DNA of 64,000 nt, taken from the NCBI RefSeq assembly GCF_965363235.1, contig NC_134841.1, positions 39,523,440 to 39,587,439 of the forward strand, given 5' to 3'. The notes below the pieces were generated by a model, which was not told the origin of the DNA, searched no databases, and was given only the letters and a program-made list of their open reading frames with translations. How positions within the stretch are numbered: the first letter of the stretch is position 1; every line of letters begins with the position of its first letter. Made by a program: the position numbers and the translations under genes. Positions 1 to 64,000 of the stretch are shown one piece after another. This DNA is from Mytilus galloprovincialis. Its lineage: Eukaryota; Mollusca; Bivalvia; Mytilida; Mytilidae.

Positions 1-45
1 GTAATTTCATCCAAACTTTTTCGGAGCAGACCAAAAGTTAAACTT

Positions 46-201
46 GCAGTGGCGGATCTAGAACTTTTCCTAAGTGGGGGCCCGCTGACTGACCTAAAAA
101 AGAGGGGGGGTGTTCCGCTCCAGTCATGCTTCAATGATTCCTTATATAATCAACAAAATTTTTCCCACGAAAGGGGTGACCCCCTACTTGGATCCGCCTA
201 T
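46..201. mobile_element. Small hAT-like MITE
   Basis: Starts CAGTGGCGGATC and ends GGATCCGCCTATG, imperfect terminal inverted repeats of the hAT 'CAGTGGCGGATC' type, about 155 bp with an internal G run. It interrupts a tandem repeat: the neighbouring units at about 390 and 568 read TTAAACTTGATCTG with no insertion, and ACTTG is repeated on both sides here. Confidence 0.65.
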
Positions 202-720
202 GACTTGATCTGTAACTCATCATGATTAACTCACATACTAAAAATCAGCGCAATATCTGAAGCCGTTTAGCAAATTTAGCAAATACTCCGTATAATGGTT
301 TGTTGCGGAATGAAGGAATGACGGAATTTCGGGATTACGGAATCTCCAAAGCCCGTAATTTCAACAAAAATTATCGGAGCGGAACAAAACTTAAACTTGA
401 TCTGTAACTCATCATGGTTAACTCACATACCAAAAATCAGCCCATTATCTGAAGCCGTTTAGAAAAAAACTCTGTATAATGGTTTGTTGCGGAATGACGG
501 CATTTCGGAATTACGGAATCTCCAAAGCCCGTAATTTTATCAAAAATTATCGGAGCGGAACGAAACTTAAACTTGATCTGTAACTCATCATGGTTAACTC
601 ACATACCACATACCACATACCACATACCACATACAAAATCAGCCCAGTATCTGAAACCGTTTAAAAAAAAAACTGTATAATGGTTTGTTGCGGAATTTCG
701 GAATTACGGACAAGGGTAAA
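202..720. repeat. Tandem repeat, about 180-bp unit
   Basis: Three consecutive units share ACTTGATCTGTAACTCATCA, then AAAATCAGC, CTGAA-CCGTTTA, TATAATGGTTTGTTGCGGAA and CGGAATTACGGA. The third has a (CATAC-CA)n stretch at about 600-635. Confidence 0.8.
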
Positions 721-739
721 ACTATATGGCACTGACAAC

Positions 740-1370
740 TTCGTTGCAGGGCCATAAAAATGAATTTCAGCAAAGATATAAAGAAATATATGACAATAAA
801 TTATATCATCTCTTGACCAAAATAGCAAACTTCTATTGTTTAAGAATATAAAAACTGACTGATATAAACAAGAATTTTATTTGACATACCCTAATCTTGA
901 TACAAGAAAACTAATATGCAAATTTAGAATAAGTGATCATCCGCTCGCTATTGAAACTGGAAGATATAAAAATATTCCATGCCCTCAAAGACTTTGTAAT
1001 AAGTGCAAAGTTCTGGATGATGAATCCCATTTCTTTCTAATATGTAAGATAAATGATGATTTAAGACATATCTTTTTTCATGATTTAAAAACTCAATACA
1101 AAGATTTTTCTAATAATAAAATGAAATATATACTAAATCCAATCACTAGTCAGCAAGTGAAATCTTAAGGCTCCTTTATTAAACAGTCTATGGAACTGAG
1201 GACAGGGGGCACTTGAGGTCATTTGTTGTGTATAATAATTTTGGTTTATTTTTATTTTTATGTAAATTTTAATGTTGTCATAATATTGTTGTTATTACAT
1301 GTAATTGTCATGCCTTTGGCCCTCTTATGGGTGTTATTTGTGCTTTAATAAAGTTATTATAATGGTTTAC
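740..1370 (+). pseudogene. 3' end of a non-LTR retrotransposon (LINE)
   Basis: The open frame 881-1168 encodes FRISDHPLAIETGRY and CNKCKVLDDESHFFLIC, the CCHC knuckle (C-x2-C-x7-H-x4-C) found at the C-terminus of many mollusc non-LTR reverse transcriptases. No RT domain remains and a stop lies at 860, so it is 5'-truncated. The following 200 bp with AATAAAG at about 1347 look like its 3' untranslated end. Confidence 0.6.
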
Positions 1371-1374
1371 TTTT

Positions 1375-1775
1375 TATCAAGTGTGACTTGGATGAAGAGT
1401 GGCATAGAGTTGTCTCATTTGCATTCATGTCACATCTTTTTATATATAGTCAATGTATTGAGAAAATTTACCTGAATCAATGATTGATTCATTGATTGTT
1501 TCTTACTTTTAATACCAGTGGCAAACCTTACTAGATATTTATTGCTAATAAATTCGTCAAAGAACTAAACCGTAGCCTAATAATTGAATCATTAAAATGA
1601 AGCCAAGAGTGAAATGCCTCCTGTTGACTGGTAAAATCAAAGTGCGAAATCATTTGAAGAAGTCAAGTGTTGAAGGCCGTACGGTGACCTATAGTTGTTA
1701 ATTTCTGTATCATTTTGGTCTTTTGTGGATAGTTGTCTCATTGGCAATCATACCACATCTTCTTTTTTATAAGGT
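1375..1775 (+). repeat. Mytilid-type dispersed repeat pieces
   Basis: Two copies of AGTTGTCTCATT-GCA-TCAT-CCACATCTT (1409-1440 and 1731-1762), the second after GGCCGTACGGTGACCTATAG. Related pieces occur at 15400, 22160, 23285, 30810 (reverse), 33580, 59680 and 63660-63860. Confidence 0.6.
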
Positions 1776-3390
1776 CAACTGTGACCTGCCAGATGACTAA
1801 TATGATCTAATATACACCTCACAAACATAATATAGGCCATATATAGTTGAATCATAACACAATCATTCATACCATAATGAAACAAAATTATGCAAACAAC
1901 ATGATCATTATTTTTCCTAAATTTTATTTTGCATTCAGTCTGAAATGAATGATGAACGAAGATGTAGCAAATTTAGAATACATTTGAGTAGAATGAACAA
2001 AATAACACGTCTACATTTGTCAAGAAGAACAGTAACTGTTTATTGTGTTTATTGTGAAAACTGTGGTGACTGACATAAAACATTAAAGAAATAAATAAAA
2101 TGCATAGAATTTATTTTGTATCTGCTTCAATCCTTTATTTTAATAACAATATGCTATATGACATAAGATATAAATGGCAGCAAACCAACAAGAAAAAAAA
2201 AAATTTATGCGAGGTCCCTCATTTCTGTATTCTTCATTTTTTTAACGTTATTTTCCCCTATGTTCTGCCCATTAATCTCTATTCTATATTTTTGTTTGCA
2301 CTATTTTTCTTTATTCTTCATTTTATTTCCTATTTATTCTGCACATTTTACTCATTAGTCTTTATTCTGTAATACCAACCAGACCCTCGTCTGAATTATA
2401 ACAATTCTGTTGGCTTTTTGAATATTCATTTCTTTTTTACTTTTACAAAGTACTCAATTTATACAGAAATTGAAAATTATGAAGATTCATGCCTGGAAGA
2501 TCCAAACTATAAATTTGTATGAAAGATGTAAACTTTAAAGTTTGCTATCATTTATTGAGAAAATGATAATTCAATATGACACAATGCTCCCTATATGCTG
2601 TGTTATATTTATGCAGTCATGCAGGTGACACAAAGGGTTGCCTCCCCCTAAAAAATAATTTGGGGGGGAGGGGGGGGGGAGAGGAATATTACGATTATAT
2701 TTGTTTTCCTATTATTAAGGTCCCACCCTTTTAACCTCTTATCAAGATTGTTTTGTTTATGTTTGCTATACCCTGCAACAGTTACTGCACAAAAAAAGAA
2801 AGGTTATACCACAGGGAGAGCTATTTTCAACATTTGAACAATAAGCAATTTTTAAAAATCAGACAAAAAGTCTTTCAATAAACTAAAACTTTCGATTAAA
2901 AGGGAAATATACCGTATGGGGCTGTCTTAAACTTGCAATGAGGTGAGAGTTTTTTTTTTCTTTTTTTTTTTGCTCCTTGTAGAATGCCTCACTGTAACCT
3001 AAAGACGAAGAACAGCAATCAAAATGCTGTTCTTTAGCTTTTTTGGGTGTTTTTGCTGTGTTTTTACAGGTCTTTACTGATTTAGTGTCAAGAAATGAAT
3101 AGCCAAGTCTTTGATTTTCTAATCTGGATCCACTACTGGTGTTACCAAGTCTTTTATATTTTGTGTTTTTGAAACCATGAAGCAAGAACGGGGGGGGGGG
3201 ATTTACTTCAATTAATTTTCATGAAATTTACTTCAATTAATTCATGAAAATCATATAGTAACTGTTATGACTAATAAACTATGAACAATTTGTGTTGAAA
3301 CGTCAGTTATGGTTCAATTATTTATAAATTATAAGTTTTTGGTAAAATTACTTTTGGCTGCAATCCCTGATCCAGGAATTGTGGTAGTGT
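1776..3390. other. Non-coding stretch downstream of gene B
   Basis: A/T-rich, with T runs near 2950 and G runs at 2663-2680 and 3189-3200. Short open frames at 2100-2372 (+) and 2883-3185 (-) are low-complexity and lack family features. I see no gene. Confidence 0.4.
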
Positions 3391-3393
3391 AAA

Positions 3394-4069
3394 ACAAGAA
3401 TGTGTCCTAAGTACATGGATGCCCCACTCAATCATTTTCAATGTTCCATGGACCATGAAATAGGGTAAAAATCTAATTTGGCATTAAAATTAGAAAGATT
3501 ATACTATAGGGAACATGTGTACTAAGTTTCAAGTTGATTTTACTTCAATTTCCTCAAAAACTACCCTTTCCAAAAACTTTAACCTGAAACTCCCACTTTC
3601 ATTTTCTATGTTAAGTGGACCGTGAAATTGGGGTCAAAACTTTAATTTGGCACTTAAATAAATTAGAAAGATCATATCATAAGCAACAAGTGTACTAAGT
3701 TTCAAGTTGATAGGACTTCAGCTTCATCAAAAACTACCTTGACCAAAAACTTCAACCTGAAACTCCCACTTTCATTTTCTATGTTCAATGGACTGAGAAA
3801 TTGGGCTCAAAAGTCTAATTTGGCTTTAAAATTAGAAAGATCATATCATAAGCAAAAAGTGTACTAAGTTTCAAGTTGATTGGACTTCAGCTTCATCAAA
3901 AACTACCTTGACCAAAAACTTTAACCTGAAGCGGGATGAACGAACGAACAGAGCCACAGACTAGAAAAAAAATGACAAATTTTTTTAACCTAAAGCGGGA
4001 CGAACAAACAAACGGAGCCACAGACCAGAAAACATAATGCCCCTCTACTATCGTAGGTGGGGCATAAAA
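3394..4069 (+). repeat. 'ACAAGAATGTGTCC...GGGGCATAAA' repeat, copy 1
   Basis: Begins ACAAGAATGTGTCC, ends GGTGGGGCATAAA. Inside are three tandem sub-units of about 160-180 bp (GTTTCAAGTTGATTGGACTT type). Other copies: 14041-14397, 17196-17446, 52329-52680, all on the plus strand. Confidence 0.75.
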
Positions 4070-4290
4070 TTAAATTGGCCCCGTTTTGGTCTTCGGTTAT
4101 GTGGCTATATTGTTTTCTGGAAGCTCTCAGGTCCAAAATGCACCAAATGATTGTTTTTTAACAACATATCCAAAATGTTCTTTAATTGAGAGATTTGTTC
4201 TACTTAGCAATACACTAATGCAATTTTTGTTTAAATGGACCCATTAAAGAAGCATTTTCTGACCTGTTTGATATTATTATCAGATTATTA

Positions 4291-4413
4291 CATGGCATTT
4301 TTCATATCGCATGTATTATCAGCCCTAGGTTCAACATCAGCCCAAGAGCCGCATGGCTCGAGGGCTGATATTGACCGAGGGCTGATAATACATGCGATAT
4401 GAAAAATGACATG
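4291..4413. repeat. Long near-perfect hairpin
   Basis: Outer arms 4291-4326 and 4378-4413 pair at 35 of 36 positions. The inner segments (AACATCAGCCC... / ...GGGCTGATATT) continue the stem to a GCAT loop, so the whole 123 bp can fold into one stem. Probably a foldback element core; related single-arm pieces (CATGTGATAA, TTTTCATATCAGCCC) follow to about 4950. Confidence 0.8.
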
Positions 4414-5312
4414 TTATGATCTTTTTATCATATGCTTCAACTGTAGAGAAAAATAACAGATTCATATATTGATCCTTCTACGTGGTTCCCGAAAAGAAGT
4501 TGAAAGAGTAAAAAGTTCACGGACGTCGGACCCAAAATTTGATACGTTCAATATGAAATCTTTCCATCATATGCCTCAACAGAGAAAAAAACCAGATTTT
4601 AATATAAACGAATCGACAAAAAAATAATTTAACAATATACATAATGAAAATTGTTTGGAAAAGTAAACTTTTTAAAAGTAACTTTCTAAATTATGTTTCA
4701 GAAAAACTTAAAAAATGCATTTATTTAATTTTTTTTTTTTAAATTAAATTTAATTGTTTTACACAATATACTTTCCAGTATTCAAATAATTGTTTTGTAC
4801 ACTACTTTGTAATGTTTTTCATTGAAAACGTAGCATTGAGGTGTATTTTCCGGAATTTGCCGAGTATCACCGGAATGCCATGTGATAACGTTACGGAAAG
4901 GCATGTGATAACAATCGAAGCATGTGATAAACTTTTCATATCAGCCCGCTAAGCACCAATTCGAAAAATATGGAAAAATTCGCTATTATCATACAGTAAA
5001 AATCATATGTTATTTAGTCTAAGTATATGATAAATTATGAACTTAAATACAAGGCCATATTATTTTGCAAAAGTTATCCTTGTCCTTAGTCAGATTGAGT
5101 TTCAGCCAGTTTAAACTTTGAAGTTTCTTGATAGAAATCAAAAGAATCAATTTTGAAGTTAGACTTTCCCCCAATATAATTCCATTGCTGTTACTTGAAT
5201 AAAATGTAGAGAATTTGGTCACACTAAACTGAATATCTGAAAGTTATACTAGAGTTTGCAACAGAGGAACATGGACAGCTTTTAGAATTCTCTTAAACAG
5301 ACTAGACATTTT

Positions 5313-5318
5313 TTTATT
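5313..5318 (-). terminator. Candidate poly(A) signal of gene B
   Basis: AATAAA on the minus strand about 245 nt after the stop codon. No cDNA evidence is available, and other A/T-rich hexamers are nearby. Confidence 0.35.
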
Positions 5319-5561
5319 TTGTGGAATGACAATATAAGAATTTTAATTATGGGTAAATATAAGTGTGTTGTTGCATAACTAGACACATTTTTCTCAATTT
5401 AACTTAATACCAATAAAATAAACCATAACAATAAATAACTTGCATATCAATACATCACAAAGTTTACAATGATGATAAAGAATAACAATAAAATAATATA
5501 TAGGACTATTCACAAACTTCAACCATTACAAGTTAATTTAGTCAAGAGACATTATTCATTT

Positions 5562-6160
5562 CTATGCTTTGGCTGCCTGACACATTTCACATTGTAATGA
5601 ATTGCCTCCATTTTCATAAGTACATTGTACACAGTTCCACTTTGGTCCACCACCTCCTCCCATACCACCAAATCCTTGACCTCCCTGTCCCATCATTCCT
5701 CCAAATCCTTGACCACCTTGTCCCATCATTCCTCCTATACCCTGACCTCCTTGTCCTTGACCTTGCCCCATCATTCCTCCTAGACCTTGACCTCCTTGTC
5801 CCATCATTCCTGCCAGACCTTGACCTCCTTGACCCATCATTCCTGCCAGACCTTGACCTCCTTGACCCATCATTCCTGCCAGACCCTGACCTCCTTGTCC
5901 ACCCCCTAATCCACCTTGGCCCATTAATCCTGCTAAGCCCTGTCCCCCCATTCCAGCTTGGCCCATCATGCCTGCCAGACCTTGTCCACCTGCCCCTCCC
6001 TGACCCATGAGTCCTGCTAGCCCTCCCCCTCCTCCTTGTGCCATCTGATTCAGTAAATTCATTCCACCTCTTCCTCCTCCCTGTTGAAGCTGAGCTAAGA
6101 AATCCATTCCTCCTGCACCACCTGCCTGTGCCTGTTGAGCTCTCATCTTTTTTTCTTTAT
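5562..6160 (-). CDS. Gene B last exon: Gly/Met tail and NZF zinc finger
   Basis: 599 nt including the stop, acceptor CATTTTAG; residues 826-1024. After KEKKMRAQQAQAGG come about a dozen imperfect copies of a Gly-rich unit (MMGQGGQGLAG type), made of repeats of about 30-36 nt and likely length-variable. The end is a four-cysteine finger W1000, C1002, C1005, T1006-Y1007, N1009, C1016, M1018, C1019. This is the RanBP2/NZF pattern; the T-[FY] and Met positions are those NZF fingers use to bind ubiquitin. An ATG upstream at 6183 lies in the intron. Confidence 0.9.
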
Positions 6161-9100
6161 CTAAAATGATAATGAGATCATGCAATTATGACTGGAATGG
6201 GTGGAATAGTTAGTTATCAAAGGTACCAGAATTATAATTTAGTATGCCAGACACGTGTTTCATCTACATAAGACTCATCAGTGAAGCTCAGTTCAAAATA
6301 GTTATAAAGCCAAATAAGTACAAAGTTGAAGAGCATTGAGGACCCAGAAATTTTACTCAAGGCCTAAATATCTTAATAACATATTTTGCAATTTCAAGGG
6401 TAAAAGTATGGCTCTAAACATACTATCACCTTCCCATGGAATTTTAATGCAAACAAATTTTAAAATCTAATTGAATTACTAATTATCAACAAGTTTTCAT
6501 GTATTTTTTTGTCAAAAGACTTTCAAAATTTTACTAGCTTGTTTGTTTTTGTTGATTTTGATCTGTACAAATTACTGCTCAAAGATATACATCTTGTAAA
6601 CCTTTACCCAAAATGTTTGTACGCAAACATGAAAGTTTGTCAGAAAGATTAACAAACATAAGGATCGACCGATTGAGAATTTTGCTAAATCACCAAATCA
6701 AACAATGATGAGGGAACAAAAATCAATAATATGCAAATATTACCATCTTACTTTATAACAGTAAGTAAAATACTTACATAAATTCCACTCATTGGTTCTT
6801 AGTTTTTCTTGTTCTTGAACTGACATACCTAGATAAGTTAAAGCAACTTCAATGAATAAGTTACAAGGAAAATCAAAATTGAGTAAAATAATACAAAAAT
6901 GGTGTGTTAATAAAAAGCATAACAGAAGTATGGTGTAATTTAACCTAAGGATGAATTATAATGGATTCTTATTGTAAGGATTCCTGCTTCAATTTCAAAA
7001 CTCTCTATTCTTTATATATAAGATCATTTGAACTGAAGTAAAAGATAGATTTAATAGAGTTATAAACAAATTGATATACTAGCTATAGCTCATAGTATTC
7101 TAAAGTTATCTTTCTGAAACCAAATTCAACTATGCTCACTCAGAGATAAGTTAAAAGGCACAACTCTCTAATAGTAGTTGCAGCAGGGAACAGTTAAAAC
7201 TTTCACAGGTATTTCATGGTAAGTAATACATTTGACATCAAAACCACCCCTGTCATATTTTATGTAGGATTTCCCCTGCAAGGGATGTTGACAGAATTAT
7301 CTTGAAATTCTTCATCAAATAAAGTGAATATGTCAAAACAGGCTTACAAAGGAGTGAAAATTTGTTGTAAGCACTTATATACCCATTCCAAACCATCAAA
7401 TATTAGATTAGTAATACAAAAGAGCCATTACTATTGTTTAGTACTTCAAGGGAAATAACTCTGAATGCTCAATATTTTTTTTAATATTTTGCAATAACTT
7501 TTAGGACATCAGCAGTATTTGAACTTGACCAGTACTTCATTCAAAGGATTATTGTTGCAAAGTTTAAACTTTTATTGTACCATCCAAAAACCATCATACT
7601 AATTGAACGTAATTGAAGGGCACAACTATATGACTGTAATTGTTGCAACTGTGGAAGTCAACATTCAACTGCATTTTGTGGTAGTTAGTAATAATGCAAA
7701 ATCATATGGTACTAAACAAAATGGAAACTTAAATAAAAAGGTTGGGAACAAGCTGTACAGGACAAAGATATGGAGAAGCTGCTTGTAAGACTTTTTTCAG
7801 AAAGCATGATAATTCATATATGAATCCTAAATTTGAGCCAATTCTTTAAAGTTAAACATCATTTTCTTATAACGACTTGTTAGAGATTAACATTATACAG
7901 AATACTTACGTAAAAGTTGTATTTCTCCTCTTATAGATGAATCATTAACATTAACATACTCCATTTTGTCAAGGTCAAAATTATATCTGTAAAAGAATTT
8001 TATATAAACATGTTATTAATCAAAATACAAATAGATTTTGAAAAAAAATATTTTTGGACCTTCAAATTCATTTAAAAATTATGGATGCAAGCTATACTTT
8101 ATTGTAGTTTTAACATGGGTAGGCATTATATTCGTGATTATTTTTGCCCAAGCGATAGTAAGGGCTAAAATAACACGAATATAATGCCCACCCATGTTAA
8201 AACTATAATAAGGTATAACTTGCATCAATTATTTCGATTCTGATTAGAAAAATTACAGTAATTTCTATGTCCGATGTGTATAAGTGTATATTGTTTGTGT
8301 AGGCTATTCCATGAACCTCAATCGTTTGTTTGTAAAAAAGCAAATGTCTGGCACTGTAATTTTTCAGAGGGAGGAGTTTGAACATCCAACACGAACAGTG
8401 TCATATCTGGTTCAAATATGTAAAGGAGAAGGTCCGGTAAGGACCGATTTTGGCCTCAAATTTCATGTTCATCTGACGAAAGATTTTGATCACTTTTTAA
8501 ACACTTAAGTGTCTATTTTATTTGCATCAATTAGTTTATGTGAAAGATTTTAACTTATTAAGTCATAAAAAACCCACCGATTCAAGCTGAAATATGAAAA
8601 ATCTACCAAATATGCCGAAAAATGTCATTTTTCAGATGGTTTTTGTCAAAAATGAAAGTGGCCGCATCCGTGTTCATCCTCAACCTTTATATATATTATG
8701 TATTATCATAAAATACAACTTACATTTCAATATTAAGGATGAAAACGAATGCGGCCACTTTCGTTTTACACGAAAACCGTCTAAATTTTAACAAAAATGC
8801 TAGAATTGTAAAGATTTCAGTAAGTTAGCATGACTTAATGGTGCTAGTACCCGATTTTTGTGCATTGTATTGTCAAAATCAGCCCAAATTTATGTAGCAG
8901 AAGCATTCTACTGTCCAATGAATAACTAAAAGTTTACATTTTTACAATTTTGTAAATCTGCTATATTTTGGGGCCAAAAAGGGGTCTTACTGGACCTACT
9001 CCTTTCGGATACAACACATTACAATTATAATAAATGAATTAGAAACAAAATGTGCATCATTTAAAAGTATACAAGTGTTTTAAGTTAATGAAATATATTA

Positions 9101-12100
9101 AATGCATGCCAATTTAATGAAATTCATTATTCTGCAGTAGTCAATATACACATGTGCAAACAAATTTTATTGGATTTAGAGCATGGCTTTGTTCATAAAG
9201 CGAAAGAAGCATGTCATATTAGAATACTTATTTTCATCTATCAACAGGTATGAATTTCAATACAGATCTGCCACTGATAATAAACACCATTTATCATCGT
9301 ACAGCGGATATAGGTACTAACCAAGCGGGCATGAGCGATTTTCGTCTTACACAGTAACGAAAATCTTTGTTTTGCTTTATCAATATTCAATGTACATTTC
9401 TCAACATTTGAAATTCCTGCTCCCAAATAATTTTGGCATCGATTTTTTCCTATTCATAAAAAAACTTTGACATTCTAATAAGAACAATTAACTTGTACAT
9501 GTGCAAATAGTTGTGAATGTCCACACCAACTTTTAATTTCCATACAGTTGTTGAGACATTTACATGTTTTATCTGAAAGAAACCTAATTCAGGGCAAAAG
9601 TAATAGTTACCAATCATAAACCTACCTCTGATTACTCATTCCTTGAAACATTTTGGGTAATAAACGAGTATGAAAATCAAGTTTTTGTGTACGGTTTACA
9701 ACAACTTAACTATGCACCGTACATAAGGATTTATGTGGTCAGCTAAACACTGTACACAATGCTTCTTTCAGGATAAAATATCGAAAAAATAACATAAAGC
9801 AGGCTATCATTTGAACTTGGAATTATTTTTAATTATGGAATTTACATAATTTCTTGTGCTTGCAATTTTTAATGAATTCTATGTGTATTTGGAATTAAAA
9901 TGTTTTGAGCGGTTCATAACACTTTCTATACAATGTATTTTGTATAGATGGTGTTGTGCACGGCACAGTACATTCTATTGAAAATGTACTATCTTATTTG
10001 TAATAGACATTGCTGTGCGCAGCACAGAACATTAAAGCACAGAATAAACATGGAATTTATTAAAAATTTCAAGAACAAGAAATTATGCAAATTCCATAAT
10101 TAAAAATAATTATCTTATTATCGTTCTTGTTTTGGGAAAATAATGAGACATCTCTAATCATCAACCTACGATCAAATCATTTCTTAAAACAGCAATTTTG
10201 TTTAGATTGAAGCACACATTGATATCATGTGAACAAAACAAAGATATTTGTTACTGTGTAAGATCAAAATCACTCATGCCAGATGGTTAGTATCTATACC
10301 CCCTGTACGATGATACACGGTGATAAATTAGCGACTTCATAATCATTATACATAAAAATCTTAGCCTACCCTATTCCTTGTTATAAGATGATGACATTAC
10401 TTTTACTTTAAAAATAAAAGTGTACTCTTACCCTATTCCATGGTGCAAGGTCATGACTATGCCTCTGCGAGCTCTCTGTGTATCTATATGGTTGAGCACT
10501 GTATTATTTGCCTCTTCATCAAGTGTCCTCCATTCCGTAGGACTATCGTCTTTAAATTGATACTGTATCACTGTTTCTGCTGTTAAAAAAATTGTATTGA
10601 TGTTTTAAATTTATGATTCAAATGCAGCATTATCAGTATAACTAGAACACACCCGTGATATCGCGGGTCCATGACTGAATTAAAGTATATAACTATGCGT
10701 ATGCCTTATTTTAGTATTGGTATTGTCATCTGATAAAGTCGTCTGCTTTCAAAATCTTACTGTTTGAACCCGTCGACCTGGAACCTATCAATTATTGGTA
10801 ATATTAATAATTTGGAAAACAAAAGGGCCTGGAATGGAGTATTTTTTACTCAACAGTATACAGCAAAATTATAAATCCACCGTTTGGAGGTGAACCTGGT
10901 CCATGACTGAATTAAAGTATATAACTATGCGTATGCCTTATTTTAGTATTGGTATTGTCATCTGATAAAGTCATGCCGATTATAAAATGCACAATTTTCA
11001 TCATTTTCTTTCAAAATCTTATTGTGTGAACCCGTCGACCTGGAACCTATCAATTATTGGTAATATTAATAATTTGGAAAACAAAAGGGCCTGGAATGGA
11101 GTATTTTTTACTCAACCGTATACAGCAAAATTCTAAATACACCGTTTGGTGGTGCGCCTGTCAGATGCGGAACGTACAGATAAGGTAATAGGTAACAGGT
11201 GAATATACTATTGGTATCGGTGTCGGACTCGATCCGGAACTTCTTAATTATTGGCAATATTAATTACGTGGAAAATAAATGGGCCTGGAGTGGTGTAATT
11301 TTTAATCAACACCATTGTACTATATTAATTATATATAAAAGTGAATTCTTTGATTCATCGTTTTTACGTGATGACGGCTGACAAATTGGACCTCGTAATT
11401 TTAGTATTATAGATATGCATAAGTATAAAGGTTACAAGGTTACAAGGTTTGACTGTATACCCCAAATCCATGACAATTAGTACCTTGGCATATTTGACTA
11501 AAATATTTCAGAGGTTGAAAAACTAGGCAATCCATATTTAATTAATTGATGTCATATGTCTAATATGAAGTTGAACAATTTATTATAATATACATTGTAA
11601 GGTATTGTATCAGGAACCAAGATGATTAAGGGGGTGATCTGTCAGACTGGCAGAAAAAACATAATAATTTTAGAAAAGTACTTACTTATACCCCTATTTT
11701 TTCTTTCTTCTTCATCACTGAAATTTAAAAAAAAAAACCATTCAACTATAACATGTACAAGTTTAATTGATATAATAAAATTTTTCATTCTTGCTATAAC
11801 AATACTGGTAAGTAACTTATGGGCTCTGCAAATTCGCGAATTAATGTGTTGTTCATTCACTGGTTAAATATCCCCCAACCCCACACTTTTTTGCAATAGA
11901 AAATTAAATCCCCTACCCTAATAGGTCAAACTTTTATGAAATAAAATTGAGAAAGGAAATGGTGAATATGTCAAAGCGACAACCACCCGACCATAGAGCA
12001 AACAACAGCCGAAGGCAACCAATGGGTCTTCAATGTAGCGAGAATTCCCGCACCCGTAGGTGTCCTTCAGCTGGCCCCTAAAATATGCATAATAGTACAG

Positions 12101-15100
12101 TGATAATGGACGTCATACTAAACTCCGAATTATACACAAGAAACTACAATTTAAAATCATACAAGACTAACAAAGGCCAGAGGCTCCTGACTTGGGACAG
12201 GCGCAAAATTGCGGCGGGGTTAAACATGTTTATGAGATCTCAACCCTCCCCCTATACCTCTAGCCAATGTAGAAAAGTAAAAGAATAACAATACGCACAT
12301 TAAAATTCAGTTCAAGAGAAGTCCGAGTCTGATGTCAAAAGATGTAACAAAAGAAAATAAATAAAATGACAATAATACATAAATAACAACAGACTACTAG
12401 CAGTTAACTGACATGCCAGCTCCAGACCTCAATTAAACTGATTGAAAGATTATGTCTTCATCATATGAATATCAGGTACAATCCCTCCCGTTAGGGGTTT
12501 AGTATCATACTATCATAAAATATATGAGAAGGACATAACCCGTGTCAAGCATTTACACCATTTTAATTTTATAAAATCTCTTTTTCCATGGATTCAAATA
12601 CCATGTGATGTTAACAGGGGGAACTGAGGTAATCCTGAAGGGTAATTAACTTACATTATTTCTAAGTCAAAGCAGTCATCAGCACCAAATCGGTATCTTT
12701 CTCTTGTACCATTTGGCCATTTCACCTTTTGAATATTGAAAAAGATATAAATTTTAATTCAGTCTTGACGCACACAAAGCACAATAGTTCAAAATATATT
12801 TATAAAAAAATAATATGTCACTACGTACATAGGTATTAGATTAAAATTTCTTTAAAAAAAATAGTCAGTGTTACTCTAACTTGAACTATCATGCTGTATA
12901 AAACATACAATGTCCCTTTAGTATTTTGTAACCCAAAAATAAATCAGTAATTAAAATTCTACTGAAAACATAAACAAGAGGCACACTTGTGCCTGTATCC
13001 CTCACCTAGTAAAACAATAGCCAGTTTGCTAATAAGAAGTTATAATTTTGGCAATTTAATCAAATTGTTAAACCTAGTTTCACTAGTTTTTGAGATAACC
13101 GCTGAAACTGCAAATAAAAATATACATATATTTCAGGGGCAATAATTCTAAAACAGGCTGACTATTTCTTGTTGTTGTGGATACTTTTGTTTCTATAATT
13201 TTATGTTTTACTAGCTCCTTTAGTTTTCATATTAACAGCCAGCATTGCTAAAACTTGGAGAACAATAGTTTTAATGATAACAGTCAATAACTCTGAAAAT
13301 GGGTATAAATCTACAATTCAAGGGCAATAACTCAATATAGCATCCTCAGATTTTTCAGAAATTTTTCATCTAGATAGGAGTTGCCATGATGATCAATTTT
13401 GTAAATTTCACCAAATGACAGGCGACGTGTGATGGAAAAACAGGTATCAGATCTATAAATGTACAGTAGAATTTATGTTAAGGAGGCTCAAGGGTACAAA
13501 AATTTCAGCAAAAATTTAAACATTTTTTTTCATTGCAAATTCTAATTATTTTTGTATTTATTGTACAAAAATCAACCCAAAAAATCAATTCATGTTGGCT
13601 CCAGATGACTATTAAAATGTACATATCATTGAAAAATTATCTCCCTTTGGTTAAAACCAAATGTCATTTATTTGCATTTAAATTTAAATATCTGCTTTTG
13701 CTCATCTGTTACACATATTTTTTTATTATCTTTTAAAAAAAAAAGCTGTACTTCAGGGGGCTTGAAATATCTTTTTTATATAATATAGGATTTCGCTATA
13801 TTTTTTATAAATGAACTTTATCATATACTTAAAAAATAAAATAAAAAAATGGGTTAACCATTCATTTAACTTTACAATCTGCCTCCGAAAGAAGCATACA
13901 TTTTTGTTAATGTCCTTTTTTCTGTTGAACTAATAGAAGAAATAGAGGTAATATCTTAATAAAAAAAGAACTAAATTACAAAGATCGCTTAAATTTTACT
14001 GTTATTTAGTTTATGTCCAGTTTATTTGAATACAATAATAACAAGAATGTGTCCTAAGTACACGGATGACCCATCCGCACTATCATTTTCTATGTTCAGT
14101 GGACTGTGAAAATGGGGTAAAATCTCTAATTTGGCATTAAAATTAGACAGACCATATCATAAGGAACATGTGTACCAAGTTTCAAGTTGATTGGACTTCA
14201 ACTTCATCAAAAACTACCTTGACCAAAAACTTTAACCTGAAGAGGGACAGACGTACGAACGAGCAAAGGAACAGACAGACGAACGGACAGAAGAACAAAC
14301 GAACGAACAGACGGACGGACAAAGGAATGAACAGAAGGACAGACGAACAACAGACGCACAGACCAGAAAACAGAATGCCCATAAATGGGGCATAAAAAAA
14401 TATAGGTCACTAATGAGTTAAACAGTATATTTCAAAACTATTGAAATGGCATTTTTTGCACCAAAGGGAAATAATTTGGAGCTTTTTCAATGATATAAAC
14501 TTTTAAAAGTCATCTTGGGCCCGAAATTGATTTCTATGGTTGATTTTTGTACCATATCATAAAGTAATAACTAATAGTATAATTAATAAAATTTGTAATG
14601 AAAAAACAAATGTTTAATTTTTCACTGAAATTTTTGTACTCTGTAATGTCTTTTTTCGTATATACAATTTTGCCTCCTTAAACTAAACTATTGTTAAATT
14701 TAAATGATTTCTGTAATTTAGTTTGATATTTTCACTATTTCTCCTATTAGTTCAACAGAAAAAAAGTACCTTTTCAAAAATGTATGCTTCTTTCGAAGGC
14801 AGATAGTGAGCTTAAATGAACGGTGAACCCATTTTTAAAATTTTATTTTTCTATTAGAAAAATCCTATATTAAAAAAAAAAAAATTTATATTCGCGAGCC
14901 CCCTTAACTGAAAAAATGTAACACTTACTGTACAAATAACCAACTGTTTTGAATCTACTTACTGTAACCCATTGTTTTGCATGTTTCCTTACAACTATGC
15001 CTATTGATCTTCTACCTCCATCTTCATCACCTTTGTTCCAATGCACACCTGAAAATATATAAAATTTTAAAATATTTACTCTGATATTTTAAGGATTTAA

Positions 15101-18100
15101 TGAATTACATATATACACAACATATATAAAATTTTAAAATATTTACTCTGATATTTTAAGGATTTAATTAATTACAAATATATACACAACATATCATCAG
15201 GCAGCATAACCAAGTATTTCTACTCTTATCGTTACTTTTTTTTTATATTATCCTTAAATTGATCCTTAAATTGACACTCATGTCAGTTTCTTCACTTTCT
15301 GCAACTTTAAATCAGGCTGTTGGTTTTCTCCTTTGAATTGTTCCACATTTTGTCAAACCAGGTTGTATAGCTTACTATATACCCATTTTGCTGACCTATA
15401 GTTGTGAAATCCTTCTCTATTTGTTTTTTTGTTTTTTAGGTGAATAGTTGTTTTATATGCAATTATCTCTTTATTCGTATATACAATGTTTCATAATAGT
15501 TGATTCAAGAGATATAAGGTACAGATGTTTTATTAATAAGTAGAAAGAAAAGTTTAGCCAAAAATGAAAACCAGAGGAATCATTTAAACGGGACAATGAA
15601 GAATATGCTTATATAACAGTAAAATCAGATTAAAAATATAAGTGTTTAAGATCTTATGTATTTTCTTATGTGACAAAAAGACAGAGCACAAAACAACATG
15701 TATTACATCAGACTGCAACACTACATTTCAATATATATACCTCTGATTACACGGCATCCTGTATCAATATAACCTGGGATGGTCATGTCTATCTTTCTGT
15801 ATATATACATTTTGTCGACCTCATGGTTTTCTGTTTCATACTTGTAAAAATGAATCTTGGTTGGTTTTTCATCCCATTTTACAACCATGGTATCTGAAAT
15901 AAGAAACACATGCAGCATAAAGTTTATTTGTGCCATAAGTAAACAGTTGGGTAACTTTTTTTTATGTTTGCTTTGTTGTTGGGTTGCCATCTTAATGGCA
16001 ACTAGAGGCTCTAAAGAGCTTGTGTCCCTCACCTTGGTCTATGTGAATATTAAACAAAGGACACAGATGGATTCATGACAAAATTGTGTTTTGGTGATGG
16101 TGATGTGTTTTAAGTTCTTACTTTACTGAACGTTCTTGCTACTTACAATTATCTCTATCTATAATGAACTTTGCCCATTAGTAACAGAGGAAATTGTTTT
16201 GTAAATATTTACAAAAATTTACCAAATTAATGAAATGACTAAAAAGGGCAATAACTCCTTAAGGGGTCAACTGACCATTTTGGTCATGTTGACTTATTTG
16301 TAGATCTTACTTTGCTGAACATGATTGCTGTTTACAGTTTATCTTTATCTATGATTGGATTCAAGATAATAACCAAAAACAATAAAATTTCTTTAAAAAT
16401 TACCAATTCAGGGGCAGCAACCCAACAACCAGTTGTCCGATTCATCTAAAATTTTTAGAACAGATAGATCTTCTTTTGATAAACAATTTAACCCCTATGT
16501 TCTATTTTATAGCCATGGCTGCCATCTTGGTTGGTTTGCCGGGTCACCGGACACATTTTTTAAACTAAATACCCCAAATATGATTGTGGCCAAGTTTAGT
16601 TATATTTGGCCACGTAGTTTCAGAGGAGAAAATTTTTGTAAAAGTTAACGACGACCGATGACGGACGCCAAGTGATGAGAAAATCTTTCTGTTCTGTTTA
16701 AAAGTAGCTTTTGAGTATTATGAATATTAATGGATGTAGTAAATTTTGTTAATAATTTGCTAAAAACACTTTTCCTTATTTATCATATATCTATATATTA
16801 CTTCTCTTGCAATGAGCAACCACTGTTCCATTTTTATATGGCTCTTTATGTGTGTCTTTAAATTTGGATCCTGGTTTCACTCTTGTTCCAATTGGTGGAA
16901 GACGTGAGAAGAATTCAGTTGGATAAAGGGTCACTCTGTAGTCATCATCATATTCAGGTGGTGGTTCTTGTTCAAACAATTCTTCTGGTACCTCAAACTT
17001 ATATCTGTCACGTAACAGTGTACTTATCTCTGCCTGTTAAAAAAAACCCAATGGCATGATTTCTGTTAATCAAAGAGCTGATAGCTCTGAGGTGGAAGAA
17101 GGTGAATAAAAGGTAACTTGAATTACCATAAAAGCAACCCCACTAACCCAGCCTGCTTTGTTCCATTATCGTTATGACATATTCTTTTTCTTCAAACAAG
17201 AATGTGTCATAAGTACATGGATTTCCCATCCGTACAATCATTTTTTATGTTCAGTGGACTGTGAAAATTAGGTAAAAATTTGGCAGCAAAATTAGAGAGA
17301 TCATATCAAAAGGAACACATGTGTATTAAGTTTTTAAGTTGATTGGATTTCAACTTCATCAAAAACTACCTCAGCAATAAACTTTAACCTGAAGCAGGAC
17401 AGACAGACAGAGCAGAAAACATAATGCCCATAAATGGGGCATAAAAATAGTAAGACTTGTTACATACCTGCTAACTTTTGAAAGTTCAAATGGGTGCTTT
17501 TAATGCGCAACAACAATTTTAAAGGTTACAATTTTTAGCTAAGTGCACGATCTGGATTGTCTAGAAAAAGTGTCATATTTGTATGATGAACTTACATGCC
17601 TTTTTCTTAAGTCTGTTTGCATGATTCTAGTTATTTAATCAGTAGAAAAGATGAACTTGTAGCTAGCAGACCAGGGTTTATTTTCTTGTGTAAGAATATT
17701 AGATGCTTGTTGAAATTTCCAATTTTGAATTATGCACAAAGATTGACCTTTAACAGGTTGGGAACAACACTCCAAATGAGGGGTAACCCTCCTTGGAAGT
17801 ACATTACAACCCACTGTAAAAAATGAGCACCTTTATATTCATAATATTTGATGAAACTTTTCCCCAAGAACTATGCATCTATCAAGTATTAAATTGTCAA
17901 AACATGAATTTTCACGATTTTACAACTAGATGAAAACAACACAAGTTCAAAATATATCATGTGAGAATAATCTTCAGAGAAAACATTTTTGATTGGCTTA
18001 TTAATTGATCATGAGAAACACAGAATTTGATTGGCTGAACACGATTGTCTCACAAGGAACATGTTTTTTTTATAGCTTTTTAACGATACCCTTAATATTA

Positions 18101-21100
18101 ATAATTTTTAATAAATGCAACGAATTATTATAAAACCTCCTTGATAAAAGAGTAAAGAGAATGAATACAGGGCTATACGGGCGAAAGAACTCAGGACGAA
18201 CAGACCAAGGACGAACATGTAAACAGGGCGAGTTGTCCCGATACCCAATTCACACATGCGTTATACAAATATCTACAGTAAAAACATCTGGTTACAAGTA
18301 AACAAATGTCGTTCATGTAGATGAGAGGAAATCTAATAATTTATATAAATAAAAGGGTACATATTTACTATAGTGATTGTCTATTAATCCTAATTTACAA
18401 ATTAAATGATTCAGATGCTTAATTATGTTAAAATCGTTGTCAGGAATCAAAAGTTGTTATGAAATTGTAGTACACAGAAACGAATGCGGCATACGGAGAT
18501 TTAATGATTTTAAAGTCTGCACCATTGGCCTTCAGAAGACTTGAAGTCTTCTTCCACCAAAAAATATGCAGAGTCCAATTCAAAGGGGGAGGGGACTCAA
18601 ATATTTAACTTATATAATTACATTAAATCTTTTGTACAAATTAAGCATTTCAACATATCATGCTTTACATGGGAAGCAGTCATTTTTGTCAAAGTAAATA
18701 ACAGCTTCATTTGGCAAAGGAAGACAACTTATGTGGAGAGTGTAATGCTTCAGGTAAAATTGGTTATTGCCGAATAGATTATCAAGAAATTAAAATTTTG
18801 CAGTAGTTTGATCCTTTGACCTCTTAACCGTTTTAAAATTTTAATCATCTTAAAACTAACGAAGAATAAAATATCTTTAAACACTTTTTATTCATTTGAA
18901 AATTAATTACCATATCAGTTTTGTTGAAGTAGTCATACTCAGCTGTATGTTTGTATATTAGTTCCTTTACATTGCCTCGGTTTTCCTGATCTCTTAATTC
19001 TGGTAGCATCTTTCCAATTATTGTCTGCAATAAGTTTCATATATTTTCTTGAAATAAATGAACACTTTCAAAACAAATATATCATCGGTAGCAATTTTAC
19101 AGCTACAATGTAAAAAGATCTGTAAGTATCATTTATAAAGAGATGCAATACTTGTACTTATCTTAATTAATGAAGGGCATAGATGGGGGGAGGCAATACA
19201 TTTTTATGTTAACCTGTTTTTGCCTTTTTCAAGGTGCTGTTAACTGTTATCTGAGATAAATTAAAACTGTTAACTGTTTTTAACCCACTGTGTTAACTGT
19301 TATCAGCATTTTTGCATTTGTTGTTAACTGTTTTTGCCAAAATCAAGGTGATGTTAACATGTTAACAGACCCCCTATTGTCCCCCTCATAGATGATCAAG
19401 AATCTCCATGAATACCAAATAGGCATATATAGTTTGGCAAATACTAAAGAAAGGAGGATAAAAAAGATATATATGCTTGTGAAAAACTATGAATTGATAA
19501 TATATAAAGAAATTCATTGATTTAAATAAAAGAACATGAAAAAACACTTTCTGCTGTCCAATCAAAGTTCAAATACTTATAAAACAAGTGAATATGTAAA
19601 ATATGTAAAAAAACAAATAATGATGGCAATGCCACCTATACCAACTTACCTGGTATAAATAATATCTCCCAACATGTTTTGACCACAATGCCTGACCAAA
19701 CTGTCCTTTTCCTTTCTTGGTAAACTTTTTGAGGAATCTCTGTAAAAAAGCCAGCATATCTTATTGAGTATGAATAATTTTAATTTTGTTGATAACATTT
19801 TTATGATATCTAATCTAAGGTAATAGATATCTATATTATATTTTTCAATGTAAAAAAAAAATGACCATGAGTCAAAGCACAACTTTTAGAGAAAAAATGC
19901 AAGAAAGCAAATGTAAGAAGTTCCCAATTAAAAAACTACTATGTCTGGAAATATATTCCTAATAATTTTCTCTCTTTCCTTTCCTAACATTATCAAATAA
20001 ATGCATGAGAAATATCAGACAAGCAGAACTATCATTCAGATTTGTAATGATAATTTTATCCACAAAGTAAATTTCTGTCCCTTCCATTGCCACAATTGCC
20101 CTCATATAAGCAATTGCTTCTCTGGAACTACTTGTGAAAACATTCTGTTGAAAATCCTTTTTTCACCCAATGATTATCTTAATATATTACCTCCTCTGAG
20201 TCCATTCCTATTTCTACAGCTGTCAAGATAAATTTCTCCCTTAATAAATATGGCATAAATTTCATTATTCTATCCTCAATCTGAAAAATAGTATAAAATA
20301 GATTTTTTATAGTGTAACAGCATGTCAATCTGTAAAGTTATACAATATATTTCAAATGACCAAAGCAATAATCATTATATTTTTTCATTCTATGTAAATT
20401 AATTCACTTTTAATTTATTTGCTATCTCTTAAAGAAAACAAGTTGTGTGTTTACCTATATTAAACCAGATGCTCCGCAGGGCGCAGCTTTATACCACTGC
20501 AGAGGTCGAAACCCTGACCAGTTGGGGCAAGTATGGACACAACATTTAAGCTTGAAACAGCTTTGAATTTGGATTTTGATTAAAAAGTTGACACAACATA
20601 GGTTTCTGACACAGAATAAATGTGTTTTATGAACTTAAACTTAAAAATTTTAAATTGGACATTTACCTATTATGGTCCAATATCCAAAATCTCAATACAT
20701 ACATGGTTAGATTCAGCATATCATAGAACCCTAAGAATTCAATTTTTGATGAAATCAAATAATATTCAATTTTAGACCCTTTAGACCTCAATGTGGACCA
20801 ATTTTGATAACAGGGCCCAAATATTAAAAATCTAAATACATGGTTAGATTCAGCATATTGAAGAACCCCAAGAATTCAATTTTTTGACAAAATCAAACAA
20901 CATTTAATTGTGGACCCTTTGGACCTTTAATGTAGACCAATTTGAAAACAGGACCAAAAATTAAGAATCTAAATACACATAGTTAGATTTGGAATATCAA
21001 AGAACCCCAATAATTAATTTTTTGATGGAATCAAACAAAGTTTAATTTTGGCCCCTTTTGGCCCCTAATTCCTAAACTGTTTGGACCAAAACTCCCAAAA

Positions 21101-24100
21101 TCAAAAAAAATCCCAACCTTCCTTTTGTGGTCATAAACCTTGAGTTAAAATTTCATAGATTTCTATTTACTTATACTAAAGTTCTTGTGCAAAAACAAAA
21201 AAAAAATGCTTATTTGGGCCCTTTTTGGCCCCTAATTCCTAAACTGTTGGACCAAAACTCCCAAAATCAATCCCAACCTTCATTTCATAAACCTTGTGTT
21301 TAAATATCATAGATTTCTATTTACTTATACTAAAGTTATTGTGTGAAAAGAAAAGGTCTTCGAAAGACAATGATGACGACGCCAATGTCATACCAATATA
21401 TGACCAAAAAAAGTTTTTGCGGTCGTATAAAAAGAAATCTGATGGCACAAAAATATGAAACACATCTAGAGATCAACATTATTATAATAATAATGGTCTT
21501 CAACAATGAAAGGATGTCTTTACAAAATGTTCAGTTCTAAAACAGCCATAGTATAAGACAGGTTGTGATTAAATTAAACAAAAACTATCAAATTTAAGCC
21601 ATATACAACAAATTCTGTAAACACCCAAAAACCCCAACGTGACAAGGTTCCTAACTAGAGTATATTTTCATATCAGTAAAGATCACAGTGAAATCTGAGT
21701 TAGATGCTTACTAACACTGTTTTTTTATACCACAAAATTGTAATGTTTTTTGTTATTTCTGTGCAATTCATCTGAAAAAAAAGAATATTTACCCTTTCTA
21801 AATCAGCCTCATTTTCACAATTACTAAGAAAGTTTATCTCATCTGTCACATTGCCATCAGAAACCATGACTACTCTTACACCATGCGTTCTTCCATTTAT
21901 TGTGCACTTCTTGGCTGCAAAACAGAAGAAATTTTTATAAAGGTCCCAGTAAATAAACTACACAGAGAACAATACCTATTGTATTCATTCAATAGGACAG
22001 GTGAACTTACAAAAGTTTAAATTACCTTGGTCAGATGGAGATGGCACTGTGGAAAACATTCATTGGGTTCACAATAATATAAAAGAAAAGTAAAAGTAAC
22101 TGAAGTTGTGTATATTTCATATAGCAATTCACAAGTAAAATGTTTTAAAAAAAGGTATGGTAACCTATAGTTGCTTACATCTACATCATTCAAACTCTGG
22201 TGGGTAGTTCTTTCTTTTTTTTATATATACAAAATGATTGAAGGATACAAACAAAACCATATTTTCAAGAGTTATGTCCCTTATGGAAAGGACAGTGTTT
22301 TTTTTAAATTCAGTATCAAACAAAACATACCTTTCTTATGACAGTAACAAAGCACACCCAGCAAGGCACTCCATAGATTTGTTCTACCAGCACATACATC
22401 TATATTATCTGTCAAAAGTCATTTTTAAATAGAAATGAAATAAACAACAAAATTAGGACACAAAGATTAATAATTCAGATGAGATAACAATCATTTGTTT
22501 ATATATTTGTTACAAAGTATGAGTGAATTTCTTTTTTACAATTTTAGGATAACTTAACTGTATATTACGTAAATTATTTAATTGCCTGTTCTTACTGTGA
22601 ATTATCTCTAAGCGATGCTGTTTACCTTTACCTATTGTTCAACCAGATGAGATTGAGTCTACCTGTATAATTTTTTATTCATCAACCCAACCCTACAGCA
22701 TGCATTTTTGCTGAAGCTTTACTTCACTTAGGGTTTTTCTATGATACAATTACTGGTAGAGAAGAGAAAGCTATTTGTTATTCCAATGAAAATTATGACA
22801 TACAGAGGGTGGACCATTCATAAAAGTAAGTTTATTCCTGTCACAATCTATAATGTTTGTACCAATACAGGTACCACATATTTAGTGGCTTTCAGTATAT
22901 TTGCTTGTTTTGAATGTTGTTCTGCAATAACTGTTGGCATTAACCAGAATGTGTACAAGTTCAGGAAATGAATCTACAATTTTAGCTAATATAGCTCAAT
23001 TGAACTTTATATGAGCTCAATTATGCCATCAAATATTATCTCCCTTGACAATTTTTCAATAATATTTTTAGTTTTTTGCTTGTTATTTGCAAGTGTTTTT
23101 TGAAACATTTGAAATGTTAAGGAAGTACTCTAGAAAGTAATAATGCATATTTATTTTTTTAACTCTAACTGTATAACAAAAATCCCCCCCTTAAAAAAAA
23201 ACAAAGATAAAATAATAAAATTGTACACATAAATATTTAACTATTTATTTCAGACTTAACTTCCAAATATTGGTCATCTGGTGGAGAGTTGTCTCATTAG
23301 CAATCATACCACAATTTTTAATTTTACATGACAGTATAGTTATTTCTTAAATCTACATTGGCTAGAGATACAGGGGGAAGGTTCAGATCTCACAAAATAT
23401 GTTTAACACCACCACATTTTGCTCTTGTCCCAAGTCAGGCGCCTCTGGCCTTTGTTAGTCTTGTATTTTTTTATTAATCTTAGTTCATTTATATGTTTTG
23501 GAGTTAAGTGTGACGTTCATTTTCACTGAACTAGTACACCATTTTATTTAGGTGCCAGCTGAGGATTTTCTCGCTGTGTTGAAGACCCATTGGTGGCCTT
23601 CAGCTGTTGTCTGCTCACACTTTATACAAAACAAAAAGTAAATACACAAGTCTATACCAACCTAAACATTCTCGAATGAGTGAGTAATCATTTGTAAACT
23701 CATGTAATATACCAGCATGTGATCCAAACTCAAATACTCCAACCATCTCTTCTAAATTATACTCTGTCGCTGTTTCTATTTCTGTAAAATGAAACTAATA
23801 TTATCAAGTAGCTGCATCCACTATCTGTCAAAATTTTTAAGAAAGATGGAGAAAAAATGTGAATAACAGGGGCGTAGATAGGTATCAAATCAACTGTAGG
23901 CACAAATTGGCAGGGGTCTGGGGCCGCTTAAGGCCCCCTGCAGGTCCAGGGCGGGGGTTCAGGGAGGCAAAGCCCCCCCTCCCCGACAGAAAACGGTTTT
24001 CAGCATTTTAGTTGCATAATTTTGTGTACAAAAATATCATATTTACTGGTTTTTATCATGATAATATTCATGAAGAAAAGTTCGAAGAATTATGAATAAT

Positions 24101-27100
24101 TTTACATTAACACGTCTTGAATTAACGTAGTAGTGTAGAGTGGGGCGCACAATTTCGCCGTTTTATGATTTTGAGGTGTAAAAACTTCAAAAGATGGCTG
24201 AATTTGGAGAAATATGCAGTTAAATTGTATTTTTATAACAAATATGAATATTCTTTACACTTAGACAACCAGGTGCTCCGCAGGGCACAGCTTTATACGA
24301 CCGCAGAGGTCGAACCCTGAACAGTTGGGGCAAGTATGGACAAAACATTCAAGCGTGATACAGCTCTGAATTTGGATTGTGATCAAATTTTTGACATTAC
24401 ATGGGTTTTTTTTTACACAAAACAAATGTCAAGATTTTACAAATCAATTAAAGATTTCTTCTTCAAACTTTTTAAATCTAAAATTAAATAGTTGACACAG
24501 CATGGTTTCTGACACAGAATGAATGTGGTCTAATGAACTTAAAAGTTTTTTTTTGCCTTTGAGCAATTCACTATGCTGTTGAATATTAATCCTCTCAAAA
24601 AAATGTTTGAAGAAATTTTCTTTTTATTTATGAAATCTGAAATTTAAACCCCCCCCTTTTTTTTTCACATCCCTGTTTCCCTTTTTCCAAAACTGATATC
24701 AATTCAAATTTCTAATGGAGTTTGCAACAATAACTACTCTTTTAAATACATCATAAAATATTAAAATGTAAAATAAAGTGCTTGTTATCACTGAATGGTA
24801 AAGATTGGTTGGTAGTAAAAGTGAATATATACATTGTTTATTGTATAAAACAATAAAAAAAACTTCATCAGCAACATTTTATATTGGCAAATTTCCAATG
24901 AAGTTATTTACATAAAGTTATTGGCAAATAAAAATAGAAAATGACATCATAGTCATGTCTGGCAAATGTCCAACATACATTATCTAAAAACATTTTAGAT
25001 AAGATAAGGAAAAAAAGCTTCATCAGCAACATTTTATATTGGCAAATTTCCAATGAAGTTATTTACATAAAGTTATTGGCAAATAAAAATAGAAAATGAC
25101 ATCATAGTCATGTCTGGCAAATTTCCAACATATATTATCAACTACTATTCTATACAAAGAAAGATAACTCCAATTGAAAATTAATTGCTATTGCACAATA
25201 TCGTGCAATTAGATATTTCTTGCTATTGTGCAATACTGTGCAATTGAAAATTTCTTGCTATTGGACAATACTTGATATGGAATCCTGATTTGGACCAACT
25301 TGAAAACTGGGCCCATAATCAAAAATCAAAGTACATATTTAGATAAAGCATATCAAATAAGCTCAAGAATTTAATTTTTGTTAAAATCAAACTTAGTTTA
25401 ATTTTGGACCCTTTGGACCTTAATGTAGACCAATTTGAAAACTGGACCAAAAATTAAGAATCTACATATACACAGTTAGATTTGGAATATCAAAGAACCC
25501 ATTTATTCAATTTTTGATGAAATCAAACAAAGTTTAATTTTGGACCCCCATTTGGACCAACTTGAAAACTAGGCCAATAATTAAAAATCTAAGTACATTT
25601 TAAAATTCAGCATATCAAAGAACCCCAAGGATTCAATTTTTGTTAAAATCAAACTAAGTTTAATTTTGGACCCTTTGGACCTTAATGTAGACCAATTTGA
25701 AAACGGGACCAAAAATTAAGAATCTACATACATAGTTAGATTCGGCATATCAAAGAACCCCAATTATTCAATTTTTGATGAAAACACACAAAGTTCAATT
25801 TTGGACCCTTTGGGCCCTTTATTCCTAAACTGTTAGGACCAAAACTCCCAAAATCAAACCCAACCTTCCTTTTATGGTCATAAACCTTGTGTTAAAATTT
25901 CATTGATTTCTATTTACTTATACTTAAGTTATTGTGCGAAAACCAAGAATAATGCTTATTTGGGCCCTTTTTTGGCCCTTAATTCCTAAACTGTTGGAAC
26001 CAAAACTCCCAAAATCAATCCCAACCTTCCTTTTGTGGTCATAAACCTTGTGTCAAAATTTCATAGATTTCTATTAACTTAAACTAAAGTTATAGTGCGA
26101 AAACCAAGAAAATGCTTATTTGGGCCCTTTTTGGCCCCTAATTCCTAAAATGTTGGGACCAAAACTTCCAAAATCAATACCAACCTTCCTTTTGTGGTCA
26201 TAAACCTTGTGTTAAAATTTCATAGATTTCCATTCACTTTTACTAAAGTTAGAGTGCGAAAACTAAAAGTATTCGGACGACGACGACGACGACGCCAACG
26301 TGATAGCAATATACGACGAAAAATTTTTCAAATTTTGCGGTCGTATAAAAATGAGGCACTTACCGCAAAGGATAAAAAAATGGACAACGATTTAAGGCCA
26401 ATTTCCTGAATGAAAAACAGGATTTCAAAGAAATATGTCTTAGTAATTCTTTGACTGATTGCCCTTAATTTCAGTCCTTTACATCTTTGAAATGTCTGCT
26501 ATTCATCTATAATGCAATTGATTTGATAAATACTGGTTAAAGCTGCAGTTGTTTGGTTTAAAATAGATGTGGAAAAACGGTGAATATGTGTCCCCCATTG
26601 ACCAAACATTAGGAAATTTCAAACACCCTTTAATCTAACTATTCAGATGATTTGAAAAAGACAATGATATTCATGATATTAAGCATTAGAATTAAATTTT
26701 TATTTTTTTAATTTTTTTTTTCCAAAGGGGGTATAATCGACAAATTTATGTATAGGCACGTGCCTAGTCGAGCCTTAGGTAGCTACGCCCCTGAATAATA
26801 TTCTTTTATAAGAAAAAAATTGATGGCAGACATACAATGCAATATACTGACTTCTAGATGTCTTTAAAAAAAAATTATGTTGCTGGGTTTCTTCTCATTG
26901 ACAACATCTTCTTTTATTAATATTTCTTCAAAATATTGCATACCATCTTTATTGTTACAGTGACAGCATTTAATTTCTAATAGCTTTTACATATAGGTAT
27001 CATACCATCTAAAAATTCATTAACAAATTTTCTAGTTTCTAGCAAGCCACCAGGTCCTGTACTATATGATGTATCTAACAGTAGTAATGTATATAATCCT

Positions 27101-30100
27101 TTAGGTAACTGTTCATTCTTTTACTGTCCACTAAAATAAAGATGCATATTTGAAAGTAGAATAAAAATTGTTTATAACATGCATTTCAGATTTATTAAAA
27201 AACATTTATAATCCTCATACAAGTTTAATTAGAACAAAATGTATCTTCAAGGTAGGCAATTTTGTGTTTTAATACAAACATTATGTTGTTTGATCTCCAA
27301 ACCATATTGAATTCTGCTTTCAAAATGTAATATCAATTGTATTTCCCAAAAGCATATCCTGTCGAGTAACTTGAATGCCCTTGCTCTCTTTTCCATTGTG
27401 GAATGACTTGAAAGGAAGATAACTTTCAAGTATGTAAGATTGATTTGTCTCATCAATAAATATGAAAATACACTTCTTAAACGTTCTGCATTCATTGAAA
27501 AGGATTTGCAAGTAAATATCCTGTTAATTATTATCTTTTTTTTTAAGTTTTCAAATTCAGCATAATAAACTATCTCGATCCCCACAGGTCTAAATCAAAT
27601 TTTTTATTTAATATAGGATTTTGCTATATTTTTCTATAAATGAATTTTATCTTATACTTTATAGAAAAATGAAATAAAAAAATGGGGTCACCGTTCATTT
27701 ACGCTCAGAATCTGCCTTCGAAAGAAGCATACATTTTTACAATATCGAAATAAAAAAGAACTAAATTACAGAAATTGCTGAAATTTTACAATTATTTAGT
27801 TCATGTACAGCTTATTCGAAAACAACAATTAAAAAATGAAAGTCATTTTTGCACCAAAGGGAGATAATTTGGAGCTTTTTTTCAATGATATCTACATACC
27901 ACCTTAGGCCAACACGAATTGATTTTTTTGAATGATTTTTGTACCTTATGATAAGGTAACAACTACTAAAGGTAATCAATAAAATTTGTAATGAAAAATA
28001 AATGTTTGATTTTTTTTCTGAAAATCTTGAACCCGCCTAGCCACTAATATATATAAAAGTTTGAGATAAAAGTACACTGTAAAAAAATTTTGGTAATGAA
28101 TTTTAAAGTAAAGAAGTGATTTGGTCCAGCTGAAAAAGGTTAAAAATTAGCATTTCGGAAGCTGTCAAAATATTTTAAGACCCCCTTAACATTAAATTGT
28201 CCATATTTGGAGTTAGAGTGGATTAATTTTGCCATAATGTTAATATAATTTGTCTCAAAAGTAGTACAACACACTGTACAAATATTATTGTGGGATGTTT
28301 TTAATTTACATTTATTTTCTAAAAGAAATGCACAGTGGGGGTATACCAGCCATCAGTACCAGTAGGTACTGAATGATAACCATAATCAGAGAGCATTAAA
28401 AAGTGTTTTTGAGAGGCCTCAAGCAGGTACGCTCAGGTTCAAATGTTTCTGATACCATGCATATATGGAAAGCAACAACGGGGCATCAAAACTAAAAAAA
28501 ACTGAAAAGACAAATCAAAATATTCTGAGGGTGCTAGCCCAAGTTTTAATTTACAAAAATAATGTATTGATTAATAATGTCAGTATCAAAACGCTTGCAG
28601 CTAGGCAGCTCGTACAATCGGGAACCGATAGTTCACTAGATGTTACAATTTACGTTATTGATTTAAATAAAACATAAAAGAAATATTGAGATAACAGTAC
28701 AATACTCAAACAGGCGAAAACGTGTGTCATCTCAAATCATTTGTCAAAAAAAAAAAAATGTACGAAGCAAAATATTATACTAAAATACAGGTAAAACTCC
28801 ATAGACCATAAGTTTATTGATGCAAATGAAATATAGATTATAACAAGAGAAAAAAAGCGACTAAGCCAAAACAATCTTAGGATAACTTGACCAACAACTA
28901 CAAAACAAGCATACTAAGACAGACTCCGTATTCAGATTAACATTTGGCAATGAAAGTCAGCCTGTTATCATGATAAAGTGAATCACTAGTTTATTCATTA
29001 GCAAAATTTATAATTTCAAAATTTAGATTAAAAGTGCTTTCATTAAAATGAGTAATGAAGCATATGTAAGTGGTGTATTTCCTTTGTGACTGACAGTCAG
29101 TCAAAAGAGTGTGACGACTTGTATTGAATAAACAATGACAATGTCTAAGATGGAAAGAATCTTCTTATTTCTTTAATTTTAAAGCTATGTATTTTCATGA
29201 AATTACGTCGTCAAAAAGTTTTGTTCGTGTCATCTTCAGTTCTACATGTTTTATGATGATATACGTTTTTAATGTACCTACCTGTATTATTCGATAAACT
29301 CAATGTTACATCTATAGTGAAAATGGAAGTGGATTGTAGTTAGGACATAAGGAACATATCTGATATCATCTGTGAAATGGTTATTTAATAACGGTCAACC
29401 AACCTAATGTGATGGCGTCCGTAAATTTCACAAAGGGATGATTTCAACTTCACCATTTGGAACTCTTGGTTTAATAGCTTCCTTGAAAGCAACAATCCTC
29501 TATCAAGAAAATCATTATAAGAAATACAAGCCCAGGAATATTGTATCAATTGGGAGATATATACTCCATATGCAGGCTAATATACTACTTTTAAAACATG
29601 ATTATATATATTATAGAATGCTTCCTGACCTTAAAAGTGTAAGAGGTTTACGCTCTGTCAATTGTCTAGCAATGAATGATAATTGGTAAAAATTTGAAGC
29701 AATACTATAACTTTTCAATGCTGTTATTCATAAATCCACAAACACATGCTGGGACCTTGATTTTACATTTCCCAAGAAATTAATAATCTTCCGAAATTCC
29801 TCCTAGTGAATAAAATGTTTGATAGTCTGATGCAAGCTCGATGCAAGGCTCAAGCACAGAACCTCGAAATAAAAAATTGAGATAATTGTAAAAGGGAAAG
29901 AAATAAAGATGGTTGTATTCTGGTGCTATTTATATATACAAAATAATTACATTCCACAACTTTTTTTTTAAAATAACAAGGTTAAAAAGAATCAATTCTA
30001 CACCTTCCCATAAAATGACTTTAAGAATTCATTACCTGAAAGTTTACTTTCTACAGTCATAGCTATATCAGTGTCCTCCTCAGATTCCTCACCAAGATCT

Positions 30101-33100
30101 CCCGTATCATTATTTTGTGAAACATAACTACTTGAGGCTCCGTTCAACCTCTCATCTCTACTGGATCCTGCTGCCACATTTTTTTGTGATAAATTAGCAT
30201 TAAACAAAGATTCTTGGACAGGTACTCTATGTTGATCTGTCTCTATACTGTTCTGCCTTTGCACATTGGGGACAGGTGATGACCTGCCATTCCCACAACT
30301 TCCTGTGATGTTATTTTGTTTAGGTTCTGTTGCTGACATATGGTTTGGTAGAGTTTTAGCTTTTAGAATATCTGACTCAGAGGAGCTTATTTCAGAAGTC
30401 AAATTTGGTGTTTCAGTTTTTGGTGGCAATGCGTTATGATGTTGTTTTCTTCTGTCCTTTTTTGTCCTAAAACAAATGTATATATTTTGTATTGCAATCT
30501 TGTTAAAATATGAATTTTTAATTAATTTATTTGCTGTATCCTTTCAGATCTTGCTAAAATTAAAGTATCTTGTCGTATTAAATATGTGAAACAAGCAATA
30601 TTTGCATTTTTACTCAGTATTTAATAGATTATATCCAAAACTCAAAATTCTTACTAAAGCAAATTCATGAGTTATAGACTCATGAAAGTCTGTTACTTTT
30701 TTTTTGTAGATTAAGACAACAGGATGTGTTGAAGCAGCAGTTACATAAATAGAATAAAGGAGGACAAAGAATATTTTGTCCTAACAGTGCAACAAAAGAT
30801 AAAAAAGAAGATGTGGTAAGATTGCCAATGAGACATTACTCTCTACATGAGACCAAATGACAAAGAAATTAACAAAGTAGCCAAACAACTTGATAATGAA
30901 ACAGTAAGTTTTTCTATCCAACCGTTATTCTATTTCAATGAACTATACAAGAGTTTTGCATAGACACATAAATGTTTAAGTTTTTGCAATTGAAAAAACT
31001 AAAAACCAATAACCTGTAGTATGATGTAAAATAAAATATTTTTAGAAGTTTTCTCCCTAGAGTACCTGAGATTACCCACTTTTTTTAACAGAATTCATAT
31101 TACTCGATCTTCAGTTTTATATGTGATGATTCTGATTTTTTTTGTCTTTTGCCATCACAACAGTTTTCTTTAACTAATATGAGTATCCAATACCCTCTTA
31201 GGTATTTTCCATATCTTGTTTACCTTGGACTTGTGTCTTCCTCCAAAGAATGGTCTGTAATTAGTGTTGCTCTATCTATGTCTGTGTCGTCTGAGCTCAA
31301 ATCAGATTGTGATCTCTTTCTATAACCTACAATAATCGGTAAAATTATCATGATTTTTATTCTAGTTTTTCAATATTCATCAAACTGTTATTTCAACAAG
31401 CCATTGAATAGAACTTTAGTTGTTTTTTTTTTTATTAGGTCTCTTTGGAATATTTTTAAGGTTTTTAGACAGACAATTTTCTAATCATCAAACTAAAGCA
31501 AATTTATACTATTTATAGTTCATGTCATACAGGTAGTCAAGATAATTCAAATCAGTCAAAGATCTCCGTAAGTACTGAGCTAGTTTTTCAAGGTTAATTT
31601 TTTTTGAAATTGACTAATCAGAATAAAAACACCTAGATGGTAGTAATTCCAAAACAATAAAAAAATGTTTCAAACAGAATTTCAATAAGTACAAAAAGTA
31701 CTGTGGATTCATAATTATTCGTTGGATACCAATTTTCGTGGCTTTCGTGGGTAGAGTCTAACCACGAAATTAAATGTTCAACGAATAACAAATTTTCTAA
31801 AGGCTTGTATGCAGACTTCGGCAAAACAACGAAATTAAATATCCACGAACATGCAAGTTTTCTTTAATCCACGAAAATTGGTACCCACGAAAATAAATGA
31901 ATCCACAGTAGATGGAAATGACAAATATGCCATATATATATACAGGACTCACGTAAAGTATGTATCAATGTGAAACTTAGGTATGACCTGAATGGCAGAT
32001 CCAGGGGAGGGTTGGGGTTCTGGAGTTTGAACCCCCTTTTGTTATATAATCAATGCATTTGAATGGGGACATATAGTTTGAAGTTCATCTTTATCCTGGG
32101 TTGGGATCCCCCTTTAAAAAATGGCTGGATTCACCCCCTGATGACATACATATTGAAATATTTCTTGAGGTTTATCTACCCATTCTGCAGTTCAAAGAGA
32201 TTTTTGGGGTGATCGAGGAAAATGCAATTTTGGTGTTGTTCTTAAATCATTAAATTAACGGTATATTAAATAGTATCTTTGTATCTTCCTCACAGAGAAA
32301 CACATGTTATACAATTCTGAGAAAGCATTATAATTCATTAACAAAAAGATATTCAATAAACATATATTTATTAAATTTCAAGAGCCAAAAAAAACAGAAA
32401 ATGCCTTGTATTATTTTGAGGACCTGACCTTCTTTTTTTAAACTACTTACTGTATCTTAAGAAATTACAATGCACTTCTTATTTTAGAATAAGACAGCTT
32501 CTTACACATACTTAATATGTTATGAATATTTCCTTGTTTAAAATTATTTTTAGTTTTGGTTTTTTCTTCCCACTTCCCTTAGATTGGTAATACATTTATT
32601 ATAATTATATTTAACATTTCAGGGAAATTCGATATCAAAATAAGTGAAACATTTTATAACTTTTTAAATATATTCTATCCTGCTTTTGAAAAAACTAGAG
32701 ATAATTTCTACTATACTTTTATAAGTGATATGGATTCTTAGTTTTGTCAAATCTTCAATAATCTATAATTTTAATCATTTGTTTTATAGATTGTTCAACA
32801 AAGGACAGGACAATTGTCCCAGTACCTTAGTTATTAAAGCATTTTTGTAATGTATGATAGAATGACAGCTATTAATTCTAATGCACTGCGTGCAAGTGAA
32901 ACTATAAGGTTATGACCATGTGACTTTATTTGAAGGTCACAAATTAACTTAAATTTCATGGTCTATTGAGTTTCATGATAAAATTCAGTTTTTACATTTT
33001 GTTTCTATACTGTGAATGAAATCTTAAGCACTTTACATACCCCATATACATCATAATCTTTTCACTTAATGATGTCCTTGTTTCAATCCACATAAAGAAA

Positions 33101-36100
33101 TTATCACATGTGTATTAAATATAAATCAACAAAATATATTTGTCAAAAGTTCTGACAAATTTATAATAATAAGGAAATTATAATAAAGATGAAGTATCAT
33201 TTCCTTTCCTGGTAAAGATATCTTAGCTGTTTTAAAATAATACAAGATATCTTAATTTCAGCTGGGTATTTTCTGATCATGTATAAAAATACCTGTTTGC
33301 AGGTACATCCTTTAACATTTTAATGACTGTAGTATACATTTGTAGTGGTGCTGCATTAATTATATACAATTATAAAGGAAAAGATAGGCTTATTTATTGA
33401 TGGGATGTGAAGAAGGTTGTGCTCAATGCACTAATAATAATTATTTTGTTTATCTCAAAAGTAGGGATAACGTCAAGTAAGCGACATCATAGTTTTGATT
33501 ACATGAAAGAAATTCAATCCCCCCCCCCCCAAAAAAAAAAGCGCCGACTCTTTTCTGTGTCAATTGGGCTTTTGTTGGAGAGTTGATTCGCTGACAGTCA
33601 TACCACAGTGTTCTAGCCAGGATTTAAAAAGGGCAGGGTGCTAGTCAGAAAAAGGGCAATTTTACTTTTAGGTGATAAATAAGGGGAAGTAATCAAATTG
33701 TTTGTAAAACTTTTTAGAAATTCACAAATTATTTATGACCTAAAGGTAAGTTAATTGGTGTTAATTAACAATGTTTTGACACCAAAGCTGTAAGGTAAAG
33801 CCATACACTTAATGGGTCACTTAATTTGACAGCTTGCACAGGTAGCTGAACTTCCTGTTCATGGAACAATTACGATTTTACCGGTATTTAAAGGCAGAAA
33901 AATGCCGATTTTTTTGTGATAAAAAAATGGCAGGGCGCCCGAGGAACGACAGAACCAAATGCTCCACAGGGCGCAGCTTTATACGACCGCAGAGGTTGAA
34001 CCCTGAACGGTTGGGGCAAGTATGGACACAACATTCAAGCTGGATTCAGCTCTAAATTTGGACTGTGATTAAATAGTTGACACAGCATAGGTTTCGGACA
34101 CAGAATGAATGTGGTCTAATGAACTTAAAATATTTTATTTTGCCTTTGAGCAATTCACTATGCTGTTGAATATTAATCCTCTCAAAAAAATGTTTGAAGA
34201 AATTTTCTTTTTATTTATGAAATCTGAAATGAGAAAAATTTACTGTGCAATTGAAGATTTCTTGCTATTGCTGAATACTGTGCAATTGAAAATTTCTTGC
34301 TATTGCACATTACTAAATATAATAATTTTGGATCCTGATATGAACCAAATTGAAAACTGGGCCCATAATCAAAAATCTAAGTACATGATTAGTTAGATTC
34401 AGCAGATCAAAAAAGCCCAAGAATTCAATTTTTGTTAAAATCAAACTTAGTTTAATTTTGGACCCTTTGGACCTTAATGTAGACCAATTTGAAAACGGGA
34501 CTAAAATTAAGAATCTACATACACAGTTAGATTTTGCATATCAAAGAACCCCAATTATTCAATTTTTGATGAAATCAAACAAAGTTAAATTTTGGACCCC
34601 GATTTGGACCAACTTGGAAACTGGGCCAATAATAAAAAATCTAAGTACATTTTTTATATATAGATTCAGCATATCAAAAAAACCCAAGGATTCAATTTTT
34701 GTTAAAATCAAACTAAGTTTAATTTTGGACCCTTTGGACCTTAATGTAGACCAATTTGAAAACGGGACCAAAATTAATAATCTACATACACAGTTAGATT
34801 CGGCATATCAAAGAACCCCAATTATTCAATTTTTGATGAAATCAAACAAAGTTAAATTTTGGACCCTTTGGGCCCCTTATTCCTAAACTGTTGGGACCAA
34901 AACTTCCAAAATCAAATACAACCTTCCTTTAGTGGTCATAAACCTTGTGTTTAAATTTCATAGATTTCTATTTACTTATTTTAAAGTTATGGTGCGAAAA
35001 CCAAGAATAATACTCACTTGGGCCCCTTTTTGGCCCCTAATTTATAAACTGTTCAGACCTCAACTCCGAAAATCAATCCCAACCTTCCTTTTGTGGTCAT
35101 AAACGTTGTGTTTAAATATCATTGATTTCTATTTACTTATACTAAAGTTATAGTGGGAAAACCAAGAAAATGCTTATTTGGGCCCTTTTTGGCCCCTAAT
35201 TCCTAAAATGATGGGACCAAAACTCCCAAAATCAATCCCAACCTTCCTTTTGTGGTCATAAACCTTGTGTTAAAATTTCATAGATTTCTGTTCACTTTTA
35301 CTAAAGTTAGAGTGCGAAAACTAAAAGTATTCGGACGCCGCCGCCACCGCCACCGACGATGACGCCAACGTGATACCAATATACGACCAAAACATTTTTA
35401 ATTTTTGCGGTCGTATAAAAATGGCACGGGCTTCAATAAAAAAAGGCGGTCGCTGCGCCCTGTTCAAACGTTGTAGCTAGAACACTGTACCACATCATCT
35501 AATGTTTATATCTACAGTTTAAGTTATCAATGCACCATATTCATTTAAAGAAATGTTTTATTCCATAGTACCCCTGTACAAAGGCTAAATAAAATAATAT
35601 GTGTGTTTCCTGTAACATCTTTAAAAAAATTTGGTAGGCAGTTTGGATTTTTTTTTAATTTAACAATTTCTTTTACATTGAGTCTAATATTGGGGGAGAA
35701 ATTCAGAATTTAACAGTGCTTCCTGAACTATGACAAAAAAAAATTGAACTTAAAATTGAGAATGGAAATGGGGAATGTGTCAAAGTGACAACAACCCGAC
35801 TATAGGACAGACAACAGCAGAAGGTCACCTTTCTAAGCTTGAAATATAGGGTAGGTAAGGAAATATGAAACACACATATTTGTTTTTTTTTATTTACCCT
35901 AATTCTAAAGTTGATCTCAGATTCTTTTCATGTGAGTCAAACCAATCTTTTATTTTATTTGTTAATAATGTGTTACCATTTGGAAAAAACATTCAAGTCA
36001 ACCTCAAATTTAATGTGTGGACAATGAAAATTTCAGGATGAATATTTAAAAAAAAAACTTAAATCAATTACTTCTACATGTTCTATTTATAACCTTTTTC

Positions 36101-36478
36101 ACTCCCCAATCCCCAACTCATAGCCTCTCGTGTTATACAACTACTTTAAATCTTACTTGATAAGTTGAACTGATTTCCAGAAGCACTTCTCATACTTTTG
36201 ACCCAGCTAGTTGTCCTAGTTTCAGGCTCCGAGAATATATTGGAATCTGCTGAAGGATTAGTCTTGGAGTTCATCAAATATTTCAAGTTTGATTTAATTT
36301 TAACATTATCTATTTTCAATCTTTCAATTTCAGACAATACTTTCTGGATTCCACTCGTTAATGTTTGGTGTACATCGTCAATACTTTGTCTAGCCAAATC
36401 CATGGACTGGTGTAAAGATTTGACATCTCTTCGAAGCTTTTTAATGTCTTCCTGATTCTTAGCGGTGGCCTGAGCCAT
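5562..36478 (-). CDS. Gene B: vWA - MIB/HERC2 - WWE - Gly-rich - NZF protein (spliced, complete)
   Basis: Twenty coding exons (listed separately) join with GT/AG sites and matching phases into 3,075 nt, 1,024 residues plus stop. Order by residue: coiled coil about 8-69; serine/acidic linker 100-290; vWA domain about 297-505 with MIDAS residues D308-x-S310-x-S312, T380 and D423 of SDG; degenerate MIB/HERC2-like module about 590-650; canonical MIB/HERC2 module about 664-722; WWE domain about 735-808; basic/Gln linker; Gly-Met-Gln repeat tail 838-997; zinc finger 999-1024. MIB/HERC2 and WWE domains occur in ubiquitin and ADP-ribose pathway proteins and NZF fingers bind ubiquitin, so an adaptor role in ubiquitin signalling is inferred. 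No RING, HECT or RBR is present. I know no named protein with this order. The start ATG at 36478 has an in-frame TGA 24 nt upstream. Introns carry many antisense or inverted repeats. Confidence 0.88.
6230..6345 (+). repeat. 'GACTCATCAGTG' dispersed repeat, copy 1
   Basis: Shares GCCAGAC-C-TGTTT, GACTCATCAGTG and TACAAAGTTGAAGAGCATTG with 44757-44875. A common bivalve dispersed sequence; type unknown. Confidence 0.6.
6778..6828 (-). CDS. Gene B exon: short Gln/Glu linker
   Basis: 51 nt, acceptor TTATCTAG and donor GTAAGTAT; residues 809-825 (MSVQEQEKLRTNEWNL). Short helical linker. Confidence 0.78.
7910..7986 (-). CDS. Gene B exon: second part of WWE domain
   Basis: 77 nt, acceptor TTTTACAG and donor GTAAGTAT; residues 783-808. 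YNFDLDKMEYVNVNDSSIRG fits the WWE pattern 'Y.iDf..M.Q.N...g..R.I'. WWE domains of PARP, Deltex and RNF146 proteins bind ADP-ribose chains; whether this one does is open. Confidence 0.85.
8084..8226. mobile_element. Foldback element 1
   Basis: Arms of about 65 nt (GATGCAAGCTATACTTTATT... / ...AAGGTATAACTTGCATC) pair with few mismatches around a short loop. Lies in the gene B intron between the two WWE exons. MITE-like; superfamily not assigned. Confidence 0.75.
8410..9015. mobile_element. Foldback element 2 with nested arms
   Basis: Outer arms 8416-8462 and 8966-9012 (AAGGAGAAGGTCCGGTAAGG / ACTGGACCTACTCCTTTC) and inner arms 8633-8680 and 8735-8786 (GAAAGTGGCCGCATCCGTG / GCGGCCACTTTCGTTTT) are both inverted. 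Same intron as element 1. Confidence 0.7.
9279..10330. mobile_element. Foldback element 3 with nested arms
   Basis: Outer arms of about 95 nt (9285-9377 and 10233-10325; CTTACACAGTAACGAAAATC / TATTTGTTACTGTGTAAGA) and inner arms near 9818-9875 and 10050-10110 (TTGGAATTATTTTTAATTAT and complement). Same intron as elements 1 and 2. No open frame of note. Confidence 0.7.
10432..10579 (-). CDS. Gene B exon: first part of WWE domain
   Basis: 148 nt, acceptor TTTAACAG and donor GTAAGAGT; residues 734-782. IQYQFKDDSPTEWRTLDEEA resembles the WWE start, with Y-x-F in place of W-x-W and W750 conserved. A helix LNHIDTQRARRG follows. Confidence 0.85.
10645..11385 (+). repeat. Direct repeat, two close copies and a third diverged
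   Basis: Copies at about 10669-10895 and 10902-11155 share CATGACTGAATTAAAGTATA, CCCGTCGACCTGGAACCTAT and GGGCCTGGAATGGAGTATTT. A third, weaker copy runs 11195-11385. The array starts after ACACACCCGTGATATCGCGG. Confidence 0.75.
11686..11717 (-). CDS. Gene B 32-nt microexon
   Basis: 32 nt, acceptor AAATTTCAG and donor GTAAGTAC; residues 723-733 (DEEERKNRGI). An acidic-basic spacer between the MIB/HERC2 module and the WWE domain. Its length is not a multiple of three, so skipping would break the frame. Confidence 0.75.
11941..12547 (-). mobile_element. 5'-truncated Penelope-like element, 3' tail only
   Basis: 607 bp match 53895-54501 with two differences seen by eye (C/A in AAACTACAATTT; G/A in GAGAAGGACAT). 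At the second site the sequence is the 3' untranslated tail of the Penelope-like element, so this copy is a recent insertion truncated about 33 bp after the stop. Lies in a gene B intron. Confidence 0.8.
12655..12725 (-). CDS. Gene B exon: end of MIB/HERC2 module
   Basis: 71 nt, acceptor ATTCAAAAG and donor GTAAGTTA; residues 700-722. VKWPNGTRERYRFGADDCFDL matches the family 'V.WDnG....YR.G..g.yDL' end. Confidence 0.88.
12965..13477. repeat. 'AACAAGAGGC...AGGGCAATAACTC' repeat
   Basis: Begins AACAAGAGGCACACTTGTGC and contains GGGCAATAACTC and TTTTTCAGAAATTTTTCATC. Belongs to the large mollusc repeat group also seen at 16000-16665 and 39180-39720. Confidence 0.5.
13478..14905. repeat. Nested inverted-repeat block
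   Basis: TAAGGAGGCTCAAGGGTACA at 13478 is inverted at about 14640-14690 (TGTACTCTG...GCCTCCTTA). CGAAAGAAGCATACATTTTT at about 13885 is inverted near 14785. Internal order matches 27595-28030. A copy of the ACAAGAATGTGTCC repeat (14041-14397) sits inside. Confidence 0.65.
14041..14397 (+). repeat. 'ACAAGAATGTGTCC...GGGGCATAAA' repeat, copy 2
   Basis: Same ends as copy 1, with an expanded degenerate (GACGAACAGAC)n stretch at about 14245-14360. Inserted in the block 13478-14905; the same block at 27595-28030 lacks it. Confidence 0.75.
14963..15048 (-). CDS. Gene B exon: canonical MIB/HERC2 core
   Basis: 86 nt, acceptor ATTTTCAG and donor GTAAGTAG; residues 671-699. VHWNKGDEDGG and SIGIVV match the family core 'DWkWGdQDGG...GTVV' almost exactly. 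Confidence 0.9.
15057..15190. repeat. 67-bp tandem duplication beside an exon
   Basis: Two copies, period 67 bp, of ATATAAAATTTTAAAATATT...ATATACACAACAT with few differences. The first begins 8 bp from the acceptor side of the gene B exon 14963-15048, so it duplicates the acceptor-proximal intron. Confidence 0.8.
15741..15893 (-). CDS. Gene B exon: module junction
   Basis: 153 nt, acceptor TATTTCAG and donor GTATATAT; residues 620-670. MVVKWDEKP finishes the first MIB/HERC2-like module ('v.V.WD'). DTGCRVIR opens the second. Confidence 0.87.
16000..16670. repeat. Mollusc 'CCATCTTGGTTGGTTTGCCG' repeat
   Basis: Contains GAGGCTCTAAAGAGCTTGTG, AGGGCAATAACTCC-type text, GCTGCCATCTTGGTTGGTT and ends ACGGACGCCAAGTGATGAGA. 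The same end occurs inverted at 57552-57605. Confidence 0.6.
16802..17033 (-). CDS. Gene B exon: acidic linker and first MIB/HERC2-like half
   Basis: 232 nt, acceptor TTTAACAG and donor GTAATATA; residues 543-619. An EPPPEYDDDY patch is followed by PPIGTRVKPG and NGTVV. These match the 'G.RV..G' and 'GTVV' strands of MIB/HERC2 modules. The Trp and the acidic DGG loop of the canonical module are missing, so it is called degenerate. Confidence 0.85.
17196..17446 (+). repeat. 'ACAAGAATGTGTCC...GGGGCATAAA' repeat, copy 3
   Basis: Shortest copy, ending AAATGGGGCATAAAA. In the gene B intron 17034-18910; the rest of that intron shows only a short palindrome AGAAGACTTGAAGTCTTCT at 18534-18552. Confidence 0.7.
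18911..19024 (-). CDS. Gene B exon: linker after vWA
   Basis: 114 nt, acceptor TATTGCAG and donor GTAATTAA, phase 0; residues 505-542. Charged helical linker (ELRDQENRGNVKELIYK) with no recognised domain. Confidence 0.86.
19186..19386. mobile_element. 201-bp MITE with 8-bp target duplication
   Basis: Flanked by CATAGATG at 19178-19185 and 19387-19394. Ends GGGGGAGGCAATA and TATTGTCCCCCT form imperfect inverted repeats. The inside repeats GTTAACTGTT/TTAACATGTTAACA. An 8-bp duplication suits a hAT-like element. Confidence 0.75.
19650..19739 (-). CDS. Gene B exon: end of vWA domain
   Basis: 90 nt, acceptor TTTTACAG and donor GTAAGTTG, phase 0; residues 475-504. RFLKKFTKKGKGQFGQALWS is basic and closes the vWA fold, with a Lys-rich face that may contact an acidic partner. 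Confidence 0.87.
20191..20280 (-). CDS. Gene B exon: vWA helix and strand
   Basis: 90 nt, acceptor TTTTTCAG and donor GTAATATA, phase 0 at both ends; residues 445-474. KFILTAVEIGMDSEE is the late vWA 'i.i..igiG.....' strand. Confidence 0.88.
20464..21432 (+). repeat. R1 dispersed element, copy 1
   Basis: Begins ACCAGATGCTCCGCAGGGCG, ends TTTTTGCGGTCGTATAAAA. Near both ends lies an inverted TTTATACGACCGC / GCGGTCGTATAAA pair (one mismatch here). Inside are tandem sub-repeats of about 120 bp and about 150-175 bp. In a gene B intron, antisense to the gene. Confidence 0.75.
21793..21914 (-). CDS. Gene B exon: vWA SDG strand
   Basis: 122 nt, acceptor TTTTGCAG and donor GTAAATAT; residues 404-444. 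GVRVVMVSDGNVTDE is the vWA 'vivliTDG' strand; D423 completes the MIDAS. Ends at phase 0. Confidence 0.88.
22026..22046 (-). CDS. Gene B 21-nt microexon in the vWA domain
   Basis: 21 nt between acceptor TTTCCACAG and donor GTAATTTA. It encodes seven residues (VPSPSDQ). Both flanking junctions are phase 1, so skipping it keeps the frame. This suits a cassette exon that varies a surface loop of the vWA domain. Confidence 0.65.
22331..22408 (-). CDS. Gene B exon: vWA MIDAS threonine
   Basis: 78 nt, acceptor TTGACAG and donor GTATGTTT; residues 371-396. AGRTNLWSALLGVLCY matches the vWA 'gGgT....al..a' region and supplies the MIDAS threonine, T380. Confidence 0.87.
22618..22790. repeat. Relic of the 2.2-kb TIR element's terminal repeat
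   Basis: TTACCTATTGTTCAACC, CTACCTGTATAATTTTTTAT, CAGCATGCATTTTTGCTGAA and TTAGGGTTTTTCTAT match, with divergence, the left terminal repeat at 60130-60330. Confidence 0.55.
23662..23781 (-). CDS. Gene B exon: vWA domain
   Basis: 120 nt, acceptor TTTTACAG and donor GTTGGTAT; residues 331-370. It encodes the second vWA strand, VGVFEFGSHAGILHEFTNDY, where vWA domains usually have the 'v.vv.Fs....l..lt' pattern. Confidence 0.88.
23867..26793. mobile_element. hAT-like element carrying a nested R1 copy
   Basis: Outer ends CAGGGGCGTAG and CTACGCCCCTG are inverted; AATAA flanks both sides. R1 copy 2 occupies 24268-26350, so the element alone is about 0.84 kb and probably non-autonomous. No transposase frame seen. 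In the gene B intron between the first two vWA exons. Confidence 0.65.
24268..26350 (+). repeat. R1 dispersed element, copy 2
   Basis: Longest copy, from ACCAGGTGCTCCGCAGGGCA to TTTTGCGGTCGTATAAAA. It holds a 155-bp tandem pair (24860-24998, 25015-25140; CTTCATCAGCAACATTTTAT), then 'TTTGGACCTTAATGTAGACC' and 'TTGGGCCCTTTTTGGCCC' arrays, then a (GAC)n run before the end. Confidence 0.75.
27006..27108 (-). CDS. Gene B exon: start of vWA domain
   Basis: 103 nt, acceptor GAACAG and donor GTATGATA; residues 297-330. It encodes LLLLDTSYSTG, the first strand and MIDAS loop (D-x-S-x-S) of a von Willebrand A domain, then a helix (LLETRKFVNEFL). An alternative AG 9 nt upstream would add three residues in frame. 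Confidence 0.85.
27595..28180 (+). repeat. Uninterrupted relative of block 13478-14905
   Basis: Shares ATATAGGATTT-GCTATATTTT, TGCCTTCGAAAGAAGCATAC and TGCACCAAAGGGAGATAATT in the same order, without the inserted ACAAGAATGTGTCC repeat. Confidence 0.65.
28181..30003. other. Gene B intron, nothing recognised
   Basis: Only short open frames (28465-28677 and 29438-29689, plus strand) without family features, codon signal or splice support. I see no repeat family here. Confidence 0.4.
30004..30466 (-). CDS. Gene B exon: long low-complexity linker
   Basis: 463 nt from acceptor TGTTTTAG to donor GTGTAG; residues 142-296. It begins basic (TKKDRRK), then is rich in Ser, Asn, Gln and Pro, and ends with an acidic patch (EESEEDTD) before SFYGK. 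The phase required by the next exon is met only by this donor. The intronic GTG TAG would stop translation at once if the intron were kept. A better-looking donor GTAATG at about 30034 gives the wrong phase for the next exon. Confidence 0.78.
31224..31326 (-). CDS. Gene B exon: Ser/Asp-rich linker
   Basis: 103 nt between acceptor TTGTAG and donor GTAAAC; residues 108-141 plus a split codon. It encodes an acidic, Ser-rich stretch (SDLSSDDTDID) with a preceding basic RKR, probably disordered. Confidence 0.8.
31701..31908. mobile_element. Tc1/mariner-like MITE
   Basis: CTGTGGATTCAT...ATGAATCCACAG flanked by TA on both sides (31699-31700, 31909-31910). The inverted ends extend inward (CCAATTTTCGTGG / CCACGAAAATTGG). 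208 bp without coding capacity. Confidence 0.75.
31990..32140. mobile_element. hAT-like MITE
   Basis: TGAATGGCAGATCCAGGGG at the left and CTGGATTCACCCCCTG at the right are degenerate versions of the CAGTGGCGGATCCAGGG end. ATGAC occurs on both flanks. Same class as 46-201 and 40899-40976. Confidence 0.5.
33606..35487. mobile_element. TIR element carrying a nested R1 copy
   Basis: Ends CAGTGTTCTAGC and GCTAGAACACTG are perfect 12-bp inverted repeats; TACCAC flanks both sides. R1 copy 3 (33954-35420) is inserted next to GGCAGGGCGCCC. Without it the element is about 0.41 kb. hAT-like by its CAG...CTG ends. Confidence 0.7.
33954..35420 (+). repeat. R1 dispersed element, copy 3
   Basis: From ACCAAATGCTCCACAGGGCG to TTTTTGCGGTCGTATAAAA. 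Open frames in it (such as 34458-34886) only reflect its tandem sub-repeats. Confidence 0.75.
35753..35831 (-). repeat. Diverged fragment of the Penelope-like tail
   Basis: AAAATTGAGAATGGAAATGG...AATGTGTCAAAGTGACAACA...AGACAACAGCAGAAGG matches the first 80 bp of 11941-12547 with several changes: an older insertion. Confidence 0.6.
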
Positions 36479-36538
36479 AATTGGGTGTTCTTGATTAAAT
36501 CACAATCAAATTACTTCCAATTACTATCTCAAATTTAT
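36157..36538 (-). CDS. Gene B exon with start codon (coiled coil)
   Basis: Coding from ATG at 36478 to donor GTAAGATT after 36157; residues 1-107, leaving one base. The 60 bases above the ATG are 5' untranslated, starting after acceptor CCTTCCAG. Residues 8-69 show regular hydrophobic heptads (IKKLRRDVKSLHQSM and on), a coiled coil that may mediate self-association. Residues 75-107 are polar and Ser-rich. Confidence 0.85.
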
Positions 36539-38607
36539 CTGGAAGGAATGCAACGTATTAATGAAAGATAATTGCTTAAAAAATTAGATAATAAAAGAAT
36601 TTGTTTGAATTTTGTTTGATATTGTATAGTAATTTAATTGTAACAAATTATATCTAATGGAACAATTATTTAACTTAGAAAGGGTTTCGTTTCTTATAGT
36701 AATTTTGAATTTTCTTTTCTTACCAGTCATAATGAAGCTTTAAATCATGCTATTTTACCAGGTAAAGCACAAAGTTTTCTTTTAAGCTCAACAAGAATTT
36801 GTTTTTATTCTCCTTGATCAATATATTTTTTTCAAAATAAAACAACACATACCCCAACCCCTCAGAGTAGAATGGTTGTTTCCCAACTGCTTTTTAAATG
36901 TAGGTTTGAATTGGTTTTAAATTTAACAATGTCTAGCATGATATGTTACTGCATTTTGCACATGTATTCTTGATTTTTTTATTTTTTTTGCCTGATCCAA
37001 GGACCAAGGTCACCAGGGATGTGGATGGTAATGGGGCTACTTAGCCTTTCCTTTTCAAGATAATTTGGTTGTCAATGAATGGTTCTGGATTGTTTATAAT
37101 GGGGAAAATTTCACACCTGTTTTCATTATCATAGTGCTTAATTGTACTGAAGGGTAGGGATTGTATTCATTTCAAAGTGGGAACTAAATTAAACATAACA
37201 TTGATCTAAGCATCAGAAGCAATACTATAAATTGGAAATATCTTCTGTTGTCCATAACTGTAGAAAGGTAGATAACACCAATTTTTAAATATTTAGGGTT
37301 ATACACATGAACATCATTTTGAAGCTTCAACAGATATCGAGTATATTTTCACTTGTCACGGCTCCTTGAAATGTTCATAGATAGAATGGATAGAATGTGG
37401 TGCTGAATGCAATTTTTGTTTTTAAATCTGTAAAGTAGTGATGAAATTGATAACTATCAAGTCAGCCCTTGAAAGGTTTAAATTACTGCACGAATGAAAT
37501 CTTAACCTCCAAAATTAATATAATAGACAACTTTTGAGTTCGATGCATTTCCGTCAAAAACTCTGGTTTTAGTTAACATCATTCTTGCTTTTAGGGGCAT
37601 CGTCACTTCCATTCCAATGTTGAGTGAGTGGTTGGAAAACTATAATGCAACAATGCAAGAATTATTCGGCAAATTGAATTCTCATAATTGTCTTTCAGCA
37701 CTACTGTCATTAGGGAATTGTGATTAAGTACCTTCAGAACAATATTATTTATCGTTTATCCTGCACAATGACGATCGATAAGACGCTTGATAAACATTAA
37801 TAGTACAGGGATACAGGCAATAATCTCCTCTATCTGGTAAATGACGTCATAAAGACACGGCTGAACTTGAAAGTGGTCTATTGATAAGATGGCTAAAATA
37901 ATTCCTTCCCTAGGACAAAATTGATATCTTGTCCTGTCACTGCGTTTTTGAAGACTTTTTATATTCTACCAGATTATTTTTCACCTCAACAAGCTCTTTT
38001 AAAGTATAAGGGGGGGGGGGATACTTCTTAAAATGGATCTTAGACAAGTGCCTGTGCTCTTTTACATTAGTTCAAGGAGTTAAAATAGATTTGACAAATA
38101 TCTGTCCGATTAATTTACATTTGTGGATAAAATAATTACTTTGACTGACAAATTTAACTATAACTATAATAATTTTACGTTAACTTAAATATATATTCCT
38201 AATTCAAAGAACATGAAAGAAAGAAAAAATATATTTTGTTCAAGGATATTATCATATCCAAATTTTACCAGAGACATATATATTATATATATACATGTCT
38301 CTGTTTATGCTTATTATAGTTAGTTATCTTGAATACAAAAAAAATCCTTGGTGTTGATTTATTATCTAATATAAAACCAGTAATACTTCCCCGACTTACA
38401 ATTACAATAATATCAAGCTAAATTCAACTTACTGAATACTCATTATAAAATTGGGTATGCCTGTTTAAAAACAAAACCGAAAGTAGCGTCTTGATACAAA
38501 TGTTTAATTTCAGTCTAGATATTTTTACCTTGGGTTTTCATATGTCCATGTCTTTCAATTCAAACTTATATAATTCATTTCGATGAAAAGTTCCACAATC
38601 GTCTTAC
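36539..38607 (-). other. Gene B 5' intron
   Basis: This would be the first intron if the 5' untranslated exon is right. It holds a perfect cAMP-response-type palindrome TGACGTCA at 37842-37849, a G run at about 38011-38020 and a short palindrome at 38269-38303. No exon-like open frame with splice sites was found. Confidence 0.4.
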
Positions 38608-38710
38608 ACTATGAGCATAGGTATTTTGTCGAGTGCAGACTGTTTATCATCGATGGAAATTTTCTGTCTATTTTTAGAATCAGAAACGATAACTCATCTC
38701 CCGCCATTTT
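38608..38710 (-). promoter_or_regulatory. Proposed non-coding first exon and promoter of gene B
   Basis: On the minus strand a strong donor (GTAAGACG) follows base 38608. The start-codon exon has a good acceptor upstream of its ATG (CATTCCTTCCAG before 36538), so a 5' untranslated exon must lie upstream. At about 38702-38711 the minus strand reads AAAATGGCGGG, a YY1-like motif often found at metazoan start sites. The exon and its right boundary are inference; the true transcription start is not visible. Confidence 0.4.
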
Positions 38711-39179
38711 CAGTTCACTTCCAAGTAAAATTTTTACGCTAATCTTGAAATTCTCGTGATGTCATACTTTAATTGAATCCAAAATCTTAGTCTTCAAAAG
38801 GCGAGCAGACACATACAAATTTATTTTTTAACAAATCGTTTTGTGCCTCATGGAAACGACCATAAAAAAGGGGGGCCCGGGTAATTTCCCCACCCAAAAG
38901 ATAAAAACAAATATTCTTATCTCCATTCTTATTAAAAAAAAAATCGGCTGCCAAGCAGATGACAAAATAACATGTTCTAAATCCAGATTTCCTATACCTT
39001 GAAGTGATACATTTTGAAGAAGATAAAAAATGATTGATAGGGAATTGTTGTCTTCAACTTTATATAAACCACAATATTTTGTTCATCAAATTGGGGATCA
39101 GAATTTTTTTTTAAGAAAAAATCATACCCACCCTTTTTAAAGTCAAATGGTTGTTCTCTAATATATAATAATTTTTAAA

Positions 39180-39720
39180 AAGATGGGGCAAAACTCAGTA
39201 GTGAAAAATCGTCTTTTCAGGGCACTTATTTCTTTAAGGGGTTATCTAATGTACTTAAGACTAGCTAAAGTCATGTTGGAATTCTTGTAGATCTAGGATA
39301 GCTGATAATCTTTAGTTTTAGTTGACAGTTTCTACCTATCTATTATAGAGAAATAAGATCAAAGCTCTAAAAAAAATAAGAATTTTAGGACAAGAACTAT
39401 AAGGAATCTTCTGATGGTTTCAGTCCGTTCAGTGTTTTAGAAGATCTTGTTTTCCAGATAATTTCTATTCATCTATTAAAGTTTCCAAGATTTTTGACAA
39501 AAACTCACAAAAAAAAAATCAAAATTATCATAAAAGGGCAATAACTTCTATAAGAAGTTATTTGAAAATTTTGCTACAAATAGTTGGGCAATAGTTATTG
39601 ACATTCTTAGCATTTTCACCATCAGTTTTTCTATATCAATATAGGTTTTCAAAATATAAGGCAATTAATGAATTTTAACCTTTTAAAAGTTCTGTTTCTA
39701 ACCATGACGGCCATGTTGGA
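39180..39720. repeat. Mollusc 'AGGGCAATAACTTC' repeat
   Basis: Contains GTCTTTTCAGGGCACTTATT, AAAAGGGCAATAACTTCTAT and ends CATGACGGCCATGTTGGAAG. Same broad group as 16000-16670. Followed by a C run at 39787-39800. Confidence 0.5.
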
Positions 39721-39869
39721 AGATTGTCAGGGGGAGCACAAGTCAACCTCAGGGGAGGATTTCGGCGGGGGCGTGGCGGGCGTGCGCCCCCCCCCCCCCC
39801 ATAAATTTGCAAAGCATGGGTTGTCTTCAACTTATTTAAGTATCAGAAGAGATCAATTCATCTTTTTTG

Positions 39870-40210
39870 TGAGACGTGGTGTAGTGGTTAGTGCATCGGA
39901 CTACTAACACAAATGTTCCTGGTTCTATTCCCGTTACGGGATGAAAATTTCAGGGACTGAATTTTCAGCTCTCCCTTTACACCATTTGCGACTATGGTCT
40001 TAAGGAAAAGATGATAGTCTGTCGGAAGGGGACGATAAATGGCTGACCCATGTTAAGAGAGAGCAATATCTCTTGCACGTGAAAGATACCTTTGTAGATT
40101 TCGAAAAAGAGCAGGCCAATGCCGCTACAAGGCAGCACTCGCACCCGCAAAGTGGAAAGGAATTAATATAAATTGCAAAACGTGTTTCCCAATCCACTAT
40201 AAATAAATAT
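39870..40210 (+). mobile_element. tRNA-derived SINE
   Basis: The head has an A-box-like GTGGTGTAGTGGTTAGTGC (39876-39894) and a B-box-like GGTTCTATTCCC (39921-39932), correctly spaced for a pol III promoter. The body (ATGCCGCTACAAGGCAGCAC, CACCCGCAAAGTGGAAAGG) matches a conserved mollusc SINE region as I remember it. The tail is A/T-rich (ATAAATAAATATG). Intergenic between genes A and B. Confidence 0.75.
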
Positions 40211-40898
40211 GTTTAAACTAAACTAACAGTCAAAATATTAAAAAAAACAGTCAGTTTATCAGAATCAACATGATTACTTATCAACTGACCTACGATTTAT
40301 TAAAGGTCTATAAATTATTTCAAAGGAAGGTGTCTTGATTGTAGATTGGTTTGCACAGGAACACAGAATTAAAATAAAATGTTCGCATGATCTGCAGCTT
40401 CTGTTTGTGAGGCTGCAGCTTTATTACTGTAGCTTTATAAACTCACTCATATATGCAATATGAATCCCTTAGTGTGTAAGTTAGGAGATAGTTGTAGATT
40501 TATAGGAGACTGCTTTGCCATCCTAACTCGGCGGTTCTCCGTGGAACAGGGACATATTGTTTTACCTCTGTCCGTCCATCCGTCAGTCAGTCACTTGATA
40601 TTTTGTCCAGAGGATCCACTAGAAAGCATACAAACCTATTACTTGTACGTCATTATTGAATTCCCCCGGAAGGTATTCGATTGACTAATATGAATGCAAC
40701 ACCAGTTTTCCAAGCAACCATTGACATAACATTTGCTAGATTATTTGTATATATGGAGGGTCAACTTGTGTACTCTGAATTGAGGTCTGTCTCTATCCTT
40801 ATTGTCTTCAGTCCCGTTTAGCGGGAAATATATGGGGGTAGTCTCAATGAATAGAAGCTTACCGGTACATATTTCTTGTTAAATACGGTGATTGTTGT

Positions 40899-40976
40899 CA
40901 GGTGTGGATTAAGGCGGTTTCTCCTCGAAAATAAAACTTTGCGCCCCCCTAACTGGAAAACCTGGATCCACTCCTG
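40899..40976. mobile_element. Very short hAT-like MITE
   Basis: CAGGTGTGGATTAAGG and CCTGGATCCACTCCTG are near-perfect inverted ends of a 78-bp sequence. No clear target duplication. Confidence 0.45.
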
Positions 40977-41460
40977 AACCTGATGTTGGACAAAGCTCAT
41001 GGGTCAAAAGCCAAAAGTAAGAAATTCAGTATTGAAATCACTTGGGGGCTCCTGTAGTTCCTTCTTAGGTCAGAAGGTCATGTTTCAAAATTGCCATGGG
41101 TCACCGGAACACTTTAAAGTATACTAAACAGTTCTGAAATGATCTGATTCTTGTTTTTGAACACATTTAGTGTTTCTTTTAAATGAGATCTGGGAATGCA
41201 AGGTGACTAGCAACTTTGGGGTTTTTGGCAGATGACATTGTGACCAGACATTTAACCATTTTGGAGCCCTCACCCTCATATATTTGCTTGGAAGACTTGA
41301 AATTGGCACAGTGTGAACTGCACAACCCTAAGCATGAGACTAGAAGAAAATATTCTTACTTAGACCGTTGCATGGTTTTAGAATTTGCAGCATGTCATTT
41401 GAAGTAGGCTGCTTCATAAAAGTTTGCTGGACTTTTTGGGTGATGTAATAGCTCTATGGT

Positions 41461-44400
41461 ATTTTTAGCGTGTGAGGTAAAATAGTCATAATTTAGCATA
41501 ATTTAGCAATATGCTGAATTGTTTTGTTATTCTTTGACTGCATAAACTATAATAGGGCTTTTTTTATAAACCCAAACTGCAATGCTTTATTCAAGTATGA
41601 AGTAAGATTTTGATTCTACAAATTAGAAAAAGTTTGAAATAAAATTGATTTAAGGGCCAGTTTGGTCCCAAACCAGAACTTTATTCACAATTATTAGACA
41701 GCTTGACAGATTGAGTATACAAATGATGAAGGCAGTTAGTTGACAAATAGAGGTATTTTGGACTTATGTCTTTTCAGTGAAAATTTTTCAAGGAGCATTT
41801 CAGCAGTTGAGGTAAATATTAACATATATTTTAAACTGTGAAACTGGATAACTATTAAAAACCTACAGTCAAATATGTGTGTGCCAATAGAAGAGCTATG
41901 CTGTTCTCCTTATACACTACTGAAATAAAATGTTGTTTAGGACAAAAGTAAGGCATTAATTGAAAAAGCTAGATCAGATTGAAATAGATTTAATAAATAG
42001 GTAAATTAAATTGATATCACAGACAACAATCCACAAACAGATCTTAAAAGAGTTTCTTAATAAGTTACATATAGGATCATAAATTAATCTTGAATAATTA
42101 TGTATAAAAAAAATGTATTTTCTACACGAATATTATCATAGCATTTTCTAATATTTCAGTTACAACCCTTTTATTCTGCCATATAAACCTAATTTATTCA
42201 ACTCCAATTATAAATAACCTAATTATCTTTTTTTCGTGTATCGAATTATAAAGACAATAAGCTTCAACTTTCAAATAAACTTTGACAAAAATGTAAAAAA
42301 CAAATTTGAAGCATCAAATGTTTAGTCTATTCCACTTGGGTTTAAAATTCTTAGTATCTTCTGTTTGATGTTTTAATAATTAATGTAAACAATTCATATA
42401 AATAAAATACATTCTTGCTCAAAAGAAGGTTCTCACACATCATATGAAATAGCTTTCATAGTTGTAATATTTGAAATGTAGATATCTTAAACAAGAGGAA
42501 TAGTCTTCAGACATTATTGCTATTTCACAACACAAAAGTTTTTCATCTTATACAATTTAAAATCTCCCTGCTTTAAAATATCAATATATAACAATATTAA
42601 GGGTTGGCACATTCAACATGGCTTTGGTGGGTATAAAATATATATAACGGACACAAAGATACATTGGTGGTACACATTTACAATGGACGGAAATCAATCC
42701 TACAATAAAACATGTATAAAACACACTAAAATGACTAGAAACTATAGCACTACTATGTGTAAATGTTGATAGATATTCAGTATTCTAGTACCATTAAAGA
42801 TCTATCTAAAAAAAAAACATATATGCTGAATGGCAAATAAAATTTCTCAAGTTGAAGAGATACTTAGAAAATCATGGAAAACCGTCAAAAGGCAAATAAC
42901 AGTCTACAAACAATACATAAAAATGTTTTTTTTGTGGATTTCTTCATGATATTATAAAATTTTAAATGTATGCTCCTTATTAAACATATACCATTAAAAA
43001 ATCTAAGCTGTTTTTGAGTATTTTTTAACATTTAATGGCAAGGGAATAGTTCTAACCTGTAAAAAAAATATCACCATCCCTCCTGAAATGCCCAACAGAA
43101 TTTGGACTGCAACATAAAATCTTTTCTCAAAAGTAAAGACAGTACAAAACCAAAACACCATTTGATGTGATTTCAATGTTTTAAGAATATTAAACCTGTA
43201 TCAAGTATTCTAGAAACCAAACCTTGGGGAAAACAAAAAATATAAAATGTTTTGAGAGCATAAAAACCTAATGGCCTGAACTTGAGTAAGTGAACTCAAA
43301 AGTTCAGGTTGAATGGAAATAATATTGATAAATCTTATACTGATCTTTTTAAAAAAAATTGTAACTTTCTACACTGTCTTGATGTAAATGATTCTATATA
43401 TTTCTATGTCATGGACTGTTCTTAATTATAACTGAAATGTTTTTAGCTGTTACTTAAAAATCAATAAAAGTCAAAAAATAAAAAGTAAAAACACATAAAA
43501 TACTGAACTCCGAGGAAAATTCAAAAAGGAAAGTCCAAAATTAAAAGTCAAAATCAAAAGTCCAAACACATCAAATGAATGGATAACAACTGTCATATTC
43601 CTGACTTGGTACAGGCATTTTCTAATGTAGAAAATGGTGGATTGAACCTGGTTTTATAGCTAGCTAAACCTCTCACTTATATGACAGTCGCATCAAATTC
43701 CATTACATTGTCAACTATGTGTGAACAAAACAAACAAAATTTCACAAGATAGTACATACTGATATGTTTCACTGCTGATCTGATCATTACTGAATAATAT
43801 ATTGTGAGTTTTTTAAATAAATGTCTTTCTACATATTATATAAGACAATATATTGATATTTGTATATGAATGATGGAAATGAGGAAAAGGTCACATGACC
43901 CAGGTCAGAGAGATATATTCACCTTACTATTATTTTAAAGATCAAATTGTTAGACCTCTATAAAAACCTGGTTGAATCAAGCAAACTCAATGTTGACATT
44001 AGTTAGTCTTGAAAAGGTAAAAACAAGGACAAAATATGTGATATTTGTCAGACAGATAATGTCTAGTGTCTAGCTCTTCTATTTATTTATTTTTTTTAGA
44101 TATTTAGCTTTACACAAATAATAATGGGTGTCACAGCCAAGCTAAAATAACAGTTATTTTTCTCCCATTCAGTAAATTTCATCACAGATGAGACAAAAAC
44201 AAATTTTGATTTCACACATACATCAACACAATAATCGGCAGGTTTCTTTTGTCATGGTTAACAATGAGCAAAATTCAATAAAGTATCAAATAATAAATAC
44301 AATAATCGTGATAAAATATTCAAAAAAATAATTAAAGATTTAAAGGCAGTATGTAATTTATCTGACATATTATGACCATTTTTTTTATTTTCATAATAAT

Positions 44401-45162
44401 TTAAAATCTCTATTTCTATGGTTGCCATATTCAATGTACTTTTAATTCGTATCTTTAAAATACATTATTTGAACTATGATAAGGCTTTGTTTTGCTATAC
44501 ATTTAAATAATATTTTGAAAAATTTCAAAATTATTTCTATGAATTCATTGTTAAAATAATTACTGAGTCTTATGTTTTTTCCCCCTTTTCACTTTGAAGT
44601 TTCCTGCAATATCTTATACTTAAACTGGCTTGGACATTCCAAGTATATAAAAAGGGATAAAAAATCACCTTCCACATTAAAAAAGTTAGTATTCATTAAC
44701 CTATGGGGATAAACTCATCATAGATATCATACCAGGATTAAAATTTTATAATTACGCCAGACGCATGTTTTGTCTACAAAAGACTCATCAGTGCCGCTCC
44801 AATCAAAAATGTTTAAAAGGCCAAATAAAGTACAAAGTTGAAGAGCATTGAGGACCAAAAATTCCTAAAAGTTTTGCTAAATGGAAGATACAGGAAATTT
44901 TCAAATCAAAATAAAAAATATTCTTTCAGTAATGGAATGGCGATCTCTGAATTGTAAAAAGGGAACTAAAAATTGTGAATTTTTTTTAGTAATTATAACG
45001 CATAACTGTATTTGTTAGGTTATTGATATAAAATTAGGGGTAACCCAACTATTAACAAAAAAAAGATATAAAACATTATTTTGCTACATGTTTCACTGTA
45101 GAAAAATGCATTCAAAGTAAATGAAATATACTGGTATATATGATAAACTCAATACCAATCAA
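41461..45162. other. Intergenic A/T-rich stretch downstream of gene A
   Basis: Long A/T-rich stretch, perhaps partly gene A 3' untranslated sequence. Apart from the repeat at 44757-44875 I see no open frame, RNA gene or clear repeat. Confidence 0.4.
44757..44875 (+). repeat. 'GACTCATCAGTG' dispersed repeat, copy 2
   Basis: GCCAGACGCATGTTTTGTCT, GACTCATCAGTG and TACAAAGTTGAAGAGCATTG. Pairs with 6230-6345. Confidence 0.6.
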
Positions 45163-45168
45163 TTTATT
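45163..45168 (-). terminator. Candidate poly(A) signal of gene A
   Basis: AATAAA on the minus strand about 185 nt past the stop. Several more A/T-rich hexamers follow downstream, so the real site is uncertain. Confidence 0.35.
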
Positions 45169-45351
45169 AGTTTGATGGCATACATAAATAATGTCTGCAG
45201 TATGAGATTAGAAAGACATTTTTCAAGGCTGAGAAATCTGACAAATTTATGAGTAAATGACGATCTACTTATATGTTGGAAGAGAAAAACTACTACAATA
45301 ATATCTTTGGTAAAAAGGAGAAACAATTCTCCATTAAGTATATTTGGTTGA

Positions 45352-45546
45352 CTATCCTAACTCTCTGTCCTCATGTTCATACACAGATTTCAGTACTTCT
45401 ACTGGTTTCTTTTCATTCTCCTCCAGGTATTCACCATCTTGCATTTCATGTCTGTTATAAAGCAATGTTCTAAATCCATATTCACTGAGGCCTAGGTCAG
45501 AGGATAATAGTTTCTGCCAATCAATGTTGAAATTCATTAGTGCTTC
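45352..45546 (-). CDS. Gene A last exon
   Basis: 195 nt, acceptor GTTGTTTTAG, ending in TAG. Encodes EALMNFNIDWQKLLSSDLGL through an acidic C-terminus YEHEDRELG. Confidence 0.83.
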   Translation of the reverse strand, partial: EALMNFNIDWQKLLSSDLGLSEYGFRTLLYNRHEMQDGEYLEENEKKPVEVLKSVYEHEDRELG

Positions 45547-48500
45547 CTAAAACAACACAAATTACAAATGATTTCATATAATATTCCTTCTCTCTTCACA
45601 CAAGACAGTTACATTTTAGATTTTTAACATGCAAAGATTAAAGAACTCCCATTGTCTGGTTTTTAGCTCTTCTTAATTTTTTTTTACCATTCATGTCTGA
45701 AAGTTGTACATTTGATCAGTTTCTATTTATGTATTTTACAACATTTATTTTCTGCAGTTTGATAGTAGGAGTAGGAAATACCATATAATTTGTTTGTATA
45801 ATTTGATGAATAAAGGACAAAAGTTAATTTATGCTTTGTTTAAATTATGCTAGCCAATTTTGACTTTACCATATAGATATTATTTTAAGGTGTGACATTT
45901 TTTTGCATTTATTGAACATGGCAAAAATGAGATACACATGAAAAAAACTTGCTACACAGTATTCCTTTTAATGTATTGGTATTCTATTAATACTATGAAT
46001 TCGATAAGACTGTTTTTTTCTGTACATACACACTACTGTTCATCTGTTCATTTCGAAATTAAATATTCTTGAAATAACCTGGGCTAAAAACTGCAAATAG
46101 GCTGCACATATTTTATTTGTTGAAACCCAACAAATTATAACAGAGACAACTTGATCTTAAATAAACATTTAAGAAAGTTTTACTTTACGAAAAAAATATT
46201 TTTGTTATGAACATAAACATATTGTAAAATTAATGATCAAACATTTGATAATATATTTGTTTTCAAGAAAAATATTTTCATAAAGAAACCATAATAATAT
46301 TTGCAATATTGACTTACATGATCAAATTTTCGATTTCCTATCAATTCAAATTCTAGAGTTGGATCAAATGTTGGTGTTGTAGGTGAATCAGTGGAAATGG
46401 TAAAATTCTCAGGAATGTTTAGAGTTTTAGGGAGAGCATTCTGAATGTCCAAGTGTTTCTCCAGCCACAGGAAGTTGTTAGCTATTATATTGTACAAACA
46501 TCTTAGATCTGATGCACCTGGAAAAAAACATACAATAAACTTACAAAAAAAAATATACCATGTTCTATGTTTAGCTTTTTTCTACCTTTAATATTCTTTG
46601 AGTAGCTCTTATGTAATAAATTTTAAAGTGACAGTCTACAGGTTTTATCACATATGTATAACACATTTATTGGTTCTGTATATCAGTATTATATTTTCAA
46701 GTTTGGCTTACATACTATGTAATTTCAATCAATTTTTGTCAAAAGGCATATGCTATGCGATATGGGTTTTGCTCATTTTTCAGTACATTTTTACACTTCA
46801 AAATGTGGGGTCATAAATTAACTACTTCAATGTACTTACCTATAGATGTATCTAGTATATTACTGGCACATACTGAAAACAACTGTGCTTTAAATTCATT
46901 AGTAGCTGCCTCTAACACTGACGATGATGGTATCTCAAATATCCTGTGAGGAAAAATATTCCATTTATCATTTAAGATTGATAACAAATACAAAACAAAT
47001 TTCTATTTATAACATTCATAAATATTAGTAATAAAGGATCTCTGATACTAAAATAGAGCGAATCTGAAAAGAGAATTCTCTAAGCAAAAGACAAATTCTT
47101 GTGGTTAAAACTACTTTTTTATATTCATGGTTTTTTAATGACTGCTTTTGTTTTCATACACTTTGATCTTATTAGCAAAATACATTTTCACTCTTTACTG
47201 ATTGTTTTATTTTCCATTCTTGTTAAATTCCAGTAAGAAATGCATACATGAACAAGTATCTTAGCCTTCCTTTAATAGTGAACAAGATGGCAGCCTTTAC
47301 AGTCTGAATCTCGAAGGTACACAAATATGCTTTGGTATTTTCATTGTATTGACATAGGTTGATTTTAATCATAGATGTAGTTTTGTGTTTTTAATTCTGT
47401 TGATAAATTCTATTGTCAAATTAAATGACCATCACATCTAAATGTATCAATATTAATTACTGACAAAAATATATATGCATTAAGAAAGTCCCTGCCTGTT
47501 AAGTAAGCCCAAGCAGAAACTGGTTCCTCAAGTTTCAAGGGCTAAAAAGGGGGTGGGTAATATGCAGGAGTGCATTTTATACACACCAAAAGACGGTACT
47601 TTGGATTCATTATTATTATCTAATACTTACTCAGTATTAAAGAAATTGCCAAGATATGTGACCTTCTCAAGAGCTAATTCTTTGTTTTCTTTACAGAACT
47701 TTCCTCCAAGTTTTGGGGTACTGCTACTTTTAGCTGTCAAATAAACAAGTACATATGTAAAAGAGAGGCAAAGATATCAAAGGGAATTTCAAATTCATAA
47801 TTCAAAATTAAAATGACAAAGCCATGGCAAAAAAGAAAGAGACCAAACTAAAGACTGAGCAACACAAACCCTACCAAAATCTAAATATTATTTTAGTTGC
47901 TCCAGAACAGTAAGCAGTAAACTATGTATTCCAGATTTTGAACGCCAAAATCTGACCAGATGCTCCGCAGGGCGTAGCTTTATACGACCGCAGAGGTTGA
48001 ACCCTGAACGGTTGGGGCAAGTATGGACACAACATTCAAGCTGGATTCAGCTCTAAATTTGGATTGTGATTAAATAGTTGACATAGCATAGGTTTCTGAC
48101 ACAGAATGAATGTGTTCTAATGAACTTAAATTTTTCGTTTTCTCTTAGAGCAATTCACTATGCTGTTGAATATTAATCCTCTCAAAAAAATGTTATTTAT
48201 GAAATTTCAAATGAGAAAAATTGAACCCAATTTTTTTAATCACATCCCCCTTTCCCTTATTCCAAAACTAATCTCAATTAAAATTTCTAATGGAGTTTGC
48301 CTCAATAACTACTCATTTAAATACATCATAAAATATTAAGATGTAAAAAAACTGCTTGTTATCACTGAATGGTAAAGATTATTTTAATTTATCAGTTGGT
48401 AGTAAAAAGTGAATATACATTGTATATTGTATATAACAAAGATTTAAGTTGATTCTGGACAAAGAAAGATAACTCCAATTAAAAAAAAATCTTGCTATTG

Positions 48501-51500
48501 CACAATATTTTGCAATTAGATATTTCTTGCTTACTATTCTGGACAAAGAAAGATAACTCTAATTAAAAAAAAAATTGCTATTTCACAATATTGTGCAATT
48601 AGATATTTCTTGCCATTGCGCAATACTGTGCAATTGAAAAGACTTGCTATTGCACAACACTTAATATAATAATTTTAGATCCTGATTTGGACCAACTTGA
48701 AAACTGGGCCCATAATAAAAAATCTAAGTACATTTTTGGATTCAGCATATTAAAGAACCCCAAGATTTCAATTTTTGTTGAAATCAGACTAAGTTTAATT
48801 TTGGACCCTTTGGACTTTAGTGTAGACAAATTTGAAAACAGGACCAAAAATGAAGAATCTACATACACAGTTAGATTTGGTATATCAAAGAACCCCATTT
48901 ATTCAATTTTTGATGAAATCAAACAAAGTTAAATTTTGGACCCCGATTTGGACCAACTTGAAAACTGGGCCAATAATCAAGAATCTAAGTACATTTTTAG
49001 ATTCAGCATATCAAAGAACCTAACTGATTCATTTTTTGTCAAAATCAAACTAAGTTTAATTTTGGACCCTTTGGACCTTAATGTAGACCAATTTGAAAAC
49101 GGGACCAAAAGTTAAGAATCTACATACACAGTCATGAAAGTTAGATTGGGCATATCAAAGAACCCCAATTATTCAATTTTGATGAAATCAAACAAAGTTT
49201 AATTTTGGACCCTTTGGGCCCCTTATTCTGTTGGGACCAAAACTCCCAAAATCAATACCAACCTTCCTTTTATGGTCATAAACCTTGTGTTTAAATTTCA
49301 TAGATTTCTATTTACTTATACTAATGTTATGGTGCGAAAACCAAGAAAAATGCTTATTTGGGTCCCTTTTTGGCCCCTAATTCCTAAACTGTTGGGACCT
49401 AAACTCCCAAAATCAATACCAACCTTCCTTTTGTAGTTATTAACATTGTGTTTAAATTTCATTGATTTCTATTTACTTAAACTAAAGTTATTGTGCGAAA
49501 ACCAAGAATAATGCTTATTTGGGCCCTTTTTTGGCCCCTAATTCCCAAACTGTTGAAACCAAAACTCCCAAAATCAATCCCAACCGTTCTTTTGTGGTCA
49601 TAAACCTTGTGTCAAAATTTCATAGATTTCTATTAACTTAAACTAAAGTTATACATTGTAGTGCGAAAACCAAGAAAATGCTTATTTGGGCCCTTTTTGG
49701 CCCCTAATTCCTAAAATGTTGGGACTAAAACTCCCAAAATCAATACCAACCTTCCTTTTGTGGTCATAAACCTTGTGTTAAAATTTCATAGATTTCCATT
49801 CTCTTTTACTAAAGTTAGAGTGCGAAAACTAAAAGTATTTGGACGACGACGACGACGACGCAGACGACGCAGACGACGACGACGCCAACGTGATAGCAAT
49901 ATACAACGAAAATTTTTTCAAATTTTGCAGTCGTATAACAAGATAAGGAATTACATGTATTATTCATAAAAAAAATCACATTTAAATTGTGTGATCAATG
50001 TGTTGCCAACATTCTCATTTCCTGAAATCCTTTCTTCTGAAGTTTAAAAATTGTGATTAGTAATCATATCACATATTTTTTTTAATTTTCTATAAATAAA
50101 CAGAGCAAAATACTGTAAACCAACTTAGCGCATACTTTATTTGGCGTTAATTTTCTATCCAACTTTGTGGGAATTTATTTTTGCCCTCATCTAATTTTCG
50201 TGATATAATTATAAAAGGGCAGATCCAAGTTTCACATATACTGAATGACTTTGGGTTATTTTCTTCTCACATAGTGAAAACTAGTTGGATTACAGTAAGT
50301 CCTGATATTTTCCTTCAACAGGGAATACTGAAGATCTGTAATCAATAATAATGTCCTTACTTTCATTGCACTTTTAACGGTCATGAGGTAAAAAAAAAAG
50401 TCAGGCATACAAATGATTGGCGTCTACTTTTAAAGTGGAGGGGGACCTGAAAAGGTTCCAATACAAATGCGTCCATGATCCCTTCCTCATCTGGTGGAAA
50501 AGCCATATGTTGTTCTTTTTTCAGGTAATCTTCTTAGGGACATGTAATTAAACCTCAATAATATTTGTAACTCTTATATATCCAATAAGGTTGACAAATT
50601 TGCAGTAAAAAATATTGTCTATACCTTTTGTGCTAACCAGGACATAGTAGATACATTCTGCTAATGTTGTCAGATGTTCTTCTTGACTCTCAGTTGGTGA
50701 TACTCCTGTGGTTCTTTCAATGAAATTCTTATCCATTAAAGCAGATCTCAAACACATAGCCAAAACCTAAAAAAATCAAAAAAATCTATATAAATCTTAC
50801 TAAATTATAACCCCATTTTATGACAAGAGTGCACACGCTGAAATGTCTCGCCTTCTATACTAATCATTGATATTATGTTGATAGTCTTAAGTATAAAGTT
50901 AAGCTTTATAACAACTGTCACATAAACTTAACATTAACCAAGATAACTAAACAAAGACCAATGAACCATGCCAGGCAGACATGTACAGCTAACAATGCTT
51001 CTATACAACATATATAGTTGACCTATTACTTATAGTTTAAGAAAAATAGACCAAAACACAAAAACTTAACACAGTGCAATGAACCGTGAAAATGAGGTCA
51101 CAGTCAAATAAAACCTGTGCGACTGACATAAAGATCATAAAATATCACCAAATATAGTTGACCTATAGCATATAGTATTAGATAAAAAGACATACACTCA
51201 AAAACTTTACATTGACCACTGAACCATGAAAATGAGGTCAAGGTCACATGACATCTGCCCGCTAGACATGTACACCTTACAATCATGCCATACAACAAAT
51301 ATATTAGACCTATTGTATATAGTATGAGAAAAACAGACCAAAACACAAAAATTTAACTATAACCACTGAACCATGAAAATGAGGTCAAGGTCAGATGACA
51401 CCTGCCACTTGGACATGTACACCTTACAGTCCTTCCATACACCGAATATACTAGCCCTATAGCTTATAGTATCTGAGATATGGACTTGACCACCAAAACT

Positions 51501-54500
51501 TAACCTTGTTCACTGATCCATGAAATGATGTCGAGGTCAAGTGAAAACTGTCTGACAGACATGAGGACCGTGCAAGGTACGCACATATGAAATATTGTTA
51601 TCCTATTACTTATAATAAAAGAAAATTCAACATTACAAAAAATTTGAACTTTTTTTTCAAGTGGTCACTGAACCATGAAAATGAGGTCAAGGACAATGGA
51701 CATGTGACTGACGGAAACTTTGTAACATGAGGCATCTATATACAAAGTATGAAGCATCCAGGTCTTCCACCTTCTAACATATAAAGCTTTTAAGAAGTTA
51801 GCTAACACCACCGCCGCCGTCGCCAGATCACTATCCCTATGTCGAGCTTTCTGCAACAAAAGTTGCAGGCTCGACAAAAAAACTATAAATATCCATTACA
51901 AGTTTGATGCTTGTGTGTTAGGTGGACCATGAAACTATTTTATCTGTTTTTGCTCTTCCTTTTTGATAGAGATACAACAGTTTAACTAGCCAATACATTC
52001 AAAGGACAGAAAAGGACAGGTTACAAAAGGATTGCTGAACATCAGTCTTGTGTACTTTAAACAATAATTATTAAAAAAAATACATGGTTCACCTAACAAA
52101 CAAGCAGACCATACTCTTTTACACACTCATTGTATTTCAGCCTTTTTTTCTACACCAAATTACTAATCAATCCTTTTTTGATGTTATTTTTTTTTTATGC
52201 ATTTAACATTTAGCTGACCAATGTGGTAATAAATACAATACATCTAGGCCTACCTTTAGACCACCACATAAACTCAAGTGTTGTGAAGATACCATTAGAC
52301 CAGAATTGTGATGGGTAATATAGATAAAACAAGAATGTGTTCATAGTACACAGATGCCCAACTCTTACTATCATCTTCTATGTTCAGTGGACCATGAAAT
52401 TTGGGTCCAAACTCTTATTTGGCATTAAGATTAGAAATATCATATCATTTGTATTGTCTTGGTATCAATCCTGTAATTTTGGATTTCAAACCAATAAATA
52501 TTACTTACTTACTTACTTACTTGTCATAGGGAACATGTGTACTGAGTCTTAATATGATTGGACTTCAACTTCATCAAAAACTACCTTGACCAAAATCCTT
52601 TACTTGATACAGGACAGACGGATGGACAAACGGAGGCACAAACCAAAAAAATAATGCCCCTAGGTGGGCATAAAAAAAAAATTATATTTTTAGATCAGTA
52701 TTATGGTACAATAACCCACAAGCACTTTTATGCGATGTTCCTATATTACAAGGTGATCACAGGTCCTATCTATAAACCTATCTTTCAACCAGGAATATTC
52801 AGAGTTTGGATACCATTAGCTAAGATCAATCTCTGAACTTACCTTTATACCAGCACTTTGATGTGGTGTCTTGATTCCATTAGAAGAACATCTTTCTTGG
52901 ATCATTTTCAGTAAGATACACAGAGATGTAGGTAAAACAAATATATCTTCTGTTATTTGTCCAAGAAGTAAAGTCAAACAAGTGTCTATCAACTCCTTTG
53001 TGGCTAAAACAGAGACATAACAAACAGCTGAATGTGATTCAGATCAAAGTATGCTTCCACTTGTAATAAGACATTCAGTGATCTTTCAAGGTCATTTTAT
53101 AATCATTATCATAGTAATGTTATGCTATCTGTAAAAGTTTCTTTAAAAAGGTGTAATGGATATGATGCTAAAATTTATAGAAACAAGATGATTTTTCAAA
53201 TTTACTGTTTACCAGGATGCTTTATAAAATATGTGGGAAGAACACTAAGACACTGAAAAAAGTTCACTTTGATACAATAAACTAAATTAATTGATAATAT
53301 TTCTTTGATACAAATATTTGCTTAAATACAAACAGTTTCATGAATATCTAATTCACAATTTATTTTCGGTCTATTTCTAAAAGTATATAATTTTCTGATC
53401 ATAAAATTAATTTTTCTAAAAGTTTCACATTAGTGATTTATTTTTCTTACCATCTCCTTTCTTTGGCTTTGAGGTAGTATTTGTATGGGGTTGACAGCCA
53501 CAAGGAAGATCAGCTATTACTGACATGATTGGTCGAATGTTTGGTTTTGGATGGGTCTCTGTTAAAATATGTTCTAACAATGGCTGTAAGACTCTGTAAC
53601 GAAAAACATAAAATATAACATAAGCTAACTCGATTGTTGTTCACTAAACTAGTATCAGATGGGTCTCTTATAAATTATAATTTTGTATTGGGTGATTGTA
53701 ATGCATTTTATGCTACAACAGCATTACATTTATCATAAGCAATTGAATTGCTTGCCGAATAGGAAACCAGATGTAGTTTCATCTCTAACTTGTTGATGAA
53801 TAAATATAAACTGATCAAGCAATAAGGAAGCAGGCTTCAGGTTTAGCTTACCAATATTTAATATTTTTTTTATATAATCAGTAAAGTGAAGATAATAAAA
53901 TTGAGAAAGGAAATGGTGAATATGTCAAAGCGACAACCACCCGACCATAGAGCAAACAACAGCCGAAGGCAACCAATGGGTCTTCAATGTAGCGAGAATT
54001 CCCGCACCCGTAGGTGTCCTTCAGCTGGCCCCTAAAATATGCATAATAGTACAGTGATAATGGACGTCATACTAAACTCCGAATTATACACAAGAAACTA
54101 AAATTTAAAATCATACAAGACTAACAAAGGCCAGAGGCTCCTGACTTGGGACAGGCGCAAAATTGCGGCGGGGTTAAACATGTTTATGAGATCTCAACCC
54201 TCCCCCTATACCTCTAGCCAATGTAGAAAAGTAAAAGAATAACAATACGCACATTAAAATTCAGTTCAAGAGAAGTCCGAGTCTGATGTCAAAAGATGTA
54301 ACAAAAGAAAATAAATAAAATGACAATAATACATAAATAACAACAGACTACTAGCAGTTAACTGACATGCCAGCTCCAGACCTCAATTAAACTGATTGAA
54401 AGATTATGTCTTCATCATATGAATATCAGGTACAATCCCTCCCGTTAGGGGTTTAGTATCATACTATCATAAAATATATGAGAAGAACATAACCCGTGTC

Positions 54501-57500
54501 ATGCCAAGAACTGTTTTTTTAGAAATAAATGTGTTTAGTTCCGATGCAAAGACCCTATCAGTGAATCAATGTTAAAGCCAAAATATGCAATCTTTAATGA
54601 CCTGACAACAGTATCGTAACTATATCCCCTTTTAATAAGTCTATTTAAAGGTTTTGTTAGTTTCTGAGGAGAATACTGACATTTTTGTGCTTTATAAAGA
54701 ATATTTCCATAAAATTTTGGATGTGAAATACCTGAACGTATAAGATGTCTGCATGTTGAGTTATATTTACGAATTATTTCCTTATACCGGTGATAAAATT
54801 TAGTAAATGTTTTGACCAGTTTGTGATATCGAAAACCCTGGTGTAATAATTTTTCAGTAATACATAAATTTCTCTCGCTAAAATCTAATACATTGTTACA
54901 TACACGAGCGAATCGTACAAGTTGAGATATATAAACACCATAAGATGGTGACAAGGGAACGTCACCATCTAAAAATGGATAATTAACAATAGGAAATGAA
55001 AAATCATCTCTTTTATCATAAATTTTTGTATTAAGCTTCCCGTTTATGATATAGATATCAAGATCGAGGAAAGGGCAGTGGTCATTGTTATCAATAGCTT
55101 TATTTAAAGTAAGTTCTACAGGATAAATTTCTTTAGTATACATACTGAAGTCGTCATTATTTAGAGCCAATATATCATCCAAATATCTAAAAGTATTGTT
55201 AAATTTTTGTATCAAATGTTGTTTTGATGGGTCTTTGCTAATTTTAGTCATAAATTGTAACTCATAACAATACAAAAACAGGTCCGCAATAAGTGGTGCA
55301 CAGTTAGTCCCCATTGGAATTCCAATAACTTGACGATATACGGAATCTCCAAAGCGAACAAAAATGTTATCAAGTAAAAATTCAAGTGCATAAATAGTAT
55401 CAAAGCATGTCCAATTGACATAGTTCTTTTGTTTATTGCTACTAAAAAATGATCTAAAAGAGTTTGAACATATGTACTCGCATTCCGACTTTTTAAATGC
55501 CCAGTTAATTAGGGATGTGAATTTTTTCTTAATAAGAATATGAGGCAAAGTGGTATATAGGGTAGAAAAATCAAAACTTTGAACAGATTCAAAATCACCA
55601 ATATATGCATGCAATTTATCAAGTACTTCCAACGAGTTTTTGACACTCCAAAAGTAATTAATTCCACTATTTTCAAAGGCCTTATTTGAACAATTTATTA
55701 TCAGGTTTTTTATTGTACCAAGTGTACTAGTAAGTAAAACAGACAATTTAGTAGTTGAACAATGGCTGGAAGATGAAATAAATCTATATTTGTAAGGTTT
55801 TTTGTGCAGCTTCGGAAGCCAGTACATAGTTGGGACTTTCATTGTGTTTGGTTCTGCTTGTAAAGAAGTAGCTAAAAGTTTATGTTTGTTACAGATGTCG
55901 TTTTCTGAAAATGAAGTCAGTTGGAATGTTGGTGAATTCGTGATTTCCTTTTGCAGAACCTCTATATAAAATTTACGTCAAACAATAATGATATTATTAG
56001 CAGCTTTATCAGCCGGGACAAAAACAAATTCCTTGGCTAGTTCTGTTAGTTTATTTTTGATACGCGAAATAGGGTTTTTATAGTTTTTGTTGAGGGTAAA
56101 ATGTTCTTTAAAATGTTGTATTCGAATATCAACTATCTTCATTACTGAATTAAAAAAAGAGTCCAAAGATTTTCTGTCAGCTTTTTCCCGTTTTACCCAT
56201 TTCAAACAGTAGGCGCGGAGTGAGTCGTTGATGATATTACGACACTCATTCCAGTTAATAGTTGACGGGGGACGATATTTAGGTCCTTTACTGAGGAATG
56301 ATTTTAACTCTCGGTCGCGAACGATGTTAAGGTCTCCTGTTATAACATGGGAAATTGGTCCATAGGTGTATTCTGAATTACTGCAATTACACGACATAGG
56401 TGTATTTTCAGTGATATTTACATCTTTACACAATTGGCTATAATTAAACACATATTTTCGGGTAGATTTCTTGTAAATATAACAAATGAGAGGGAGTTCA
56501 GTATTATCAAAATATCCAGGAATTTGGTCTTTAACAGAATGGTCGTTAAAAATACCGGCAATATGTATGTGACAAACAGGAAGTACATAAGTGACAAATG
56601 TGAAAATGTGTCACATGGTTTAGCTTAACAACATGAAACTTGGTACAAATATAGCTTTGATTTGTAGTTCCTAAGAAAAATGTGACAGAAAATTGATATG
56701 GACAGTTTCAAATCAATTTGGAAGTCATTTAGCTTATGAATTGTTTTATATCAAGACTTTTTTTTTTAGGTCTTACCACAGCTTTCACCAAACATACCTC
56801 AATACAAATGGTTCCATTAGTTCAAACAATGACTCCATCCATACTGGAATCTGAAAAAAAGAAAAGTTTGATTAAAATCATGTCTAATGAGTGTTAATTT
56901 AAGAAAAAGCGCTAGGTACTTGTTGCTGAATACAGTGTGTAGTAGTTACATAAAGAAATATGTTTTTCACTTTTTACCTGAACTTACATTTACACTATCT
57001 TACTGTAAATCATGGGAATAATAAAGAGTCTTTAATTTTGTACTTAACAATATTACCAATAACCTTTTTTCCTAAATTAATGAATAATACAGTGATTCTT
57101 ATTTTGAAGAGAAAATCCAAAGTTACTGTTATTATTGCACTATATATAGCATAAAATCCTGATCCTTTTAAAGATTTGATAGACAAGTAAAGTATTGATA
57201 ATTAAACTTTTAATTAACAATCAAAAGTCTGAAAGATGTGAAAAGTTTTCTTGAGAATACATAAATAATTCGATTTCTGATTAAGGATTTATGAGGTTTC
57301 CTTGAACAGCATTGCTCAAGGTGTATGGATTTCTGTCTGAAACATAATAAAACTTGCTAGTAAGATATGTTGTGGCATCATTTTTATTCACTAAAACATT
57401 ATCACAAACTTGTGATATTTTATTCTCCCTCCAATTGTCATCCAGTTTATTTGTTTGAATAAGAACTCATCAGGAAGAAAAAGGTCTGTGTCCAGTATTA

Positions 57501-60500
57501 TTCTAGCAGCTATCATTTACAATTAAACTGTGTCAAATTATCAAGCTTTTTAGCTCACCTGGCCTAAAAGGCCATGTGAGCTTTTCTCATCACTTGGCGT
57601 CCGTCGTCGTCGTCGTCGTTAACAATTTTTCAAACATCTTCTCCTCTGAAACTACTGAATGGATTTGAATGAAACTTAAAATGATTGTTCCTTAGATTAT
57701 CCTGCACAAAGTGTGTGCTTCGATTTTTGATCCGTCAAAAAACATGGCCGCCGTTACTTAAAATAGAACATAGGGGTCAAATGCAGTTTTTGGCTTATAT
57801 CTCAAAAACGGAAGCATTTAGAGCAAATCTGACATGGGGTAAAAATGTTCATTAGGTCAAGATCTATCAGCCCAGAAATTTTCAGATGAATCAAACAAAC
57901 CGTTGTTGGGTTGCTGCCACTTAATTGGTAATTTTAAGGAAATTTTGCAGTTTTTGGTCATTATCTTGAATATTATTATAGATGAAGATAAACTGTAAAC
58001 AGCAAAAATGATCAGCAAAGTAAGATCTACAAATAGGTTAATATGACCAAAATTGTCAATTGACCCCTTAAGGGGTAAATGTCCTTTAATGACAATTTTT
58101 CACAATTTGTTCATCATATTTGCTAACTTTAAAAAATCTTCTCCTCTGAAACTACTGAATGGATTTGGATGAAACTTAGCATGATAGTTCCTTAGATTAT
58201 CCTGCACAAAGTTTGTGCTTAGATTTTTGATCCGTCAAAAAACATGGCCGCCCTTACTTTAAATAGAACATAGGGGTCAAATGCAGTTTTTGGCTTATAT
58301 CTCAAAAACGAAAGCATTTAGAGCAAATCTGACATGGAATAACTATATTTGGTACGTGCGTTCCTTGCAAGGTCCTCATGCCTGTCAGACAGTTTTCACT
58401 TGACCTCGACCTCATTTCATGGATCAGTGAACAACGTTAAATTTTCGTGGTCAAGTCCATATCTCAGATACTATAAGCAATAAGTCTAGTAGATTTGGTG
58501 TATAGAAGAACTGTAAAGTGTACATGTCCAACTGGCAGGTGTCATCTCACCTTGACCTCATTTTAATGGTTCAGTGGTTATAGTTAAGTTTTTGTGTTTT
58601 GGTCTGTTTTTCTTATACTATATGCAATAGGTCTACTAAAATTGGTGTATAGAATGATTGTAAGCTGTACATGTCTAGCTGACAGGTGTCATCTAACCTT
58701 GACCTCATTTTCATAATTCAGTGGTCAAAGTTAACTTTTTTAGTTTTGGTCTATTTTTTTAATACTTTGTGCATTAGGTCAACTATATTTGGTGTATGAA
58801 AATATTTTATGATCTATATGTCGGTTACGCAGGTTTTATTTGAACTTGACCTCATTTTCACAGTCCATTGCTAAGTTTTAAGTGTTTGTGTTTTGGTCTC
58901 ATTTTCTTTATTTATAAACAGTAAGTCATATATAATTGTTAGCTGTACATGTTTGCCTGGCATGGTTCAATATGTTCAATAAGGCATTGTTTACCAGGTG
59001 AGCGATTCAGGCTCTTGAGAGCCTCTTGTTTGAGTTTATACAGCTTGAATGTCTTGACTTAGTATTTATAAGATACACAGTTTCTCTGTTAATAATTGTA
59101 CTTACAATGAAATCTTTCCCTGGCATTGTCTTTGGTTCAAATACTTTCCAGTCATTGCATCTGAAAGTACAGATCATTGATGAATAATAGTTTAAAACTG
59201 TCACTTATAACTTTGTGTGAATAGCATCGAGTTCATATAAATCCTTGACATGCTACATTTATTCTTTAAGCAAAAAAATATATATTACTATGAAGAAAGA
59301 CCCATTTCAAAGGGAATTATATTTGGTTATGTGGAATAAAATTTAGAAATGCACATGAAGTGAATCATATTTTTCTTGCATATCTATCATCATGATAAAA
59401 TACATATATATATTGTCATGGAACCAAGTTCAGAACTATGGGAATCTTTTACCTCATTTGTAATTCAAAGTCAACTGAGTTGAAAGCAATGAGAATTAAC
59501 TGTAATTCAATAAATTTGATGACATGTTGTAAAATATAGCATACTTGACAAATTGATAAATATTATAAAGCAGATAAATTACATTGTCATGCCATACATG
59601 TCAATCAAAAACATATTTCATCATTCCAGGTCCTTATAAATAACTTACTATATGGTATAGGTTTTCCTCATTTTCGAAGGCTGTATAGTGACCTGTAATT
59701 GATCTCATAATTTTCAATTGGCCTTAAATGCAAGGTTGTTATTAAAAAATATCATACCACACCACCTTCTTTTCATGTGTACTTACCTGTCAATAACAGG
59801 TAGGATTGTCTTTGCCACTGCATCTGGGAAGTGTGGACATTCTGATAAGACCCTAGTCATACACTGGAATGTTTTCTTCACATTTTCCATGGAACCTGTC
59901 ACTGTATGTCCATCTTCTCCCGCCACACACTGTGTCAAAACTAAGATGGCTAAGGTATAGTCTTTCATCACCAAGGACTGAAAATGGAAAAAAATGGTTA
60001 TCAAAATAATTTTTTACCATATTGGAAATAAATATTATATTCTTTGTTTTATAAAATTCTGATTTTTGATGATTTTTTTATCTTTGACAAAGGCTATCAA
60101 CTCTTACAGTGAGTTGCTTGTAGGTGTTATGGTAAAATTTTACCTATAGCTCAACCTGTGTTTAAAATTGTCAACACAATAGGGACATTTAAATTGACCA
60201 GTTGGTATTGTTAGATTTAAATATACCTTGATTCTACCTGTACAGATTTTTATTCACCTAACCCAAAGTTTCAGCATGCTTTTTTCCTGAAGATTTTCTT
60301 ACCTAGGATTATTCTATCAAAAATTGATAGGGAAGAAAATAATTTGGTTTTCATTGTTTTAAATCCCTGATATATTTGATTTATCTATTTTTTACCTAAA
60401 ATTCTAAATCAGTAAAAGATTAAAATAAATATGTATTACTATGTTTGAAAATTTAAACTGTTTTTACACCAAAATGCTTCTTTAAAATTCGAACCCTTAT

Positions 60501-63285
60501 ACATAGTATTGTCCAGCTGCCAGTGAAACAAGAAATAGCTGTTCAGGGTGTTTACAGTTCAAATTTTCAGAGGGATATGTTGTTTTTTTCTTCACATGAC
60601 CCTTCAAGATTCTCATTTTGGATTATTATTTGCAATGTTTTAAATCTTTTGGTGTCATTGTGCATACAATATTGGATTTATTTTATTTGAATTCACTACT
60701 CAGACTTTTTATAGCAATTTTGCTTCTTAAAATGTGATGTGTTTCTTTCAAGATTTTATTGTCATGAAGGACATCAAGGAGGTAATAATTCATTCAAACC
60801 GTTTTGTGGGGCTTACATATGATGTTGTACATATAAAATTCGAAATAATTTTGGAGTATACTTTGCTGTGTTTTTTCTTTGAAATCTATTATAATATTAG
60901 TGGGAGTTTTGTGCATAAAATGCTGTGTTCACTAAAGGAATTCAATTTTTCATACGATGGGATTTAGTTATGTCAAAGATTTAAAGAATTCAAAACTGGA
61001 ATTCAAGTAGGAGATATAGTGTGAGTTCATCCAACATGTTTCTGTGGCTTTAAATGTGATTTTTGAAATATTCATTATTAATTTTGGGATCTATTACAAA
61101 TTTAAGATGATTCCCTATTTAAATGGGATCTTGGAAATGAAATAAAATGTTAAAGTAATGCAGTGGATATAGTCTAATCTAGTGATAAAGTGAAAAATGA
61201 AAGTAAAATATTCTAAAATATTCCTAACGTGAGGAAATGTTTTTTAAAAGTGAATGTGAAATTGGAAATAGTCATTATAAAATTCTGAATCAAATATTGT
61301 TTGATTTGGAAATTATTATAGGAAATGAAATAAAATGTTGAAGTAATGCAGTGGATATGGTCTAATCCAGTGATAAAGTGAAAAATGAAAGTAAAATATT
61401 CTAAAATATTCCAAACATGAGGAAATGTTTTAAGTGAATGTGAAATTGGAAATAGTCATTATAAAATTCTGAATCAAATATTGTTTGATTTGGAAATTTA
61501 TTATAGGAAATGAAATAAAATGTTTACTGTGGATATATTAAAATCAGGTGATATATAGTAAAAATATAAATAAAATATTACAAAATATAAGTGAGGATAA
61601 CTATTTGGAATATAGTAATGGAAATGATTCTGAATTATGTATAGATTCTGCACCTGTTAAATTAGGATGTATATAATTGGAAGTTAATCAGAATTTATAC
61701 TATGGATTTAGAAAAAAATCTAGTAAAGTAGTGAAAAATGAATAAAATTGGGAATTATTTAAAATCATTGGAATTCTGGATGAGATGTCAAATATTAGTG
61801 TAAATAAATTAATGAAATTGTTTATTCAAATATGATTTTGAGGTTTCATTAAAGTGAGTGAAATATCACGGCTGGATTATTTAGGGTATTAAACACTGCT
61901 AGTAGTGGCTATGCAAACATTTAGATGAAATGTAGTGCATTTTAGGTCATGCAATTTTAAATTACATGTAACTGCAAGAAAATAAAATATATGATATAGT
62001 TATTCTTGTTTGGCTTGATCACTCATAAGATTTTGAATGACAGTAAAATAAAAATTTCTCAATAGAATAATCCTAGGTAAAAAAAAGTTCAGGAAAAAAG
62101 CATGCTGAAACTTTTGGTTAGGTGAATAAATTTTTTTACAGGTAGCATCAAGGTAGATTTAAATCTAACAATACCAACTGGTCAATTTAAATGTCCCTAT
62201 TGTGTTGACAATTTTAAAAACAGGTTGAGCTATAGGTAAAATTTTACCATAACACCTACAAGCAACTCACTGTAATTAAAAAAATTTGTTCCCTTTATTC
62301 CCTGAAGACTTTCTGAATTATGGCTTCATTCAAATGCAATCAACATCTTCAAATGTCATTGCTCGCTTGTCAATTTAATGGAAAATAAAAATAAAATGTA
62401 TGTAGAAATATTTGTTCTTGCTTCTGAAGCCAAGTTTTGATGAATAAAACTTTGAATAAGCCTTCCTCTCACCAATTTTCAGGAATCTCTTGCTAAAAAA
62501 AATTTCAAAATAAAAAAATCCAATTTTTGCCCATAAAAAAATAATCAATTTGGAATGGCCTTTATCTGTTATTATAGTCATTTTTACAAAACATTTATTT
62601 TTTTCCAATCCAAATTTAAGAAAAACATTGTATAAATCTAGACATCAGCGACATTTGACTTATTTAAGTAAATGTAATTAACATCAATCCAACAATGCCT
62701 TGTAATTGATAGTTAATATTTTTTAAAAGTCTAGTCATTCAGAATTTCTTTTATTTTACCTGAAGTGTCATTGCCCAATCTATTTCTGGTTGAGTTAGTA
62801 ATAATTTACATTGTATGTATACTGCAGTGGTTGTCTGCATTACATCATACCTTAAAATAAAGAAATAAACCAATTAAGATAGTATAACATATTTCTTACA
62901 TAGCATTTTCTTCATCAGGACTGTTTTATGGGTGATGAATGAATCCCAAAAAAGTTCTACAAACAAAGAAAGTTTGATTTGTTTGTATTTCCTGTAACTT
63001 ATAAATTATTTCGCCAGCAATAATAAGCTATTCTTGACTAAAAATGTAGTGTGGAATGTGGTAAAAATTTTAATATTTTCTTTCAAATAGCTATCCAAAT
63101 GACCACAACCCACCTCGTTTTGCATTATCCCCTATTTTCTTCAGAACACTTACTGTTTTAAACTTTTCTGGAACACTCCTGGCTGTATCCATGACAACCA
63201 ATCAGTATTGGTGCCTGCTGTGTTGGCCACTGGAGAAAACTGGCCACCTCTCTGTGTTTTTTCCATGTATCCTTTCTTAAATTCT
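45352..63285 (-). CDS. Gene A: C-terminal 522 residues of an unrecognised helical protein (5' partial)
   Basis: Twelve exons (listed separately) join with GT/AG sites and consistent phases into 1,570 nt ending in TAG; the 5' exons lie beyond the right edge. The product is mostly amphipathic helices without signal peptide or transmembrane segment (LVMKDYTLAILVLTQ, ELIDTCLTLLLGQITED, VLPTSLCILLKMIQERC), like a HEAT/ARM-type or other large helical scaffold. A Cys pair (LPCGC) sits in the middle and the C-terminus is acidic. I could not assign a family. It ends 8.9 kb upstream of the gene B start codon on the same strand. Confidence 0.82.
46318..46517 (-). CDS. Gene A exon 11
   Basis: 200 nt, acceptor TTTTCCAG and donor GTAAGTCA. 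A helix (LRCLYNIIANNFLWLEKHL) then a Pro/Thr/Ser-rich loop (TISTDSPTTPTFDPTLEFEL). Ends at phase 0. Confidence 0.83.
46840..46943 (-). CDS. Gene A exon 10
   Basis: 104 nt, acceptor CCTCACAG and donor GTAAGTAC. Encodes IFEIPSSSVLEAATNEFKAQ and LFSVCASNILDTSI. Confidence 0.82.
47631..47733 (-). CDS. Gene A exon 9
   Basis: 103 nt, acceptor TTTGACAG and donor GTAAGTAT. Encodes KSSSTPKLGGKFCKENKELA and EKVTYLGNFFNT. Confidence 0.8.
47955..49938 (+). repeat. R1 dispersed element, copy 4
   Basis: From ACCAGATGCTCCGCAGGGCG to TTTTGCAGTCGTATAA (terminal repeat with one change). Longest (GAC/CAG-type)n run of the family at about 49842-49890. In a gene A intron, again antisense to the host gene. Confidence 0.75.
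50625..50766 (-). CDS. Gene A exon 8
   Basis: 142 nt, acceptor ATTTTTTAG and donor GTATAGAC. Encodes VLAMCLRSALMDKNFIERTT to LAECIYYVLVSTK. Confidence 0.8.
50821..51880 (-). repeat. Element with 145-bp tandem cassette, orientation 1
   Basis: At least five units of about 145 bp carry TGAACCATGAAAATGAGGTC, GACATGTACACC and CCTATAG-TATAGTAT. The block starts ACAAGAGTGCACACGCTGAA and ends TGCAACAAAAGTTGCAGGCT. The cassette recurs inverted at 58350-58980. Confidence 0.75.
52329..52680 (+). repeat. 'ACAAGAATGTGTCC...GGGGCATAAA' repeat, copy 4, interrupted
   Basis: Compared with copies 1-3, extra sequence at about 52447-52525 splits ATCATATCAT from CATAGGGAACATG. It ends in (TTAC)n at about 52500-52522, like the tail of a truncated LINE or SINE. 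Confidence 0.7.
52843..53003 (-). CDS. Gene A exon 7
   Basis: 161 nt, acceptor TGTTTTAG and donor GTAAGTTC. Encodes KELIDTCLTLLLGQITEDIF and VLPTSLCILLKMIQERC: two long hydrophobic helices. Ends at phase 0. Confidence 0.83.
53451..53593 (-). CDS. Gene A exon 6
   Basis: 143 nt, acceptor CGTTACAG and donor GTAAGAAA. Encodes VLQPLLEHILTETHPKPNIR and MSVIADLPCGCQPHTNTTSK, ending in a basic KPKKGD linker. Confidence 0.82.
53895..56630 (-). mobile_element. Penelope-like retroelement
   Basis: One interrupted reverse transcriptase frame (54535 to about 56610) followed by a 3' tail (54534 down to 53895) whose last 607 bp recur at 11941-12547. Inserted in the gene A intron between exons 5 and 6, same strand as the gene. 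The 5' end is not sharply defined. Confidence 0.75.
54535..56610 (-). pseudogene. Penelope-like reverse transcriptase, broken by one stop
   Basis: Two open frames in the same phase (to 55978, and from 55977 down to 54535) are separated by a single TGA at 55978-55980, after the VPADKAANNIIIV motif. The upstream part opens near 56610 (IFNDHSVKDQIPGYFD, GPKYRPPSTINW). The RT part has YWLPKLHKKPYKYRFI, SFDFSTLYTTLPH, GIPMGTNCAPLIADL and the catalytic RYLDDIL. These are Penelope-type RT motifs. It ends shortly after the thumb region without a GIY-YIG nuclease, so it is either an endonuclease-lacking type or relies on another source. No other frameshift noticed. Confidence 0.75.
56798..56850 (-). 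CDS. Gene A exon 5
   Basis: 53 nt, acceptor TTTTTCAG and donor GTATGTTT. Encodes IPVWMESLFELMEPFVL. It lies less than 200 bp from the 5' end of the Penelope-like insertion in the next intron. Confidence 0.78.
57552..59031. mobile_element. Composite repeat with inverted ends and two tandem cassettes
   Basis: AGCTCACCTGG at 57552 is inverted as CCAGGTGAGC at 58994. A 220-bp segment is duplicated (57630-57850 and 58130-58345; TCTTCTCCTCTGAAACTACT). Four units of about 147 bp follow (58350-58980), inverted to those at 50821-51880. A (CGT)n run lies at about 57600-57620. Confidence 0.7.
59106..59160 (-). CDS. Gene A exon 4
   Basis: 55 nt, acceptor CTTTCAG and donor GTAAGTAC. Encodes CNDWKVFEPKTMPGKDFI, a loop segment. 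Ends at phase 0. Confidence 0.8.
59787..59977 (-). CDS. Gene A exon 3
   Basis: 191 nt, acceptor CATTTTCAG and donor GTAAGTAC. Encodes SLVMKDYTLAILVLTQCVAG through AKTILPVIDR: strongly helical, with a Cys-containing CMTRVLSECPHFP turn. Confidence 0.83.
60107..62272. mobile_element. 2.2-kb element with about 225-bp terminal inverted repeats
   Basis: CAGTGAGTTGCTTGTAGGTG at the left is inverted as ACCTACAAGCAACTCACTG at the right. The inversion extends to about 60330 and from about 62040. TA flanks both ends. The inside has a tandem repeat at 61132, 61321 and 61506 (GGAAATGAAATAAAATGTT, periods 189 and 185). Frame 60734-60967 has no known domain. In the gene A intron between exons 2 and 3. Confidence 0.8.
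62760..62850 (-). CDS. Gene A exon 2
   Basis: 91 nt, acceptor ATTTTAAG and donor GTAAAATA. Encodes YDVMQTTTAVYIQCKLLLTQ, a helix pair. Ends at phase 0. Confidence 0.8.
63154..63285 (-). CDS. Gene A exon 1 of those in window
   Basis: 132 nt, acceptor GTTATAG and donor GTAAGTGT. It starts with the last base of a split codon. Encodes EFKKGYMEKTQRGG to WLSWIQPGVFQKSLK; no domain recognised. Confidence 0.78.
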
Positions 63286-64000
63286 CTATAACATACATGT
63301 ATATCAATAAAATTGTATGATTTGCTATAGTATTTATGTGATTGCTAACAATATTTTAAGGACAATTCACTTTTAATCAATAATCTTTTTCTATATGAAT
63401 TTATGTATTATATGTGAGCTCCAGTTGTAAAAATAAAAATAAAATATGTGAAATCTAAATTAATAATAAATTTATGGTTTTTCAAGAATGCATGGGGACA
63501 TGTGAGGCGCTCCTTAAATATCGACCACCACGAAATTTCAACCTTTCCTTTGAAATATTGTTCTTACACATATTCAAGGAAAATGCCTCAACCCATATTC
63601 AATTAATTTGAGTGCCTCATATCCCAGACAATGTATACTTTAGTCTGTAATTCAGAGGTTGTCGTTTGTTGATGTGTTACATATTTGCTTTTCGTTCATT
63701 TTTTGTACTTAAATTAGGCTGTTAGTTTTCTCATTTGAATTGTTTTACATTTGTCATTTCAGGATCTTTTATAGCTGACTATGCGGTATGGACTTTACTC
63801 ATTGTTGAAGGCTGTACGGTGACCTTTAATTGTTAATTTCTGTGTCATTTTCTTATTTATATTGAAGTTTATTTTCTGGATATATACACAAAACAAGCAA
63901 ACTACCACAAGACTAACAGATAGCCCCATTAACTGTAAAGGGATGCCTTTTCTGACCAAAGTATAAATCTATAAACCTATAATGTAAGAATTACCTATAA
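63286..64000. other. Gene A intron with dispersed repeat
   Basis: Between about 63655 and 63860 runs a mytilid-type repeat (TTGTCGTTTGTTGATGTGTT, GGCTGTACGGTGACCTTTAA). A GAATTAC|CT at the very end could be the donor of the next upstream exon, but the window stops there. Confidence 0.45.

Follow-up and report, generated by a model that had tools for sequence, protein, structure and literature searches.

A predicted Mytilus galloprovincialis gene with vWA, MIB/HERC2, WWE-like and NZF modules in a novel-looking order belongs to a family clustered on one contig

We analyzed a window of 64,000 nucleotides of Mytilus galloprovincialis DNA (contig C4, positions 39523440-39587439; the genome searched comprised 1.385 Gb in 331 contigs). 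Judged from its sequence, the window carries a real gene of a real family that is clustered on this one contig, with a module order that looks novel and a single exon join that is unsettled. As assembled, the gene lies on the minus strand from 36478 to 5562 and has 19 exons that encode 1020 aa and end in a single terminal stop. The first-pass annotation had given 20 exons and 1,024 residues; a gene of many exons in this interval is upheld, and the two counts are revised.

The exon model was obtained by listing open frames, scoring candidate exons, reading the three frames around each and then assembling them. A home-made exon-chaining procedure was rejected as it over-predicted (58, 69 and 49 exons, later 32, 23, 21 and 17), and the exons were therefore curated by eye. 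Small chained exons inside the gene (e.g., 29311-29282 and 22046-22026) were left unused, being phase-neutral and poorly supported, and a retroelement-like stretch at 29385-29576 was rejected as coding sequence of the gene. The exons of the model, with the evidence for each, are as follows.

36157..36478, minus strand: exon 1, start codon and coiled-coil segment, aa 1-107 (open frame, donor 7.4)
31224..31326, minus strand: exon 2, acidic/serine-rich linker (acceptor 6.3, donor 6.5)
30004..30466, minus strand: exon 3, low-complexity linker (end uncertain, at the weak donor 30004 or the strong donor 30036)
27006..27117, minus strand: exon 4, start of the vWA domain with the MIDAS motif DTSYS (acceptor uncertain, 27117 being weak and 27130 stronger and out of frame)
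23662..23781, minus strand: exon 5, vWA (Pfam; 46% identical exon at C4:39378516)
22331..22408, minus strand: exon 6, vWA with the MIDAS Thr, GRTNL (gene model; P2 alignment)
21793..21914, minus strand: exon 7, vWA with the MIDAS Asp, VSDGN (gene model; P2 alignment)
20191..20280, minus strand: exon 8, vWA (gene model; P2 alignment)
19650..19739, minus strand: exon 9, end of the vWA domain (donor 12.9; P2 alignment)
18911..19024, minus strand: exon 10, linker (phases equal to those of P2 and P3)
16802..17033, minus strand: exon 11, linker followed by the first half of MIB/HERC2 module 1 (profile score and alignment; weak donor, 2.7)
15741..15893, minus strand: exon 12, second half of MIB module 1, which is degenerate, followed by the start of module 2 (profile score and alignment)
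14963..15048, minus strand: exon 13, MIB/HERC2 module 2 (Pfam MIB_HERC2; human MIB1 match)
12655..12725, minus strand: exon 14, end of MIB/HERC2 module 2 (Pfam; acceptor 3.5)
11686..11717, minus strand: exon 15, short linker of 32 bases (P2 and P3 counterparts of 290 and 110 bases, respectively)
10432..10579, minus strand: exon 16, first part of the WWE-like domain (own-genome profile; place and phases as in the WWE exons of P2 and P3)
7910..7986, minus strand: exon 17, second part of the WWE-like domain (YNFDLDKMEYVNV; Tyr at the usual Gln) (own-genome profile)
6778..6828, minus strand: exon 18, linker (gene model)
5562..6160, minus strand: exon 19, repeat tail rich in Gly, Met and Gln, then the C-terminal NZF zinc finger and the stop (tandem repeats; TRABID NZF1 match)

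The heptad pattern of exon 1 had a score that was reached by only three of 5000 shuffles. Outside the join of exons 3 and 4, which is discussed below, the remaining exons are open, their weak sites being the donor of exon 11 and the acceptor of exon 14.

The vWA domain was identified in the whole protein by two Pfam models, VWA_2 (E=4e-9, 37.5 bits, cut-off 27) and VWA (E=4.3e-6, 27.5 bits, cut-off 23.8), and the alignment with the paralogue P2 (see below) indicated that the MIDAS residues D-T-S-x-S, T and D are intact and common to both genes. Matches of this domain to PDB were weak (Integrator subunit 14, E=0.17), and the NCBIfam search reached only E=0.011. The second MIB/HERC2 module (aa 661-719) is clear: it matched Pfam MIB_HERC2 (PF06701) with E=2.6e-15 and 56.5 bits against a cut-off of 33.5, the human MIB1 chain 4xi6_A in PDB (E=3.2e-14) and chains of HECTD1 (E=4.4e-9 and 3.4e-8). 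To a home-made MIB profile it scored 60.4 bits, with 13.6 bits as the best of 2000 shuffles. The first module had no match to PF06701 and no useful match in PDB, nor could it be aligned with module 2 by BLASTP; its score to the home-made profile was 19.0 bits (best of 2000 shuffles 13.0), covering positions 1-41 of 60. The two home-made profiles, for MIB and WWE, comprised 10 and 12 sequences, some of them fragments and all from the same genome, with P2 and P3 included. At the level of sequence, the protein has a clear MIB/HERC2 module (module 2) and a partly decayed one (module 1), together with a divergent WWE-like domain. The set of domains named in the first-pass annotation (vWA, MIB/HERC2, WWE and zf-RanBP) was therefore recovered in part by the HMM searches: the vWA and MIB module 2 were found, MIB module 1 and the WWE were missed by Pfam and PDB and detected weakly by the own-genome profiles, and the RanBP finger remained below the Pfam cut-off.

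The order of the modules recurs in two paralogues. A search of the genome with the first 834 residues returned 26 matches. Of these, 16 are single matches to exons of the gene itself, nine are distant MIB exons located on other contigs, and the last is a related vWA exon situated approximately 170 kb away on C4. At this related vWA exon (C4:39378516), on the same strand, is the paralogue we designate P2, in which a coiled-coil exon is followed by vWA exons, by two MIB modules and by a WWE exon, and a third copy, P3, is located at C4:34.36-34.39 Mb. When the pieces of each were joined and searched against Pfam, P2 matched VWA_2 (4.1e-15), MIB_HERC2 in two stretches (4.4e-28) and WWE (6.4e-7), and P3 matched the same three models (3.1e-10, 8.7e-21 in two stretches and 2.3e-7, respectively). 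The second half of the P3 vWA had no Pfam match by itself, with an hhalign probability of 3.4%, and passes Pfam together with the first half. Identity is low, at 31% for the vWA with P2 and 27-28% over both MIB modules. Over the stretch that begins with the second vWA exon and ends with the first WWE exon, the intron phases in and out agree at 12 of 12 exons with P2 and at all 11 found with P3, in a comparison of exons that were hand-picked by resemblance and score from candidate lists and with the first vWA exon excluded (phase 1 in P2 and P3, phase 0 here). Such an agreement in order and phases, at such low identity, would be difficult to account for if the exons between the vWA and the WWE did not form a single gene. 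The order vWA-MIB-MIB-WWE is genuine, common to two paralogues at matching intron phases and not an accident of a single gene.

Long exons that are coiled-coil-like by eye were also seen before the vWA exons of two neighboring copies (C4:34357260-34357851 and C4:34388072-34388750), which suggests that a coiled-coil-like exon in front of the vWA is a trait of the family.

When the genome was searched with a piece of P3, 83 exons matched, of which 70 are on C4. These 70 rows and 12 C4 rows from other searches were grouped into clusters, leaving out the WWE row at C4:101147814 and, for one of those searches, the rows within P2, within this gene or at places already included; clusters were cut at a backward domain order or a gap of >45 kb, and the order in partial clusters is in part imposed by this procedure. 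There are 23 clusters on C4 besides this gene, and about two dozen C4 loci carry parts of the domain set. One of the 23 is a single exon (39373803) that is part of P2, the other exons of P2 having come from the search whose P2 rows were left out, and another, which is weak, pairs vWA and WWE exons 41 kb apart (54.58-54.62 Mb). The order vWA-MIB-MIB-WWE was found in three of the 23 clusters (at 23.18 Mb, at 34.34 Mb and, for P3, at 34.37 Mb), in P2 and in this gene, with the vWA at 23.18 and 34.34 Mb seen solely as exons resembling the later vWA exons of P3. A WWE exon is present in 10 of the clusters and a vWA exon in four, and the absence of either from the others may be due to divergence beyond the reach of the search. 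A genome scan for the vWA family, in which 150 of 267 candidates were scored, was swamped by other vWA genes and was excluded from the family count. No relative was confirmed in the viral contigs or in the bacterial and archaeal genome contigs. An expansion in this genome is supported by the 23 additional clusters on one contig.

The genome also has a second set of MIB_HERC2 genes, consisting of the loci L001-L008 and other matches on contigs C13, C14, C11 and C1. ZZ-like exons follow, by eye, in L001, L003 and L007, and the set looks like an expansion of Mind-bomb-like genes. According to the excerpt consulted, the Mib-herc2 orthogroup OG314 has 15.1 genes per bivalve species versus 0.4 in other molluscs (PMC8382680), a similar expansion of Mib-herc2 in bivalves; the description of OG314 in that excerpt is without an architecture. 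OG314 may correspond to the C4 family or to the MIB genes on the other contigs. If it is the same family, then the one-line entry "Mib-herc2, expanded in bivalves" (PMC8382680) gains a concrete architecture and binding sites that can be tested.

The join between exons 3 and 4 bears on whether exons 1-3 belong to the gene. Exon 3 can end at donor 30036 (score 7.9, phase 1) or 30004 (4.2, phase 0), and the vWA exon can start at acceptor 27130 (5.0) or 27117 (-1.7), the latter being the third AG after the pyrimidine tract. The pair 30036/27130 joins out of frame and leads to an early stop, whereas 30004/27117 keeps the frame. The claim in the first-pass annotation that every splice phase is consistent consequently holds with the weak donor and acceptor and fails with the stronger pair, where a stop follows soon after the join. 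The corresponding vWA exon begins in phase 1 in both paralogues, as it would with the stronger pair, but in phase 0 in our gene model. Either the weak sites are truly used, or a base is missing from an A-run (in the assembly or the animal), or exons 1-3 are a separate transcript; the part of the protein from the vWA to the NZF is independent of which of these is correct. One joined gene is favored by P2 and P3, in each of which a long exon precedes the vWA; that of P2 is coiled-coil-like by the heptad test (0/5000 shuffles), that of P3 by eye.

An alternative is that the region holds two transcription units: exons 1-3 would encode a short coiled-coil protein, and the vWA-MIB-MIB-WWE-NZF protein would start from a first exon of its own. 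This seems to us quite improbable. Exon 3 is open in frame up to a TAG just after 30004 and the join at the stronger sites is out of frame, as would be expected of two units; however, the interval from about 30.3 to 27.0 kb showed no convincing first exon with an ATG, and in P2 and P3 the exon directly before the vWA leaves in the phase that the vWA exon needs. The finding that a second paralogue, P3, also has an upstream exon in a fitting phase made two units less likely. The same paralogue had the opposite effect on another explanation, that the gene is a decaying or allele-broken member of the family in which the loss of one base in the A-run near 27118, in the animal or the assembly, breaks the frame: P3 shows the phase-1 entry too, which made a broken frame more likely. 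Consistent with such a loss, the strong donor and the first AG miss the vWA frame by one base, and those strong sites would give the entry phase seen at the matching exon of P2 and P3. Nevertheless, the other exons are open (although the donor of 2.7 and the acceptor of 3.5 are weak), the MIDAS residues are intact and a phase-consistent alternative with weak sites exists, and we consider a broken frame unlikely, if worth bearing in mind. A second copy of the vWA start exon for comparison was not found in the assembly.

The WWE region had no match to Pfam PF02825 and no useful match in PDB, and its assignment comes from the home-made profile, to which it scored 19.5 bits (best of 2000 shuffles 9.2), and from its position: P2 and P3 have their first WWE exon, which passes Pfam in each, at the same place and in the same phases as the WWE exon here. 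A second WWE exon was not found in P2 or P3, one weak P2 match (E=0.57) having been rejected. At the column where six of the seven other own-genome WWE matches that reach it have Gln (counted by eye, with one cut-off match included), this WWE has Tyr. We take the adenine-binding Gln of WWE domains to be the one two residues after the conserved Met. The protein could be envisaged as a poly-ADP-ribose reader that ties ADP-ribosylated proteins to ubiquitin signaling, like RNF146 or Deltex but with no ligase domain, and the presence of a WWE-like domain, by profile and position, together with an NZF is in keeping with such a role. However, in the structures of E3 WWE domains a highly conserved Gln contacts adenine, as stated in the excerpt of PMC11269756 that was consulted, and the Tyr in the column of that Gln makes a poly-ADP-ribose reader very unlikely in our view. 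The recognition of ADP-ribose suggested by the first-pass annotation is weakened accordingly, and it is doubtful in this member because the Tyr replaces the usual Gln and the WWE is divergent. While ADP-ribose reading by this member is unlikely, its WWE is more likely to have a structural or protein-contact role.

The tail encoded by exon 19 is composed of tandem 33-bp and related units and is followed by the NZF finger. A RanBP zinc finger was detected by Pfam with E=0.0027 in the whole protein and E=1.6e-5 when searched alone, both below the cut-off, and the finger matched TRABID NZF1 in PDB (4s1z_F, E=7.1e-7). The four Cys and the T-Y/F-Phi motif (CTYEN...CEMC), which is described for NZF fingers in the excerpt of PMC4386031 available to us, are present. 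As predicted from the alignment, the finger retains the Thr, Tyr and Met at the TRABID ubiquitin-contact positions, whereas TRABID W18 and T25 are replaced by Gly and Glu. In the same excerpt these two TRABID residues are tied to K29/K33 binding, and TAB2 has Glu at the second place (PMC4386031). Since both are replaced, the K29/K33 preference of TRABID is not expected here. This gene was the sole match to the NZF in the genome at E≤0.01, and the gene strand showed no NZF-like pattern over 60 kb surrounding P2 and 30 kb surrounding P3. Hence, of the seven-part order in the first-pass annotation, vWA-MIB-MIB-WWE is common to two paralogues, and the case for the full order as a family trait is weakened by an NZF that was found once in the genome.

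We propose, with about even confidence, that the gene product is an intracellular, non-catalytic and ubiquitin-linked adaptor of the vWA-MIB-MIB-WWE family, the intracellular location being deduced from the types of domains. A search of the whole protein against Pfam at E≤1 found no ligase or other plausible enzyme domain, as the first-pass annotation had stated for ligases; the sole name derived from an enzyme was Malt_amylase_C (0.25). The earlier idea of a multivalent scaffold is still the likeliest class. In such an adaptor, the vWA would hold a partner protein through its metal site and the MIB pair may grip a short peptide, by analogy with Mind bomb, in which the MIB-ZZ-MIB part binds the tails of Notch ligands (PMC11887331, as excerpted). 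The NZF would bind ubiquitin, on the same or a neighboring protein, via the Ile44 patch of ubiquitin, and the protein would thereby bring ubiquitylated cargo and client together, possibly oligomerizing via the coiled coil and the tail. More speculatively, the intracellular vWA-MIB-MIB-WWE adaptors could form a client-recognition system of bivalves in which diversified members bind different clients and the member with the NZF and Gly-rich tail (only one was found) ties the family to ubiquitin signaling, although we think this unlikely on present evidence. The NZF-bearing member offers a simple biochemical entry point, through the binding of ubiquitin chains and whatever the vWA and MIB modules hold.

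The gene has partial counterparts in several known systems. With the N-terminal MIB-ZZ-MIB of Mind bomb (MIB1/MIB2) it shares two MIB/HERC2 modules, of which module 2 matches human MIB1, but it lacks a ZZ, ankyrin or RING domain in Pfam at E≤1 and has a vWA in front and a WWE behind; the combination of MIB-ZZ-MIB, ankyrin repeats and RING fingers that defines the Mind bomb family was not found in its product. Module 2 also matches the MIB/HERC2 domain of HECTD1 chains, but unlike HECTD1 and HERC2 the gene has no HECT domain in Pfam. The WWE-like domain, identified by profile, is reminiscent of the E3 ligases RNF146, Deltex, HUWE1 and TRIP12, from which the gene differs in having no RING, HECT or Deltex C-terminal domain (Pfam) and Tyr for the usual Gln. 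Its C-terminal NZF, with T-Y and Met at the TRABID ubiquitin-contact positions, resembles NZF1 of TRABID/ZRANB1 and the NZF of TAB2, whereas the OTU protease domain of TRABID is lacking (Pfam) and Gly and Glu stand for its W18 and T25. PSMD4/Rpn10, a proteasomal ubiquitin receptor, has a non-catalytic vWA and UIMs and no MIB or WWE; the likeness to it, a non-catalytic vWA with a ubiquitin-binding element, is by analogy only, the element being an NZF here and UIMs there. No published protein with this architecture was present among the literature matches listed (in one case the best 20 of 7,631), with subscription journals mostly outside the coverage, and the first-pass annotation likewise knew of no described protein with this order.

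Scans for Rfam families and tRNA genes returned nothing in the window. The minus strand at 54535-56610 contains a 480-aa and a 210-aa open frame, both long and reverse transcriptase-like, with a YLDD motif by eye, although the 480-aa frame had no significant Pfam match. A stretch similar to these frames, also by eye, occurs at 29385-29576 in an intron of the gene. Tandem repeats with units of 126-161 bp that belong to shared families are present at 20699-21354, 25428-26263, 34324-35379 and 48690-49829, three of them in introns of the gene. A 300-base direct repeat with 100% identity has its copies 42 kb apart, at 11940-12239 (in an intron of the gene) and 53894-54193, which suggests a recently moved element. 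Lastly, a short open frame at 51665-51895 (KARHRDSD...LDLIFMVQ) has a similar counterpart at L004 on contig C13 and is probably part of a mobile element.
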